Shown here: in pieces, positions 1-64,000 of the stretch
Layout: every line of letters starts with the position of its first letter
How positions within the stretch are numbered: the stretch's first letter is position 1
Assembly (NCBI GenBank): GCA_001247695.2
Contig: LGRX02035270.1
Location: forward strand, 1 to 64,000
Length of the DNA stretch: 64,000 bases
Origin: Cymbomonas tetramitiformis
Taxonomy: Eukaryota > Chlorophyta > Pyramimonadophyceae > Pyramimonadales > Pyramimonadaceae
Reading direction: 5' to 3'
Made by a program: the position numbers and the translations under genes
The notes under the pieces: model-generated
What the model was told of the DNA's origin: nothing
Database searches by the model: none
What the model saw: only the letters and a program-made list of their open reading frames with translations

Positions 1-1195
1 TTCCTCAGTAGCGGTTGGCACCTGCAAACCTGAAGCTGGAATGGCTATGGCTGTAGAAGTTGTAGTCGTTGGCGCTCAGACTTCTCACTAGTGGCACTAG
101 CTATTTGTGGCCATTGTGTAATCGTTGGCGCTCGAGACTTGTTACTAGTGGCACTAGCTGCTTGGCTATTGTGTAATCACGTTGGCGCTCGGACTTGTCA
201 CTAGTGGCACTAGCTGTTTTGTAGCCATTGTGCTGTAATCGTTGGCGCTCGGACTTCTCATAGTGGCACTAGGCATTTGTAGCCATTGTGTCGTTGGGCG
301 CTCGAGACTTCACTAGTGGCACTAGGCTGTTTGTGGCCATTGTGTAATACGTTGGCGCTCGAGACTCTCACTAGTGGCACTTGCTATTGTTTGTGGCCAT
401 TGTGTAATCGTTGGCGCTCGAGACTTCTCACTAGTGGCACCATTTTTGTGGCCATTGTGTAATCGTTGGCGCTCGAGACTTGTTACTAGTGGCACTAGCT
501 GCTGTGGCCATTATTATGTCGTTGGCGCTCAGACTTGTCACTAGTGGCACTAGGCATTTTGTGGCCATTGTGTAATCGTTGGCGCTCAGACTTCTCACTA
601 GTGGCACTAGCTGTTTGTGGCCACATTGTGTAATCGTTGGCGCTCGAGACTTGTCACTAGTGGCACTAAACCCATTTGTAGCCCATTGTGTGTCGTTGGC
701 GCTCAGACTTGTCACTAGTGGCACCAGTTTGTTTATTAACCATTAATGTAATCGTTAGTTTAGACTTGTCACTAGTGGCACTAGTGTTTGTGGCCATTGT
801 GTAATCGTTGGCGCTCGGACTTCTCACTAGTGGCACTAGCTGTTTGTGGCCATTGTGTGTCGTTGGCGCGCTCGGACTTCTCACTAGTGGCACTAGCACA
901 TTGCTTGTGGCCATTGTGTAATCGTTGACTCGGACTTGTCGCCCCTAGTGGCACTAGCTGTTTTGTGTGGCCATTGTGTAATCGTTGGCGCTCGGACTTT
1001 TGTCGCTAGTGGCACTAGGCATTTGTGGCCATTGTGCAATCGTTGGCGCTCGAGACTTGTGCTAGTGGCACTAGGCTGCTGTGGCCATTGTGTAATCGTT
1101 GGCGCTCAGACTTGTCACTAGTGGCACTAGCTGTTTGTGGCCATTGTGTAATCGTTGGCGCTCAGACTTGTCACTAGTGGCACTAGCTGCTTGTG
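1..1195. repeat. Satellite array, about 57-bp unit
   Basis: About twenty imperfect head-to-tail copies of a unit that combines a CACTAGTGGCACTAG block, a TTTGTGGCCATTGTGTAATC block and GTTGGCGCTCGAGACTTGT. Unit length drifts between roughly 50 and 60 bases because of small indels. The CACTAGTG core is a perfect dyad. Long open frames on both strands here are products of the repeat and share no family features, so no gene is called. The array begins before the window. Confidence 0.9.
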
Positions 1196-1480
1196 GCACT
1201 TGTCTGATTGCCGATGTTTGTGTGAGTTCCATGGGCTGGTGATGGGAATGCTCAGATGGTCACCACGATAAACCGTGCTGGCAGTGGGCTACAGATGGGG
1301 CATTTCTTCTCACCTGCCGCGAATTGATAAGCAGTCTGCCGACTTACCGTTTAGATGCATACCACTTTACTGTGCAAGTGTCACACATGTAGAATAAGTG
1401 CTTGCACCGTCATGGAACATAGCATCCGGTATGGAGGAACATCGATTAGAAAAAATGTAATACAGAATATCAACTCAATC
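1196..1480. other. Unique spacer, no gene seen
   Basis: Non-repetitive sequence between two satellites. A short open frame on the plus strand runs out of this spacer into the next satellite; its second half is repeat sequence, so it is not called as a gene. I see no promoter or RNA gene. Confidence 0.5.
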
Positions 1481-2874
1481 TGTGCTAGGAGGCAAGCACA
1501 AGAGCCCAAGACGCAAGTAAAAGGGCTAAGAAAATGGCTAAGTACAAAAAGGAACTACAACTATAAAAGTACTCAGTACGGAGTACAGTAGGACCGATCG
1601 TAATGATGTTGATGTGAGGTGCCTAGTCTGTTGTACGGAGTACATAGTACAGTTGAGTTATGAATGGAGTTCATGAATGTATAAGAACTCTAAGTGTAGC
1701 CAGTTTCAGTTCAGTTGTGCTAGGAGGCAAGCACAAGAGCCCAAGACGCAAGTAAAAGGGCTAAGAAAACGGCTAAATACAAAAAGCAACTACAACTATA
1801 AAAGTACTCAGTACGGAGTACAATAGGACCGATCTGGATGATGTTGATGTGAGGTGCCTAGTCTGCTGTACGGAGTACATAGTACAATTGAGTTATGAAT
1901 GGAGTTCATGAATATATAAGAACTCTAAGTGTAGCCAGTTTCAGTTGTGCTAGGAGGCAAGCACAAGAGCCCAAGACGCAAGTAAAAGGGCTAAGAAAAT
2001 GGCTAAGTACAAAAAGGAACTACAACTATAAAAGTACTCAGTACGGAGTACAGTAGGACCGATCGTAATGATGTTGATGTGAGGTGCCTAGTCTGTTGTA
2101 CGGAGTACATAGTACAGTTGAGTTATGAATGGAGTTCATGAATGTATAAGAACTCTAAGTGTAGCCAGTTTCAGTTCAGTTGTGCTAGGAGGCAAGCACA
2201 AGAGCCCAAGACGCAAGTAAAAGGGCTAAGAAAACGGCTAAATACAAAAAGCAACTACAACTATAAAAGTACTCAGTATGGAGTACAGTAGGACCGATCT
2301 GAATGATGTTGATGTGAGGTGCCTAGTCTGCTGTACGGAGTACATAGTACAATTGAGTTATGAATGGAGTTCATGAATATATAAGAACTCTAAGTGTAGC
2401 CAGTTTCAGTTGTGCTAGGAGGCAAGCACAAGAGCCCAAGACGCAAGTAAAAGGGCTAAGAAAACGGCTAAGTACAAAAAGCAACTACAACTATAAAAGA
2501 ACTCAGTACGGAGTATAGTAGGACCGATCTTAATGATGTTGATGTGAGGTGCCTAGTCTGCTGTACGGAGTACATAGTACAGTTGAGTTATGAATGGAGT
2601 TCATGAATATATAAGAACTCTAAGTGTAGCCAGTTTCAGTTTCAGTTGTGCTAGGAGGCAAGCACAAGAGCCCAAGACGCAAGTAAAAGGGCTAAGAAAA
2701 CGGCTAAGTACAAAAAGCAACTACAACTATGAAAGTACTCAGTACGGAGTACAGTAGGACCGATCTTAATGATGTTGATGTGAGGTGCCTAGTCTGTTGT
2801 ACGGAGTACATAGTACAGTTGAGTTATGAATGGAGTTCATGAATGTATAAGAACTCTAAGTGTAGCCAGTTTCG
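1481..2874. repeat. Satellite with alternating 235/230-bp units
   Basis: Six units start at 1481, 1716, 1946, 2181, 2411 and 2646, each beginning TGTGCTAGGAGGCAAGC. Units 1 and 3 share one set of variants, units 2 and 4 another, and units 5 and 6 are mixed, giving an A-B-A-B-C-D order. Each unit contains nested dyads built from GTAC and GGAGTAC words (CAGTACGGAGTAC, TACGGAGTACATAGTAC). The array ends where the conserved CAGTTTC is followed by unrelated sequence. Confidence 0.9.
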
Positions 2875-4100
2875 GAGAAGAGAACTGAACTGAAATAAGA
2901 TTACATAAATTGTGTACGAAAACGTATCAGCCGAAACCGGTATATTGAAAGCATACATAGGAATATTGAAAGCATATTCCGAATAGTTGACCGCCGTAGT
3001 ATCGAAATCACACCTCGTGCGGTCGTTTGAGAGTTAGTATAGAATAAGTCCGAAAGTGTAAGAAGTAAAGAGGTTGGAGTGGTGGCCTCCTACAAAATGG
3101 TAATTAGTCCGCTTTTCCGCGTCGCTTCCGCTGTTTCCTGCATAATTCTGATTGAATGTGTCCTTGCCTTGCGCGTTTAGCTTGCCCCCTAGTGCCTTCT
3201 TGAAATCTAGAATGTCGTTGCGTGGGTTGGCGTTTCGCGTCGGTGGGAATGCGTTTGATGGTTTCAGGTACTCCTAAAGCCGGATCTGCGTGGGGATTTT
3301 CCGCTCGGCAGATTTATTGACGTGCGCGCGCTTGCCCGTCACCTTGGCACGCACGCATAAGCATACGCGGATTTAGTCCGAGGTTTCCGGCTTGGACCTT
3401 GGCCCAGACCAAATCGCTCCCAAATTCCGCCATTTTCGACCCTCTGCGGCGGAAGCGCTGCGCAATTTGTTCGAAGTTGCGTAGCTTTTGCTAGAATTTC
3501 GGGTCGGTTTGTGATCTCGCGTGGCTCTAGCCGTTGAATCTTGGAAGTCCCTTCTGTGTCCGGGAATTGCCGCGCTTCGGCCGGTGTAGCCACTTGTGCT
3601 CGCGCACCGGTGGTGAATTTCTGGATCGGCGGGTGCTGGTTGTCGCACGTTGCATACAGCACCTCCACTTAGATTGCACAAAGCATAATGTACTCGGATG
3701 GCGAAGAATTTGTCCGTCGGTCGGGCCGCCGTAGGCGGGGTCGGGTCGGCGTCGCCTCTGGCTCAGCCGGCGGGTTCGGTCAGTTGGGATCTCGCGTTGC
3801 GGCCCTGTCGGTCGGCCGGAATTCTTCGGAGTTCTGGGGCGCGGCTGGCAGGTCGGACGGTCGGGATTGGCGCTCCGGCGATGGGGGAGTGTGGCGTGCA
3901 CTCTCACGCCAATACGGCGGTGGAGCCCCCGGGGCTACACCGGTGTATGCGCCTTTGAGGCCCCCTCCAGGGTTGTCGGATGGGCCCCTTGGGACCTCAT
4001 CACCGAGAACCCTCTCACCGGTAGGAGTCAGTGGAGCCGAGCCAGTGTCCGAGCTCGAGTCGAGCTCCGCACTAAGGCAAACGGCGCGTCAGGAGCGTGC
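2875..4100. other. Unresolved single-copy region, GC-rich after 3.3 kb
   Basis: From about 3340 onward overlapping frames are open on both strands, the usual effect of high GC. The plus-strand frame beginning at the ATG at 3688 (MYSDGEEFVRRSGRRRRGR, then Gly/Ser/Ala-rich) is the most gene-like, but it carries no recognisable domain and runs into the inverted repeat at 4101. A host exon or degraded retroelement is possible. I do not call a gene. Confidence 0.3.
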
Positions 4101-4217
4101 GTGCGCCACACACGAAGCTGTTTTTCGTTTCCGACCGCTAAGAATACTATACTAGAATGATATTCTGTGTCCAGAAAAGTCGTTTACGTTTGCTAGACGT
4201 CACCGTACGAATACCGT
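4101..4217 (+). repeat. Left copy of 117-bp inverted repeat
   Basis: This segment returns in reverse complement at 9080-9196 with about two mismatches over 117 bases. It starts GTGCGCCACACACGAAGCTG and ends CCGTACGAATACCGT. Together the copies bracket the island that holds the broken Maverick-type polymerase, so they may be remnants of that element's termini. The right copy is also enclosed by a short direct repeat. Confidence 0.85.
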
Positions 4218-4511
4218 ACCCTGAGTGTTAAGAGCTGAAGGAGACGACATACTGCATACTACCGTGAGTTTCCGTGCATTCCAGATAATTTCCGTCAATA
4301 TACATATTGTCCAGGTATAAGTAAACGTCGTTGCAGGGCTATATTGCCGATCTGAGCATATTTTTCAAAAACCGATGAACGACATGTTTGACCGTTCACA
4401 GTGTGAAAATAAGCGCCGAACGTGTCCAGACGTTATATGATCTCTAACCAGATCGTAGTCGTATGCGTTACTTTCCTGTGTAAAAGTTTAGTACATACAA
4501 GAGGAAAATAA

Positions 4512-4797
4512 TCATGGAAGACTCATCTCCCCCCATCTCCTCCTCCTCGTTCATTTCCCATTCTGCTTCTCGTGTGCTCTCATTCCCGTACTCTCTCGTT
4601 TGCTCCCCTTTGTTTGCTTGCACTTGTTGTTCCTGTATTAGTGCCTCCTCCTCTTCCCGTTCCATCCGCTGGAGTTCCATTTCCTCCTCTTGCACCTGTT
4701 GCCATTCTAGTTCTTCGGGCCATGTGTCTACCCGGGCTCCTTCTTCTACTTCTGTTTCGGTTGGTTCCTGGTTTCTCTGTGCATATTCTGCTTCCAT
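4512..4797 (-). CDS. Glu-rich coiled-coil fragment, hypothetical
   Basis: From the ATG at 4797 the minus strand encodes about 95 residues dominated by Glu, Gln and Arg (for example EEEEALIQEQQVQ), which suggests a charged coiled coil. There is no recognised domain. The opposite strand is open too but only as Ser/Cys low complexity. The frame lies directly against the duplicated polymerase fragment at 4808, so it may be a truncated host exon next to an insertion. Low confidence that it is expressed. Confidence 0.25.
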
Positions 4798-4807
4798 TCT
4801 CTCAATG

Positions 4808-5083
4808 AAAAAAGCAATAGTCAATATCAAAAATGATGATAAGTTTTGTTTTATCTGGTCAGTATTAGCTTCTATGTATCCCGTAGATAAGAATCAAGAA
4901 AGAGTTAGCAAATATACAGAACATTTCAATAAACTCAAGTTCAATGAAAAAGATTTCCCGATGGAAGTTAATGGTTGTCACATTTTAAAATTCGAAAAAG
5001 ATAACGAGCTGTGTATTCACATATATACAAGCGAACCCGATGGTAAAGACATTAGATCCTTAAGAATCAGCAACAAGAAGCCC
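4808..5083 (+). pseudogene. Duplicated upstream fragment of a Maverick-type polymerase gene
   Basis: The translated plus strand (MKKAIVNIKNDDKFCFIW through SEPDGKDIRSLRIS) corresponds to the segment on the minus strand at about 8568-8832, so the two are an inverted duplication. The left copy keeps an 11-base stretch missing on the right. In Maverick/Polinton polymerases this kind of N-terminal region precedes the exonuclease domain. After 5083 the similarity stops and an unrelated tail follows, so this is a dead fragment. Confidence 0.75.
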
Positions 5084-5239
5084 TACACATACTCAGGAAG
5101 ATACATGACCTAGCTACAGGATACGCAGTAAGCCTAAACAGACTATACAGGAAAAAAGTAGACAAAGAACCGGACTAAGGAAAAAGGAATAAGAGTCAAG
5201 GGGACTCACAAAGCCCCACACCCAGTTCACGGGTGTCTC

Positions 5240-5845
5240 TCTTTTTTCTTTTCTTTTCACAGCGCCCCACCCGAGACGCCTCTCGATTTAATGTGGCAAT
5301 ACTTCTGACCCCCACCCAGACGCCTCTCGATTTAATGTGCCAATATTTCGGCCGCACCACCGAGACGCCTCTCGATTTAATGTGGCAATATTTCTGACGC
5401 CCACCAGACGCCTCTCGATTTAATGTGGCAATACTTCCGACGCTCTACCCGAGTCGCCTCTCGATTTAATGTGCAAATATTTCACAGCGCCCCAGACGCC
5501 TCTCGATTTAATGTGCCAATATTTCCTGACGCACCACTCGAGACGCCTCTCGATTTAATGTGGCAATATTTCACAGCGCCCCACCGAGACGCCTCTCGAT
5601 TTAATGTGCCAATATTTCGGCCTTACCCGAGACGCCTCTCGATTTAATGTGGCAATACTTCCTGACGCGCCCACCGAGACGCCTCTCGATTTAATGTGCA
5701 AATATTTCTGACGCTCTACCCGAGACGCCTCTCGATTTAATGTGTCAATATTTCACCGTGCCCCACCCGAGACGCCTCTCGATTTAATGTGCAAATATTT
5801 CACATCGCCCCACCCGAGACGCCTCTCGATTTAATGTGGCACCTC
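5240..5845. repeat. 13-copy satellite, about 45-bp unit
   Basis: Thirteen copies of GACGCCTCTCGATTTAATGT followed by GGCAATATTTC or close variants, separated by a C-rich spacer of variable length (for example CGCCCCACCCGA). A single reverse-oriented copy lies at about 6200-6235. The repeat is inside the degraded virus island and opens a repetitive frame that is not a gene. Confidence 0.9.
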
Positions 5846-5977
5846 AACTTATAAGTCGTGTTTGGAGACAACCCCGTGACAGATCCATTAATGGTATTGA
5901 AATCAGTTGCATTTGTAAATTTTGAAAATTTAATGAAGACATTTGTTTATATACTATAATGATATTGTTTCTCTTCT

Positions 5978-6196
5978 TCAAGTTATCGTAAATTGATCGA
6001 TGTATGTATATGTATCGTTTGTATTTGAATAGTTAATAAAAATATACGATATTTGATAAGTATTACCTTGTTGGAAATCTCGATGTTGGACCTCGAACAA
6101 AAATGGTACTTGATCATTAGTATTCAATTCATTATACAAAGTAAATTCAACATTACTTATTGATAAATTTATTCGTAATGTAGAGCGCTGTGACAT
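5978..6196 (-). CDS. Small hypothetical protein or fragment
   Basis: A 72-residue AT-rich frame beginning MSQRSTLRINLSISNVEF on the minus strand, rich in Asn, Thr and Tyr. It has no domain that I recognise. Its base composition matches the neighbouring broken polymerase rather than the host, so it may be a remnant of the same element. Its start abuts the lone reversed copy of the 45-bp satellite. Confidence 0.3.
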   Translation of the reverse strand: MSQRSTLRINLSISNVEFTLYNELNTNDQVPFLFEVQHRDFQQGNTYQISYIFINYSNTNDTYTYIDQFTIT

Positions 6197-6345
6197 ATTG
6201 ACACATTAAATCGAGAGGCGTCTCGGGTGGGGCGCTGTGAAGTATTTGCCCGAAATTTTCGTAAATATAAAGCGAGAAAAGCTTTACTTAAACCAATAGA
6301 CAGTGCATTTAATAGTAGCTTTGAGGTTTACACAATAGATGTTGA

Positions 6346-8832
6346 TTATTTCGATGAAAAGGTTACAGCTACTCCGCAATAGATCGGCTTGTTCAAATTT
6401 ACAGTTGTTGTATTCATTTGTAAGATTCTAAAATTCTCATCACCTATATTTTCTATCACCTTCTGATATTCGGGTTTTGAGCTGTATTTGATAAACTGCT
6501 TTTCATCTAGTACAAATTTCAATGTTGTTCGATCACGTACATTTTCCATCGTTTTACCAAATACCGAATTGTTCATTAGTTTATGAAAATCCTTTTCAAA
6601 ATCATGCTCACACATTGCTCGCATATTTGTGTTGTAATCAATGTATGGCTTTAACCATCTCTTTTGTTTGAAACTGATAGCTCTGTGAATCTTTTTCAGT
6701 CTCAATCCATGTTCCAAGTAGAACCTTAATGCTTCGATGTGTACTACATATTTATGCTTGTCAAAATTTGTCCATACAAGTTTCTTGTTGTTCTTGTCAA
6801 ATTTGTTACCAGTCTTGTGTAAGATACTTTTTGAATAATTGCTAATTTCTGCTTCTTTGATATTCATATGTTCGGGTGCCATCGGGTAATCATTGTGTAA
6901 GTCGTGTAGTTCTTTGGGATATTCCAGATCGACTTCCAAAACAAATCCTGTATCACTGTCTTCATTGTGATTCTTGATACTGGTTTTCCATTCATCAGTT
7001 GATTTCGGTTGTGTCCAGTGAAAGTCTTTACAAGGTAATGGTCTTACCATTGCGTGTCCATACAAGTTGTTCGCATCTACATACATTAGATAATTGCTAT
7101 CTTTTTCTTTGTTGTAATCAGGTAAGTATTTATTGTTCGCTTCAACATTTCTCAAGACCGCTTTTGATATTCCTCCTCGAATTCCTTTCTCAAAAAACAT
7201 ATACATATCATTATCGGTCAACAGTTCAAGTTCGACACTTGTATGCTTTAACATTGCATCCCAAGCAAGCCCAGGTGTTCCTACATAATAGCACGGGTCT
7301 AATCCATATGTTTCCATTGATAGCTCCCTGAATGTTTCCATTACATCGGATAATCCATATACATCTCGATCTAAATACAAATCGTGAAATTGTTCAAACT
7401 TTTGTATCTTGAATGCATCGATAGTCTTCATCATATTATCATATGTCTCATCACTCATATCTGATTGTGTCATATTGTTGTAGAATATTTGTCTGTCGGG
7501 AACAGATTCAACAAATTTCTCATATGTATCGAACCACTCGTACGGAAATTCACCCTTTTGACAAATGAGTTTGAATTTTTCAGGATCACTTGTAATTCGT
7601 TTCATATTGTTCTTTTTCTCTTCAGGTAGAGCGGATAGCAATGTTTCTAAACTCGCCATTTGGAAAGCCATTGTATCCATAAATTGATAACTATTCAATT
7701 TTAATGTTTTGTAATTTTCACTATTTTGAGCTATTACAGGGATTCGATTTTAATCGCCTCCTAATATATCAAATGCTTGTATTGTCATTCGCAAATCATA
7801 ATTTAAATTGTGAAACATTATCGGAATGGTTTCTTGCTTTGGACAAGATGCTTTCAAATTGCATCTTTCGTGGTCGGGGCCTCTATAATATCCCGTGTAA
7901 TGGCTATGATCTCGAACTTTAGCCGTTTTTATTTCTTGATTACAGAATCTACAAGTATTACAAGTGTTATGATGCTCATGTTGAAGTGGTGTTAATGGTT
8001 TCATTGCATCTTTCCAAGTATCTTTAGCTTCCTTGATTTTGAATTTCAGATGACTTTCTATTTTCATTATGGTTTTAACAAAATGTTCGTTTGCATCAAG
8101 ACCTTTATATTTATATGTCAAGGGGATATTTAGATCGATATCGCTTTTAATGAAAATCATGTACGATGTTGGTAAATGTTTTGTGTCTTTTGATGTATTA
8201 CTATTTGTTTTCGGATTTTTTGAATTGATACTTTCAAAATCGCAATATAAAACGATTGGTTTACGATTTTGTTTTTGAAATCCTTTGAATCTCAATTTAG
8301 TATTTGAATCATCTTCAATCAAAACAGTTTCATTATTAGCACCTTTCATCTCGATATAAACCTTTTTGGCCATCACAACTTTTTGTTTTACATTCAGATT
8401 CCTACAATCCTCAAGGTGTTCATTCAACGATTCGACTAAACGAAGTGATTTCAAACATCTTGGACAGTTGTATGACTGTTGTTCTCTTGAACCACAAAAT
8501 CAGTTGAAGTTCTTAATGTATGAATAATGAGTATCATAATAAAATAATTGCACGATCTTATCAAATGGTTGATTGCTGATTCTTAAGGGTCTAATGTCTT
8601 TACCATCGGGTTCGCTTGTATATATGTGAATACACAGCTCGTTATCTTTTTCGAATTTTAAAATGTGACAACCATTAACTTCCATCGGGAAATCTTTTTC
8701 ATTGAACTTGAGTTTATTGAAATTTGCTAACTCTTTCTTGATTCTTATCCACGGGATACATAGAAGCTAATACTGACCAGATAAAACAAAACTTATCATC
8801 ATTTTTGATATTGACAATTGCTTTTTGTTCTT
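6346..8832 (-). pseudogene. Broken protein-primed family B DNA polymerase (second Maverick/Polinton lineage)
   Basis: Three consecutive minus-strand pieces read as one ancestral polymerase. The piece at about 8500-8832 is the N-terminal part. The piece at 7750-8454 holds the 3'-5' exonuclease region (Exo I-like YCDFES, then HSHYTGYYRGPDHERCNLK and an Exo II-like HNLNYD). The piece at 6346-7698 holds palm motif A (YVDANNLYGHAM) and a motif B-like NNSVFGKTMENVR. Stops and frame breaks separate the pieces, and the gene ends before the expected DTDS catalytic motif C. Motifs differ clearly from the intact polymerase at 24261-28139 (DFNSMYP, YGKLGER), so this is another lineage. Protein-primed polymerases of this kind replicate Polinton/Maverick elements; this copy cannot be active. 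Confidence 0.8.
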
Positions 8833-9030
8833 GATAGTTTCGGGAATTGGCTTGTATGAAGACCCCTTGATCGCATTGTATTTCGACACACTCAAAAATA
8901 GTTTTTTAACTGATTGGGTAATTAGATATTCTCTATTTAATAACATCTTGTGAATGTTATGAAACAAATATGTCAAAAGATCGTTTGGTGTGTTATATTC
9001 GGCTATGCACAAATAGATATTTCGGCTTGC

Positions 9031-9243
9031 ACAAACCCATCCTGCACGGGTCGGGGCAGTTTTCAACGTTAACGACAACACGGTATTCGTACGGTGACGT
9101 CTAGCAAACGTAAACGGCTTTTCTGGACACAGAATATCATTCTAGTATAGTATTCTTAGTGGTCGGAAACGAAAAACAGCTTCGTGTGTGGCGCACACAA
9201 ACCCATCCTGCACGGGTTGGGACTGTTTTCAACGTAACGACAA
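9031..9243. repeat. Direct repeat enclosing the right 117-bp inverted repeat copy
   Basis: The word CACAAACCCATCCTGCACGG with the following GTTTTCAACG...ACGACAAC occurs at about 9031-9079 and again at about 9195-9243. The reverse complement of the 4101-4217 segment lies between them at 9080-9196. The arrangement is what a partial tandem duplication of a roughly 165-bp unit would leave. Confidence 0.8.
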
Positions 9244-9304
9244 CCTACTGGGTGGACCGTTCTGTGGATAGTTGACGTCGTATATATATATCTGGACTCG
9301 GGCT

Positions 9305-11956
9305 ATGAGTGGCACAGACGTGTACACGTATAAGACGTCGGGTGGTATATTCAGGGGCACACCACAGACCAATCCTGATTATCAAGCTAATGCCGAGATA
9401 CCCTATCTCGGTTATGGTGCGCCCTCAGGAGCACACTATATGCAACACGGGCAGCACACCTCAGCCGTCGGTTCGTCAGGAGTATATATTGGGTTACCTC
9501 CGGTAAGCCATTATCCTCACCACCTGCCGGCAGCTTCCCTTGGCACACCGACGGGAGCACAGCCAGTGGCACCATATTCTCAACCTGCTGTCGATCCTGC
9601 TGCTGCTGCGCCCTTTTGGGCGCATTCTGAAGCCGGGCACGTTGCACCATCGTCCGGGTATCCTGGAGCAGCAGTTTCGGGCGCAGGCATGGGAGCTGCT
9701 ACTGCCGAACGGTATGTTCGGCAGCCTACAACGGGGCAATATGGTGCGCAGTTCTCTGATCCTGCTGCCTTCGCAGTCCCTATGTATAGGGCATCACCAA
9801 TGGCAGCAGCTAACTTCCTCCCAGCTGCTGCACCCGGCAGTTTATATCCAGGAGGGCCAATACCACCACCGTGGACAGCGGATCAGCCGGTGCAGTATAT
9901 GACACCATCGGCTGCACCCACCGATGCAGCGGTGCCATTACCATTACACACCTGGACTGGACATTACCCTTTCAGGAATGTTCAATTCCCAACACCCTAT
10001 CAGGGTGAAGGCTGGTACACACAGGGCCGACCTCCTTATGGGAACCCGCTGCCTATGCGTGTGGAGTGGGAACACTCACCGTCGTTGCGGCTGGGCGAGG
10101 TGCATGCGCACACATTATCTGCGCGTACAACTGATGGCGGAAACGCTACAGATAGTATGCGTGTGGACGGAATGCCGGGGCTGGGCGAGGTGCGTGCGCA
10201 CACATTATCTGCGCGTACAACTGATGGCGGAAACGCTACAGATAGTATGCGTGTGGACGGAATGCCGGGGCTGGGCGAGGTGCGTGCGCACACATTATCT
10301 ACGCGTACAACTGATGGCGGAAACGCTACAGATAGTGTGCGTGCTGACGGGATGCCGGGAGCAGATGGTGGATCAGCTGCAGCGGAGGAGGACATGAAGG
10401 ATGCGTCAGCAGTGCGTGCGTCGGAGCTGGGCAACGCCACCTCGGGCGTCTTTATGGTATCAGCTTCGGAGGCGTCCGAGATCAGCGAGGTCCGTTCTGG
10501 TGTACCGATGTCACCGCCCGATGTGGAGTCTGATGGGGAAGTTGGACCGCGAGGGCGCACCGAGGTGTTCTACGCGACGCAGTACCCGGACAACGACAGC
10601 AATGAATCGTATGCACTGCCGCGTGAGGATGGACATCCCCCACTCAGACGCCGACGTTCGAGGGCTGCATTGGGACCCTACAGCTGGAACCGTCACGATC
10701 TTCCTTACCGACATGACTCGAATTCACCGTCGTCATCGAATTCTGAAATGTCGGAGAGATCCAGAGCAAGGAGGGACGCCAAAGCGAGGAAGCGCAGGCT
10801 GGCGGAACGCGCAGGTTCGGGCTCGGGCAGTGATCACAGTGTGGCTGGGTCACAGGGGGTGGCGGACCTTACCCAGACCATCAGCGACGCAGTGGCTGCT
10901 AAGTTGCAGCAGCTACACTCTGAAAACGCTGGTGGAGAACCTTCTGCTGAAGTATCTCTAGGTCAGACGCCAGGAGCGACGCAGAGCTCGCAATCCTTAT
11001 CCATACCCGCGGTGGTTGCTAAGACGCAGCAGCCACCGCCTGGAAACGCTGATGGAGAACCTTCTGCTGAAGTATCTCTAGGTCAGACGCCAGGAGCGAC
11101 GCGGACATCGCAACCACCACCCTCAGCTGAGGATAGCTTGTCGCAGATCGCCCGAGTTGAGGAGGCCAGGCGCAAGTCCTCTGAGGGGCTCACGATGGAG
11201 GAGGCGATCAAGCTGGGCTTCCTAACTGTGGAGTTTCCCCCGATGAAGGATGACATGAGCAAGCCCCAGGGGCTCACGATGGAGTTGGCGACCAAGCTGG
11301 GTTTCCTAAGTGAGTCGCACCACGCGGCTGTGGTAACTGAGATGGTGGGAGCCTCGACTCAGGTGTGTGACTCGACTAACCCTGAATCGGGGACGCAGCG
11401 GGCGGAAGGACGTGTGGCCAAGGTCTCGTTCGAGATGGACAACCATGCAGAGCCTCCTCCTAGTAGAAGACCTTACCAGATGTCGGTGGAGGAGCTTCGA
11501 CAACTGCGAGAGAGTATTGACCCTGTACATTCTGACCCACAATCAGGTGTAGCATGTCGACAGCTGGCCAGGATGCGGCGGTCTTCCCTCGACACCATCG
11601 TCATTGATGGAAGTGATTCCTCTCCAGCGGTGGCGAATGACAGCATTGGGACCGAGGAGGAACAATGGCGGCGAATCTCGAAGGAGAAGTGGAAGGCAGT
11701 GGATCACAAGAAGGCGTACGATGGGGCGCCACGTAAGTCAACTGGCGGGATGGGAGTGACAAGCGCACACTCACCACCTAGGAGATCAGCGGAGGGCGGA
11801 GGTCCCAGTGGCGTTCCCCCAGCCGGTGGCGCAGAAGAAGGAGAAGATGATGAAGATCAATCTGAACCTCCTCGTCGACCTCCTTCTGGACCCCCACACT
11901 ATCCTCCTGGCGGATACAGTGGATCGCAGCATCGCACCGGGGAAGGGCGATGCTAG
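9305..11956 (+). CDS. Long Pro/Gly/Ala-rich hypothetical protein (host side)
   Basis: The open frame extends further upstream but the first ATG is at 9305 (MSGTDVYTYKTSGGIFRG), giving 883 residues. The N-terminal third is rich in Pro, Gly, Ala, Tyr and His and looks disordered. The middle holds three near-identical 30-residue repeats. The rest is charged, with Gln/Pro/Ala segments, paired GLTMEEAIKLGF and GLTMELATKLGF motifs and a Lys/Glu-rich end. I recognise no family. Length, composition and a second frame 66 bases downstream would fit the gag-like part of a retroelement or a host structural protein; neither is shown. The frame is intact, arguing for recent function. Confidence 0.5.
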   Translation: MSGTDVYTYKTSGGIFRGTPQTNPDYQANAEIPYLGYGAPSGAHYMQHGQHTSAVGSSGVYIGLPPVSHYPHHLPAASLGTPTGAQPVAPYSQPAVDPAAAAPFWAHSEAGHVAPSSGYPGAAVSGAGMGAATAERYVRQPTTGQYGAQFSDPAAFAVPMYRASPMAAANFLPAAAPGSLYPGGPIPPPWTADQPVQYMTPSAAPTDAAVPLPLHTWTGHYPFRNVQFPTPYQGEGWYTQGRPPYGNPLPMRVEWEHSPSLRLGEVHAHTLSARTTDGGNATDSMRVDGMPGLGEVRAHTLSARTTDGGNATDSMRVDGMPGLGEVRAHTLSTRTTDGGNATDSVRADGMPGADGGSAAAEEDMKDASAVRASELGNATSGVFMVSASEASEISEVRSGVPMSPPDVESDGEVGPRGRTEVFYATQYPDNDSNESYALPREDGHPPLRRRRSRAALGPYSWNRHDLPYRHDSNSPSSSNSEMSERSRARRDAKARKRRLAERAGSGSGSDHSVAGSQGVADLTQTISDAVAAKLQQLHSENAGGEPSAEVSLGQTPGATQSSQSLSIPAVVAKTQQPPPGNADGEPSAEVSLGQTPGATRTSQPPPSAEDSLSQIARVEEARRKSSEGLTMEEAIKLGFLTVEFPPMKDDMSKPQGLTMELATKLGFLSESHHAAVVTEMVGASTQVCDSTNPESGTQRAEGRVAKVSFEMDNHAEPPPSRRPYQMSVEELRQLRESIDPVHSDPQSGVACRQLARMRRSSLDTIVIDGSDSSPAVANDSIGTEEEQWRRISKEKWKAVDHKKAYDGAPRKSTGGMGVTSAHSPPRRSAEGGGPSGVPPAGGAEEGEDDEDQSEPPRRPPSGPPHYPPGGYSGSQHRTGEGRC
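10091..10360 (+). repeat. Three 90-bp in-frame repeats inside the long ORF
   Basis: Units start at 10091, 10181 and 10271, each beginning CTGGGCGAGGTGC. The period of 90 keeps the frame and encodes a unit starting LGEVRAHTLSARTTDGG. The copies differ by only a few bases (for example HAH versus RAH, ARTT versus TRTT), so the duplication is recent. Confidence 0.95.
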
Positions 11957-12021
11957 TCACTGCGGAGGGGCTGAGCCTGTGGACGCCTACGCCGCCTGGG
12001 TATTCATAATTCCAGTTTGAC

Positions 12022-12725
12022 ATGCCCACGGCTACTGGATTGGCATCCACGGGACCCTTCGGCGTCAACCTCTTCTACAAGGCCCTGACGTCGATCGGTA
12101 TCGTGCCCCTCACCGAGTACATCTCCGCTGGGGGGTTGGTAACTGGTTCCCCCGCCTTACTTCTATCCCCCGCTGTCCCCACCTATGTCATGATGGTGAA
12201 CAAGGACGCGGTGGACACGGTGTTACACGAGTATCACCGCAGTCCTGGAGGAAGGGGGGTGGTGTCACCAAGCTGGATGGAAATCCCAGACTGGCCCCTT
12301 GAAGAGCAGATCTCCATGCTGGATCGAGATTGCCTGGCAGCCTGGTTCGAGGTGCAGCGAAGTCAATGGTACGTAGACGAGTGCCGGAGAGAGAGGAACC
12401 TTCCGGCCTTGGAAGCTCCTGCGACGCCTCCATCCTCTTCGGCCGCGCCATCCTCATCAATGGTCAGGGCGCCATCATTATCAGTGGCTCTGACCAATAC
12501 GCCTATATTTAATGACCCGATGGTAACGCGTGTTGGCGAATTGGGTTGGCACTACCGATTTTCAGGATCTGGAATAGGGGGGCGATCAGAAAACAGGCAG
12601 AGAGCGGACAGCGCAGCAGGTCTGCGAGATTCCAGGCTGGCGGCGGTTGCTGCTATGTGCAGGTATCGGGTCGGGCTGCACCGCAGCCTGTGCTGTGCAG
12701 GGGGGATTTATGCATCTACACTGGT
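12022..12725 (+). CDS. Host-side hypothetical ORF interrupted by the provirus
   Basis: Begins at the ATG at 12022 (MPTATGLASTGPFGVNLFYK); there is a stop in frame just upstream. It contains a compact region with WMEIPDWPLEEQISMLDRDC and WYVDECRRERNL followed by a Ser/Pro/Ala linker. The provirus is inserted after base 12725. In this frame the sequence right of the provirus stops after about 12 codons, but in the next frame the left side is open from about 12513 and continues open on the right to a stop at 38968-38970, so a small frameshift or an intron is likely before the insertion. No family recognised. It may belong to the same unit as the ORF at 9305. Confidence 0.45.
12720..12725. other. 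Left target-site duplication ACTGGT
   Basis: The six bases before the first base of the terminal repeat equal the six bases after its last base (38806-38811). With one copy removed the flanks join into an open frame in which ACT GGT are whole codons. Confidence 0.9.
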
Positions 12726-12840
12726 ACTACATGGGAAGCGTGTAGAGGGGGAGTATCCTTATTAAATACAACTGTATTCCTTAAGTACCTTCTGTATTTT
12801 GCCAGGATTTACCAGTATTTCGGAACGCTTCCCATGTAGT
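12726..12840. repeat. Folded-back left tip of the provirus
   Basis: The first 15 bases (ACTACATGGGAAGCG) recur as an exact reverse complement at 12826-12840, so the outer 115 bp of the terminal repeat can fold on itself. The right tip (38691-38805) has the same arrangement, giving four copies in all. This may be a double integrase-binding site or part of the protein-primed origin (inference). Confidence 0.85.
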
Positions 12841-13645
12841 GAGCACCTACGGTTATCTATGGCAGATCTGCATAAGCCGACACCGTGATCCTTGTTATTA
12901 CCGCCGTACCTGCATCCCATGCCCGCCTTGCATTGCTCGCTTCCCAGCTCGCAAATCAGTTATCAATTGAATGATTGTGTGTTGTCATAAACTGAGAATC
13001 AATGTTATAGTAAATATAAGTTTCACTTTGTGACAACTGTGAACTTATGTGAACTTATGTAGATTGAGCTGTGAACTTATGTAGATTTCTGCGATTTTAC
13101 CAGCACCTGTAGGTTTGTGAACTTATGTAGATTTCTGAAAAATTTAAAAGGAACAATCTTTGATTGTTCCCGGTACGATCTTGAAACATGGTTTGTCATT
13201 AACTGAGAATCATCATTATAGTAAATATAAGTTTCTGTTTGTGACACAGGCACACATCTGGAAATTTTGCGATCTGGCTCCGGGAACAATCTTTGATTGT
13301 TCCTTTTATAGTTTGTCATAATTAGAGAAGTAGTATTATAGTAAATCTAAGTTTCTATTTATGACAACTATGAATTTGTGTACTGTGATTTTCCCTCACA
13401 GTGCGATTTGAGCCAGATCTGTGATCGCTGTGATCGGAGCTGATCGGAGCTGATGAGATTACGGGTTGCTATGCTTGTCATTATTAGAAATTGATCTATA
13501 TAGTAAATCTAAGTTTCACTTTCTGACACGCACCGGCTGCAGTGTGATTTATTGAAAAAGTGAGGCAATGGTTACCTAAAATATCGGGCGTTTCATGCTT
13601 TTTTTGCGATCGCACCGGGAACAATCTTTGATTGTTCCTTTTCCT

Positions 13646-13698
13646 TGTCATAAACTGAGAATGGTGTATATAGTAATTTTAAGTTTCTCTTTATGACA
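13646..13698 (-). terminator. 53-bp dyad element, TIR copy nearest the fibre gene
   Basis: Ends TGTCATAA and TTATGACA enclose an asymmetric core that reads TTACTATATA on the minus strand. It lies 36 bases after the stop of the fibre gene (minus strand) and in its direction. Four further copies follow outward at 12983-13035, 13194-13246, 13314-13366 and 13476-13528, all 53 bp and all minus-oriented. The 3'-end role is an inference from position. Confidence 0.55.
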
Positions 13699-13734
13699 AA
13701 ACTTGATTCCTTTTTCTCTTCCGATATCTTATCA

Positions 13735-14544
13735 TTAAGATTGGATTTCTATGAATTTCACAATGAAGCTTGCTTTCATACCTAGTATATCTGCGTCACC
13801 TACTAATTGTAAAGCAAACTGATTACCTGGTTTAGTTATATACGTAAATTGGTTTAATACGTCAAGCCTAGAATCACTTTCGTTAAATTCCGTTTGCGGC
13901 CGAGTAACAGAAACTATATATTTTCTACCTGTGATTTCTGGAGCTGTGATTGGTAAGTTTGATGTATCAAATGTTATGTTCAGAATCTTTCCGCCAGTAG
14001 CTATATCTGATGAAGTAAACGTCAAATTGAAGAAACAAATGAATTTTCCTGCAGGAATTTGCACGGTTCTATCACCTGGAACCCCCCCAGTCAAAGCTGT
14101 AATGACTTGACAACCCTTGTAAGACAACTGTGTCGGCAATGTCAATCTTTCTAAGTCGACGTTTTGAGCTCCATTAATATCACCCGACATGTTAATTGTG
14201 AAAAACCTATTTGTAGCTGCATCAGGTTTCCTTTGAAAATTTATAAAATATATAGTTTCAGCATCTGGTATGTTTACACCAGCGGTATTTAAACTAATAA
14301 AAGCAGTACCTGATGTTTTATTTCCAAATAAATCAATATTTGTGGTATTATTTGGTGCGGTGTTGTTTATCTCACCATTTACCCGTAAATTATTTTGAAC
14401 TATTACATTTCCATTTGTTCTTTCAATGTCATTTGTCGTACCTGACACATTTGACCATTTGCTCGATCCACCGTCTGGGGGATTGCCATTAATCGTATCA
14501 CATGTTAAATTCTTACAAACTAAACTTTGTCCAAAACTTGACAT
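13735..14544 (-). CDS. Fibre-like virion protein with MSxFG N-terminus
   Basis: A 269-residue protein starting MSSFGQSLVCKNLTCDTING. The N-terminal 25 residues resemble those of the proteins at 15107-17053 and 17076-17519, suggesting a common particle anchor. The rest is Asn/Thr/Gly-rich and strand-like with no charged clusters, as in receptor-binding fibres (inference). It is the first gene beside the left terminal repeat and 13 bases downstream of the protease gene. No enzymatic motif is seen. A structural role is supported by position beside capsid genes on the same strand. Confidence 0.6.
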   Translation of the reverse strand: MSSFGQSLVCKNLTCDTINGNPPDGGSSKWSNVSGTTNDIERTNGNVIVQNNLRVNGEINNTAPNNTTNIDLFGNKTSGTAFISLNTAGVNIPDAETIYFINFQRKPDAATNRFFTINMSGDINGAQNVDLERLTLPTQLSYKGCQVITALTGGVPGDRTVQIPAGKFICFFNLTFTSSDIATGGKILNITFDTSNLPITAPEITGRKYIVSVTRPQTEFNESDSRLDVLNQFTYITKPGNQFALQLVGDADILGMKASFIVKFIEIQS

Positions 14545-14557
14545 ATATCATATGTAC

Positions 14558-15097
14558 TTATTTAAATTTCACGCGGTATCGTTTAAAGTGTTTTATATGT
14601 GATATACCTAACAATCCTATAGCGTTAGGATAAACCAATACCGAGCCTTCTGTGACTTCACCGGTCGCTGGTAATATTAAAGGAACGTCGGAATATTGTG
14701 TTGTGGCAACCGAACCGCCTATACCGGTAGCACGTTGTGGTTGATTATGATAATCGGACGTACCGTCTGGTTTAATTATTCCTATAAGTCTGGCATCTGC
14801 TGTGCTCATTTGGGTGGACGTTGCCCCTGTATCATATATTAAAATGGCGTTTGCACCGGTCCCACCCTCTAATGATACGTTCACCCTAGATTGACGTTGA
14901 TCTGTTTTTGCTTTTGTTTTTGGTAAGTTCTGTTTATTATATCTAACTACGTTTCCTTGGGCGTCAGCAATATTTCTTACCTTGCATCGAGTATTTGCAA
15001 GTCTACCATTTATAATACCTTTTATTCTCATACCCACCCCATCTTGAACGATGGTTTCACAACTTGGTAAATTAGGATTATTTCGCTTTACAGGCAT
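14558..15097 (-). CDS. Retropepsin-like aspartic protease
   Basis: A 179-residue protein. Residues 86-97 read LIYDTGATSTQM, the hydrophobic-Asp-Thr-Gly-Ala catalytic signature of clan AA proteases, with D89 as the predicted catalytic Asp. A Gly-rich flap-like stretch (ATGIGGSVATTQ, about 123-134) follows, and AIGLLGISHI (159-168) matches the second hydrophobic-Gly motif of retropepsins. The 85-residue N-terminal extension is basic and could be a propeptide or packaging segment. Retropepsins act as dimers; one active-site motif per chain fits. It sits inside the virion module between two fibre genes, so a role in particle maturation is likely (inference). I see no adenovirus-type cysteine protease elsewhere in the element. 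Confidence 0.75.
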   Translation of the reverse strand: MPVKRNNPNLPSCETIVQDGVGMRIKGIINGRLANTRCKVRNIADAQGNVVRYNKQNLPKTKAKTDQRQSRVNVSLEGGTGANAILIYDTGATSTQMSTADARLIGIIKPDGTSDYHNQPQRATGIGGSVATTQYSDVPLILPATGEVTEGSVLVYPNAIGLLGISHIKHFKRYRVKFK

Positions 15098-15106
15098 TTA
15101 CAATAA

Positions 15107-17053
15107 TCAGGTAAAATAATTGAATCCTGGGCTTACCCAAATCAATACACCGCCACCAGCAGCGGCAACTTTAGATTCCATAGCTGTTCCGATGTATGAA
15201 TCGCCCGCTGTGATCTGAGCACTATTAATTTCCCCACCTACTATGCATTTCACACGTTGACCCTTCACATACGTATTATCTGTAGCAGCGGCATTCCTAC
15301 ATGTCGTGAAACCACGTCCGATCAACACAAAACAACTTTGAGTTGTAGCACTGTCTTGAATACAGACACCGATGGGTGTGCAGTTTTGGTTACTTTGAGT
15401 ATACGAGTTATTAAAAGGTTGAACTCCATTTACGGTGTTTATTCCATCATCATCAAACATGACAATCGTTGCAGCCGTAATGGTATTAGCGGTGTTATTA
15501 ACAAATGTAAATACATCCCCGGTGAACCGAAGCGGACTGGTTGGAAGAGTGGTATTAGCGTACGCTTTCGTAATCAGTGTCAACGGTACGCCTGATAGTG
15601 TGAGTGAATTGGTTGAACTTGGATAAGCGTAATTTAATGAATTGGATAAAATAACAGACGCAGAATTTAATTCATCCAATTCCGCAGTTGAACCGGTATT
15701 GCCCACAGCCAATACTTGAGATAAACTTGGAACACCGCCGCCACTGGAAACAGGACCATATCGCACCTCATTGGATGCTGTGTCATAATGCAACATTTGT
15801 GACTCGCTTGCTGGATCGGGACTGGCCCTGACAGGTCTGATATAAAAACTACTTGCGACACCGGCGTTTAATTCAACCCCGCTTGCATTCAAAACGATTG
15901 TGTTATCAGTGTTAACCGCACTCTGAGTAGAGTTTTGTCCTGCGAGAGCACCTATGTTTATGGAACTTTCACCGGCTGTAAATTCCCCTGCATATTTTCC
16001 GATGTTCACGGCTGCATCTTTGCAATTGTTCTGCCCACAGTCGTCCCCAATAGACACGACATAAGAACCGCAATTGTTATTGCATGAACCAGAACCAATT
16101 GCAATCGTATCATTACTTGTTGTATTGTTAATAGATAATGCATTGCGGCCGATTGCGATAGAACGGTCTCCAATGTGGTCGGCATTGGTAAACCCTTGAG
16201 TCTGCTCACCGATGCTAACTTTCCCAAATCCACCAGAGCCACTTTCAATTCTAAGATTATTCCCACTAAGTTTCTCTTGATTGACAATCATGGTACCTGT
16301 ACCTGTATATGAAACATCGGCGACACTGCTTGCAGCCCCTCGGGTGGTCACATCTTGAAGTGTAGATGTATCAGGTTGAACTGGGAGATTTGTTAACGCT
16401 GACCCATCACCCACAAATGCAGAAGCACTAATACTATTTGTGGTCGTGCTACCTTGGTCAGTGACCGATTGTAGATTCTGATTTGCACCAGAAGGTAAGT
16501 TTGTCAAAAGGCTTCCATCTCCGCGATATTTGCCTGCAGTCAATGTGATATCACCGCTGTTGAGCACGAGTGGACCGTCGTTGATTAATAGACCACTGCC
16601 CAATGGCTCTATATTGATTGTCGTTTGCATACATGTAATTTCATTAATACCGGTTTCCCCAATTGAGACTCGTGTTTGTTCAACAGGATCCAAGCTTTTA
16701 ATCTCAAACGATGCATCGAGGTCATCGAGACCTGCTGAAAATCGTGATTTGGAAACCGGGTTGTTCAACACGAAATCGTTGAATTTGATTGATGTGTGTA
16801 CTTTTAGCGACCCATCTGTCAACAAGGACATTTGTTCTCGTTCATTCAATGGGTCTTGAGTATCTATAAATTTGATATCGTTCTGGTAGCGTATGTCCGA
16901 GCCGATGTGCATGGTCTCAAGCGGTGATTCAAGGCTGCCTATAGTTTGACACACCACTGTATCGCACGTTAGTGTATCGGTTGGACCCGTGCCATTTACA
17001 AATGGTTTACCGTTGATTTCTGTTACAATTAAATTTGAACCGAAAGCTGACAT
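15107..17053 (-). CDS. Large fibre/adhesin-like virion protein with YadA-type head repeats
   Basis: A 648-residue protein beginning MSAFGSNLIVTEINGKPF. Residues from about 295 to 385 contain repeats of the form SIAIGRNA, TIAIGSGS, VVSIGDDC, AVNIGKYA and SINIGALA, the pattern of trimeric autotransporter heads, here with paired Cys residues. A segment ending MLHYDTASNEVRYGPV resembles linkers of large-virus fibre proteins. The last 150 residues (with GDSYIGTAMESKVAAAGGGV near the end) form a separate domain that recalls small phage decoration or tip proteins. A TATA-like box (TATAATATATA) directly precedes the ATG. Likely a trimeric host-attachment fibre; the exact target is unknown. Confidence 0.65.
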   Translation of the reverse strand: MSAFGSNLIVTEINGKPFVNGTGPTDTLTCDTVVCQTIGSLESPLETMHIGSDIRYQNDIKFIDTQDPLNEREQMSLLTDGSLKVHTSIKFNDFVLNNPVSKSRFSAGLDDLDASFEIKSLDPVEQTRVSIGETGINEITCMQTTINIEPLGSGLLINDGPLVLNSGDITLTAGKYRGDGSLLTNLPSGANQNLQSVTDQGSTTTNSISASAFVGDGSALTNLPVQPDTSTLQDVTTRGAASSVADVSYTGTGTMIVNQEKLSGNNLRIESGSGGFGKVSIGEQTQGFTNADHIGDRSIAIGRNALSINNTTSNDTIAIGSGSCNNNCGSYVVSIGDDCGQNNCKDAAVNIGKYAGEFTAGESSINIGALAGQNSTQSAVNTDNTIVLNASGVELNAGVASSFYIRPVRASPDPASESQMLHYDTASNEVRYGPVSSGGGVPSLSQVLAVGNTGSTAELDELNSASVILSNSLNYAYPSSTNSLTLSGVPLTLITKAYANTTLPTSPLRFTGDVFTFVNNTANTITAATIVMFDDDGINTVNGVQPFNNSYTQSNQNCTPIGVCIQDSATTQSCFVLIGRGFTTCRNAAATDNTYVKGQRVKCIVGGEINSAQITAGDSYIGTAMESKVAAAGGGVLIWVSPGFNYFT

Positions 17054-17075
17054 TATATATTATACTTTTTATATT

Positions 17076-17519
17076 TTAATCTGTATTCCGATAAGATGTT
17101 GAAATCACATACCAATTTCCTGGAATGTCAACAATGGTAGTTCCTGATTGAAACGTCCTTTCGCCTGATGCAATTAGAGTGACGCTCGTTATACTTTCGC
17201 CATTGGTTGTACCATTTTCCAAAGTAATATCGCCGTCAATTGTGTCTGAATATCCATTTATTCTGTCACCGTCAAACTTTTGAAGAGTCACTATTCCGCC
17301 CGTTCTGGCTGTTCCGTTATAAATTGTAAACATTTTACCTTTGATAGCAGGTAGACATTCCGGCAACCGAACAGTTGAAGCAGTATCACCTAATATAATT
17401 TGATTCTGTACATCATCCTTTGTTAATTGTATCAATGTTCCATTTCTTAGTGTTGTGCGAAACGTAGTATTGGCATAAGTCAAGGTTTTTGCATTCAATT
17501 CATTTCCGAAAGCTGACAT
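17076..17519 (-). CDS. Small fibre-head-like protein with MSxFG N-terminus
   Basis: A 147-residue protein starting MSAFGNELNAKTLTYANTTF, sharing its first residues with the two larger fibre candidates. The body has the layout of strand-rich tip domains (TVRLPECLPAIKGKMFTIYN, then ESITSVTLIASGERTF and GNWYVIS), known in tail-fibre and large-virus surface proteins. GTATATACAATG places a TATA-like box against the start. It lies 13 bases downstream of the 106-residue gene. Likely a minor surface protein on the virion. Confidence 0.55.
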   Translation of the reverse strand: MSAFGNELNAKTLTYANTTFRTTLRNGTLIQLTKDDVQNQIILGDTASTVRLPECLPAIKGKMFTIYNGTARTGGIVTLQKFDGDRINGYSDTIDGDITLENGTTNGESITSVTLIASGERTFQSGTTIVDIPGNWYVISTSYRNTD

Positions 17520-17532
17520 TGTATATACTAAT

Positions 17533-17853
17533 CTATGAAAAAAACAAAGGTACAGGTTGCAACAATCGACTATTCAATGGATGCTCCATCGGAAAATGGA
17601 ACATTTCCATCTTTTGAGAAAGCTTTTCACCATGCCCTAAAGTATAACTTTTGTATCCCGCCAAAGGATGAACGTTGCTTATCCTGAATGGTGGATATGT
17701 GATGTCATTGATTGTTTTACACGGGAGTTGTTGCATCATAATCGGTCTAAAACCTGACATTTGAAACATCGTCGCGGTGTGAATCTGTTTGTCCACGTTC
17801 GGTCCTACATCTTTTATCATGTTGTACCCAACCAATCCTGATTGTTGAGCCAT
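17533..17853 (-). CDS. Hypothetical virion-module protein, 106 residues
   Basis: Starts MAQQSGLVGYNMIKDVG and ends in a hydrophobic LLQPVPLFFS. Rich in Met, Pro and His, no family recognised. It lies between the small fibre-head gene and the major capsid gene with short gaps and its own TATA-like box (AATAGTATACAAACATG), so it probably belongs to the particle or its assembly. Confidence 0.55.
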   Translation of the reverse strand: MAQQSGLVGYNMIKDVGPNVDKQIHTATMFQMSGFRPIMMQQLPCKTINDITYPPFRISNVHPLAGYKSYTLGHGEKLSQKMEMFHFPMEHPLNSRLLQPVPLFFS

Positions 17854-17876
17854 GTTTGTATACTATTAACCGCTTT

Positions 17877-19211
17877 TTAAAATACCGTTTCGATCACACG
17901 GTTTTGACCGATACGAAGAACTGCGGTTGTTTCGCAAATAATCATTACCTCGTTACTGCCTGTCAGATTTACCCTTTGTAAATCGTCAACTGGTTGTGCT
18001 ACATGAGTTTGAAAATAGAAGGAACTATTCAAACCCCGAGAATCCAATCCTGTTAGGCTTCTGACGCCCATTTCTGAGGGAAGATTTAAACGTACCATAG
18101 GAATGAACTGATTGTTGAGCCAATCTTCATAACTGTTAATCTTACAACCCGATAGCGTACCATAGTTGTCAGCTTTACCGATACAGAGCAGATTGAACGC
18201 TGCAAGAGGATCGACTCGATAGTTAGGAACGAACAGGTTATTCAAGTTAAATTGTAGAGCACCTAAATGACCAGCTGAAAATCTAAAGTAAGACGGGAGG
18301 TAAGATGTACCACAGGTGTTTTCCAATTTGATAAGTCCTAAAGGTTTATCCCGATAATCCCCTGGGCGTTGAACAGCATATATGTTATCAATACACTGTG
18401 AACTCAAAGAGAATCGCGTACTTTTGTCCATCGTAGAGGCCCCTTCAAAAAATGAAAAATAGTTCTTATACGGAATTTCTAAAAAACCGTCACGCAATTT
18501 TGATTCCACGGCGGCATCGTAGACACCTGAACTGAAAGTGATTGTTTCTACGGTAAAGTAAAGGTCGTCTAATAAAAAGTCCCCTTGTGAGATTAAAGTC
18601 TGTTGGGCTTTTTCCGTGAGATCGACTTCAGGTGGACTACCTTGGACAAACGCTCCTAACACCTCAGGCCCGTGCATGTATAGCCTTATTTGGATCGGGC
18701 TAATTAAGCTGGTATCAATGTATGAAGGTTCTGCTTCTCCTAATATGCTGAGCCAGGTATTCAAGATGTATGGACGTGGTGTGGCATAGAAATTGTCAGC
18801 AACATTGATTTCTTGATTTTTGAGAACACGTTGATAAGTCATTTCTTTACTGAGCGTTGTTTTGATAGTGTCGAGAACGGTTGCTACCGTGCTGTAAGAT
18901 TGAAAACCAGTGGTCAATTGCTGCCCTCCTGCGAACACCTCACACCTAGAGATGAGCTTTTCCAACCCGTTGGGAAGCGTAACAATTAAATCTTTATTTC
19001 CATTGTCCGTATATGGTATAGGAGTTTTGCACGAACCTTTGCAATGCATACTGAGACTTTTCATATTAACGATGGAATTGACAGGCAGATTCAAAGTTAT
19101 AGTTGAATACCTCGATGCTTTAGTAAGATTAGTGGTTTCCAATCTGAAGTAATTGGTGGAATACGAGTTCATTTTCGATAAGCCGTAGGCCAATGACATG
19201 GGGAGGCTCAT
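17877..19211 (-). CDS. Major capsid protein (double jelly-roll type)
   Basis: A 444-residue protein starting MSLPMSLAYGLSKMNSYSTN. Length, the early NSYSTNYFRLETTNLTKASRY segment, alternating strand-rich blocks, and the gene's position immediately next to a penton-like gene match major capsid proteins of Polinton-like viruses. The protein would form trimeric capsomers of an icosahedral shell. An alternative start five residues in (MSLAYGL) cannot be excluded. TATAATATATATAC lies directly upstream of the ATG, the strongest such box in the element, fitting high late expression. The call rests on composition and context rather than a diagnostic motif; structure prediction would settle it. Confidence 0.75.
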   Translation of the reverse strand: MSLPMSLAYGLSKMNSYSTNYFRLETTNLTKASRYSTITLNLPVNSIVNMKSLSMHCKGSCKTPIPYTDNGNKDLIVTLPNGLEKLISRCEVFAGGQQLTTGFQSYSTVATVLDTIKTTLSKEMTYQRVLKNQEINVADNFYATPRPYILNTWLSILGEAEPSYIDTSLISPIQIRLYMHGPEVLGAFVQGSPPEVDLTEKAQQTLISQGDFLLDDLYFTVETITFSSGVYDAAVESKLRDGFLEIPYKNYFSFFEGASTMDKSTRFSLSSQCIDNIYAVQRPGDYRDKPLGLIKLENTCGTSYLPSYFRFSAGHLGALQFNLNNLFVPNYRVDPLAAFNLLCIGKADNYGTLSGCKINSYEDWLNNQFIPMVRLNLPSEMGVRSLTGLDSRGLNSSFYFQTHVAQPVDDLQRVNLTGSNEVMIICETTAVLRIGQNRVIETVF

Positions 19212-19233
19212 TTTTGTATATATATTATAAAGA

Positions 19234-20244
19234 TTATAAAATATCTGAGAGACCAGCAGGTGCTAATTCTTCAACCTTAATGCTTAATGAATAGTTAATA
19301 CTGCCGTCTGATGCTTGGGTCGGAGAGGCCAATGTGATTAGTCTTGCTTTAGAATCTGTAAGTGTGATTCTAAATGAAGTAAATTGAGACCCAGACACTT
19401 CAATAACAAAGTTGTCGTTTGGATCTATGTATCTTATGAAATCTGTCGTCGTGTCACTAGGCAATAGTATTTTCGCCCAGATATCAGAACTGATCATTTC
19501 GTTATTGTTTGTAAAAGTAGAAAGATTGGTTGATTCAATATTGTGTGTTGGTAACGATGTGACCCTAAGGTACAAGGCGTCGTTGGTTTGAATGTTGCAA
19601 GGGTATATCGATTCACATAAGCTGTACTCTACAACATAACTTGTTTGAAACAAGTCTAAGAGCTCAGACACTGTACTCATACCTGCCGTACTGCGGTTAA
19701 CACGGCCACCGAGTACTTGGTCGGAATCGTTGTATTTGCCTGCTCTGGAAACCGAGGTATTTAAGGCGGTGTCTAAAGGAGACCCAAGTATAGCTTGAAA
19801 ATCGCCGCTGACACTAAAAGCTACAAACTTTACATCGGGCTGTGGTGGTCTTAATTCTATACGAAATTTGTTCTCATAATTTAAGGCCCCGCCGTTGTCC
19901 TTGTCATAAGTGATAGTAACTGTGTCTATCGTGCCACCGATGGCAGTTTTTATTGCGGCGGCCAGTTTAGATGTGAATTGATCCAGCTCTGTATAATTTG
20001 CATAAGGTATTTTCACTTCCGTTAAAGTATTATTTGCCGTATCACCCACATAGAAGATGCCATTGGTCTCGTTGATACTATACCATGTCTTTGCACAAGA
20101 GAAAGTATTCAAAGTTAATCTCAGTTTGGTTTGTGCTCGGTAACTTATCAGCTGAGTGGGTATGTTCATTTGCAAAACACGTGCGTCTCCATTGCTATTG
20201 TCTTCGGAAGACAAGAATAGCGTTCTTGTGCTAATTACGCTCAT
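19234..20244 (-). CDS. Penton-like minor capsid protein
   Basis: A 336-residue protein starting MSVISTRTLFLSSEDNSNGD. The N-terminal region (QLISYRAQTKLRLTLNTFSC, then WYSINETNGIFYVGD) follows the pattern of minor capsid proteins of Polinton-like viruses, which are single jelly-roll pentons at the vertices. It is 22 bases upstream of the major capsid gene on the same strand, the conserved pairing in this virus group. Its start overlaps the end of the small upstream gene by 14 bases. Strand-rich, no enzymatic motif. Confidence 0.7.
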   Translation of the reverse strand: MSVISTRTLFLSSEDNSNGDARVLQMNIPTQLISYRAQTKLRLTLNTFSCAKTWYSINETNGIFYVGDTANNTLTEVKIPYANYTELDQFTSKLAAAIKTAIGGTIDTVTITYDKDNGGALNYENKFRIELRPPQPDVKFVAFSVSGDFQAILGSPLDTALNTSVSRAGKYNDSDQVLGGRVNRSTAGMSTVSELLDLFQTSYVVEYSLCESIYPCNIQTNDALYLRVTSLPTHNIESTNLSTFTNNNEMISSDIWAKILLPSDTTTDFIRYIDPNDNFVIEVSGSQFTSFRITLTDSKARLITLASPTQASDGSINYSLSIKVEELAPAGLSDIL

Positions 20245-20443
20245 CTATATTAATATAACAATTATCTTTTATAGAATCAACAGTATCCCGATCTAAAGGA
20301 ATTGGTTCTTCAATGTTTCCAGTACAAAGGTCATCGTAAAATTCTGGACGTTTGATATAATCATCTACAAGCAATTCTACATGAGCATCTTTAATATCGG
20401 GATATTGAAGTTTGGCTAAGCGTATCAATTCTTGACGGTCCAT
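20231..20443 (-). CDS. Small acidic hypothetical protein overlapping the penton gene
   Basis: I prefer the ATG at 20443 (MDRQELIRLAKLQYPDIKDA, 70 residues) because a TATA-like box CTCTATATATTACA precedes it; the frame stays open upstream but only through the 53-bp element. The protein is acidic and predicted helical. It overlaps the penton-like gene by 14 bases, which suggests coupled expression. No family recognised. Confidence 0.5.
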   Translation of the reverse strand: MDRQELIRLAKLQYPDIKDAHVELLVDDYIKRPEFYDDLCTGNIEEPIPLDRDTVDSIKDNCYINIDERN

Positions 20444-20479
20444 TGTAATATATAGAGAATAAATTTGAAAGTTTGAATT

Positions 20480-20532
20480 TGTCACAATTAGAGATTGATG
20501 TATATAGTAAATTAGAATCTCACTTTATGACA
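20480..20532 (-). terminator. 53-bp dyad element after the lipase gene
   Basis: Starts five bases after the lipase-like gene stop (20538) in the same direction, with TGTCACAA and TTATGACA ends and the TTACTATATA core. It also lies upstream of the next gene, which has its own TATA-like box closer to its ATG. Confidence 0.55.
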
Positions 20533-20537
20533 AATCG

Positions 20538-21890
20538 TTAAACAAGCGATTGTCGTTCAAACAATTCCCTATCTTGATCAGCACGACCCGTGACTTGACG
20601 TATCATCTCTGTGATTGGATCATAGATCGGCACTTCACTTAATGGTTTTTGTTCTATAGGACTCAGTCCTAATTTTTCACGTATGTAATTCTTCTCGCCC
20701 AAGCTTTCTTTAACACCCATTACATTCATTAAATCTGTGAAATTCACATTGGGAGTTTCTGATAGTAAGATTGGTTCCAATAAACCTTGAGTGGTCCTAA
20801 AGATACGTTCGTCGTTGGTGTCAGTCGGTGTGTAATATCCAAGGTACCCTCCCACAGCCGAGCCTGTCATGGCGTTGGCGAAGCCGTAACGAGACCTTGC
20901 TGTACTGACTCGCGTAGACTCCGGTGCATCTGAGTACATCTGTTCCACGCTATGTAATTTTGTCAAATCGTTTTCCGTACCTACCTTTGGATTGACGTGC
21001 ACGATATCGTAATTGCTTTTAGCATGTGGTCTCAACCGGGCTGGTAATGACACTAAATCGCCTTCTGTTGAGTACAACACCTGCTTTTCCGTAGGAGTGT
21101 TCATCGGTTCTTGCATAGGATTGATTGCTGGGTTGAAATGATGCCCTTCTACGTTGTTAACTTCGGCTATATAATTGCTTTGACCACCTCCATTAGAGTG
21201 ACCAGTCACAGATAACTTATACCCACCGTATTTACTTTTGACATCGTCAAATCGTTGTTGTGCTTCTTGATATCTTGATGTACTACGTTGTTGTTTCATC
21301 AATGTCAAAAGATTTACATACCAATCTTCTACGTTTTGTCCACGTGAGATGTCCTGGGCAAGAGTGTTCAGACTTCCAAATTCTGCATCAGAGCCTCGAT
21401 ATGCAATAATGACGTCTTGACTTTTAGGATTGACCAACGTTGTAGAATTTCTGCCCGACAAACTTTTATCTACGTAATAACCCGGAAGTCCTCTCATGAT
21501 ACCCTTTAAACGTGCTTTATCACCATAGCTATATGCATACGAAATATCTGATGCTCGTGCATATTTCGTTTGTGTAGAATCGTCCTTAGATGTAATGTTA
21601 GGACCAAATACTTTGTTTAAAGCGGTACTCGGAAATTTCACTGCGTCTTGACTGAGAGCATTTAGCAATTTTGAGGTGTCTCTTTGTGTATACCTGTCAA
21701 CATCGTCCGGTTTCATGATTGGTTTACTCTTGACTGTGACCATAGATTTGAAAGGTGCACTACTATTGCCAGGCCCATCACGCGTATGTATTTGTTTATC
21801 ATTTTGATGATCAACAAAATTACTAAAATAACTACTAGATGGTCTACAATAAACGTTCGATTGATAGCTTTGATTACAAGGTACTTGCAT
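20538..21890 (-). CDS. Class 3 lipase-like alpha/beta hydrolase
   Basis: A 450-residue protein. Residues 159-168 (DVIIAYRGSD) match the oxyanion-strand motif of class 3 lipases and residues 229-235 (TGHSNGG) the nucleophile elbow, with S232 as predicted nucleophile. Downstream Asp and His candidates exist (for example in GDLVSLPARLRPHAK and DIVHVNP). The N-terminal 100 residues are a charged, mostly disordered extension. A virion lipase would help breach a host membrane during entry or exit (inference). It lies in the virion module, five bases from the neighbouring hypothetical gene and is followed by a 53-bp element. Confidence 0.7.
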   Translation of the reverse strand: MQVPCNQSYQSNVYCRPSSSYFSNFVDHQNDKQIHTRDGPGNSSAPFKSMVTVKSKPIMKPDDVDRYTQRDTSKLLNALSQDAVKFPSTALNKVFGPNITSKDDSTQTKYARASDISYAYSYGDKARLKGIMRGLPGYYVDKSLSGRNSTTLVNPKSQDVIIAYRGSDAEFGSLNTLAQDISRGQNVEDWYVNLLTLMKQQRSTSRYQEAQQRFDDVKSKYGGYKLSVTGHSNGGGQSNYIAEVNNVEGHHFNPAINPMQEPMNTPTEKQVLYSTEGDLVSLPARLRPHAKSNYDIVHVNPKVGTENDLTKLHSVEQMYSDAPESTRVSTARSRYGFANAMTGSAVGGYLGYYTPTDTNDERIFRTTQGLLEPILLSETPNVNFTDLMNVMGVKESLGEKNYIREKLGLSPIEQKPLSEVPIYDPITEMIRQVTGRADQDRELFERQSLV

Positions 21891-21895
21891 TACTA

Positions 21896-22519
21896 TTAAG
21901 TATCTTTTTCCTTTTGTTTGTATGGGGATGAAACGTCTTCTCCAATAACAAAATTAACTACTTTTCTAAAGGGACTTTGTGTTGATTGGGCTCGGGTCCT
22001 GACACCTTCTGAAGCGAGACCCCCATAAACTTCTGGATCTTGCATTTCGTGTAATTGCAACGATTCCTGGACTGCGAGTTTCATATGTTTACCCTTTCCA
22101 GTAATCTTTGACGGTCCAGCTTCAGGAGTGTCTGGTGGTAGTTGTTTGGCTGCTTGTGCGAGAATGGCGTTTCGTTCTTGAGCGTCTTCCTCAATACGCC
22201 TTAACGCTTTATTATTGATTTCGTCTTGTGTCATTGTCAGCATTGGATTTAACATTGTCATCATAGGATTAGGCCTGGTTGTATCAATACCACTGCTATA
22301 GTCCTGAATGTCTCTTACTAATGATTCCGTGTTTATGATTGAATTTCTCAAACTATTGTAGAATACCGCACTGTTTTGACTCGGCATCGTTATCACGTAG
22401 TTGTTTTTAGCGAGTTTTCCATATCCTCGGAACAGCGTATCTGAACTTGAGCCGTTGGCAATTCCCATCATTTTCATACAATTGCGTCTTCCGACCTCAT
22501 CGGTCAGGATCGTTCTCAT
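21896..22519 (-). CDS. Hypothetical virion-module protein, 207 residues
   Basis: Starts MRTILTDEVGRRNCMKMMGI after a TTAATATATA box. Contains a Met-rich PNPMMTMLNPMLTMTQDE segment followed by a charged helix and a basic tail ending KQKEKDT. No domain recognised. It lies between integrase and lipase genes with gaps of five to six bases, so it is probably co-expressed with the structural module. Confidence 0.5.
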   Translation of the reverse strand: MRTILTDEVGRRNCMKMMGIANGSSSDTLFRGYGKLAKNNYVITMPSQNSAVFYNSLRNSIINTESLVRDIQDYSSGIDTTRPNPMMTMLNPMLTMTQDEINNKALRRIEEDAQERNAILAQAAKQLPPDTPEAGPSKITGKGKHMKLAVQESLQLHEMQDPEVYGGLASEGVRTRAQSTQSPFRKVVNFVIGEDVSSPYKQKEKDT

Positions 22520-22525
22520 TATATA

Positions 22526-23839
22526 TTAACGGTTTCTTTTTTTCAAAAGTTTAATTTCAGGGTCAGGAATATCAACGAACTCATCCTCTTCCGATTTGTC
22601 ATAAAATATCAACTGATACTTACGTTTACTTTTCCTTGATCGATTGAGCTTAAGATATCCTTTCAAAGTCTTTTGATAGTTTGGCGATTTCTTATCGCTA
22701 ATGAACACATTAACTTCATAGTTGTCATAGTTTCTAGATGTCTTGGAAGCAGTATTACCTTCTATACCCTCTTTCTTCAACGCACGCTGAACCTTTGTCG
22801 ATTGCTTGCTTTCACTATCAGTCTTGGTCCCACGAGTTTCTTTGGATGGTTTGGAAACAGGTCCTTGAACCTCTTTCAATTCTCGCGGCTTATACTGTCG
22901 GCTTAAGGTATCACCGTCACCGTCCTCTATCACGAACGACAAACCCTTTCTACTTCGGACTTTGTATATTTCGGTACTCCATGTTTGGCTCTCTTTGTCA
23001 AACGTCTTCTTAGTCACACGTAATCGCACCCGATCGTTTGGTTTAATGTCTAACTTTTGTAAGAGTTTGGCAGTTTGATTGCGTTTCAACAAGACACTTC
23101 TAATAACACGATTCTTATTCATGTCATCAGGAGGGGTATCATTGATATTACCTTGGTTTACCGTTTCATTATAGTTCTCGACGATAGAGTCCAAATAGTC
23201 GACCCAATTGTTTCTACCTGTGCTCGCCTCATTGATATTAAATCTTCGTTTCAAAGTTTTGTTAAATCTTTCAATTTTACCTTGCCGAGTGTGGTCCTCT
23301 TTTTGAGACGTGTAATGTTTGATTCCCTTCTCTTTCAACAATGCTTGCACGGGTTTGTTCGTGAACTCGCTCCCTAAATCGGTACTTAGTGTATCCATTT
23401 TGGTTTCCTTTATCAATCGCCTCATGGCAGGAACGATACCCTCGACATCCTCCGATCGTTTATTGTTCTTGTCTCTGACGGTTTTGGATTTCAAAGCGAT
23501 TGCATACGCTTTGTTAGTATTAACATTAACCGCCGTCAGAATCACGGCATATCCTTTGTTCACCGATTTGTCTTTGGGTATGAAGGCGAGGTCGGCTTGT
23601 ATAGAGACCTTATCGACTGGCCCATAGGTCGGAAAATAATCTTTACGGGTTACACGTTTGGGTTGTGCCAAAACTTGTGATGTTTGTGTTTTGGAAATTG
23701 CAGATTTGACCTGAGATTCTGTGACTTTATAACCTTGTGCCTTAAGCTTTTTGGTGAATGCATTGGCACCGCTCATTCCGATCTTCGGGTCCAGATATAA
23801 TTCTTGGAGTCTACTCTCAGATATTGGTTTACTTGTCAT
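22526..23839 (-). CDS. Retroviral-type DD35E integrase
   Basis: I prefer the ATG at 23839 (MTSKPISESRLQELYL, 437 residues), which is preceded by TATTATATAGT; the upstream 11 codons would overlap the divergent promoter. The rve catalytic triad is complete: D83 (IQADLAF), D154 (STDLGSEF) and E190 (RQGKIERF), the last two separated by 35 residues. After the catalytic core come an SH3-like basic segment (DRVRLRVTKKTF) and a C-terminal domain (YEVNVFISDKK through LKLLKKR region) that looks chromodomain-like. This family inserts Polintons, leaving 6-bp duplications, as seen here. The frame is intact. Confidence 0.9.
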   Translation of the reverse strand: MTSKPISESRLQELYLDPKIGMSGANAFTKKLKAQGYKVTESQVKSAISKTQTSQVLAQPKRVTRKDYFPTYGPVDKVSIQADLAFIPKDKSVNKGYAVILTAVNVNTNKAYAIALKSKTVRDKNNKRSEDVEGIVPAMRRLIKETKMDTLSTDLGSEFTNKPVQALLKEKGIKHYTSQKEDHTRQGKIERFNKTLKRRFNINEASTGRNNWVDYLDSIVENYNETVNQGNINDTPPDDMNKNRVIRSVLLKRNQTAKLLQKLDIKPNDRVRLRVTKKTFDKESQTWSTEIYKVRSRKGLSFVIEDGDGDTLSRQYKPRELKEVQGPVSKPSKETRGTKTDSESKQSTKVQRALKKEGIEGNTASKTSRNYDNYEVNVFISDKKSPNYQKTLKGYLKLNRSRKSKRKYQLIFYDKSEEDEFVDIPDPEIKLLKKRNR

Positions 23840-23871
23840 ACTATATAATATAGTCTTACATATAGTATACA
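23840..23871. promoter_or_regulatory. Divergent promoter between integrase and 92-residue gene
   Basis: Only 32 bases separate the two start codons. The minus side reads CTATATTATATAGT and the plus side TATAGTATACA, each directly before its ATG. The same TATA(G)TATA word precedes most genes of the element within about 3 to 15 bases of the ATG (for example at 17053, 19211, 22519, 28139, 29218), so it is the probable virus promoter motif. Confidence 0.6.
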
Positions 23872-24150
23872 ATGACTTATCAAATCAAAGCTTACACAAA
23901 AAGTCAAGCACGGAAACTCGGTGTTAAAATCAGCCCATCAAATAATCAAAGCAAAAAGATTGATGTTTTCAAGGATGGTAAATTGATCGCTCAGGTCGGA
24001 CAGCGAGGTGCTTCTGATTACCCTACATACATGGCCACTAAGGGTAAAGAGTATGCCGATGAACGACGTCGGTTGTACAAAATTAGACACAAGAAAGACC
24101 GCAATGTCGTCGGTAGCAATGGATACTATGCAGATCGATTATTATGGTAG
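23872..24150 (+). CDS. Small basic conserved virus protein (DUF5754-like)
   Basis: A 92-residue protein starting MTYQIKAYTKSQARKLGVKI. The second half (YADERRRLYKIRHKKDR, ending GYYADRLLW) has the shape of a small conserved protein that I associate with large and Polinton-like algal viruses (DUF5754-like); the match is by pattern only. Strongly basic, so nucleic-acid or capsid-interior binding is possible. Divergently transcribed from integrase and followed after two bases by a 53-bp dyad element. Confidence 0.5.
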   Translation: MTYQIKAYTKSQARKLGVKISPSNNQSKKIDVFKDGKLIAQVGQRGASDYPTYMATKGKEYADERRRLYKIRHKKDRNVVGSNGYYADRLLW

Positions 24151-24152
24151 GG

Positions 24153-24205
24153 TGTCACAAAGTGAAACTTACAATTACTATATATACAATTCTCAGTTTC
24201 TGACA
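24153..24205 (+). terminator. 53-bp dyad element after the 92-residue protein gene
   Basis: Begins two bases after the plus-strand stop at 24150 and is plus-oriented. Its partner 24216-24268 faces it from the polymerase gene, so the convergent gap consists of two opposed elements and little else. Confidence 0.6.
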
Positions 24206-24215
24206 AAAACAAGTG

Positions 24216-24268
24216 TGTCACAATTAGAATATCATTATTATAGTAAAATCAATCCCCACTTTATGACA
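24216..24268 (-). terminator. 53-bp dyad element overlapping the polymerase stop codon
   Basis: Minus-oriented; the TGTCATAA end supplies the last codon and the TAA stop of the DNA polymerase gene (24261-24263). No gene lies downstream in its direction before the opposed element, which argues against a promoter role. Confidence 0.6.
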
Positions 24269-27200
24269 ATGGTAAAATGTCCCATGTCGTCCAATCAATG
24301 TTTCCTTTGTCATAACTGAAGTTAAATGTCTTGGATTCCGATCTGACTTCTAGACCTAATGGCAACAATCTGTGATTGTTGCTTTTTGATTGATGTCTGA
24401 TAACAAGATTACTCATTTTGACTGGGTCGTTCCTTTGATTTAGAATCATATTTTTCATAACATCATGATTGATATGTTCTAAGTTTTCAGTACTCAAAGA
24501 GAAACCTTTTATCTTGGTCATACAATATTCATCGGCGAACTTCAGGCTGTATGACTTTGGTCCAGTGCTCAGGAATTCAATACACTTACCATGTTCTTTT
24601 TCCAATCCTTGAAGCTCACACTTAAGATAACCTAACCATGGCTGTCTATAACCAGTCCCGTGATATATATGATGGTTCTCTTCAGTTTCTATATATATAA
24701 TAGAATCAGTATCAAAGTATAATACGTTTGAGAACCCGGTGGCTTCTATCAGCTCGTACAATTTCAATCGTCCATAGCTGGTTATGAACGCGGCCAACAC
24801 CTCGTTCGTTGAAAACCGTGTGTCGGCATACACATCAGAATTCTCGGTAAAATTCATCAATACCATCTCATTCTCTTCAGATCCAATAAACTCATATTTA
24901 CAATCGTACCTCTTATTACTGATTGTATTGTAGAACTCACCTGGATTTTGAATGACCTTACTTTTAGATTTGTTTGATCGTTCACCGAGTTTTCCATATA
25001 ATATATTTTGCATGTCTTTAGCAACTTGTCTCATACCTGGATTGTATTTGATGTTTCGTTTGTCTAACTTGATACCTTCATGAAATTCAAAGTCTTTTAT
25101 GAATGTATCTATGTCACCATCAGGTGGCCCTGACGACTCGGTCTTGAGTTTTAAAAACTTATCAATGTAAGCACCGAACAAATCAGTTGTAGTCTCCTTC
25201 CAATGTTTAATTTCATAGATGTCAAGAATCTCATATCCCTTTTCAATAGCCTTCTCCAATTCCACCGTGGTCCATGTTCCGACCATTTCATACAACGGAA
25301 AGATCAATTTGTTGGTAACGTGCGGTAACACACCAAACTTCAAATGTTTATTTGGTAGTATCTTACACTTAATCAATCCAAAGTATCCATGAATATCAAG
25401 GGATTTAACATCTCTAATGATCTCCGGGTGTCCTTTCGGGAACCGCTTTGTCTTCATTACTGAAGGATACATAGAGTTGAAGTCTTGATATCTGATATAT
25501 TCATTGTCTTTGCATTTATAAAACAACTTTCCTAAATCAACTCTTGCACCATGATAGGAGTCTCTATCATGAATGGGAGAAGCTAAAATTTGTCTATCTA
25601 AGAATGCATTTCCAACATGTGAAGTTTTCAATTGAGCCACTTGTGAATCCCAGTCCGATTCCCATATATATACAAGATTGTAGCCAGCTGCCTTGATGTC
25701 CTCTAATCGTTTCATGGTTTGTCGATTAACTTCGCCAAATGTCATGCCCGATCTCCGACCCTGTTGATACTGAATATCATCTTTGTGATATTTCTTCAAA
25801 TCGGCGTGAAACCAACTACCAAGAAATTCATATACGGTGTTTGTTATTTCATCAAATCCATCAACATATATGTGTAACCCCGTATCTTTGAGTTTATAGT
25901 TCCGTTTACCATCCAAATCTATGACAAGCTTCGCCGACGTTGTGTGTACTATATAATCCAACCATTGATTCTCTTTGATAGAGGCATTCTGAGATTTGGT
26001 CAGTGATTGTAGTATACCCACCGAGTCCTTAGGCATACACTCATTTCTCCATATGTTTACAGCCAATTGAGCTAATGTCAAATAACTGAATGGATCAAAC
26101 TTGTTATCGGTAATCTTCAGAAAACAATCTCTGAAAGCGAAGACAGCTCGACGAAGAATCGTAACATCATCGTGACAATATCTCGCAAGCTCTTTTGGAT
26201 GTTCAAAAATACAACATTTACTCTTTTTCTCAAACCACCAATGATATAACTTTGTATAAGCTTCGGGTTGTAAGATTTCTGGATTGTAATATTTGATATC
26301 GGGATAAAGACCCATGTAGTGTTCGTTCTCTTTTGTATTGAAAAGATGTGGATAATATCCCTTCGTGATTTCATGTTCAAAGCCAAACATTTCCGGAAGG
26401 GAATGCAATGGTCTTGTCATAAACATATATGAATCAATAAATCTTACATTTCCAATCCTCATACATAGAATGTCTGCACCTGTATATAATATATCTTGTG
26501 GAGGTTTTCGTTGTACATTGATGATATGTTCGACGATTAATCTAAAATCGAATTTTGAACCGCAATGAGCAACGAAGGTATGATTATCATGTTTTTTGAG
26601 ATATACCCATTCCAGAAAGTCATCTATTGTTTTGTGAATTACAAATGAACCATCGTGATATTGACTTTCGCAATGATTAACAATCAATCTGCCGTTGTCA
26701 TTCATTGTTTCAAAATCAAAACAAACAATGGTTTTATAGTCCAATATGGGTTTCGGTTGAACCTTTGTCATGTAACACTTATGCTCATGCACATTACAAA
26801 CGATCTTACAATTAGGACATGACTTGTATCCACATATATGTTTCTCATTGGGATTAAATATAACATTGCACATCTTACATTTGTGAACCTTATCACATGT
26901 TATCAGTTCGGTATGAAGATTGTAGCAGTCCTGATTCATGAATTTACGATTGCAAATTTCACAATGATGCCATTGTTTGTTTCCAGGTGTTAATCGTGTT
27001 TCTTTGTTTGCAAAGATACACTTTTGAGACTTGCATTGAGAACATGATGGTCGATAAGTCTTGCCTCGAAAACAATCAATTCTAGTGATCGGTTCATAAT
27101 GATTATCATGTAAAAGTATGTGATAACTATCATTATAACTTGAGTAGTCATTGTGTTCGTTGAAGTACGGTGGGTAATACATAATTGGTTCACCGCCAAG

Positions 27201-28139
27201 TCTTTCAGTGATACCCCACACAAATATGTTAATTTCATAATGTTTTTCTAAAATAGAAAAGTCTTCTATATTGATTCCATTTTCATCCTTTTTCGGAAAC
27301 AATTTCAAACGCAGCTGATTAGATATCGTTGTAATATTCCCTTTATGATTGCTTGCATCTCTTTTGAGTTGCTTCCATTTGTTTTCATATTGATTCTTTT
27401 TTATGAGATTGTCACTCAACATCTTATCTAATTTTCGTTTCCTATGTAAGAGTTCCAAAGATTTAATACCACAATTGTTTTTAGATTCTATCTTAATCAC
27501 ACATTGTTTCAATCGTAATTCTACACCATTCTTGGGAGCTGCCGTACATTTGCTACCTTTACCTTCTGGTGGTTTGGAAGAGTAATATTCAACTTCGATA
27601 TCTTTGGCAACCTCGACAGACTTTTTGCTGCTATCACCACCCTTCGGACTTTGCAGCATCTCTTCAAACTTCATCATCACATCTTCGCGATCTGAACCTT
27701 TGACCCACTTGGATGTGGTCCCATCCTCGAACACAGCTCTCATCGAAATTTGTTGAGTTCCTTTTGATTTATCAGGTAACCAATAGTTTAAACTGCTACC
27801 ATCGGGACCAGCTCTTTCAAGAAACGTTGTAAAGGGAACCTTAAGTTTTTCAACATCGGTACTGAATTTCTTGATATGTCTTTTAGAATCTCCGACGGTA
27901 TACTTATTGATTTCATCAAGTCTACTTTGTTCTTTAGCAGGCTTTTTACCTATCTTGGTCCATTGTCGTCTTGTAACTTTCTCAACCTTCTCTTTTGATT
28001 TCCGATACTTCTTCTTGTAATCACGTATGGCTTTCGTCCGATCGTCACCACTTAAATTTTTACTTTGTAAGTCTTCCCAATCTGCAGCAGTGAGCTTATG
28101 GCGTGCCTCAGGATTTTGCTTTCTCAATTTAGGGGGCAT
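24261..28139 (-). CDS. Protein-primed family B DNA polymerase
   Basis: A 1,292-residue protein. The basic N-terminal 170 residues could hold the terminal-protein-like part. Around 380-465 lie Cys/His pairs typical of these polymerases (CSQCKSQKC, CEICNRKF, CKMCNVIF). Then come exonuclease motifs: Exo I CFDFETMND (about 473), Exo II GSKFDFRL and Exo III YCHDDVTIL. The palm has motif A QDFNSMYPSV (about 888), motif B ILYGKLGERSN (about 1048) and motif C YFDTDSIIY (about 1145). All catalytic Asp residues are present. Such enzymes replicate linear DNA from a terminal protein. TATATAGTATA precedes the ATG; the stop lies in a 53-bp dyad element and a 21-bp hairpin (24362-24382) is inside the 3' coding end. 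Confidence 0.92.
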   Translation of the reverse strand: MPPKLRKQNPEARHKLTAADWEDLQSKNLSGDDRTKAIRDYKKKYRKSKEKVEKVTRRQWTKIGKKPAKEQSRLDEINKYTVGDSKRHIKKFSTDVEKLKVPFTTFLERAGPDGSSLNYWLPDKSKGTQQISMRAVFEDGTTSKWVKGSDREDVMMKFEEMLQSPKGGDSSKKSVEVAKDIEVEYYSSKPPEGKGSKCTAAPKNGVELRLKQCVIKIESKNNCGIKSLELLHRKRKLDKMLSDNLIKKNQYENKWKQLKRDASNHKGNITTISNQLRLKLFPKKDENGINIEDFSILEKHYEINIFVWGITERLGGEPIMYYPPYFNEHNDYSSYNDSYHILLHDNHYEPITRIDCFRGKTYRPSCSQCKSQKCIFANKETRLTPGNKQWHHCEICNRKFMNQDCYNLHTELITCDKVHKCKMCNVIFNPNEKHICGYKSCPNCKIVCNVHEHKCYMTKVQPKPILDYKTIVCFDFETMNDNGRLIVNHCESQYHDGSFVIHKTIDDFLEWVYLKKHDNHTFVAHCGSKFDFRLIVEHIINVQRKPPQDILYTGADILCMRIGNVRFIDSYMFMTRPLHSLPEMFGFEHEITKGYYPHLFNTKENEHYMGLYPDIKYYNPEILQPEAYTKLYHWWFEKKSKCCIFEHPKELARYCHDDVTILRRAVFAFRDCFLKITDNKFDPFSYLTLAQLAVNIWRNECMPKDSVGILQSLTKSQNASIKENQWLDYIVHTTSAKLVIDLDGKRNYKLKDTGLHIYVDGFDEITNTVYEFLGSWFHADLKKYHKDDIQYQQGRRSGMTFGEVNRQTMKRLEDIKAAGYNLVYIWESDWDSQVAQLKTSHVGNAFLDRQILASPIHDRDSYHGARVDLGKLFYKCKDNEYIRYQDFNSMYPSVMKTKRFPKGHPEIIRDVKSLDIHGYFGLIKCKILPNKHLKFGVLPHVTNKLIFPLYEMVGTWTTVELEKAIEKGYEILDIYEIKHWKETTTDLFGAYIDKFLKLKTESSGPPDGDIDTFIKDFEFHEGIKLDKRNIKYNPGMRQVAKDMQNILYGKLGERSNKSKSKVIQNPGEFYNTISNKRYDCKYEFIGSEENEMVLMNFTENSDVYADTRFSTNEVLAAFITSYGRLKLYELIEATGFSNVLYFDTDSIIYIETEENHHIYHGTGYRQPWLGYLKCELQGLEKEHGKCIEFLSTGPKSYSLKFADEYCMTKIKGFSLSTENLEHINHDVMKNMILNQRNDPVKMSNLVIRHQSKSNNHRLLPLGLEVRSESKTFNFSYDKGNIDWTTWDILPLS

Positions 28140-28157
28140 CTTCCTATACTATATAAA

Positions 28158-28610
28158 TTATATTTTTGTGGCATCACCGCGACTTTTTTTCATTTGTTTT
28201 TTCATTTGTTTTTTCATTTTTATACGTTTCTCAATATCATCAATGGCTTTTCGATAATTGCCAACACCCGTATATTCTGCATTAGATCGTTGAAATACTG
28301 AATGACCTGTTACTGTACCAGTACTTGATTTGTCCAAAGGTGCTACCATAATCGGTGCTATTCTTCGTGGGGCTTTAGTCGGTAAGGCAGGGTCCTTTAT
28401 TGGCTGCTGGTAAATTGGTTGACCGCTAGGAGTACCGTGGTCTAAGGCGGTTCTACTTTTGTTTGATGTCTTCTTGACAACTGGACGACCTCGTAAGCTT
28501 TTAAGTTTCTCTCCTTGTGTCATCTTACCAGGTCTCTTTTTAATTCCATGTTCTTGTCTATACTCTTGAGCACACAGTTTCAGTTTCGCAATCCAAGTCT
28601 CTTTAGTCAT
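28158..28610 (-). CDS. Basic hypothetical protein, 150 residues
   Basis: Starts MTKETWIAKLKLCAQEYRQE and ends with repeated KKQMKKQMKK. Very basic with a Pro-rich centre, so a DNA-binding or core protein is plausible. GAGATATAATAT directly precedes the ATG. It is 18 bases upstream of the polymerase gene on the same strand. No family recognised. Confidence 0.5.
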   Translation of the reverse strand: MTKETWIAKLKLCAQEYRQEHGIKKRPGKMTQGEKLKSLRGRPVVKKTSNKSRTALDHGTPSGQPIYQQPIKDPALPTKAPRRIAPIMVAPLDKSSTGTVTGHSVFQRSNAEYTGVGNYRKAIDDIEKRIKMKKQMKKQMKKSRGDATKI

Positions 28611-28630
28611 ATATTATATCTCATATAAAA

Positions 28631-28679
28631 GTTCCAAACTGAGGATTAATACTAGAGTAATATAATCTCACTTTGGAAC
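28631..28679. repeat. Variant dyad element with GTTCCAAA/TTTGGAAC ends
   Basis: Located in the divergent gap between two small genes. The interior (ACTGAGGATT, ATCTCACTTT) matches the 53-bp family, but the outer arms are GTTCCAAA and TTTGGAAC instead of TGTCATAA and TTATGACA, still perfectly complementary. Both arms changed together. Confidence 0.6.
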
Positions 28680-28731
28680 ACTAACTCACATCAAGAAATA
28701 TTATTTTCTTAGGGTATCTTATAGTTACTTA

Positions 28732-29214
28732 ATGCCAGTTAAAGGAGAGAAGATTACCGATAGTGCAACATTGGAACGCCTTGCTTTAATGAGGCAGAAA
28801 GCATTAGAGACACGCCGTGCCAAAGCCAAACAGAAACAAGATGTCAAGATTGCCGAACAACTTAAGGAATCTCAAAAAGTTGCCGACGCACAAGAAACCA
28901 TCAAAAAAGCTACAATTAAACCTATTCCCGAACCCGAAAAGCAACCCGAAGAATCAATCTCGGAACCGGAAGTAGAACATGTCATTGTCAAGAAACCAAA
29001 AGCCCCTAAGAAGAAACCCAAGAAGCAGGTGGTGATCGTTGAATCTGATTCTTCTTCGGAATCGGAAGAAGAACAACCTCAGGTTATCGTTAGGAAGAGT
29101 ACCAGGCGTAAGCAAAGCCGAGTTGAATCGCAATCACAACCACCTCGTAAGAAAGACGCGGAAATGGACCCGGGTTATGATAAGGCTTACTCTAGTCTAT
29201 TTCTATCGTTATAG
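28732..29214 (+). CDS. Charged low-complexity protein, 160 residues
   Basis: Starts MPVKGEKITDSATLERLALM. A Lys/Ala-rich helix is followed by Pro/Glu and Lys/Pro runs, an acidic serine tract (ESDSSSESEEEQ) and a basic tail. Disordered overall, probably DNA- or packaging-associated. Its stop is three bases from the ATPase start, suggesting joint expression. No family recognised. Confidence 0.5.
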   Translation: MPVKGEKITDSATLERLALMRQKALETRRAKAKQKQDVKIAEQLKESQKVADAQETIKKATIKPIPEPEKQPEESISEPEVEHVIVKKPKAPKKKPKKQVVIVESDSSSESEEEQPQVIVRKSTRRKQSRVESQSQPPRKKDAEMDPGYDKAYSSLFLSL

Positions 29215-29217
29215 TAT

Positions 29218-30195
29218 ATGCAGTTCCAAAGACTGAAAGATAAGAATTACAATATTAAGATTCCGAAGAAGAGTGCTTTTCCGATCGAGACTCCGGACGA
29301 CTTTATTCAATTACCGATGGTAACACTTGCAAATTCCAAACGCGGTGGTGCTAAAACAACAAGCCTTACTCATCTACTACGTCTTATGCAATACAATAAT
29401 GCATTGGAGAGAATTATATTGGTGTCGCCGACATATGAGAATAACAAACACTATTTCGAAGACCTTCCTTTAGACGAAAGTGATGTTCTTGAACCTGAAA
29501 TAGACGTGATACCTCAGATTGAAAACATTTTAGATGAAGAAGCCCTTGAATATGAATCATATGTTGAAAAAACAAAACGTTATAGAAGACTCATGGACAT
29601 GTTACACAAGAGTGAAATGAGTGTGTACGAAATACCCGCTGATTTACTTTTGGAGTTTGCCGACGAAAACGATAACATTGCACCACCACAATACAAATAC
29701 AAGGTTACCAATAGACCACCATCTGTAGCAATATTCTTCGATGATTGTTTAGACTCACCCGTGTTCAGGCCCAAATCAGGATTAGGCCGTTTTGTTATAA
29801 GTCATCGACACAAAGGGAAAACGAAGAACATCGGCTCGATCGGCTGCTCACTCCTTTTCGCCACACAAGCATATACGAGCAATGGGGCGGGACTACAACG
29901 TGCTATACGATCGAACCTTACCCACATCCTACTTATGAAGACAAAAAATCAAGATGAGCTAAAACAGATAAGTTCAGAATTAGGCGGTGAGGTTTCCCCC
30001 GAAGAATTTTATGATGTCTTCAATCAAGCAGTCCAAGATAGATATGACTTTCTATTTATTGACCTTGCAAAGAAAGATTGTCATCCAAGCATGTTTCGGA
30101 GAAATTTTAACGAGTTTATTCTTCCAAGTCAACGGCAACAAAAGGAACAATCGGAAATTGTTCCCGGAAAGATTGTTTCTAATCAGCCATTATAG
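29218..30195 (+). CDS. Genome-packaging ATPase (FtsK/HerA, A32-like)
   Basis: A 325-residue protein. The N-terminal VTLANSKRGGAKTTSLTHLL aligns with the Walker A region of virus packaging ATPases, but the usual glycines are replaced: residues 40-47 read SKRGGAKT where G....GKT is expected. Walker B is VAIFFDDCLD (about 167-176), followed by a sensor-like LLFATQAYTS and a conserved GLQRAIRSNLTHI segment. The enzyme would pump DNA into capsids. TTATAGTAT precedes the start. Near its end the coding sequence contains a GGAACAAT hairpin (30144-30164). Confidence 0.8.
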   Translation: MQFQRLKDKNYNIKIPKKSAFPIETPDDFIQLPMVTLANSKRGGAKTTSLTHLLRLMQYNNALERIILVSPTYENNKHYFEDLPLDESDVLEPEIDVIPQIENILDEEALEYESYVEKTKRYRRLMDMLHKSEMSVYEIPADLLLEFADENDNIAPPQYKYKVTNRPPSVAIFFDDCLDSPVFRPKSGLGRFVISHRHKGKTKNIGSIGCSLLFATQAYTSNGAGLQRAIRSNLTHILLMKTKNQDELKQISSELGGEVSPEEFYDVFNQAVQDRYDFLFIDLAKKDCHPSMFRRNFNEFILPSQRQQKEQSEIVPGKIVSNQPL

Positions 30196-30224
30196 AGTCT
30201 AAGTCATAGTACATGTCTATAGGT

Positions 30225-30276
30225 TGTCATAAAGTGAGATTTAATTTACTATATATATCAATCTCTAATTATGACA
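30225..30276 (+). terminator. 52-bp dyad element between ATPase and C5 methyltransferase genes
   Basis: Begins 29 bases after the ATPase stop, plus-oriented. Its right end TTATGACA contains the ATG start codon of the methyltransferase gene (30271), so element and coding sequence overlap by six bases. It could serve as 3' signal of one gene and promoter of the next. Confidence 0.55.
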
Positions 30277-30915
30277 CCGACACGTATCTTAGAGCTATTC
30301 TCCGGGACGGCATCGGTCAGCAAAGTACTTAAGGAAATCTATAAAAATTGCGAAATTGTATCGGTGGACATACTACCCGATCATGATCCAACTCATATTG
30401 TGAACATACTAAGCTGGGATTATACCGTGTATCCATCAAAGCACTTTGATATGATCTGGGCAAGTCCACCATGCACGGAATATAGCAAGGCCAAGAGATA
30501 CCAACCACGAAATCTGGAGTTGGCTGATAGTATAGTTGAGAGAACATTGCAAATAATTGACTACTTCAAACCTACATATTGGTTCATTGAAAACCCAGCA
30601 GATGGTGGCTTGATGAGACATAGACCGGTGATGCAAAACATGAATAAATACATCCACACATGTTGCTATTGTCAATATGGATTTGAGTATAGAAAGGCAA
30701 CTAACATATGGACTAACCGGGAAGGATTAGATCTGAAGATGTGTTTCAAACACAGCACACCGTGTGATGGAATGAAGACATATGGGAAGCATATGAAATC
30801 GGCTCAGTTTGGTCAAAGTTCATGTGCATCCCATGGGATCGGGAGAGGAAAGGTTGAGAATGTGTATAGCATACCACGTGAGTTGATCATAACTCTTGTC
30901 ACTTTTAGAGAATGA
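30271..30915 (+). CDS. C5-cytosine DNA methyltransferase, short form
   Basis: A 214-residue protein. Motif I ILELFSGTAS (6-15), motif IV ASPPCTEYS (64-72) with C68 as catalytic Cys, and motif VI WFIENPADG (104-112) are all visible. Length is well below that of full C5 enzymes; a clear target-recognition domain is missing, as in other compact virus enzymes. The start codon is the ATG inside the TTATGACA end of a 53-bp element, and the last codons lie in another. Likely methylates virus DNA for protection or silencing control (inference). No restriction enzyme partner is seen. Confidence 0.8.
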   Translation: MTPTRILELFSGTASVSKVLKEIYKNCEIVSVDILPDHDPTHIVNILSWDYTVYPSKHFDMIWASPPCTEYSKAKRYQPRNLELADSIVERTLQIIDYFKPTYWFIENPADGGLMRHRPVMQNMNKYIHTCCYCQYGFEYRKATNIWTNREGLDLKMCFKHSTPCDGMKTYGKHMKSAQFGQSSCASHGIGRGKVENVYSIPRELIITLVTFRE

Positions 30916-30949
30916 TGTATATAGTAATATTAAGTTTCACTTTATGACA
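30897..30949 (-). repeat. 53-bp dyad element overlapping the C5 methyltransferase 3' end
   Basis: Near-identical to the copy at 31001-31053. Its first bases encode the last residues and the TGA stop of the plus-strand methyltransferase, but its core points to the minus strand, the one clear case not in the orientation of the overlapped gene. Confidence 0.6.
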
Positions 30950-30971
30950 AGTTTACAATACCATTAGATCG

Positions 30972-30992
30972 GCAACAATCGAAGATTGTTGC
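30972..30992. terminator. 21-bp perfect hairpin (GCAACAATC stem)
   Basis: Nine-base stem GCAACAATC/GATTGTTGC with a three-base loop, in the gap between convergent methyltransferase and primase-helicase genes. Relatives with the stem GGAACAATC/GATTGTTCC lie at 13150-13170, 13283-13303, 13618-13638 and their right-hand mirrors. Another GCAACAATC form is at 24362-24382 inside the end of the polymerase gene, and an 8-base-stem form at 30144-30164 inside the end of the ATPase gene. A terminator or processing role is inferred from position. Confidence 0.55.
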
Positions 30993-31000
30993 TTTTGATT

Positions 31001-31053
31001 TGTCACTTTTAGAGAATGATGTATATAGTAATATTAAGTTTCACTTTATGACA
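31001..31053 (-). terminator. 53-bp dyad element after the primase-helicase gene
   Basis: Begins three bases after the minus-strand stop at 31057, minus-oriented, with TGTCACTTTT and TTTATGACA ends. A 21-bp hairpin lies just beyond it at 30972-30992. Confidence 0.6.
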
Positions 31054-31056
31054 AGT

Positions 31057-33888
31057 CTACAATACTAATGGCTTTAGCTTTTTCCAAAATGCTACACTCA
31101 CCAAATTATCCCAAAGCTCAACCCTTCTCCTTGATTTAATTTCCTCCTCCGATTCATCCTCGTCAATAAATTGGTATTCTCCATTGAACAATCCAAAGTT
31201 CTTGAAGAGCTGAGGTTTTCTAAATCCCAACAACGTTTTGTGTTCCTCCAAAATCTCCGGTACGACCTCATAGGTGTATCCTCGCTTGTCTTTGTATCTC
31301 ACTTGTTTCCCAATAGTGAATCCATCTCCGAACAAGTGGTGATAGATCTTGCCCAGCAATGCATCAATATCTTTCTTTTGAGTCAGATCGTACCCCTTTG
31401 CTTTCTTTGTCGGAAACATGTTAAAATACTCTTCATTGCATGTGTCACTCTCCTCTTGTGTCAAAGTCTTTTTTGAATCAATGACATTCTTATCCACGTT
31501 CTCAACCATTTCTTGAAACCTTTGTAACCACCACACCTTTGCTTGATCAGATCGTACCAGATTTACAAGAAAGTCCTCTCCATTTTCTATCTTTTCTTTC
31601 ATTTGTGCTTGGTCATATATCCAAAAGTAGCGAGCGACATTGAAGTGCTTCTTTAATAAGTGGTCAGCTTCGTAGTATTTCCTAAAGGTTTGTAGGTCAT
31701 CCTTGGGCACTTCCAACATCTCATGAATTCTTTTGTAAACCTCACATGACATAGGGTCAAATTCTTGTGGAACCTCGGTTTCATCTTCTATTGGTTTCCT
31801 CAACCTTTGTGCTTTAAGATATTGGTTCTCAAAGACGAACCCCTGATTTCTCATTATATTGATGAAGTGAGCTCGTTTATTGGTGTTGTAACAAAGCTCC
31901 TTGTACTCAAATCGTGCCCGAGATTCTAAGTATTCATCGGCCAATTCTTTTGGGATTGATGGCAACTTAAATAGTTCTAATCCCATTGTGTGGGTGCTCT
32001 CCAAATCCTTTCTCACATCTTCAAGTGTCTTCGGGTTTGGTTTGTATTTTTGCTTATAAAAGAAAGCATATACACTTGTGATGTTCCTTTCTCTCATTAC
32101 TTGTTGGGCCATTCCCAAAGGGTTGATGGTGTGTTCTTTATATATTGCAAACACTGGGCGTTTCATCTCTTGATTGTTGCTATCAATCCCATACACTACT
32201 TTTGGAGAATATATTATCTTTTTGGTAGTGTTGAAATCAGGTAGCTTGTCGGTCGTCTTGGTGATCAATACTAAATCGTCATGGTGTGGTTTTAAATGTG
32301 CATACAATTCTTCGGCCAAGGTAGCGGAGTCCATTGGGATCAAGTACTTCTCTTGTTTTAATATCATCTTTCTCATGTCTTCCTCTTTTTTAATCTCGTA
32401 GATCGGAACACCCGAAAAGTGTTTGTGCTTGTTGTATTTGAACATATACTTCTTGTTAATCGTATTCAAAAATTCAATAGAATCGTCACATATGTCTTGA
32501 TCGGTTGCAATGTAATTCCTACTTGTGTTTAGTACGTGTTTTAGATATGGGTAGAGGTGACTCCTAATTGTATTCAAGGTTGTGGCCCCTATAAGATGGT
32601 CATATATAGAGTTCCACTCATCCATGAAAATGGTGTACTCTTTAAAATCAAATCTACTCAATTTGCACAAACTATCTAATTGAATGACAATGTTATCTCC
32701 TTGCTTCAACGAGTCGTCCTCATCGTTGTAGATTTTACAATTGATTCCCGCCTCATTGAACTTTGTATAGTGATCTTCGGCTAGACTCACTCTTGACACA
32801 ATGCTTATAAACTTCATTCCGTTTCTCTTTTCAAGATTGGCTTTAGTGTGGTCCATGAATGTTGTTGTTTTTCCGGTGGCACAACCCGATTTGATGATGT
32901 ATGACTCTCCAAATTTTAGAACGTCCGATCCTTGTTTCTCTTGTAATTTGGAACGCCTTATGACCTTATGAGGTTTGATCTTGTTCCTTGGAAGTCTTTT
33001 CATTTTATGATGATTGACGGCTATCTTCTTCTTTGCTTTGGAAAGTAGCCATGTGATTGAATCAAACTCATTGGGTTTGCATGCATTCCATATCTTGATG
33101 TTGTTATCATGGTCATACTTCGGTTTGGTCTTTGAAAATTCACCCCATTTTGTGAGTTGGTTCAATCCCTTCATGGCATTGGTAAAGAGCCGGAAATCTT
33201 GGTATGTATCAATGATATCAAGAGGTAGCATGCTCAATATGTTATCAATGTCTTTATCGCTTAAGTCATAATACACCTCTCCTTCTTGAGTGTATTCCTC
33301 TTGAGGCTTGATCTCAAACTTTCCGGTTTTTTCATTTTTTTTAGAAGTGGATGTGTAAATGTGTTCCAACAAGAATTGCTTTATTGCCTCCGGCATTTCC
33401 TTGATGGATGTATCATGGTAAACGGTGTAGTCCTTGTGAATGATGCCCTTATCTATATCATATATGTGACTATGTGGTGCTACAATGTATCTTCTATTTG
33501 AGATGATGTCAATTTCATGGGCACTCCTTGAACGGGCAAAATCCTTGTCATATTTAAAATACAAGTGAAATCCTCCTCTACAAGATTGAGCGGTATAGGT
33601 ATTGAACACCCTTGGATCTTTTCCAAAAGCAAGAGTCCATGGATGATTATCCATATCCCACTTATTGGTATCCAAATCTACCACAATCATGTCGTTGACT
33701 TCACCACCGATGATACCAACATTGAAATTTTTGTTTGGTTCTATACCTTTGAATTGCTTCGTTTTGTCGGTATAGAAACCTTTACTATCTTTATGAGGTT
33801 TTTTAGAATTGACCATCAACTTAAACTTGATCATATCTTGAAGGGGGCGAGTATCGTCAAACATAGTGACAACACTTTGGTGGGACAT
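31057..33888 (-). CDS. Primase-helicase replication protein
   Basis: I prefer the ATG at 33888 (MSHQSVVTMFDD, 943 residues) behind GTATATAAGAAAG; the frame has another ATG 15 bases upstream that overlaps the TATA box. The N-terminal part has the archaeo-eukaryotic primase/prim-pol pattern: VVDLDT (D71, D73), GGFHLYF (about 105-111) and IDIISNRRYIVAPHS. A helicase domain follows with Walker A SGCATGKTT (about 336), SIVSRVSL as motif Ia and Walker B IFMDEWNS (about 421), which recalls origin-binding SF2 helicases. The C-terminal 300 residues are unassigned. It would start and unwind replication alongside the polymerase. Followed after three bases by a 53-bp element. Confidence 0.8.
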   Translation of the reverse strand: MSHQSVVTMFDDTRPLQDMIKFKLMVNSKKPHKDSKGFYTDKTKQFKGIEPNKNFNVGIIGGEVNDMIVVDLDTNKWDMDNHPWTLAFGKDPRVFNTYTAQSCRGGFHLYFKYDKDFARSRSAHEIDIISNRRYIVAPHSHIYDIDKGIIHKDYTVYHDTSIKEMPEAIKQFLLEHIYTSTSKKNEKTGKFEIKPQEEYTQEGEVYYDLSDKDIDNILSMLPLDIIDTYQDFRLFTNAMKGLNQLTKWGEFSKTKPKYDHDNNIKIWNACKPNEFDSITWLLSKAKKKIAVNHHKMKRLPRNKIKPHKVIRRSKLQEKQGSDVLKFGESYIIKSGCATGKTTTFMDHTKANLEKRNGMKFISIVSRVSLAEDHYTKFNEAGINCKIYNDEDDSLKQGDNIVIQLDSLCKLSRFDFKEYTIFMDEWNSIYDHLIGATTLNTIRSHLYPYLKHVLNTSRNYIATDQDICDDSIEFLNTINKKYMFKYNKHKHFSGVPIYEIKKEEDMRKMILKQEKYLIPMDSATLAEELYAHLKPHHDDLVLITKTTDKLPDFNTTKKIIYSPKVVYGIDSNNQEMKRPVFAIYKEHTINPLGMAQQVMRERNITSVYAFFYKQKYKPNPKTLEDVRKDLESTHTMGLELFKLPSIPKELADEYLESRARFEYKELCYNTNKRAHFINIMRNQGFVFENQYLKAQRLRKPIEDETEVPQEFDPMSCEVYKRIHEMLEVPKDDLQTFRKYYEADHLLKKHFNVARYFWIYDQAQMKEKIENGEDFLVNLVRSDQAKVWWLQRFQEMVENVDKNVIDSKKTLTQEESDTCNEEYFNMFPTKKAKGYDLTQKKDIDALLGKIYHHLFGDGFTIGKQVRYKDKRGYTYEVVPEILEEHKTLLGFRKPQLFKNFGLFNGEYQFIDEDESEEEIKSRRRVELWDNLVSVAFWKKLKPLVL

Positions 33889-33955
33889 CTTTCTTATATA
33901 CATGTACTTCTCTTTTCTTTAAGTAGTTTATAGACATGGACGAAACGAAAAAAAT

Positions 33956-34141
33956 TTATATTTGCAAGATTTTTTCTGCCTCTTTTTTCAGTCTATACAT
34001 TTCTCGTCTTTTGGCATTGATCTCATCCTTATGTAGGGCGTAAAATCTCCTTGAAGACTTTCTTACAAGCTCTCTCACTTGATCTATATGGGTGTCTCTA
34101 TACCGCTTTTGGGCGACTTTCAAGGCTTCGCTACGAGCCAT
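33956..34141 (-). CDS. Small basic helical protein, 61 residues
   Basis: Start chosen at the ATG at 34141 (MARSEALKVAQKRYRD), behind GTATATATCAATA; the longer frame begins inside that box. Almost entirely charged helix with Arg, Lys and Tyr spaced as in small nucleic-acid-binding proteins (FYALHKDEINAKRREMYRLK). No family name can be given. Confidence 0.5.
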   Translation of the reverse strand: MARSEALKVAQKRYRDTHIDQVRELVRKSSRRFYALHKDEINAKRREMYRLKKEAEKILQI

Positions 34142-34182
34142 TATTGATATATACATGCAATATAACCTTTAAGTTTTTTATT

Positions 34183-34535
34183 TGTCATAAAGTGAAACTT
34201 AAATTTAGTATATACATCAATCTCTAATTGTGACAAGGTCTTAAGGTCAAAATCGCAAAAAATTGAGCCGAAGATTTTCTGCTCCGAAATGGTCAATTAG
34301 GGTTTGTCACAAAGTGGAACTTAATATTACTATATACATCAATCTCTAATTGTGACAAATGACGCCAAAGCCAGCCAAAATTTGCTTAAACATAATCGGA
34401 AAACTCAAAAAATGACTTTAAAATGTCAAAATCGCAAAAAATTGAGCCGGAGATTTTAAACCCTAAATGGCCCATATGGGTTTGTCATAAAGTGGAACTT
34501 AATATTACTAAATACATCAATCTCACTTTATGACA
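34183..34535 (+). repeat. Three plus-oriented 53-bp dyad elements in a row
   Basis: Copies at 34183-34235, 34305-34357 and 34483-34535. The last two are each preceded by a direct repeat of about 68 bases that contains GTCAAAATCGCAAAAAATTG. The third has 12-base perfect arms (TGTCATAAAGTG/CACTTTATGACA). No plus-strand gene precedes them, so this cluster resembles the multi-copy arrays in the terminal repeats. Confidence 0.8.
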
Positions 34536-35077
34536 CCCGCGAAAAATACTGCCAAAAAATGGGCGAAAACAGAGCCTTAAAACGACAAAAACTGCAGCCT
34601 GCAGATCGCGAAATTTCTCTACCTTTTCAGAGTCTGAAATAATAAAAAATACTGATCGGAAAAAAAAATTATGACAATAGTACGTATTAGTACTCAGATG
34701 GGCGACACGTCGATAGATACTTATTGTCTATTGTCATTTTGCGGAATGCTCCCGGACCACACGCGGACTACACGCGGATTGAAGGCGGTTACACAAAATC
34801 TTTTTTAAATAGAATCTTTCTTAACATCGGTCCGATTGGAGGTTTAAAATATCTACCAGATTTTGTCCGCGTGTAGTCCGCGTGCAGTCCGCGATCAGTC
34901 CGCGTGTAGTCCGGGAGCAGTCCGCGTGTCCCCGGTGACCTATGCAACATTGACAACTAGTGTAACACACTATCGTGTGACACTGCTTTCAAAACAATAT
35001 TTGAAAAAACAATTATCAGCTTGCCCACAATATCGCCTCACAAACTGTTTACGGTACGTTCTGTTCACAGAGATATC
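34236..35077. other. Intergenic block with repeats and two inverted repeats
   Basis: Holds the two direct 68-base repeats with 53-bp elements, then a dyad at about 34671-34738 (ATGACAATAG ... CTATTGTCAT). A GC-rich foldback follows: GCTCCCGGACCACACGCGGA (34748-34767) faces 34866-34918, where AGTCCGCGTGTAGTCCGCG words repeat four times before CCGGGAGC. Base composition shifts from AT-rich to balanced here, marking the edge of the block that contains the two-part gene. No coding sequence is called. Confidence 0.6.
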
Positions 35078-36009
35078 ATGAACTCCTCGCCCCGTGTCCC
35101 CGATGATGTGATCATATGCCCTAAGACTGGAGCTGAATGGGCATTTATGGCCAATCCCTTTGGCTGTCCGGAACCAATTCGTAAGGCCAACGTAGGAAGC
35201 AAGATAAAGTGTTGCTGCCGTAGGAAGTCAAAGAAAACTGGCGTATGGACAGAGTGTGAGGCATCCGCTGGTCGCCAACTTCCTTTCTTCTCAGAGCAAC
35301 ATCTGTCTCCTTTGATGCCACTGCTAGACCCGGCTCGCTTGAAGCCGCTTATCCTGGAGTGTTTTGACTGCGACGATCCGCAGCTTTACGCCCTTGTGGC
35401 AAACAAGTTCCGGAAGTTTGTCGCAGACTCTGTCAGTGCTTATGAGTCGGGAAAGATAATTCAGATGTGTGACAACTCGGTCACTGCAAGTATCCTTAGT
35501 AAGGGTGAAGCTGACGCCAAAGAGCTCGTTGTTGATGCGGCTGCGGCTTTCGCTGATTTTTCCCTTGCGACACCTCAGTCTTCAAGCCTCGTGTTATCTC
35601 CGCTCACACCGTCTCCTCACAGTGCGGTTTACCAGAAACCACAGCGTCGTTGCGAAAAGGCTCGCAGTCCGCATCTCGCGGAGTCAGTCCAGTCTGCACC
35701 TGCAGCAGTTGACCGCATGTTTGAGTCAATGACCCTCAACGCATCACCGAAGGTTCCCGAGATAACGTTTTTTAAAACGATAACGAGTGAGCGTGACCAG
35801 CTTCTCGCTGAAAATGCGGAGCTTCGTTCTGAGCTGAAGGGTTTCAAGAGAACTCTAGGAGATATTGAGGCCCGTCATTCGCTTGAGTTAAATAAACTCC
35901 GGTCTCAGTTAGAGAATCCGGGTCAGGCAGAAAACGACGAGTCTCAAGAATACGAGTCTGACGAGTCTGATGAGGAAGGCTCGGAAGATGCGACTGACGC
36001 CGACGATAG
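35078..36009 (+). CDS. First exon or ORF of a two-part cargo gene: Cys-rich and coiled-coil protein
   Basis: From the ATG at 35078 (MNSSPRVPDDVIICPKTG) the frame codes for 311 residues to an unspliced stop at 36011. A Cys-rich N-terminal module (VGSKIKCCCRRKSKKTG, then WTECEAS) may bind zinc. A Ser/Pro-rich middle, a coiled coil (SERDQLLAENAELRSELKGF) and an acidic end (ESDESDEEGSEDATDADD) follow. At 36010 GTGAGT follows the coding sequence, and a pyrimidine-rich stretch ends in TTTGTGCAG at 36183, so an intron is likely. Codon use and GC content differ from the virus core genes, suggesting acquisition. Function unknown. Confidence 0.55.
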
Positions 36010-36183
36010 GTGAGTACTAACGTGTTTGTGTGTTTGGCATGCGTGCAGGCCTTTCACTCTTTTTGTTATCTTCTTTATTATACAAGTATGTGCCCGCATT
36101 GTCGCCCAGTTCCTGTTCAATGCGTTTGTTTTCTTCTCACCTTTTATTCTAACATTTCGTTCCTTTGTCGTGTGTTTGTGCAG
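36010..36183 (+). other. Candidate 174-base spliceosomal intron
   Basis: Starts GTGAGTACTAACG (a consensus donor followed by a TACTAAC-like word) and ends with a T-rich tract and TTTGTGCAG. Joining at these sites leaves the downstream frame shifted by one base relative to the upstream one, so either the true sites differ, a base is wrong, or the parts are separate. A second AG (36047-36048) would define a 39-base intron followed by a hydrophobic open frame to a stop at about 36191. Confidence 0.45.
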
Positions 36184-36755
36184 TGGCAACTGAGCTTCGT
36201 CGTACTCGTTCTACAAAGCAGCAGGAGACCGAACCGGATCGTGCTGCTGAGCCCCCTCGGTCTCGTAGCCGTGGGCGGCAGGATACTGTGTGGCTTGTCC
36301 GTGGTGGCCCAGGCCACGGGAGTTACCGCATCTTTGCGGCGGCCATTGACGCGGGATACTATGACCGCATGCCGGAGAACGCAATAAAACTTGTTGGTGC
36401 GGAGTGTGCCTTTGCGGATGAGTGGTTGGGACGGCCCCCGAAGAAGACTGGACGGTGGGCTTCGTTCAAGAAGGGGGTCAAACGCAGCAATCCGTTTGTC
36501 AAGTGGCTGCTTGTGTCCATTCTTGTGACTGCTTTCCTGTCAGCAGTTTATGTTCTTATCGTGTCCGTGGACGAATGGTTAGACTGCAAGACCCTGTGGA
36601 ACGGGTCTAATATGGTATGCTCTCAAATAAAAAAGATAGAGAGTTTGGTATCTGAGAACATGATTTTTGTAGCTGGAGTTCTCGGTCTTGAATTGGCTGG
36701 TATCATTATGTGGTTCCTAACCACCTTAGTGAACCTACTGTTTGGTGAGGACTAA
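36184..36755 (+). CDS. Second exon or ORF of the cargo gene: two-span membrane protein
   Basis: About 190 residues with no ATG near the beginning, which argues for an exon. The start is basic and Pro-rich (LRRTRSTKQQETEPD, SRSRGRQDT). A globular part contains VWLVRGGPGHGSYRIFAA and ECAFADEWLGRPP. Two membrane spans follow: KWLLVSILVTAFLSAVYVLI and MIFVAGVLGLELAGIIMWFL, separated by a short loop with two Cys residues. The end is LFGED. A viral membrane or host-interaction protein is possible. No family recognised. Confidence 0.5.
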
Positions 36756-36871
36756 GTCTCCATCAGTGTTCAGCTGCCAATCCGTAGTTCAGCAACCCTT
36801 AACTATTTTGGTATTATCTTTTTTCACATTTCAATATGATTTTTAGCTGTTCAGTGATACTGTTTGAGCAC

Positions 36872-37060
36872 CCTGCAGTGATAACTCATGATCATATTCA
36901 CTTCACATAATATTGCGATTGTTGTGATATCATACCTGCAGTGATAACTCATGATCATATTCACTTCACATAATATTGCGATTGTTGTGATATCATACCT
37001 GCAGTGATAACTCATGATCATATTCACTTCACATAATATTGCGATTGTTGTGATATCATA
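36872..37060. repeat. Three 63-bp tandem repeats
   Basis: Units begin CCTGCAGTGATAACTCATG at 36872, 36935 and 36998, identical as far as I can see, with a degenerate fourth start at 37061. They fill most of the gap between the cargo gene and the downstream end of the N6/N4 methyltransferase gene. Each contains an ATGATCAT dyad and GTTGTGATATCATA. They could be binding sites or a recombination scar at the edge of the cargo block. Confidence 0.9.
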
Positions 37061-37091
37061 CCTTCAGTGATAACAAACACTTAACATATCA

Positions 37092-37799
37092 TTATAGCAA
37101 CATCTGCTCAGCTTCAACATAATATTTATTACTTCTTTCAACACCAATAAATCTGCGATTATCATTATGGCACACTTTACCCACCGTACCGATACCCATG
37201 AATGGGTCTAATATCAAGTCATCCTCATTTGAATAAGTTTTAACGATCCACTCTAATATACCATAAGGCTTCGCCGTCGGGTGTTTGCTTTTGTGATTAC
37301 CGTTCGCAATAGTTATCACAGACTTCGGAAATCGTTTACCATCAGATGTTGTATTAATTCTCGGACTGTTTCCGGTATATAATTCAGTGCGTCTACCCGG
37401 CACACGTGTGTACGGTTTACCGTCAGTCATTTGTGGATTATAAGTAGGTAACTTATCATAGAATACATACAGCATCTCATGACTGCGTAGTGGCATCTGA
37501 TTGCAATGATAAAATCCAGAACTGACCGTTTTCTGCCACACAATATCATATCTAAACATCTTCTCGTTGCTGGATATTAACTTATGTCCGAACCGAGTCG
37601 TGCAAAAGAATACATATGCCGTTCGGGGTTTACCGATACGTTTCAATTGTTTCCATAATTTATCCAAGTCGATAATCTGATTGTCAAATTTACAAGCAGT
37701 TTGATTATAAGGCAAATCTAAAATAATTAAATCAATTGAGTTACTATCAATGTTCGGTAAAATGTCAAAACAATCTGCGTGGAATGTCTGGGTCGCCAT
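37092..37799 (-). CDS. N6-adenine/N4-cytosine DNA methyltransferase
   Basis: Start chosen at the ATG at 37799 (MATQTFHADCFDILPNIDSN, 235 residues), because the 13 codons upstream lie in the terminal repeat. Motif IV is DLPY (28-31), placed before motif I-like DPFMGIGTVG near the C-terminus, the beta-type order. HPTAKP precedes it as in many such enzymes. The frame is intact. It would methylate virus DNA; the site cannot be read from sequence. It is the last gene before the right terminal repeat, and GATATCTTA precedes the ATG. Confidence 0.85.
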   Translation of the reverse strand: MATQTFHADCFDILPNIDSNSIDLIILDLPYNQTACKFDNQIIDLDKLWKQLKRIGKPRTAYVFFCTTRFGHKLISSNEKMFRYDIVWQKTVSSGFYHCNQMPLRSHEMLYVFYDKLPTYNPQMTDGKPYTRVPGRRTELYTGNSPRINTTSDGKRFPKSVITIANGNHKSKHPTAKPYGILEWIVKTYSNEDDLILDPFMGIGTVGKVCHNDNRRFIGVERSNKYYVEAEQMLL

Positions 37800-37832
37800 T
37801 AAGATATCGGAAGAGAAAAAGGAATCAAGTTT

Positions 37833-38548
37833 TGTCATAAAGAGAAACTTAAAATTACTATATACACCATTCTCAGTTTATGACAAGGAAAAGGAACAAT
37901 CAAAGATTGTTCCCGGTGCGATCGCAAAAAAAGCATGAAACGCCCGATATTTTAGGTAACCATTGCCTCACTTTTTCAATAAATCACACTGCAGCCGGTG
38001 CGTGTCAGAAAGTGAAACTTAGATTTACTATATAGATCAATTTCTAATAATGACAAGCATAGCAACCCGTAATCTCATCAGCTCCGATCAGCTCCGATCA
38101 CAGCGATCACAGATCTGGCTCAAATCGCACTGTGAGGGAAAATCACAGTACACAAATTCATAGTTGTCATAAATAGAAACTTAGATTTACTATAATACTA
38201 CTTCTCTAATTATGACAAACTATAAAAGGAACAATCAAAGATTGTTCCCGGAGCCAGATCGCAAAATTTCCAGATGTGTGCCTGTGTCACAAACAGAAAC
38301 TTATATTTACTATAATGATGATTCTCAGTTAATGACAAACCATGTTTCAAGATCGTACCGGGAACAATCAAAGATTGTTCCTTTTAAATTTTTCAGAAAT
38401 CTACATAAGTTCACAAACCTACAGGTGCTGGTAAAATCGCAGAAATCTACATAAGTTCACAGCTCAATCTACATAAGTTCACATAAGTTCACAGTTGTCA
38501 CAAAGTGAAACTTATATTTACTATAACATTGATTCTCAGTTTATGACA
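37833..38548 (+). repeat. Five 53-bp dyad elements of the right terminal repeat
   Basis: Copies at 37833-37885, 38003-38055, 38165-38217, 38285-38337 and 38496-38548 mirror those on the left and point outward. Hairpins of the 21-bp family lie between them at 37893-37913, 38228-38248 and 38361-38381. Confidence 0.85.
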
Positions 38549-38690
38549 ACACACAATCATTCAATTGATAACTGATTTGCGAGCTGGGAAGCGAGCAATG
38601 CAAGGCGGGCATGGGATGCAGGTACGGCGGTAATAACAAGGATCACGGTGTCGGCTTATGCAGATCTGCCATAGATAACCGTAGGTGCTC

Positions 38691-38805
38691 ACTACATGGG
38701 AAGCGTTCCGAAATACTGGTAAATCCTGGCAAAATACAGAAGGTACTTAAGGAATACAGTTGTATTTAATAAGGATACTCCCCCTCTACACGCTTCCCAT
38801 GTAGT
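38691..38805. repeat. Folded-back right tip of the provirus
   Basis: ACTACATGGGAAGCG at 38691-38705 pairs with its complement at 38791-38805, mirroring the left tip. Only the outermost copy is bordered by the target duplication. Confidence 0.85.
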
Positions 38806-38811
38806 ACTGGT
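38806..38811. other. Right target-site duplication ACTGGT
   Basis: Second copy of the six-base duplication, immediately after the terminal repeat ends with CCCATGTAGT. Confidence 0.9.
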
Positions 38812-38970
38812 ATATCCGAGCTGGACCCCGTCACTCTGGATGCAGTAGTGCACTCCCTGGGTGCTGCGACGGTGGTTCACCGGCCGCCTGACCCACTGGA
38901 GAGCAGTGCTGCAGGCTACTACCGTGGGCATTGTGGTGATGGTGCCCCTCTGGACTTTGACCCCGAGTAG
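38812..38970 (+). pseudogene. Right remainder of the host-side frame cut by the provirus
   Basis: Beginning directly after the target duplication the plus strand is open for 53 codons (ISELDPVTLDAVVHSLG onward) to a TAG at 38968. It is in the frame that is open from about 12513 to 12725 on the left side, with the duplicated ACT GGT as whole codons, giving roughly 124 continuous codons in the empty site. The acidic end (GDGAPLDFDPE) looks like real protein. The gene is split by the insertion. Confidence 0.55.
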
Positions 38971-39730
38971 CTTTACTTCTGGCTCTGGCAGTGCACCACT
39001 TTCTGGTGGTGTACTGAGATGTGCTTTGACCTCAACATGGTCTTCAATTTGGTTTATGCTTTGCTTTGACATCTACAATATTCAGTCTGGTTTGCTGCCA
39101 CAGTGCTTTTCAGTAGTTTAGCAGGACCTGAGTGCCTGTATGTTTCTGCTCTTGTGCCGGCTAGAGGGTTTCAATTTGTGTATCAGAATAGCACAGTTGG
39201 ATTAGCAGTTAGGTTTGTCACCCTAGCTTCTACCCTAACTTATCTTAACTTCTCTGACTTACCTGTCAGTCACCACCCACAGTGCTGGGGTGGTGTGCTG
39301 AAATCTGTATAGGCAGCACTGACTGGGAGTCCCGGTGCAGGCCCCTATGACAGATTCCTAGGTAGCCAACACAGGACCTGTGACTGATCCGTAAGCCCGT
39401 GCTGTGACACACCGAGTGTCACATGTAGTTAGACTCGAGACCGTTCCTCGGAATTCACGGCCGGGAATTTCAGATTCATGGCCGTGAATCCTGACTCCGT
39501 GACCGTTCCGGGTATATCTAGCTTAGGGTTTATTTCTTAAGCGAGTTGATCTATATTGGTTCACTGACTGTCTGATATCTTGAACCGGGATATTCCAGTA
39601 ATATATCCCGTAAGTTTCAGGGCATGCCGTCGAGTACGCTCGAAACGGTCACATCTTGACACGAGGATAAATCTAAACCCAAAACGCCTCTTGTCAAGAT
39701 GCGACTGCTGTTTGAAGCATACTTGACGGC
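38971..39730. other. Single-copy flank without recognised gene
   Basis: No convincing frame. Short GGCCGTGAAT/GACCGTTCC words recur near 39440-39510. Sequence typical of an untranslated or intergenic region to the right of the disrupted locus. Confidence 0.4.
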
Positions 39731-39734
39731 AGGC

Positions 39735-40490
39735 CCTGCAACTTCCAGGATATATTCATAACATTGTTATGAATATATCTGCCAGGTTTCGTGAGTTGGA
39801 GTGCACGACAACTCCAATTCTGCAAGGCAGTTTTGGGTTTGGGTAAATCAAAACCCAAAACGCCTCATGCCAATATGCGACTGTTTGAAGTATGCTCCAA
39901 GGTATGACCTGAAACTTCCAGGACATATTCATAATATTGTTACGTGAATATATCTGCCAGGTTTTGTGAGTTGGAGTGCACGACAACTCCAATTCTGCAA
40001 GGCAGTTTTGGGTTTGGGTAAATCAAAACCCAAAACGCCTCATGCCAATATGCGACTGTTTGAAGTATGCTCCAAGGTATGACCTGAAACTTCCAGGATA
40101 TATTCATAATATTGTTATGAATATATCCGCCAGGTTTCGTGAGTTGGAGTGCACGACAACTCCAATTCTGCAAGGCAGTTTTGGGTTTGGGTAAATCAAA
40201 ACCCAAACCCAAAACGCCGCATGCCAATATGCGACTGTTTGAAGTATGCTCCAAGGTATGACCTGAAACTGACGGGATATATTCATAATATTGTTATGAA
40301 TATATCTGCCAGGTTTCGTGAGTTGGGGTGCACGACAACTCCAATTCTGCAAGGCAGTTTTGGGTAAATCAAAACCCGAACCCAAAACGCCTCATGCCAA
40401 TATGCGACTGTTTGAAGCATGCTTCAAGGTATGACCTGAAACTTACGGGATATGTTCATAATATTGATACGAATATATCCCGTAAGTTTC
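39735..40490. repeat. Tandem repeat, about 175-bp unit, five copies
   Basis: Copies start near 39735, 39908, 40082, 40261 and 40433 at the words CCTG(A/C)AACTT(C/A)C(A/C)GG. Each contains a long dyad (GATATATTCATAATATTG ... GAATATATC) and a TTTTGGGTTTGGGTAAATCA / CAAAACCCAAAACGCC hairpin. Short frames on both strands derive from the repeat. Confidence 0.9.
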
Positions 40491-41140
40491 TTGCGCTAGA
40501 CCGCACGAAAACCCCTCGGCTGCCGTGAATTAGTCGACCCTATCTTGAACCGCATCGGCTTAGCTTGCAGTGGCGACTGCAAACGAAGCTGATGCGGTTG
40601 CGGATGGGGTCGATCAAGAGCTCAAAAGAAAGGTATTCGCCTTGTGAATACATGTATATTCGTTACGAACGTTGAAAAAAATTGCACTTCATGTATTGTG
40701 ATTAAAATCACAAGCGGGTGTGCCTGCAGTAGCGCAACAAAGTTGGGGCGGGCAGCCGATAACCTAGATTTCCATACTTAATAACTTACGAACGGCACTG
40801 CTGACTATGACGTTCAGCGTTTGCGACTGCGAGAGGTGAATCTTTGAAACGCGAAGCAAATCTTTCGTCCCAAAAATGACAAAGTGACCTTATCCGAACC
40901 ATTGCAGAAATTCAGGGAACTCGTGTTTGTGAAACCATGACGAAGTCCCTCGACACCACGATTAACTCGGCATCGTGACTAGGCAAGATCTGACGTTCCT
41001 ATCCTCCTCGCCCTGAATTTCGCCAAAGTTCCGCCCCTGCATCTGCCGTCAATCTTACGCAGATCTTATAAATCGTACAGCCCGTCTTGCCATTTCAAAT
41101 TTCGCCAAAGTTCCAGGTGCCATTACCATGTACGTTTTTT
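40491..41140. other. Single-copy spacer, no gene seen
   Basis: Contains an inverted pair around GAACCGCATCGGCTTAGCTT (about 40538) and GAAGCTGATGCGGTTGCGGA (about 40586). I see no coding sequence or RNA gene. Confidence 0.4.
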
Positions 41141-41149
41141 GAGAGTCGC

Positions 41150-44030
41150 TCAGAAAAGGGTGCCGCTGGGCCTCGCGCCAGGCTGCTGAGACAGCGCCAT
41201 GGTTGTGCAGCCGCTGGGTACCGCGCCATGCCGCAGAGGCAGCGCACTGGTGCAGCCGCTAGCCATCATGCCGGGTTGCAATGGCTGGGCCTCGGCCGTG
41301 CAGCCGCTGGGCGTCGCGCCATGCTGCTGAGACAGTGTCCTGGTCGTACAGCCGATGGGCATTGCACCAGGCTGCCGAGGCTGCGCCACGGCCGTGTAGC
41401 CGTAGGGCATTGCGCCAGGCTGCAGAAGCAGCGCCATGGCCGTGTAGCCGCAGGGCATTGCGCCAGGCTGCAGAGGCAGCGCCTCGGCTGTGCAGCCGCA
41501 GGGTGTCGCACGAGGCTGTGGATGCTGAGCCCCGGTCGTGCAGCCGCTGTACATCGCGCCAGGCTGCAGAGGCAACGCTTGCGTCGGCCGCTGAGGCAGC
41601 ACAGGCGTCGGCTGCTGAGACAGCGCCTGTGTGGGCTGCTGAGGCAGCGTCTGCGTGGCCCGCTGACGAGCAGCGCCTGCGTGGGCTGTTGGGGCAGCGC
41701 CGGTGCTAGCTGCAGAGGCAGCGCCTCAGCTGTGCAGCCGCTGAACATCGCGATAGGCTGCAGAGGCTGCGCCTCGGACGTGCAGCCGATGGGCGTTGCG
41801 CAAGGCTGCAGAGGCAACGCTTGCGTCGGCCGCTGAGGCAGCACAGGCGTCGGCTGCTGAGACAGCACCTGTGTGGGCTGCTGAGGCAGCGTCTGCGTGG
41901 CCCGCTGAAGCAGCGCTTGCGTGGGTTGCTGGGGCAACAACGGTGCTACAGTAGCTGCAGAGGCAGCGCCTCAGCTGTGCAGCCGCTGAACATCGCGATA
42001 GGCTGCAGAGGCTGCGCCTCGGACGTGCAGCCGATGGACGTTGCGCAAGGCTGCAGAGGTAGCGCTTGCGTCGGCCGCTGTGACAGCACAGGCGTCGGCT
42101 GCTGAGACAGCACCTGTGTGGGCTGCTGAGGCAGCGTCTGCGTGGCTCGCTGAAGCAGCGCTTGCGTGGGTTGCTGGGGCAGCGCTTGCGTCGGCAGTTG
42201 GAGCAGCGCCTGCGTCGGCAGTTGGAGCAGCGCCTGCGTCGGCAGCGGGGCTAGCACCTGTGTGGGCTGCTGAGGCAGCGTCTGCGTGGCCCGCTGAAGC
42301 AGCGCTTGCGTGGGCTGCTGGGGCAGCGCTTGCGTCGGCAGTTGGAGCAGTGCCTGCGTCGGCAGTTGGAGCAGCGCCTGCGTCGGCAGCGGGGCTAGCA
42401 CCTGTGTGGGCTGCTGAGGCAGCGTCTGCGTGGCTCGCTGAAGCAGCGCTTGCGTGGGCTGCTGGGGCAGCGCTTGCGTCGGCAGTTGAAGCAGCGCCTG
42501 CGTCAGCAGCGGGGCTAGCACCTGTGTGGGCTGCTGAGGCAGCGTCTGCGTGGCCCGCCGAAGCAGAGAACTTGCGCTTGCGTGGGATGTTGGGGCAGCG
42601 CTTGCGTCGGCAGTTGGAGCAGCGCCTGCGTCAGCAGCGGGGCTAGCACCTGCGTGGGCTGCCGGGCCACTCTCCCCCTTTTAAACGATGGCTGCCGGGG
42701 CTGCGCCTCGGCCATGCAGCCATGGGGCACCTCGCCGGGCTGCGGGGGCTGCGCCTCGGCCATGCAGCGATCAGCCATGCAGCTATGGGGCACCTCGCCG
42801 GGCTGCAGGGGCTGCGCCTTGGCCATGCGGCTATGAGGCATGCAGCCATGAGGCACCTCACTGAGCTGCGGGGGCTGCGCCTCGGCCATGCCGCCATCAG
42901 CCCGTGCAGCTATGAGGCACCTTGCCGGGCTGCGGGGGCTGCGCCTTGGCCATGCAGCCATTAGCCATGCAGCTATGAGGCACCTCACTGAGCTGTGGGG
43001 GCTGCGCCTCGGCCATGCCGCCATCAGCCATGCAGCCATGGGGCACTTCGCCGGGCTGCAGGGGCTGCGCCTTTGCCATGCGGCTATGAGGCATGCAGCC
43101 ATGAGGCACCTCGCCGGGCTGCGGGGGCTGCGCTTCGGCCATGCAGCCATGGGGCGCCTCGCTGGGCTGCGGGGGCTGCGCCTCGGCCGTGCAGCCATGG
43201 GTCATTGCGCCGGTCTGCGGAGGCTGCGCTGCTGGTGTTGTTGCCGCTGCCGCCGCTGCCGCCGCTGCCGCCGCTGCTGTCGTCGATGCTGCTGTGACTT
43301 TGCGTACTGCTAAGGCTGTAGCTAGTATTCGCGGAGCCGGAACAGGTTGTTGCTTCTGATGCTTAGCTCGTTCCGCTTCTCGGATCTGCTGATTACGATC
43401 CTGCTGCCATAAGAGCTGAACCTGGAGTTGAAGGTCCTCGCAGCAGCTGCGCTCCATGCATGCGCACTCTACAAGCTCCGCTAGCTCGCAGCTGCCTTGT
43501 GCTCGTTTGCTACTACTGTCCGCCTGCGCCGGTACTGCCACGCACATTGCGCGCCCTGCTCGCTCGCAGCCGCTGTCCACCTGCGTTGGTGCTGCCGCAC
43601 ATAGTGCGCGCCCCGCCCGCTCGCAGCAGCAGTCCGTGTGCGCCGGTACTGCCGCACATAGTGCGTGCTCCGCCCGCTCGCAGCAACTGTCCGCCTGCGC
43701 CGGTACTGCCGCACATAGTGCGCGTCCCGCCAGCTCGCAGCCGCTGTCCACCTGCGCTGGTGCTGCCGCACATAGTGCGCGCCCCGCCCGCTCGCAGCAA
43801 CTGTCCGCCTGCGCCGGCACTGCCGCACATAGTGCGCGCCCCGCCCGCTCGCATCCGCTGTCCACCTATGTTGGTGCTGCCGCACATAGTGCGCGCCCCG
43901 CCCGCTCGCAGCAACTGTCCGCCTGCGCCAGTACTGCCGCACATAGTGCGCGCCCTGCCCGCTCGCAGCCGCTGTCCACCTGCGCTGGTGCTGCCGCACA
44001 TAGTGCGCGCCCGGACAGCTCGCAGCAAAA
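41150..44030 (-). other. Minisatellite-built region with long repetitive open frames
   Basis: Three repeat types follow each other. At about 41150-42660 units of about 24 bases give QPTQALPQ-type repeats on the minus strand. At 42690-43240 units of about 48 to 63 bases encode MAEAQPPQPGEVPHGC-type repeats. At 43490-44030 units of about 57 bases encode CERAGRALCAAVPAQADS-type repeats. A short non-repetitive minus-strand segment (about 43330-43480, with LQLQVQLLWQQDRNQQIREA) links the last two and looks like real coding sequence, so the minus strand may hold a repeat-expanded host gene now broken into frames. Open frames also exist on the plus strand because unit lengths are mostly multiples of three. 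Confidence 0.45.
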
Positions 44031-44039
44031 AACTTATCA

Positions 44040-45140
44040 GAAAATTATTAGAATTTTAAGAATTATACAGAAACACTTTCAGCCGAGTAGGGGGGGGTCT
44101 GACATACAACGAACAAAAACTCCGTGCATGATGAAGCTCAACATAAAAAAGCTAGTAGAACCTAGCGGGATGAACGCATGTAAACACGAGAACTCACGCA
44201 TGGTATCATACGAAAGCAGTCATTGCAAATCACAAACCAAAATTACAGCTCTAAGCTATTTTACACTTGCGTTTCTATAAACATCAAATAAACAGCACTA
44301 CAACCTACACTATCAACCCACTAATATCTCCAAGACACAGCATTCCGATTTCCTGCACGCACAAATTTACGAAGTCGGCGACAAGAGAATGGAGAGTATT
44401 TACGCTGAAAACTGTGCAGTGTGAAAAAATAACCAAAAGTATCCACATAATCTGCAAAATACAGCACGATAGTTAGTAATAGAAATGTTGGGAGTCGAAC
44501 CCAACCCGACGGGCAAGATGCCCGACGGTCTCCAAGCATTCATCTGTAAGCAGAATGACAAAGGAAAAAGCACTGACGTCAGCATAATTAACACAGAGAA
44601 TTTGCAAAATAAATCGGCAGGGTCGCAGGCAGCATCTCGACAGCCCAACCAGTAGTGCACAAAAGAGATCGCCAGATACGTATTTCCTGAAAAGGCTAGA
44701 AAACAGGCATCTGTCAGCAGGCCTCTTCAAGAATATTTCAGCATCAAGAAATACGCTAGAAGAAAGTGGCTTAGGCGCGCAATCCTGCAATCCTGCGACA
44801 TGCGAAAAAAACGCCAGATGCTGCAAAACAAGATGCGGAGAAAACAGACGAAGTTAGCGAGCTGGTAGGAGAATATGCAACAAAGGAAACGGAAACCTGC
44901 ACACGCTCACTTAGAAATAGTCAGAGCAAAAAATCAAGCGCAGCAACAGGCAGCACAGGGGTATTTTGAACGCTGGAAATAAAGTGAGAAGGCGGCCGAG
45001 CTCAAGCGCTATTTGGTGCGTCAAGCTACGAGACTGACTTGTGATTATAATTGTGGGTCAACTGTTGCGCTGTCACGCTATCGCGACACGAGGTAGTTGC
45101 ACCACAGACCACAAGTCCACAACACCACATCCATCAGGAC
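44040..45140. other. AT-richer spacer, no gene called
   Basis: Includes a tRNA-like T-arm on the minus strand near 44480-44500 without a complete cloverleaf. No other feature supported. Confidence 0.4.
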
Positions 45141-45151
45141 TCGAAGTCGGA

Positions 45152-45487
45152 CGGTCCGATCGTTCGGTTGACGATCCGATCGGCCGGTCGAAAAATTAGT
45201 TTATGGGGGTTGTTGTCTTCAAGGTCGAAGATGGACAAGTTACTTGCGACACACTAGACACTTGCGACAAACTGCAGATCTTGTCTTCGGGTCGAATCCA
45301 TTATGCGACGAAATCGTACGGTCCGATCGTTCGGTCGACGATTCGATCGGTCGGTCAAAAATTAGTTGTAGGATTGGAGTGTATTCAAGATCCTTGCGAC
45401 AACTTGAAGATGCCCTTCTTCAAGAATCTGTCATCTGACTGTCCGATCGTTCGCTCGACGATTCGATCGAGCGGTCGAAAAATAGTC
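45152..45487. repeat. Three dispersed 48-bp repeats
   Basis: GTCCGATCGTTCGGTCGACG followed by ATTCGATCGGTCGGTC and AAAAATTAGTT occurs at about 45152-45200, 45319-45366 and 45440-45487, separated by unrelated sequence. The unit is rich in CGATCG dyads. Confidence 0.85.
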
Positions 45488-45579
45488 GATGGGGGATGGT
45501 GTATCTTCCAAAGGCGTGCGATAACGCTGAAGATCAAAATTTGTTATGTGGAAATTTTTGGGGCAGTTTTGACAGTGTT

Positions 45580-48030
45580 CCGATGACGATGTCGTTTCGT
45601 CCCCCCACCTTTTTTGTGAAATCGTTCTTTGTCCCTTTAAGGGAACGAAGCCCCGTTTCTGGTTTTTTCCAGAAGATTCCTTTTTTTGACGTGCGACAGA
45701 AACATTTTCTTGCGACAGCGACAGAAATGACCATGCACGCGACAAAAAAGACCGGGTTCCCATACAAGCCCTAGACCCTAGTATTTGCCTACAACATTTT
45801 CATAAGGATCGCCGTTTTCGATTACAACATAAGCCGATATTGTCGCTGATACTCAGTATAGATCGATCGGTCACTCCCACTGCAAGCAGATCATCCGAGC
45901 GTACATGGTCGCCGACGTGCTGCACGACCACCACACAGAGGCCGACCGACTGGCCCAGGCCTACGTACGCATTGGGGTGGACACGCTCCACACGCTCCAC
46001 ACGCTCAACACGCGTCACCACCACGTCACTGGAACGCTCGGTCAACCAGTGATCGCATTGATGGGAGGCGTTCCCACGAGCGGCCCATCCAAGCCGGGAC
46101 CATGCGCGCGAGAGGTGCAGGAGGTACCTGCCAGAGCGCACTACGTATACGACGACGCTTTGCTGCGCGGGGCCGCATGAGCGCCTCACCTACATCTCCA
46201 TGTGCCAGAATGCATCAAGGATCCCTGGCCGCAGGCCCTGGATGACATTCGCCGCATTCGAGTTCCCCCTTACCCTTATATACCCCCTCCTGGGCGGAGA
46301 TCAGAGCCGCTCGTGAAGATTTTTTTCAAATAGCCAGACTTTTAGTTTTGAAAATCTAAATGTATTTCAGCAAAAAAATACCGAATTGGGAAGATGTTTT
46401 GGAGGTCAGAATAGGGGGTTGTCTTCAGGGAAGTTATCGATGTGTATCGACTGACCACCACATTTCAACTTCAAATGCCATATGATGCGGTAGCGACTTC
46501 CCGATTCCCGATCATTCAGCCACCCCCTCACAAACCCTTCAAAGTGGGCGTTTTTTCGTGACGCCCGGACTTTAGAACGGCAGGCATGGAAATGCATGAG
46601 TCGGCATTCCCCTGTCAGATCTACCATTGCATAGGAGTCTCTGTATACGGTACCCCCCTCCCCTTGCATGGCAGTCGCATATAGCTAGGGTGCTTGTATT
46701 TTTACAGAGTATTCCCGAAATTTGTGTTCCAAATCCTCGAAAAGTGGTGCTGCAATATATTTACACATAACTATCTGGTGGCTCTGGGCCATTCTGCAGT
46801 GTTAGCTTGATTTTGAATACACTTGGCTTATTCTTAACTGGTTTAGCATTGTCTCGATCTCCGCGGGTCCCAACAAGCTACAAAATTCAATTCCGTCCAT
46901 CAATGCACTGAGGAAAAAGGATGGCCAGCCTCACTTATTAAACCGATCATACAGTGGCAGTGCATCGTCGCCAAGCACCTTCAGATGATTTGGCGACGAG
47001 ATCATCAACTCTGAAATGGGGTGATGGGATCTTAGGCTACGACTACCTGTGCAAGGTTCCTAAGGCGGTCTAGGCTACCTGTTACAGGTGGACGTTCAAT
47101 TCCTGGAATGTAACGGCAAACAATGACGAACGCAAGTGAACTAAGCAACAATGAACTCTAAAGGCAAGTTGCGTGCCTTTGATGTATGCAATGCAAATCT
47201 ACCTTCCTATTTGCCTAAGCTGACAACATATCATATATCATTTCCCCTATCATTACATTGAACTACATACTCATATTGCCATCCTTAAGAGTTTCCACCG
47301 GCAGTTTCAGATCGTTGACTTCAACGCCCGAAGTAACTCCAAGATAAGCCCTCCAGTAGGGCTAAAAACTTATGACTTTCCACAGCCCTTCCGCCACAAA
47401 ATGCACAGAACTCCAGTGCGCTTCCTCTCCCTCCTTCATCATCTTCAGCTGAGAATTCACCGCGCTTCTGCGTTGCGTTGTGGCCCTGTTACTGCCAAAC
47501 TCGTGCGGCCTCCCAGAGACCGCTTTGCAGCGGAGGATGATTGTAACACTCTGAATGCTATCATGCCAGTCCCTCCGCTCCTCATGCAAGCTTCGGCAGC
47601 GTCGCTGCATGCGCGCGTGTTCCAACATGTGCTAGCCTTCTTGGCTCCACTTGATTACTAATTCATCCAAAACTGTTCGGACTCCCCTGCCAGAATTCCC
47701 AGCTTCTGCCAGCTTCTCACGGCGTCACCTATGCTTCCCCGGGATGCAACCATCAAAGATGCACATAAACTGCGGCGTTGCTGCAGCTCACACCTCGATG
47801 GTGGCGCGCGGGATGGTTGCCTGCACCAGGGCGCTGTGGGTGTGCGAACCGCCAGGCTCCCCCGCTAGCGTGTGCAGCAGCTTCGAGCAACGGCCAATCA
47901 GCTCACGGCTATCCCCCCTCTCCTCATCCCCTTGGCCATCAGTGCCACTCCTTCCACCCGACATGTGCGGAGTACCATCCTGATCAACAAGCCACCCTCT
48001 CCCAACTGGCCCCCGTCAAGCGTCAACTGT
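45580..48030. other. Unassigned host sequence
   Basis: Several short open frames on both strands (for example 45905-46180 plus and 46406-46669 minus) have no recognisable domain. I see no repeat array and no RNA gene. Exons may be present but cannot be supported. Confidence 0.3.
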
Positions 48031-48118
48031 GATGCGTGATGCAGCCAGCTGGCAGCCGCGTGATGCAGCCAGCTGGCAGCCGCGTGATGCAGCCAACTGG
48101 CAGCCGCGTGATGCACTG
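48031..48118. repeat. 24-bp tandem repeat, about 3.5 copies
   Basis: GTGATGCAGCCAGCTGGCAG followed by CCGC is repeated with one variant base. It contains the dyad CAGCTG. Confidence 0.9.
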
Positions 48119-48599
48119 TGCCATGGCTTCAGTGAAGTGCTGTGAGCAGCCCGGGTTAAAAAGGCAGGGGAGGCTCCGGGGCCCTGAGAGCTTTTCCTCG
48201 CATGCTCCAGGTCCTCCAATTCACACATTCAATTCATACAATTCCCCCACTGACATGCCCTGCTGCAGAAGGCGATCAGCGCGGATTCACCTGTGAGGGT
48301 CCAGTGGCAGCTTCCGGGGTCTCTTTCCTCAGGCGCGCGGCGTCGAAGGGCGATGCCTCATGCCCCGTGGGCCCGGCCTCCTCCGCCTCCTCGTGCGCCT
48401 CGATCTCACATCGATGAATTCTGCCACAAATGATGCAGCCCAACCCTCCCATCCTCCCATCCTCACGCTACTCTCATTTGGGCGCCGGCGCCTCTGCCGA
48501 ACCCTCCAGGAGCAACCCGAGGGACACCCATGCTCGGGATCTTCCACCTCGGAAGGCTGTGCGCAAATAGCTGCCATCTGGCAGCGCAGCTCAGATCAG

Positions 48600-51500
48600 A
48601 GATCAGAAGCCTCACAGCCGCGCTGGAGTGCGAGGGGTGGAGCTGGGGCACAGGTGCTGGAGGGTGTGCTGTACCGGTGGGTGTGAGGCACGCTCGAAGG
48701 GTCCCGGTGCTGGGCGCACTGCGCCTTCGCGTGGTCCAGGGCAGCGAAGGCGCGCTGCATCTCCGCCCTCTCCTCCGCATTGAAATCCAGCCCTCCCCCG
48801 TTGGCCGAAACGGCCCCCCTTGGCCCAAAGTGCGTCTCGTACACTCCGCGCACCGCTCCTCGCGTCTGCGTTCCCAGGACCGCCCTCCAATCAGGCGCTG
48901 CCCCGTGTGCCCGTCCTCTATCAGGCACCTCCCATGCACCTGCCCTTGAAACGCGTCATCCCTGGTCAAAGATCTTTGGTCTCCAGCCCGCAGCACCAGA
49001 TTCTGGTGTAAAGCGCGGGAGGGCGTACCTCCAGAAGCGTTTGCTCGCGCAGCATGCACTCCTTAGTGTTGGACACCAGCTTCATGAGATGCTTCCTGCG
49101 CGCCCCCATCCTCCGCCGATGTGAACCGCGCACAGTTTGCATCATTCCACATGGAGGCGCACGCGCACGCCACATGGAGGCGCTCAGGCGCACCACATGG
49201 AGGCGCACGCGCACGCCACATGGAGGCGCACGCGCGCGCCACATGGAGGCGCACGCGCACGCCACATGGAGGCGCACGCGCACGCCACATGGAGGCGCTC
49301 ACATGCGCCACATGGAGGCGCACGCGCGCGCCACATGGAGGCGCACGCGCACGCCACATGGAGGCGCACGCGCACGCCACATGGAGGCGCTCACATGCGC
49401 CACATGGAGGCGCACGCGCGCGCCACAACGAGGCTCCCCGTCTGAGCACACCGCACTTTCATCTCGACTCATCTAAGAACCCAGAGGCTGCAACCGGCCT
49501 TCTCGGCCAATCATGGGTATTCCTCAATCTTCCGCCATTGGACTCGCCAGCTGTCCTCAAGGTGCTCTGCAAAGGCCAGCAGGAGACAAGGGTTCGATGT
49601 CCCCCAGGGCTCGACTGCACCCTCACCTCCGTCGATTGTTCTCGTCACACTGCGCCTGCAGCTGCATCTGCGCGGTACGCAGGGTCTCGCAGAGGGGAGT
49701 GTCCTCCCACTCCTCCTCAGGCGCGTCTCCCTCCAAATCCACAAGCCCTACCAGCCCGAGCTCCAGCTCCAGTCGCCGCTGAATCTCCCGCCCATCCTGC
49801 TCTCCATCACGGAGATCGCCCAGTAGTGCTTCCTCCAGTATAGCACGTCCCTCTACCTCTGTCGCTTCCGACGCTTCGTCCACTATCATGTCCATGCCTC
49901 CCATCCTCGAATCGATGCCCGAAGCCCCACCAGGGGCCTCCTTCGCCAGCGCCACCCCAGCACACCCGTCCGCCCCCCCACTCCTCACTGTCCCTGCCTC
50001 CGCCACTCTGTCTCGGCTCTCACTGCTCGTCCCTATTTCCGTGTCTTCCTCCATGGCTGCCTCACATCCCCGTGCACAGCCTTCTGCCACGCTGCTGCTA
50101 GGTGGCGCGAGCGCCACCACCTGGTCAGCAACCCCCTGCCCACTGCTCCCAACGGCTGGGCTCATCACCACCTGGTCAGCAACCCCCTGCCCACTGCTCC
50201 CAACAAATGAGCTCATCTCCACCAGGGAGTCCACCCTTTGCGAGCCGCTGCCCTCCGCTTCGCCGGTGGGGGCCTGCTGCGCTGCCTTCGTCGGCGAGGG
50301 CTCCGCCAGCAGCGCGCCGAGCATATGGTTCAACCCATGTTGCCTGCGGTAGTACAGCAGCTCACACTCATCCATCTCCACCGCCGGGCCAAGCACCCCT
50401 GCCACTGCGCGCAACCCCTCCAGGCCCCTACCCACTTTAGCCGCAGCTGCTGCTGCCTGGGAGTCACTGAGGTGCATTGCAGGGCGGCTTGCGGGTCCGA
50501 GCTTCCGATTGGTGCATGGTACTTGCCCTCGCTCACCTACCCCACACCTCATCACTGCGTGACGTTTTCTTGTCTGACATGGCCCCATACCTCATGCTGC
50601 AAGCTTAACATCGTAGAGATAGCAGGAGGCCGGGGGAAGGGGTGGGGAGTGAGGACATACTGATTGGCAGGCTCGGGGGAGAACTGGCCGCTGGCGACAG
50701 GGGCCCCGCAGGACGCTGCTGATTCGCCTTGGCCAACTTACTCCGAGTGCCGCCCTCCTCAGTGCTGCCCCCGGCAGCAACCGCTGCGAGCCGAGCCTCC
50801 TCGTCCGCCACGTCCTCCATCATCCAGGCAAACATGTAGGGCATACCCTCCTCTGGTAGCTCCAGGTCACCCGCCTTGCTCTCCTCCTGTGAACCCCTCC
50901 CAACCGCAACCGCATCCCCGGCATCCTGCAGCAGTCATGAAGGATCCAAGCGGGTTCGCTCACGATTCTGCACGCCATGCGCACCACTTTGACATGCGAT
51001 GCTCAAACCAAACCAAACCCAATCCAATCAGCGGTCAGTGTCGCCTTGCCAAGTCAGGGCGATGCGAGGGGTTGGGCCGAGGCACACAGCAGGCCCCCCA
51101 CCTGGAGGGTGGCATAATCCTCTGGTCGCACGTTCGCAAAGTACATGTCCATCTGCTTCCACCAGTTGTTGGAGGGCGTGGGGCGTATGCTCATCGTCGG
51201 CTTCGGCTTCGGCGGCCCTGCCACGCCGCCGCCTTTGGGCGTCTCCGGCCTCCCCTCCAGCTTGTTCTTCCGGTTCTTGTCCTTGTTCTTGCGAGGTTCA
51301 GCCACTGGCGCTGTGGCTGGCACTACCACCGGCGCTGGAGCCACCACGGCGCTCACCGGTGCAGCAGGTGGCGCCGTCAGAGCTGCGGCTGCCCCTACGC
51401 TCTGTGTGCTAGGTGCGGCGGCAACATCTGGCGGCTCGGCCGGGTTTAAGGCCGGGGCTACTGGGGCGGGCTGCACTCGAGCTGCCGGCAGTGTAGCCGA

Positions 51501-53185
51501 CGCTGGCCCAGTCTCGGAGACCCCTGGCCACGCTCCCACGCCCCCCCCCGACCGCCAGCCTGAGCATGGGGTATAGTACAGGCCTCAAGGTGGTTCCACA
51601 CTTCCCTTTGGTACCACCTTCAAACGCAGAGAATCTTCAGAGGGAGGGCTCAAGACCGCACCTTTGGGCACGGCCGCGTCCACCGCCATGGGCTCCGGGG
51701 TGGCGTCCACCGCCATGGGCTCTGGGGTGGCAGCTCTAGGCTCAGGTGGCGCGCACGATACTCCCGGAGGTGAAGAGCGCCCTGCGCGCACCCGCCCTTC
51801 GCCCCTTGCCCCGTCAGAAGAGCGCCCTGCGCCCACCCGCCCTTCGCCCGGTGCCTGGGCATGGGCGCAGAGAAGGAGGCAGAGAAGGAGGCAGAGAAGG
51901 AGGCTTGGCTCGCTTTCAGCATTCACTGTGCTGTTTAAGAAGGGAGTGAGGGGGGTGCAAGCAGAGAGGGGTGGCATCGTCGCAGTGAGGCAATGGGAGG
52001 GCGAAAAGGTATTGGGAGGGGCGGGAGAAGGTGGAGGAACACAGGGGGAGGGGGGGGTTGCAGGGGGAAGAGGAAAGGAAGGGGCTAGAAGAGGGAGAGA
52101 ACAGAGGGGAAGGTGAAGGGGAAGGGGAAGGTGAAGGGGAGGAGGAGAGGGAGGGGGAGCGGGAGGAGGGGGAGAGGGAGTTGAAGGCAAGGGGGAACAG
52201 GGAGTGAACGGGCGGAAGGCAAGAGTACTCTTAAGTACTTGAGTGCAGACAATAGAGGGAGGGGACGGGGAAACGAGGGAGAAACGGCGGCAAGATGGGA
52301 GGCGGAAGGGAGGCAGGGAGGGGGAGGGAAAGGCGGAGGCGGGGCGGAGGCGGAGGCAGGGACGGAGGGGGAGACATGGAGGGAAAGCGGAAGAGTGCTA
52401 CGAACATGTCTGTGCAGCGGAGGTGAGACAGGGAGGGGCAGGAAGAGCGATGGTAGGAGCATGCCCCGCGCTGTAGGCAGACAAGAAATGGAGAAAGGTG
52501 CTAGAAACATGTCCGTGCTGCAGAAAACATTAAAACCACTGGGAGCGGAGCTCGAAGCGTGCCCGTGCTGCAGGGGAGGAGGGCGGTTGCAGCGCGCATG
52601 CCTGGCCCCAGCCCTCGATGCGTCTCCTTCTCTTTGTCTTTCTCCTTCTCTTTGTCTTTCTCCTTCTCTTTGTCTTTCTCCTTCTCTTTATCTTTTTCCT
52701 TCTCTTTATCTTTTTCCTTCTCTTTGTCCTTTTCCTTCTCTTTGTCCTTCTCTTTGCCGACGGCCCCTAATGGAGCTTGTGGGCCAGGGGGCTGCGTGTG
52801 GGGTGCGCGCACCGGTTCCGGCCCTGAAGGCAGTGCCGCTGCCAGGGCGGCAGAGCTCTTTGCCGCAGGCGCTGCAGCGTGCAGCGCGCTCAGGGGCGGG
52901 GTCTTGGCCTGGTCCCCGGCTGTCTCCGGGGCGGCCTCCGTGTGCGCGCGCTTAGCGGGGGGGGGATCTCCTGCCGGCGGCCTGCCCGGCGCTGCTCCGG
53001 GGCCGCCCGGCATCGCAGCTCCGGCCTCGGCGCGGCGCTTCTTCGAGGCTATCTGCGCCAGGCCACGGCCAGCAGTCGGCGTGAGAAACAGCAGCCGGCA
53101 CGCGCATCGCACAGTTGCACGCAATTCCTTACCACAGCATCCAGAATGGCCACCACAGACCGCGGCTTCACTGAGAAGTAAGCGC
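48600..53185 (-). CDS. Spliced host gene, tentative ADA3-like transcription adaptor
   Basis: Several minus-strand coding segments with splice signals follow one another. An exon reading FSVKPRSVVAILDAV ends at a GTAAGG donor (about 53135). Next comes IASKKRRAEAGAAMPGG with a KEKDKE tract, then PTPSNNWWKQMDMYFANVRP (about 51150), then LPEEGMPYMFAWMMEDVADE (about 50830). A long exon (about 50470-49628) ends ETLRTAQMQLQAQCDENNRR at a GTGAGG donor, and ARRKHLMKLVSNTKECMLRE (about 49040-49100) ends at a GTACGC donor. A further segment follows at about 48690-48870. The last long exon and its successor resemble the C-terminal helix of ADA3, a subunit of SAGA-type acetyltransferase complexes. Exon edges are approximate and the identity is uncertain. 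Confidence 0.4.
49139..49432. repeat. 23-bp minisatellite, about 12 copies
   Basis: Unit GCCACATGGAGGCGCACGCG followed by CAC or CGC, with a few variants containing CTCACAT. Because 23 is not a multiple of three, all frames read the same peptide cycle, which explains the many long overlapping frames here. It lies in a presumed intron of the minus-strand host gene. Confidence 0.9.
52610..52758. repeat. 18-bp tandem repeat encoding KEKDKE on the minus strand
   Basis: Eight to nine copies of CTTTGTCTTTCTCCTTCT or variants. On the minus strand it encodes a continuous Lys/Glu/Asp helix within an exon of the spliced host gene. Confidence 0.9.
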
Positions 53186-53199
53186 AGCCCTGAGGTGTT

Positions 53200-56100
53200 G
53201 TGGGTGCAACTAGGTAGTCTCCTAGGGCCTGGCACTCTCAGAGACGTCCCACATGCAAAAGCCCCACCGCAGCCTGATTGCTGCAGAGAAAAAGGGGGGC
53301 AGTCACTAGCGAGGGTGCGGGCACTGCTGCGCGTGACGTGGCACGCAAAGCATAGGGGGCAGAGGCGCTAGGGCAGCAGAGAACGGACAGGAACCACCGT
53401 GCTGGATATGTGACAGCGGCCGATAGAGCGCGTAAGCCAGGGGCCTGCTCGCCTTTTGGCAACCGTGGCAGTACTAGAAACTGGCATCGATGCAGCAAAT
53501 TAACTATGGATGGTATTCGCTGTCGGAACCCTACCCAGACGAGGGTACTGACGGGGCGCTCTCCTGTCCCTTTCAACATCAACCCCATGCTGGGGAATTA
53601 CCGGGACTCCATCCTGCGCTCTCCAAGGACCACCCTGACAAAGGACCCCCACGACAAAGAACCTAAGGTGCTGCGTTCTTGCGGTGCCCGAGCGCTGATA
53701 CAACACACGAAGCTGTGTCGAAGACGAAGCGACAGTGACATCCCCTGAGGGCCGCGGCCGAGGGCTTCCCTGCTCGCACATCCCTCTGCCGGCTGCAGCC
53801 TCCGACAGGTTCCCAGGCTCGGAGTAAATGGCTCACAAGGAAATAATTAATGATGGACGCCGCGGCGCACCTACTTCTATGGGCTCCCCGCTGCGAGCGA
53901 GCGACACTGACAAGAAAGCGCTAACAAAGAAAGCACCCCGCCCGAAAGTGTGGACCTGAGTCCTCCCCTACGCAAGGAGACCCGGAGGCCCATCCTCAGA
54001 GACGTCTCCCTGGCCGTAAGCTCCAGGCAGCGTGACCCATTCTCACAACAAGCTGCAGGGTTCGGACAGCTCCGTCCGTCCTCAACATAACAGCTGCGAG
54101 GTGTAGCCACTGCTCGCATACTTCAGGACGCGTCGCGAGGTGTAGACACTGCCACTCAACACAAAAAACGTGTTGCCGCATAGTCTAAACGCTGCCACCC
54201 GTCCTCGAAGAAACGCTGCCTCCTGACCTCGACACTAGAATGCACCACGCTTTTTCAAACACTGCCACCGAGCCTCGAAAACTGGCTGCGCGGATAGAAC
54301 ATGGCCGCCCAGCCTTGCAGGCCGCAAGGTTCAGGCGTCCGCGCCCGCTCTCAGGAACACTCCGCGAGGTGCGGAACTTCACAGCCGTTCCCGAGAACTG
54401 GCGGTGAGGTTCAGGCACGGCTGCCCGTCATACGAGAATACGCGCGAGACTCAGGCACCGCTGGTGGTGGATGCAAACACCTCGCAAGGTTCCAGAACTC
54501 CTGCGTATCCTCGAGCGCACGCCGCAAGGATCCGGCACAGCCACCCGTCCTCGAGCGCACCCCGCGAGGATCAGGCGCCCAAGCACATCCTAACCAACAG
54601 ATAGGCAGGTTCAAGCACCAAACACGGGATCGAAAACACCCCTCTAGGATCAGGCACGCAAGCGCGTGCTTGGAACCAAGGCATGAGGCCCGCAGAACAC
54701 GCTGCGAGATTTAGGCACGGCCGCCGGTCCTCAAGAGCACCTCGCAAGGTTCAGGCACTCAAGCACTTCCTCGAAATCAAGTCACTGATCCCTACCGCTA
54801 CCACCCGCAAGCGAGAGCACGCCGAGAGATTTGGGTACTTCTGCCCATCCTCGAGACCCGAGCAGCATGGCCTGAGTGCCGCACCCCCCTCACGCACCTC
54901 GGTCTCGAGTATGCTGCCCTCCCCCCCCCAACACAGCTCGTTCTTGAGTGCAGGCGGCGTGCCTTTGGGCACGAAGGAACGAGCTGTTGAATACGGACAC
55001 CTCCTGACACACGGAGTCTGGTCTCGAGTTGGGTCTTCTACCCGACTCGCGCACCCCGTTCTTTGTCAAGCCCCCATGGAATCTGCGAGGCAGAGCCCTG
55101 CTCTTTACTGCGACAACTTCGGAAGTTGCGAGGGAAAGTTTTGCCATTTGCTGCGCCCTCTCGGAAGTTAGTTAGGGAGCCGGTGTAGCTGTTGCCTGCC
55201 AGCGCGACTGGAGGCTTAAAGTTGGAGTATGCTCATAGCTCTGGCGGTGATGGACGAGGCACCGACCTGCTGGATCACTCGAGTGGTGCAAATGACTTCA
55301 CGGCTCGCACCACAGCAGCCGACGATAAGAGGGCTTTACAGCTACGCAATAGGAGACGACAAAAGCAGACGGAAACAAGGCTTTACAGCAGCACAACAGG
55401 GGACAATAAAATGAGACAACAAAAGCGGACGACAACAAGACTTTGCAGCACTTTACAGCACCACAACAGAAGACAAGAAAGAGAGAGCACGACAACAACA
55501 TACATGTTACGTGAATGACCTGCGTGGCGGGCGCAACAAGAGACCCTAGCATACCGCGCGGCAAGGCCGCATGGGGCGTACATAAACGCAAAGCGAAGGA
55601 GCAGAGTGAAGGATGCAGAGGAATCGTGCGGAGGCTCCCAACCAGATTCACTCGATTGATATTCCGATTGAAGAGCTCCCGAGAGCGAGGGGAACGTGGG
55701 ATGGCGGGTGGCGCGAGGAGTCTGCAGTTGATGGGGCGGTGCAAACAATGGGTAGAGCCCGTGGCTGTAGTTCTCCAGTTCCGGCCTTGAACCTCGACGA
55801 ATTCCGAGTTCAGGACAAGCGCCTTAACGGGTGGGGCGCGGAAAGAAGGCCGGGTTCAAGCCGGCCTGCTGACCCGACCACTGCGGGAGGAATAACACGA
55901 GCCTATACGGTCCGCGGAGTGCAGGCAGGCGTCCTCTGCTTTCGACTGAAGGCACTCGTAATTCGAGTCACGTTAGCAGACGCACGGGGTAGCCGCTTCG
56001 AGCCACGGCCACAGATGCGGGGGTCGTGCCTTCTAAGCCACGTGGGCAAACATACGGGTTGCCCCTTCGAGCCGGTCAGCCGATCGGGAACTCAGCCTCG

Positions 56101-56335
56101 AAGCAGGCCAGCAAGCCTTGCTAACAGCGCTGACGATGCGCTTCTCACTCGGGGCGCGCCGCGAAGCTGTCGCATGTCGCGCGCGAGGTCTTCGTGGCTT
56201 TGAGTGACCGACCTACTGAAGTCAGAAAAGCGCTGTGTGCAGACCTGTAGGGCCTGGGGGGAAGTACGGAAATCCGGGTAGCCACAAGCCCGATGCGAAC
56301 CCTGGAATACACCTGCTCTGACGTGAAAACCGATA
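53200..56335. other. Unassigned host sequence with degenerate tandem repeats
   Basis: Between about 54300 and 54800 a unit of roughly 50 bases recurs imperfectly (GCGAGGTTCAGGCACG, CCGTCCTCGAGCGCAC). No frame in the rest shows recognisable protein features, though exons cannot be excluded. Confidence 0.3.
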
Positions 56336-56800
56336 CTAAAGGGGGCGGCTTGAGGGACAGGTCCGATAGAGTGCCTGTAGCGTGCACTCTCGCGGGCAGG
56401 AGCTTGCCTTGCTTCGCCATTCATTAAGCCGGGCCTTCATCTGTTTCATGACCTCTAGGCGATTCTGCGCTCCACGCCTCCGGCGCAGCACGACATTGCG
56501 CAGAGCGCTGAGGTCCGCAGCCTCCCAGTTGGCTCTTCCCGCGGACGGTGGGGCGCCTTCGCCACTGGAAGAACTGATCTCTGCAAGAGCACGCGCTAAA
56601 GCTGGGGAGGAGGTATCATCAGGACAAGGTTGGAGCTGTCCAAACCTCGGGATGCCCCCCCCCGCCGAACCGCTTGCCGAGCCGTTCTCAGCTTTCGATT
56701 TCGTCGGTTTGATTTTGCGGATATTTGCGGCACTGGTTGAAGACGGTTGTGGAGCGGACGGTGGAGGACGATTGTGGTTCTGCTGCTTTTCTGAGCTCAT
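56336..56800 (-). CDS. Hypothetical host protein or first exon
   Basis: From the ATG at 56800 (MSSEKQQNHNRPPPSAPQPS) the minus strand has about 154 residues. A Pro/Ser-rich disordered start with a basic patch is followed by DLSALRNVVLRRRRGAQNRL and a helical MKQMKARLNEWRSK. The acidic-basic helix suggests a coiled coil. No family recognised. The last 25 residues may be read-through into an intron. Confidence 0.35.
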   Translation of the reverse strand: MSSEKQQNHNRPPPSAPQPSSTSAANIRKIKPTKSKAENGSASGSAGGGIPRFGQLQPCPDDTSSPALARALAEISSSSGEGAPPSAGRANWEAADLSALRNVVLRRRRGAQNRLEVMKQMKARLNEWRSKASSCPRECTLQALYRTCPSSRPL

Positions 56801-56849
56801 CCTGGTAGTTTTCAAGATCCACGTTATGCTTTCGTAAGCGTCACGTCAC

Positions 56850-58290
56850 ATCATAGAAAATTCTGCGTCCAAGCAAGCGCACACTTTCTTTTTTAACAAC
56901 TTGCGCTCGGGAGAAAAAGGAACCCAGCACCAGAACAGCAAGTCGCAGTAGTCACTCAATTTCAGCTTGGAATGAATTACAGGAAAATGTAGAGACAGAG
57001 GGATGTCATATATCTTAAATTTTGGAGCCCAAGAATAATGACTGGAGAACTCAGCAGAGCGCACATACCCAGCAACGGGCAATATAAAGGTTAGTGCGGG
57101 AGATACAAAGGTACTCGCCAGTCTGATATGTAAATTCCAGAAAGTCAGTGACGGCGACAGAAGAACAAATATCGCACCTAATTTTATGCAGATACGTAGC
57201 AGTACTATTATGCAGATCTCTTTGGGAGCACACGCCGTCTATATTTTCTAGATGCGAGGTTTATTGACGCTTTCCTCGAAACCGGCACTCTGATCGTTTC
57301 CAAAGATTTCCGTTGTGAACACGCCAACAAAATAGCGAAATTCCACTTCAATTGCGGTAGCAAGAAATCGCGAACCGGGAAAACGGCCTGTATACGACTA
57401 TGAAAATCTGTTGGTGGGTATCACGTTTCCAACATGGTGATGGAGGCCAAAGAAGGGAAGTCCAAAACGCAACTTGTTCCGCGGTGCTGTAGCAATTTTA
57501 AAGTATGCACGCTAATGGTATGGATTCCACTTATGATCTTGTTGAATGAGAATTCGATTTTTCCTCGGTCTTACACGCACATCTTATTTCAGAGCGTGCA
57601 ACAAAAACCACTTGAACACGGCCGAGTTTTGCTTTGTTTCGCTTTTCCCTCGCTTGTTCTCAGGTTACCCGGAAACGATCAACCGAACGAACGAGGCCCG
57701 ACTTTTCGCGCATGAACTCGCAACTCTATCGTATGACGTCCTAGAGGAGGTTACTGAGATTGTCGCTCGCTCGTCATCGACAACCAATGGTGTTTTGCCA
57801 TTTGTGCACTTACAAAAGTCGTATTGCAATGGCATCTTTGAGCTGGCATGTTCTGATTGGCTTTCCCGATAGTGGGCGGTGCACATGGTAAGGGCCCTTC
57901 TAAAAAGCGTCAGGTTGAGGTAGGAAGGATGGTGTTCCCTCCCCATCCCCGCCCCTACCACCGTGGGAACGCTCCTCCGGCACAGTCCAGAGCATATAGT
58001 CTGACGTGGCAGCTATAACTACCTCTTGTCACAGTATAAAGTAATATGGTAGAGCTCTACGGGACTCTATCTCTTTATTGGATCCGAGTCCACCCCCTGG
58101 ACTTATTAAATTTAGGATGTTTTAATAATTGTTGTAGCACCTGGTATAATTAATATATCCGTGCAAATATATAAATTGACAATTATTTATATATTGAACT
58201 TTGAATTATACAGGGTGCGCTCGGCTGTCCCCCCCCTATAGGGGGTTATATTGAGCGGGTTCCATCAGGGACCTCAATATGACTGCTAAA
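56850..58290. other. Unassigned host sequence, no gene called
   Basis: Short open frames on both strands (for example around 57434-57872) have no recognisable features. From 58010 the sequence becomes AT-rich up to the LTR element. Confidence 0.3.
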
Positions 58291-58299
58291 ACACCCCAT

Positions 58300-58535
58300 T
58301 GATCAAACAGGAGATATATGACAATATATATGCTGTTTTGTACTGTGAAAATGCAGGTGTGCTGGCTCTTGGAATACTAAAGTCAGATAAAATAATATGA
58401 TGTCTGGCTAAGTGTTCGGGAGCCTGACACTGTGACACAGGCAGCACTGCAGGTGACATCCAGGCGAGGGGTGAAACTAAGGGTGCACCACTGAACCCTC
58501 CCAAGGGGGGGGGGAAAGTCAGCATACCCGTGACA
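58300..58535 (-). repeat. Left LTR (3' LTR of the minus-strand element)
   Basis: Aligns with 60568-60797 over its whole length, with small differences: a longer G run and a few substitutions near GTGCACCACTGAACCC. It ends GTGACA on the plus strand. Confidence 0.8.
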
Positions 58536-58705
58536 CCACCTCACCCCGAAGGAGGGAGGTGCACTGCAGGGCCAGCCGGTACATCCGGACAGGCGGCTAG
58601 AAGAGATGTTTGAGTGTTACTCTAAGAGGCCTTTTTCAACCTAGCTAGAAGCAATTCCATGCATTGGCGCTAGTAAGTTCTCACATCTCAAGCCCGATTC
58701 CAATT

Positions 58706-60322
58706 CTAGGGTTTTGGTGCTTCTCCGCTCACACTGCCGTTGATCTTGGGCAGCCAGACAGGGGAAGAGCGGAATGCCGGCCAATCGGTGTCGTCTTCGC
58801 CGTCGAAGGCGGCGCTGTAGCAAGCAGGCTCGTCGAGGTCTTCAGGCAGCGGGTAGGCGGCATCGTCCGTGGTGGGCACCACCAGAGAACCGCTGCCGAC
58901 CGTGTCGATCGCATCACCCGTAACCGGTGCAGGCAGGGAGAGGCGGGCGGAGAGTGCTGCCGCAGCAGGCTGCTCCTCGGGTGGAGCCGGCGGGTCCACC
59001 GCAGGGGGCGGTGCCGTGAGGGCGGCGGCGGATGCATTAAGCGGCGGGCGGGCAGTGGCCGCTCGCGATGTCTCCAAGTGCCTGTTGTTCGCGAACGCCT
59101 CGACGCACACGTACGGGCAGGCACCACGGGTGTCGGGGTGGGAATCCGTGACGTGCCACATGCGGAAGCAGACAGTGCAGGGAAAACCCGTACCCACCCA
59201 CTTGAGGTACATGGAGTTGGGGGAATCCGAAGTCCACTTTCCCTCCAAGGGCGCAGCCGACTGCTTCTGCATGCGGAGGGCCATGGCAACAGGGGATCGT
59301 GGAGACGGGTTGGGCCTCTGGGTTGCCTGCTTGGGGCGGTACCCAGAGCCCTCGAGTGGGATGTCGTGATCGGCAGAGGGCGAGAGTGTGGCAAGGGGGC
59401 TCTCGTCCCGATAGGCGAGGCGGATGCGTAGAGCAAGGCGGGCAAAAGTAAAGACCGCACCCGCACGCAACTCGCGCAACACCACCAGGTACAGAGGGGC
59501 GACGTACGGCGACTTCTTGGCGGACTCGGACAGAATGTGCCAGAGGTCCATGACGCGGTCGGGGTCGCTGTACGCCGGCTTGAGCTTCTGGTGGCGGTCT
59601 CCAAGCCGTCGAATTAGTGCAAGTTGTGGGGCGGGGTCCTCGATCTCGGTGAGGACAACCGCCCTCATCTGAGTCCAGAAGCGCATGCCGTCCGCGTCGG
59701 GCACACCCTCCACCTCGTACCGTAAGCGCTGAAGGGCGTAGCGGCCGTCAGCAGGGTGGTGGCGGGCACACTCGTGGTAGACGCTCAAGGCGTTGCCACG
59801 AAGCGGGTGCGGAAGGATGCTGAAGAGGATCTCGTTGATGGTGACGTGGTAAAAGTCATGGTCGTGCTCGAGGTCCAGGAGCTTGGCCGCCTCGCTGTAG
59901 GAGACGGGGTACAGCACATGGGCCAATCCCGAGAGGAGGGCGTTGAAGTCCATGTCGGCAGTCGTGGTGTCCAAGGTGTAACCAGTGGGCATCTTGAGGC
60001 CAGTAGACTTCAGGAACGAGAGCAGGTCACTCCCATACTGAAAAGCGTAGGCGAGCTGCTCGATGTACTCATCCTCGCGTCCCTCCTCCACAGGCGTGGT
60101 GGTCAAAACGTCGGGATCGTTGAAGTAGTCGAAAGCCGTAGGGGCGTTGACCGTAGATGTCGGTTTTGAGCGCAATGAAGAAGTCCCAACAATCCTGCGT
60201 GGTCTACGAGACGAGGCAGGGGTAGACTGTGAACCGGAAGGTGAATTTGACGGTGTTCCGCCCTGATGTGTGCGGGCAGCGCGCAGAGCGGAAGCGAGTC
60301 CCTCACGTCGAGTCGAAGCCAT
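58706..60322 (-). CDS. Gag-like protein of the LTR element
   Basis: Start chosen at the ATG at 60322 (MASTRREGLASALRAARTHQ, 538 residues), because the longer frame runs into leader sequence. A basic disordered start is followed by a helical capsid-like region (AFDYFNDPDVL through RLALRIRLAYRDE), then CTVCFRMWHVTDSHPDTRG with further Cys residues, which could be a divergent zinc knuckle. A Pro/Ala-rich acidic tail ends the protein. Gag forms the particle that packages the RNA. The frame is intact, so the element may be young. Confidence 0.65.
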   Translation of the reverse strand: MASTRREGLASALRAARTHQGGTPSNSPSGSQSTPASSRRPRRIVGTSSLRSKPTSTVNAPTAFDYFNDPDVLTTTPVEEGREDEYIEQLAYAFQYGSDLLSFLKSTGLKMPTGYTLDTTTADMDFNALLSGLAHVLYPVSYSEAAKLLDLEHDHDFYHVTINEILFSILPHPLRGNALSVYHECARHHPADGRYALQRLRYEVEGVPDADGMRFWTQMRAVVLTEIEDPAPQLALIRRLGDRHQKLKPAYSDPDRVMDLWHILSESAKKSPYVAPLYLVVLRELRAGAVFTFARLALRIRLAYRDESPLATLSPSADHDIPLEGSGYRPKQATQRPNPSPRSPVAMALRMQKQSAAPLEGKWTSDSPNSMYLKWVGTGFPCTVCFRMWHVTDSHPDTRGACPYVCVEAFANNRHLETSRAATARPPLNASAAALTAPPPAVDPPAPPEEQPAAAALSARLSLPAPVTGDAIDTVGSGSLVVPTTDDAAYPLPEDLDEPACYSAAFDGEDDTDWPAFRSSPVWLPKINGSVSGEAPKP

Positions 60323-60567
60323 TGTCGGAATAAAATATTGCGGTTCCAGTTGTAGATTGAAGCACACGAGGTGTGCAATAAAAACACTGAAGATGTCGTA
60401 AAAAAGATGTGAAGATGTCGAGATGTTGTTGCCGTGCCGTGACGTGCTGCGAGTGGTGCGGTGCGGCTGATGTCGGTTGCTGCCAAAAGATGTCGATAGA
60501 GTCGCGAAAAAGCGAAGCGGACCAGAGAGATCAACAAGCCAACACAAAGGTGCGTGGGCCGGTAACC

Positions 60568-60797
60568 TGATCAAACAGGAGATATATGACAATATATATG
60601 CTGTTTTGTGACTGTGAAAATGCAGGTGTGCTGGCTCTTGGAATACTAAAGTCAGATAAAATAATATGATGTCTGGCTAAGTGTTCGGGAGCCTGACACT
60701 GTGACACAGGCAGCACTGCAGGTGACATCCAGGCGAGGGGTGAAACTAAGGGTGCACCATCAACCCTCCCAAGGGGGAAAGTCGCATACCCAAGTGA
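60568..60797 (-). repeat. Right LTR (5' LTR of the minus-strand element)
   Basis: Direct copy of the left LTR. On the minus strand it ends TTTGATCA and is followed by GGTTACCGGCCCACG, where a primer-binding site would be expected; I cannot assign the tRNA. Confidence 0.8.
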
Positions 60798-60809
60798 CCC
60801 ATATCGGAT

Positions 60810-61990
60810 GCCCCATTCCCGCCCCCCCACCGGTACAAGGCATGAATCCAACCCCCCCCAGCCCTTTGGGGGGTCCCATAGGTGGAAAATATAACCTTTG
60901 GGTGCCCTCCATGTGGAAGTTGGGTGGCACTTTTCGCTTGGCAAATTACCTAAAATTCACACATTCCATTAAATCCTCGCGACCCCTACACCCCTCTAAA
61001 TGACGCAAGTCATGCAGAACCCCCCCAAACCCCTCGGGGGGGGGCATTGATAAAGTGTGGAACCATGGATTGCCCCCCAAATCTATTTTGGGGGGGGATT
61101 GGGCTTGGTCAATTTTGGTCATTTTTTTGGTCAACGCGGGGCAAAATGATGCCCTCGACCCTCGTCCGTCGGCCCAAAGGCCCCAAGGCGAACCCTGGCG
61201 GTTCCGCCTGGTGGTTCCCTGGCGGTTAAGGAAGGTTGCATTTATGAAGCGCTCGACAATACACGAATGACCTATGGGAGATACGTCACGAGAAACCCGA
61301 AATATACTAGCTCGAGCTATATGAAGGTGGGAAAGAAGGCGGTACGACAGCTGCCACAGAGTGGCAGGCAGCTGAAGGACAAGGCGTGCGGATGATATTA
61401 CCAAGTGAGGGCTGGCGGCTTGCGCCGCCAAGTTATTACGAAGGGAAGATTGTCTGAGAGTCAGGCGCAGGTCGCAGTGTCATCGTCATAACGCGTGACA
61501 CCGCGACCGCGACACTGCGATGCTAAAGGTGAGTGCTACGAGGAGTCACTAATACTAGATACTACTATAGGGTACCTAATATTGTACTCTCCATGACACT
61601 ACCTGACTACGAAGTGGTCACTCGCCTAGGCACTACCAATGTAATGCAGCACGAGGGCATACACGACGGTTTGCATGCTAGATATATATTTCTAGGGCAC
61701 TACCGATTTATGTGCTAATTACATGCCTCTTAAGTCACTACCCTTTAACATGCTTCTAAGCACTACCTACAAACGAGATCACAACGAGTCATCGAAGAGC
61801 AGATTTTGAAGATGTTGATGGAGTTACAATTTCAGGTCCCTCGAAGATCATCACACGCCATGGGGACGTGGAGAAGGGTCAAAACTGAAAATAGGCCTTG
61901 GCAGATCGCGTCAAGTAAGATGGCTGTAAAATGTCGACGATGCCGATACAAAACGCGTCGAATTTTCTGAAATTTGAAGCCGTTGATGAA
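60810..61990. other. Unassigned sequence with G/C runs and CACTAC words
   Basis: Contains CCCCCCAAACCCCTCGGGG-type dyads near 61020 and 61075 and, between 61550 and 61770, several copies of GCACTACC or TCACTACC at irregular spacing. No gene seen. Confidence 0.35.
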
Positions 61991-61999
61991 CAGCGTTTG

Positions 62000-62408
62000 T
62001 GATGGAAACACCGAAATGCTTCCAGTATAATTATATTGTTGATCAGACAATATAATTATATCGGGCAACAACCTCCCGACGAGATCCAGACGGGACTCGA
62101 ACCTGCGCGCTCAAGGTGCAAGCCCAACACATAGCGCCCTACGCCTTAGCGCGCCCTACGCCTTAGCGCTATGTCATCAGAAGGCGTTATGTCATCAAAT
62201 CTGATGACATAGCGCTAAGGCGTAGGGCGCTATGTGTTGGGCATCTGATGACATAGCGCTAAGGCGTAGGGCGCTATGTGTTGGGCTTGCACCTTGAGCG
62301 CGCAGGTTCGAGTCCCGTCTGGATCTCGTCGGGAGGTTGTTGCCCGATATAATTATATTGTCTGATCAACAATATAATTATACTGGAAGCATTTCGGTGT
62401 TTCCATCA
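62000..62408. mobile_element. Foldback element with tRNA-like arms
   Basis: Long inverted repeat: TGATGGAAACACCGAAATGC at the left end returns as its complement at 62389-62408, and pairing continues for roughly 170 bases on each side. Each arm contains a perfect tRNA B-box (GGTTCGAGTCC, plus strand at about 62304, minus strand at about 62096) and TAGCGCTAAGG, which resembles an A-box. The centre holds extra copies of ATAGCGCTAAGGCGTAGGGC. No open frame; a non-autonomous foldback or tRNA-derived element. Confidence 0.7.
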
Positions 62409-62558
62409 TAACTCTAGAACTGCGGAGGCGGCACTGTGGAGGCGGTCGAGTGCACTCACCGACCATCGCGCTATCGGGGGCGCCAAAATAAATATCCTGA
62501 CCGTATCGAGGGCCAGCAGCTGCCGATATGGTGCCGTGCCTCCAAAGAACTAGAGTTA

Positions 62559-62721
62559 TGATGGAAACACCGAAATGCTTCGAGATAATTATATTGTTGA
62601 TCAGCAATATAACGATATCGGACAACCCGACCTGCATCTCGTCGGGAGGTTGTTGCCCGATATAATTATATTGTCTGATCAACAATATAATTATACTGGA
62701 AGCATTTCGGTGTTTCCATCA
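62559..62721. mobile_element. Second, shorter foldback element
   Basis: Same ends (TGATGGAAACACCGAAATGC and its complement at 62702-62721) and the same AT-rich arm (ATAATTATATTGTTGATCAG), but the tRNA-like segments and centre are deleted. The sequence between the two foldbacks is itself bounded by TAACTCTAG and CTAGAGTTA. Confidence 0.7.
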
Positions 62722-63169
62722 GTTTGAGGGGGTTGCTGTTTAGGTTGATGTCGAGGAATTCCAACTTCCAGAGGGGTAGGGAGGAGAGAAGGGTCGACGA
62801 ACGCGATCCGGCTGTAAATCTGGCCGGAAAAATATTGGATTTAGATTATTTCTTGCTGATTTTAGATTAACTCTTTTATCATGTTGATTTTAGATTAAGT
62901 TTTCTTGATGTCATCCGGCTATGACCGGTGGTCCTTTTCACGACTCCTGTTCAAATAATGTGCACACAGGTCAAACGCTCTCGTTCCCGCTGGTGCCACC
63001 TCCCGCTGCTGCCTCCAAAAAGCTTTAAGAAGGTTTGTCTCGCTTGTGATAATGGTGGGCGCCGTTGTAATAGACACTCACGGCGTGTTCTGCTTGAAAA
63101 AAGGCCCCTGTACTTCTTCTATATCCTAAACCCTTTGACTTGCCTTTTACCGCTGCACGCGACCGGCAA

Positions 63170-63363
63170 GCATCTTTGAAACTTCCGAGTTTCAAAGATG
63201 CGTTTTGTATTTTGGGTGCACCCTAATTTTACAAAACGGCCGAGCGCTTCCCGTTTGTGCGGGATATTCACATTTATTCCATGGAATATTTCATATGGAT
63301 TAACACACATAAGCACGAAGGCATCGGCCACGCATCTTTGAAACTAACGAGTTTCAAAGATGC
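63170..63363. repeat. Two-copy repeat with 14-bp hairpins, 162-bp spacing
   Basis: GCATCTTTGAAACT and AGTTTCAAAGATGC form perfect hairpins at 63170-63201 (loop TCCG) and 63332-63363 (loop AACG). Each is followed by a similar segment containing GCCGAGCGCTTCCCGTT. The stems are identical while the loops differ. Confidence 0.85.
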
Positions 63364-63659
63364 GTTTTTTGTCATTTGGGTGCGCATACCCAAATAACAA
63401 ATCAGCCGAGCGCTTCCCGTTGGCGTGGGGTATCCAACGCTTGAATGTTGAATATTCATTGTAATATGAGTTAGCATACGAGGTTGCAAAGGCATCGGGA
63501 CAGAATCTACGAAACTGTCCTATGTCCTTCGCTCATCCCCCCTGAATACGGAATTTCGATATAGAAAGTGTTTGTATTATCGTCAGTCGACAAGGTACGA
63601 TGATAAAAGGTATATCTTAGAGGATGGAATTCATACTTTGGCTTATGGTCATTACAAGA

Positions 63660-63760
63660 TATAATAATATTTTTAGGAATTAGGTCTTTTAGGACTTAGG
63701 AATTTAGGACTTAGGGCTTTAGGACTTTTAGGGCTTTAGGACTTTTAGGGAAACCAAACC
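63660..63760. repeat. TTTAGGAC simple repeat
   Basis: Short-period repeats of TTAGGACTTAGG and TTTAGGGC words. Reminiscent of degenerate telomere-like sequence, but irregular. No gene from here to the window end. Confidence 0.7.
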
Positions 63761-64000
63761 TGCGATGCGAAGCGATGCGACTACCTCGTGCGAACGAAAC
63801 GAAACGGAACTGTTGCTTTTAAGTATAATATTTGAAATGCTCGCCAAATTTTAGTCAAGATTCATATATCAATAATGAATTTTGAGTATCATATGAGAAA
63901 GTTACAGGTATTGCAAAGGTGTTGCAGAGGTGTTGCAGAGGTGTTGCAGAGCTGTGACCGTTACAAAAAAAATATTTTCGAGATTTTTTCACCAAAATTT

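Follow-up and report, generated by a model that had tools for sequence, protein, structure and literature searches.

Proviruses of the polinton-like type in the genome of Cymbomonas tetramitiformis carry a family of dyad elements that fall into at least three classes with different ends, and these classes replace each other at orthologous gaps in sister proviruses. Because the same places are filled by different classes, the elements look like protein-binding punctuation and not like RNA end signals or tiny mobile units, and we tentatively favor reading them as duplex DNA sites for a class-specific, putatively dimeric factor that would mark the boundaries of transcription units and the viral termini. 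An earlier, sequence-only reading had pointed out the elements in the window (the whole 64,000-nt stretch analyzed here, contig LGRX02035270.1); its core claim, a constant-length dyad family linked to virus genes, is genuine, and literature searches found no description of the element family, in line with its remark that no such signal is known in this virus group.

The provirus in the window is of the polinton-like, Maverick type, with a protein-primed family B DNA polymerase (pPolB; PF03175, 132.6 bits against a cut-off of 25.8), an rve integrase (PF00665, E 5.3e-07; its 30.3 bits are slightly below the cut-off of 32.6), terminal inverted repeats of 1,006 bp with 0 mismatches, and a flanking 6-bp target duplication, ACTGGT (12720-12725 and 38806-38811). 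Searches of IMG/VR with the integrase, the primase, a capsid alignment and a polymerase alignment found no related locus; three of four element patterns had no match there, and the loosest gave 30 single matches, all at or below 8.2 bits by the class-A profile described below. The provirus and its main genes are as follows.

12726..38805: polinton-like provirus (terminal repeats and the direct repeat outside them; pPolB, rve integrase, Prim-Pol and methyltransferase domains)
12726..13731: left terminal inverted repeat, five class-A elements inside
17877..19211, minus strand: presumably the major capsid protein, from position and size; without Pfam match
22526..23872, minus strand: rve integrase (domain match), anchor gene for the orthologous-gap test
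24261..28139, minus strand: pPolB, the protein-primed family B DNA polymerase (domain match)
31057..33903, minus strand: primase-helicase (Prim-Pol, PriCT_2 and DEAD domain matches), candidate class-linked gene
33956..34156, minus strand: small basic protein u66, whose gene opens the primase unit
37092..37799: N6/N4 methyltransferase (N6MT), ATG at 37799
37800..38805: right terminal inverted repeat, five class-A elements inside

The whole window was scanned for TGTCA..TGACA pairs spanning 35-75 bp. Nineteen pairs have the TTA[C/G]TA core and are the class-A copies, of which 18 measure 53 bp and one 52 bp; all of them fall within 12983-38548. Six more pairs without the core (four in the provirus, two outside) are unrelated. 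Since ten of the 19 lie inside the identical terminal repeats, 14 copies are independent, including the tandem duplicates 30897/31001 and 34183/34305/34483. An nhmmer profile built from these 14 scored the 19 copies at 37.9-54.7 bits, and its other matches in the window were the opposite strand of the same copies (at most 18.5 bits) and one place at 28635-28675 (7.8 bits). This place is the twentieth copy, a 49-bp class-B relative with other ends (28631-28679). The repeats first reported are real. Of their reported ends, TGTCA, AA at positions 7-8 and TGACA are invariant in all 14, and the remainder of the end octets TGTCATAA/TTATGACA is the majority form. The twenty elements are listed below.

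12983..13035, minus: class A, outermost of the left repeat (pattern scan)
13194..13246, minus: class A, left repeat (pattern scan)
13314..13366, minus: class A, left repeat (pattern scan)
13476..13528, minus: class A, left repeat (pattern scan)
13646..13698, minus: class A, left repeat, 36 nt past the stop of 13735-14544 (pattern scan)
20480..20532, minus: class A, tandem gap between a lipase-like gene and u84; B or C in sister proviruses
24153..24205, plus: class A, convergent gap between a DUF5754-like gene and pPolB; B or C in sister proviruses
24216..24268, minus: class A, same convergent gap; covers the last 8 bases of pPolB
28631..28679, minus: class B (GTTCC..GGAAC), 49 bp, divergent gap between u150 and u160; class A here in L065, L074 and L075
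30225..30276, plus: class A, 52 bp, tandem gap between an ATPase-like gene and the cytosine methyltransferase; includes the methyltransferase ATG
30897..30949, minus: class A, convergent gap between the methyltransferase and the primase-helicase, 19-base overlap with the methyltransferase gene; class B in register in L081
31001..31053, minus: class A, tandem duplicate, 3 nt from the primase-helicase stop
34183..34235, plus: class A, 26 nt upstream of the u66 ATG
34305..34357, plus: class A, second of a tandem trio (pattern scan)
34483..34535, plus: class A, near-perfect arms (pattern scan, RNA folding)
37833..37885, plus: class A, right repeat, 33 nt upstream of the N6MT ATG (37799)
38003..38055, plus: class A, right repeat (pattern scan)
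38165..38217, plus: class A, right repeat (pattern scan)
38285..38337, plus: class A, right repeat (pattern scan)
38496..38548, plus: class A, outermost of the right repeat (pattern scan)

In the provirus, every one of the six gaps of at least 75 bp has elements in it, two of these gaps being convergent, three tandem, and one divergent, and the 13 shorter gaps have none. Sizeable gaps are thus filled regardless of polarity, both terminal repeats have elements too, and gene 3′ ends do not serve as the placement rule that had been proposed. The six gene ends on which that proposal was built were correctly placed, with an element 2 to 36 nt past the stop or, at 24261, overlapping the last gene bases. 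Of two pairs said to face each other in convergent gaps, 24153/24216 does so, whereas 30897 and 31001 point one way. Direction matches that of the preceding gene in 6/7 placements, counted by hand with duplicates taken once, which is not significant (one-sided binomial 0.06). The element at 20480..20532 lies 5 nt from the lipase stop and 36 nt from the u84 ATG, set at 20443 to give the 70-aa form found in sister loci. The trio 34183-34535 is directly 5′ of gene 33956-34156 and points against N6MT, the next gene ending towards it, 2.6 kb off; the five right-repeat copies stand 5′ of gene 37092-37799, and in L065, L074, and L075 the class-A copy of the divergent gap lies between two gene starts.

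Copies had been said to occur only inside the provirus, which is true in this window, but across the 851.7 Mb of the host assembly there are 1,276 class-A matches (668 + 608; reversed-pattern control, 0). Twenty stretches from 19 contigs around class-A copies, drawn from 100 matches listed, were examined, and all 20 are proviral: 18 contain a gene matching this provirus, the other two (L070, L073) contain terminal-repeat sequence, and no element was found outside proviral DNA in these stretches. With lengths left free, 78 of 81 full-profile matches are 53 bp long (84 matches in all, three partial). Across 75 pairs in three flank-identity bands, elements were more alike than adjoining DNA (identity 0.90 v 0.82, 0.93 v 0.90, and 0.99 v 0.98) and had 42 gap columns against 2,647 in the flanks, a comparison biased in favor of the elements on two counts: 16 positions and a length of 51-55 are prescribed by the pattern used for the search, and alignment ends are counted among the flank gaps. 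Individual sites keep their own sequence versions across sister proviruses.

The three classes are distinguished by their ends: TGTCA..TGACA (A), GTTCC..GGAAC (B), and AAATGTTNCC..GGNNACATTT (C). Class B has 517 matches in the host assembly, and class C, with both strands included, has 462 rows. Of the 62 class-C places listed, 61 measure 53 bp, although lengths of 42-60 were allowed. The two arms of an element are coupled, with A/B hybrids of the two kinds nearly absent (0 and 8; controls 4 and 1) against 1,276 A and 517 B matches (1,793).

The classes replace each other in place. In the methyltransferase/primase gap, A (window) and B (L081) start at the same base, and no gap is needed to align the L081 B half-site with the more frequent form of the A half-site (seen at 20480), the two reading TTGT, then CAT or TCC, then AAAGTGAGATT. 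In the convergent gap near the integrase, 12/16 loci have an element of one of the three classes, and the first such element begins at a distance of 279-283 bp from the integrase start (A at 279 bp in one locus, B at 280 bp in two, C at 281-283 bp in nine; window 281), and the integrases of the compared loci are 94-98% identical to that of the window. Both scored gaps of a provirus hold the same class in 8/9, the exception, C270, having one A gap and one B gap, and by exact pattern 4/16 loci have no A, B, or C in either scored gap. The outermost terminal site in 13 distinct stretches is A in six, B in five, and B plus A in two, and C-rich proviruses such as C289, C1788, C2184, and C2850 have terminal repeats with B, or with B and A. 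Class matching is therefore loose, as terminal repeats often differ in class from the interior and the gaps of C270 are mixed. The B-only and B-plus-A terminal repeats could be an empty/filled pair, but recombination would explain them too.

In the reading that we tentatively favor, a dimeric, sequence-specific factor would contact one half-site in each arm, the spacing of the arms being kept constant across the partly conserved, asymmetric center. Transcription units would be set apart by one or more sites in every sizeable gap, and each viral terminus would have an array just inside it; once occupied, the sites would most likely act as blocks or insulators that keep transcription from running from one unit to another, or across the border between provirus and neighboring host genes, as phage “stoperators” do, and the terminal arrays may additionally serve replication or packaging. 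As the factor would be specific to class A, B, or C, one virus would tend towards one class at its internal boundaries. The loose class matching, the four loci of 16 without an exact-pattern match, and the non-significant direction bias count against this reading, as do a failed prediction for class C (see below) and the divergent-gap elements (B at 28631 in the window, A in L065, L074, and L075), where a transcription blocker between two promoters has no obvious use. A bolder extension, which we consider rather unlikely, is that the polinton-like viruses of this host form at least three incompatibility or immunity types, each with its own DNA-binding factor and matching dyad class; resident proviruses would be silenced together and same-type kin recognized, other types would escape, and local exchange of sites would switch the type while genes stay 94-98% alike.

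A role in replication is possible, if somewhat unlikely: the primase-helicase or the adjoining u66 would bind the dyads as Rep binds iterons, loading at the terminal arrays, and internal copies would be secondary loading sites or autoregulatory operators. As at iteron/Rep origins, sites are found at the termini and beside an adjoining rep-like gene unit; 10/19 copies are in the terminal arrays, inside an outer domain 82-96% identical in A- and B-type repeats (some matches partial), and in 7/8 loci (six A, one B) the u66 start is preceded by an element at a distance of 25-28 bp. Class B is associated with one primase-helicase version: among the matches listed, class-B sites lie at most 800 bp from the gene in 7/10 loci of that version vs. 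0/10 of the other two (Fisher 0.0015, uncorrected for kinship of these related proviruses). However, ends-based replication needs no element in the convergent gap or in the lipase gap, which lie 6.8 kb and 10.5 kb from the primase gene and are filled in 12/16 and 9/16 sister loci, respectively; classes are mixed in terminal repeats, and u66 of L067 resembles, by eye, the B-linked u66 of L081, yet the sites there are A. Class C was predicted beside the third primase version, and no C site was found among the matches listed on C606 and C1222, the two contigs covered.

The proposal of the sequence-only reading, an RNA hairpin at transcript 3′ ends directing cleavage and polyadenylation as in Mimiviridae and Sputnik, is improbable. 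Six genes are followed by a sense-direction element within 36 nt or overlapping the stop, and arms stay complementary through class change; judged from the genes alone, these six ends fit, while the divergent gap, the u66 5′ flank, and the right repeat do not, elements also standing in divergent gaps and 5′ of units. The hairpin is disfavored because the arms lack covariation in 52 distinct class-A copies and the center is partly conserved as sequence: among the variable arm pairs, the excess over expectation is never greater than four copies, and at pair 6/48, 19 of the 52 pair vs. 25 expected from independence. When ten copies were folded as RNA, z ranged from -6.6 to -0.1 and was above -2 in six. 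Mimivirus signals are not conserved in sequence, according to the available text of PMC4402537, and the elements here do not show the pattern of that type, structure kept with sequence varying, since their sequence is conserved and their arms show no covariation above independence.

Activator or operator sites of promoters have a similarly small chance of being the explanation; the start codons of u84, u66, N6MT, u160, and u150 lie 20-52 bp downstream of the end of an element, and at the start codon of the cytosine methyltransferase there is an overlap of 6 bases, but four elements sit in two convergent gaps with no gene there to drive, one of which (DUF5754/pPolB) is the gap filled in 12/16 sister loci.

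Least probable are tiny mobile units, that is, two or three related 49-53 bp inverted-repeat families spreading only in viral gaps, which inverted ends, multiple copies, an extra A copy in some proviruses (L065), and CAAT flanking the added A-bearing stretch of B-plus-A relative to B-only terminal repeats would favor, but which are disfavored, as is the suggested unit targeting 3′ ends, because flanking direct repeats of 4-10 bp are no more frequent than at random places (3/15 window copies vs. 468/2,000 random places), sites keep their own versions across proviruses, and three classes occur at the same position within a few bases, with none outside proviral DNA in the 20 stretches examined. 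A miniature inverted-repeat transposon was likewise given a low probability, these direct-repeat counts giving no sign of a target site duplication apart from one candidate CAAT pair at a terminal repeat.

Iteron origins and the terminal packaging and replication repeats of adenovirus likewise place redundant sites close to the termini of a linear genome copied by a protein-primed polymerase; unlike these, the present sites also lie in internal gaps between gene units, and their classes are interchangeable. The proviruses resemble the polinton-like viruses of cryptophytes and Oxyrrhis and the mavirus-like elements of Cafeteria in having pPolB, integrase, terminal repeats, and many copies per protist genome, and the available text on those elements does not mention a dyad element family (PMC12220804, PMC12721341, PMC8547959). 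In Mimiviridae and Sputnik, polyadenylation signals are likewise dyads at gene 3′ ends in viruses of protists; as far as the available account goes, they are palindromic and end transcripts (PMC4402537), whereas the present elements are fixed in sequence and length and fill gaps of every polarity. In EMALE04 virophages, the terminal repeat changes with the primase/helicase version, much as class B is associated here with one primase-helicase version, while a site family, class exchange, and internal copies are not described for EMALE04 in the text available (PMC10945749); dyad classes offer a possible reason for that joint change.

Another close comparison is with the stoperators of cluster A mycobacteriophages (L5, Bxb1), described in the available text as some 20-30 sites 13-14 bp long that lack dyad symmetry, bind a monomer, are mostly oriented with transcription and mostly do not lie at promoters, with a reported block of elongation and a consensus particular to each type (PMC6550527). 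Both systems have some 20-30 dispersed intergenic sites of type-specific sequence in the genome of an integrating virus; going by that text, the present ones differ in being 49-53 bp dyads, in an orientation bias that is not significant (6/7), in a eukaryotic host, and in a binding factor that is putative. A site set with switchable specificity in one host genome (1,276 + 517 + 462 matching rows) provides a handle for finding the binder, and the dyad classes offer a sequence test for virus types within one host. The question bears on how silence is maintained in endogenous polinton-like viruses and virophages and on why each responds to some helpers only; if the immunity-type reading were true, it would amount to a stoperator-like immunity system in a eukaryotic virus.

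The elements lie in a polinton-like provirus bounded by terminal inverted repeats of 1,006 bp with zero mismatches and, outside these, by a 6-bp direct duplication, ACTGGT:

12726-38805, polinton-like provirus with terminal inverted repeats and outside direct duplication

Its genes encode pPolB, an rve integrase, a Prim-Pol/PriCT_2/DEAD primase-helicase, a lipase, a C5-cytosine methyltransferase and an N6/N4 methyltransferase (N6MT). The gene at 17877-19211, which found no match among Pfam models, is presumably the capsid gene, a candidate assigned by its size and by its position, following the pattern of this virus group. The flanking DNA is mostly of higher GC, with a low-GC stretch at 6-9 kb; a remnant there (6346-8454), outside the provirus, holds a second pPolB, which PF03175 scores at 62.7 bits, together with a frame resembling endonuclease VII (21.1 bits, below its cut-off). 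Between N6MT and u66, a small basic protein gene, lies a GC-richer accessory block (34665-37090) containing a 330-aa frame and one of 196 aa, the latter with likely membrane spans as judged by eye. Related frames occupy the same place in three sister proviruses (L078, L079, and L081), and a 63-bp unit is repeated at 36872-37074 in three tandem copies, 99-100% identical. Across the host assembly (851.7 Mb, 25,745 contigs), many of the primase and integrase copies listed are free of internal stops, and some of the proviral load therefore looks recent.

A scan of the window for TGTCA..TGACA recovered 19 class-A copies that contain the core; all measure 53 bp except one of 52 bp. Because 10 of the 19 are inside the terminal repeats, they represent 14 independent copies. 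In these, the five outermost bases at either end do not vary, nor do AAA 7-9, G12, T17, TTA 23-25, T27, A28, A30, and TC 41-42. As TGTCA starts each half, the two halves form an imperfect dyad, with an asymmetric centre resembling TTTACTATA between them. The spaced class-A pattern matched the host assembly 668 + 608 times, and its backwards-read control 0 times. Twenty stretches from 19 contigs were fetched, chosen among 100 listed class-A places; 18 carry a gene matching the window provirus, and the remaining two (L070 and L073) carry outer terminal-repeat sequence. A profile search with length left free gave 84 class-A matches in these stretches and the window, six of them missing the exact TGTCA and TGACA ends; 81 cover the whole profile, and 78 of these measure 53 bp. 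The sequence-only reading had suggested looking for the same 53-bp architecture in related proviruses, where these copies show it. When 75 distinct sister copies were each paired with the best-matching window site, identity was higher in the elements than in the flanks in all three bands of flank identity, with 42 gap columns in elements vs. 2,647 in flanks, a comparison that favours the element since part of it and the range of lengths are set by the search pattern, and alignment ends are counted among the flank gaps. The free-length profile result carries no such length bias. Three class-A copies (C270:38685, C450:5364, and C1163:35824) look as if recombination in the centre had fused the left half of a terminal-repeat copy with the right half of its neighbour. 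In another sister provirus (L063 5700-7530, contig C86), the start of the primase gene runs into a lipase gene across a class-A element, suggesting that a large segment was lost at elements or close to them.

Elements of different classes occupy the same places. The divergent gap between u150 and u160 holds a 49-bp class-B dyad, GTTCC..GGAAC, in the window (28631-28679) and class A in L065, L074, and L075. The methyltransferase/primase gap has two class-A copies in the window and L064, and one class-B copy in L081 that starts at the same base as class A in the window. The commoner A half-site (e.g., in the copy at 20480) aligns without gaps to the L081 B half-site (TTGTCATAAAGTGAGATT / TTGTTCCAAAGTGAGATT) with a 3-base difference; more differences separate the two copies that occupy this gap. 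Genome-wide, class B gave 255 + 262 matches (control 0 + 1). A third dyad, class C, AAATGTTNCC..GGNNACATTT, was first met in four fetched stretches and gave 227 + 235 rows, in many cases the same palindrome counted on both strands (control 0 + 1); it measures 53 bp in 61 of 62 distinct listed places, with 42-60 allowed. Among 13 distinct terminal-repeat stretches (27 less duplicates and short ones), the outermost site is A in six, B in five, and both in two, and the outer part of the repeats is 82-96% alike in the A and B kinds, some matches being partial.

Orthology was anchored on integrase places, 94 listed of 1,708 candidates and 93-100% identical, which gave 16 loci on contigs covered by the class-B and class-C lists, seven of them also by the class-A list. 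A listed element occupies the convergent gap in 12 of the 16. With distances corrected for the start of the protein match, its near end lies 279 bp from the integrase start for A (C270), 280 bp for B (two loci), and 281-283 bp for C (nine loci), and the window element lies at 281 bp. The lipase/u84 gap holds an element in 9/16 loci, of the same class as in the convergent gap in eight of the nine (C270 is the exception); by exact-pattern match, four of the 16 have none in either gap. Three classes at matching integrase distances indicate local class exchange, the adjoining integrase staying 94-98% alike.

Of the 19 gaps between the 20 annotated genes, all six of at least 75 bp (two convergent, three tandem, and one divergent) contain elements, and none of the 13 of 52 bp or less does. 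These counts took 15 elements, with the class-B copy included and right-repeat copies excluded, and accessory open frames inside the 2,935-bp u66/N6MT gap were left uncounted as genes; genes cover 33 of the 790 element bases. Since every gap of at least 75 bp is occupied whatever its polarity, the elements mark the borders of gene units, and the earlier proposal that they are placed at gene 3′ ends does not hold as the rule. Direction agrees with the gene ending before the element in 6/7 placements (hand count, tandem copies and repeats once each), which could be chance, and an added class-A copy in L065 is oriented against both neighbouring genes. The common denominator is the boundary of a unit, both provirus ends included.

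This placement, together with the analogy to phage stoperators, leads us to favour, tentatively and at somewhat less than even odds, boundary sites that would be bound by a class-specific dimer. Primase-bound replication sites rank second and seem unlikely. An element lies 25-28 bp before the start of u66, the first gene of the primase unit, in seven of eight loci (six A, one B), the exception being L079, where the nearest exact element match is 182 bp away. The primase-helicase is present in several versions, scored at 48 of 282 candidate places in one listing and 80 of 299 in another. Among listed places whose contigs the class-B list covers, a class-B site lies within 800 bp of the primase gene in 0/7 loci with the window version, 7/10 with the L081 version, and 0/3 with a third version (915-916 aa). 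Fisher's test gives 0.0015 for 7/10 vs. 0/10. As the loci are kin, and the counts cover listed places and exactly matching sites, the apparent association of class B with the L081 version is a lead. However, the u66 of L067 resembles the B-linked u66 by eye, yet A sites are found there; in C-rich proviruses the terminal repeats contain B, or B and A; and on the two covered contigs whose primase is of the third version, no listed class-C site occurs.

Hybrid elements are nearly absent (TGTCA..GGAAC, 0, control 4; GTTCC..TGACA, 8 rows, two overlapping, control 1), so both arms were altered together in the class change. Arms inherited as one unit would likewise stay together, but copies resembling hybrids of two class-A copies exist in the repeats (e.g., C270:38685). 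Coupled arms without base-by-base pairing would be expected of a dimer reading two half-sites. In 52 distinct 53-bp class-A copies, compared pair by pair with independent columns, matching at variable pairs was 19 vs. 25.0 expected (6/48), 12 vs. 8.2 (10/44), 18 vs. 22.1 (11/43), 16 vs. 20.1 (14/40), and 9 vs. 7.0 (16/38). None clearly exceeds independence, which argues against a selected RNA stem and hence against the RNA 3′-processing signal suggested earlier. The tiny mobile unit offered as its alternative finds no support in flanking direct repeats of 4-10 bp, no commoner at window copies (3/15) than at random places (468/2,000).

A second palindrome, ACAATC NNN GATTGT, has variable, mostly complementary ends (GGAAC..GTTCC, GGCAAC..GTTGCC):

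13149-13171, copy
13282-13304, copy
13617-13639, copy
24361-24383, copy
30971-30993, copy
from 37892, mirror copy
from 38227, mirror copy
from 38360, mirror copy

Copies in the window are 4-92 bp away from a dyad element; the closest in L072 is at 353 bp. In L079 (contig C450), the outer terminal-repeat domain occurs twice, 0.8 kb apart (4840-5108 and 5609-5870), an arrangement resembling one terminus nested inside a second.

The listed titles and abstract openings of the openly available virophage, EMALE, and polinton-like virus literature yielded no description of such dyads, nor did the passages on repeats and motifs in PMC8547959, PMC10945749, PMC12721341, and PMC12220804; PMC11464507 has no match to hairpin, palindrome, terminator, or polyadenylation. 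Stoperators, as described in PMC6550527 (see also PMC9283540), are 20-30 sites of type-specific sequence spread along the genome of an integrating phage, at which elongation is blocked by the repressor. The present elements are alike in being sites of type-specific sequence across an integrating virus genome, but differ in being long dyads without clear direction.
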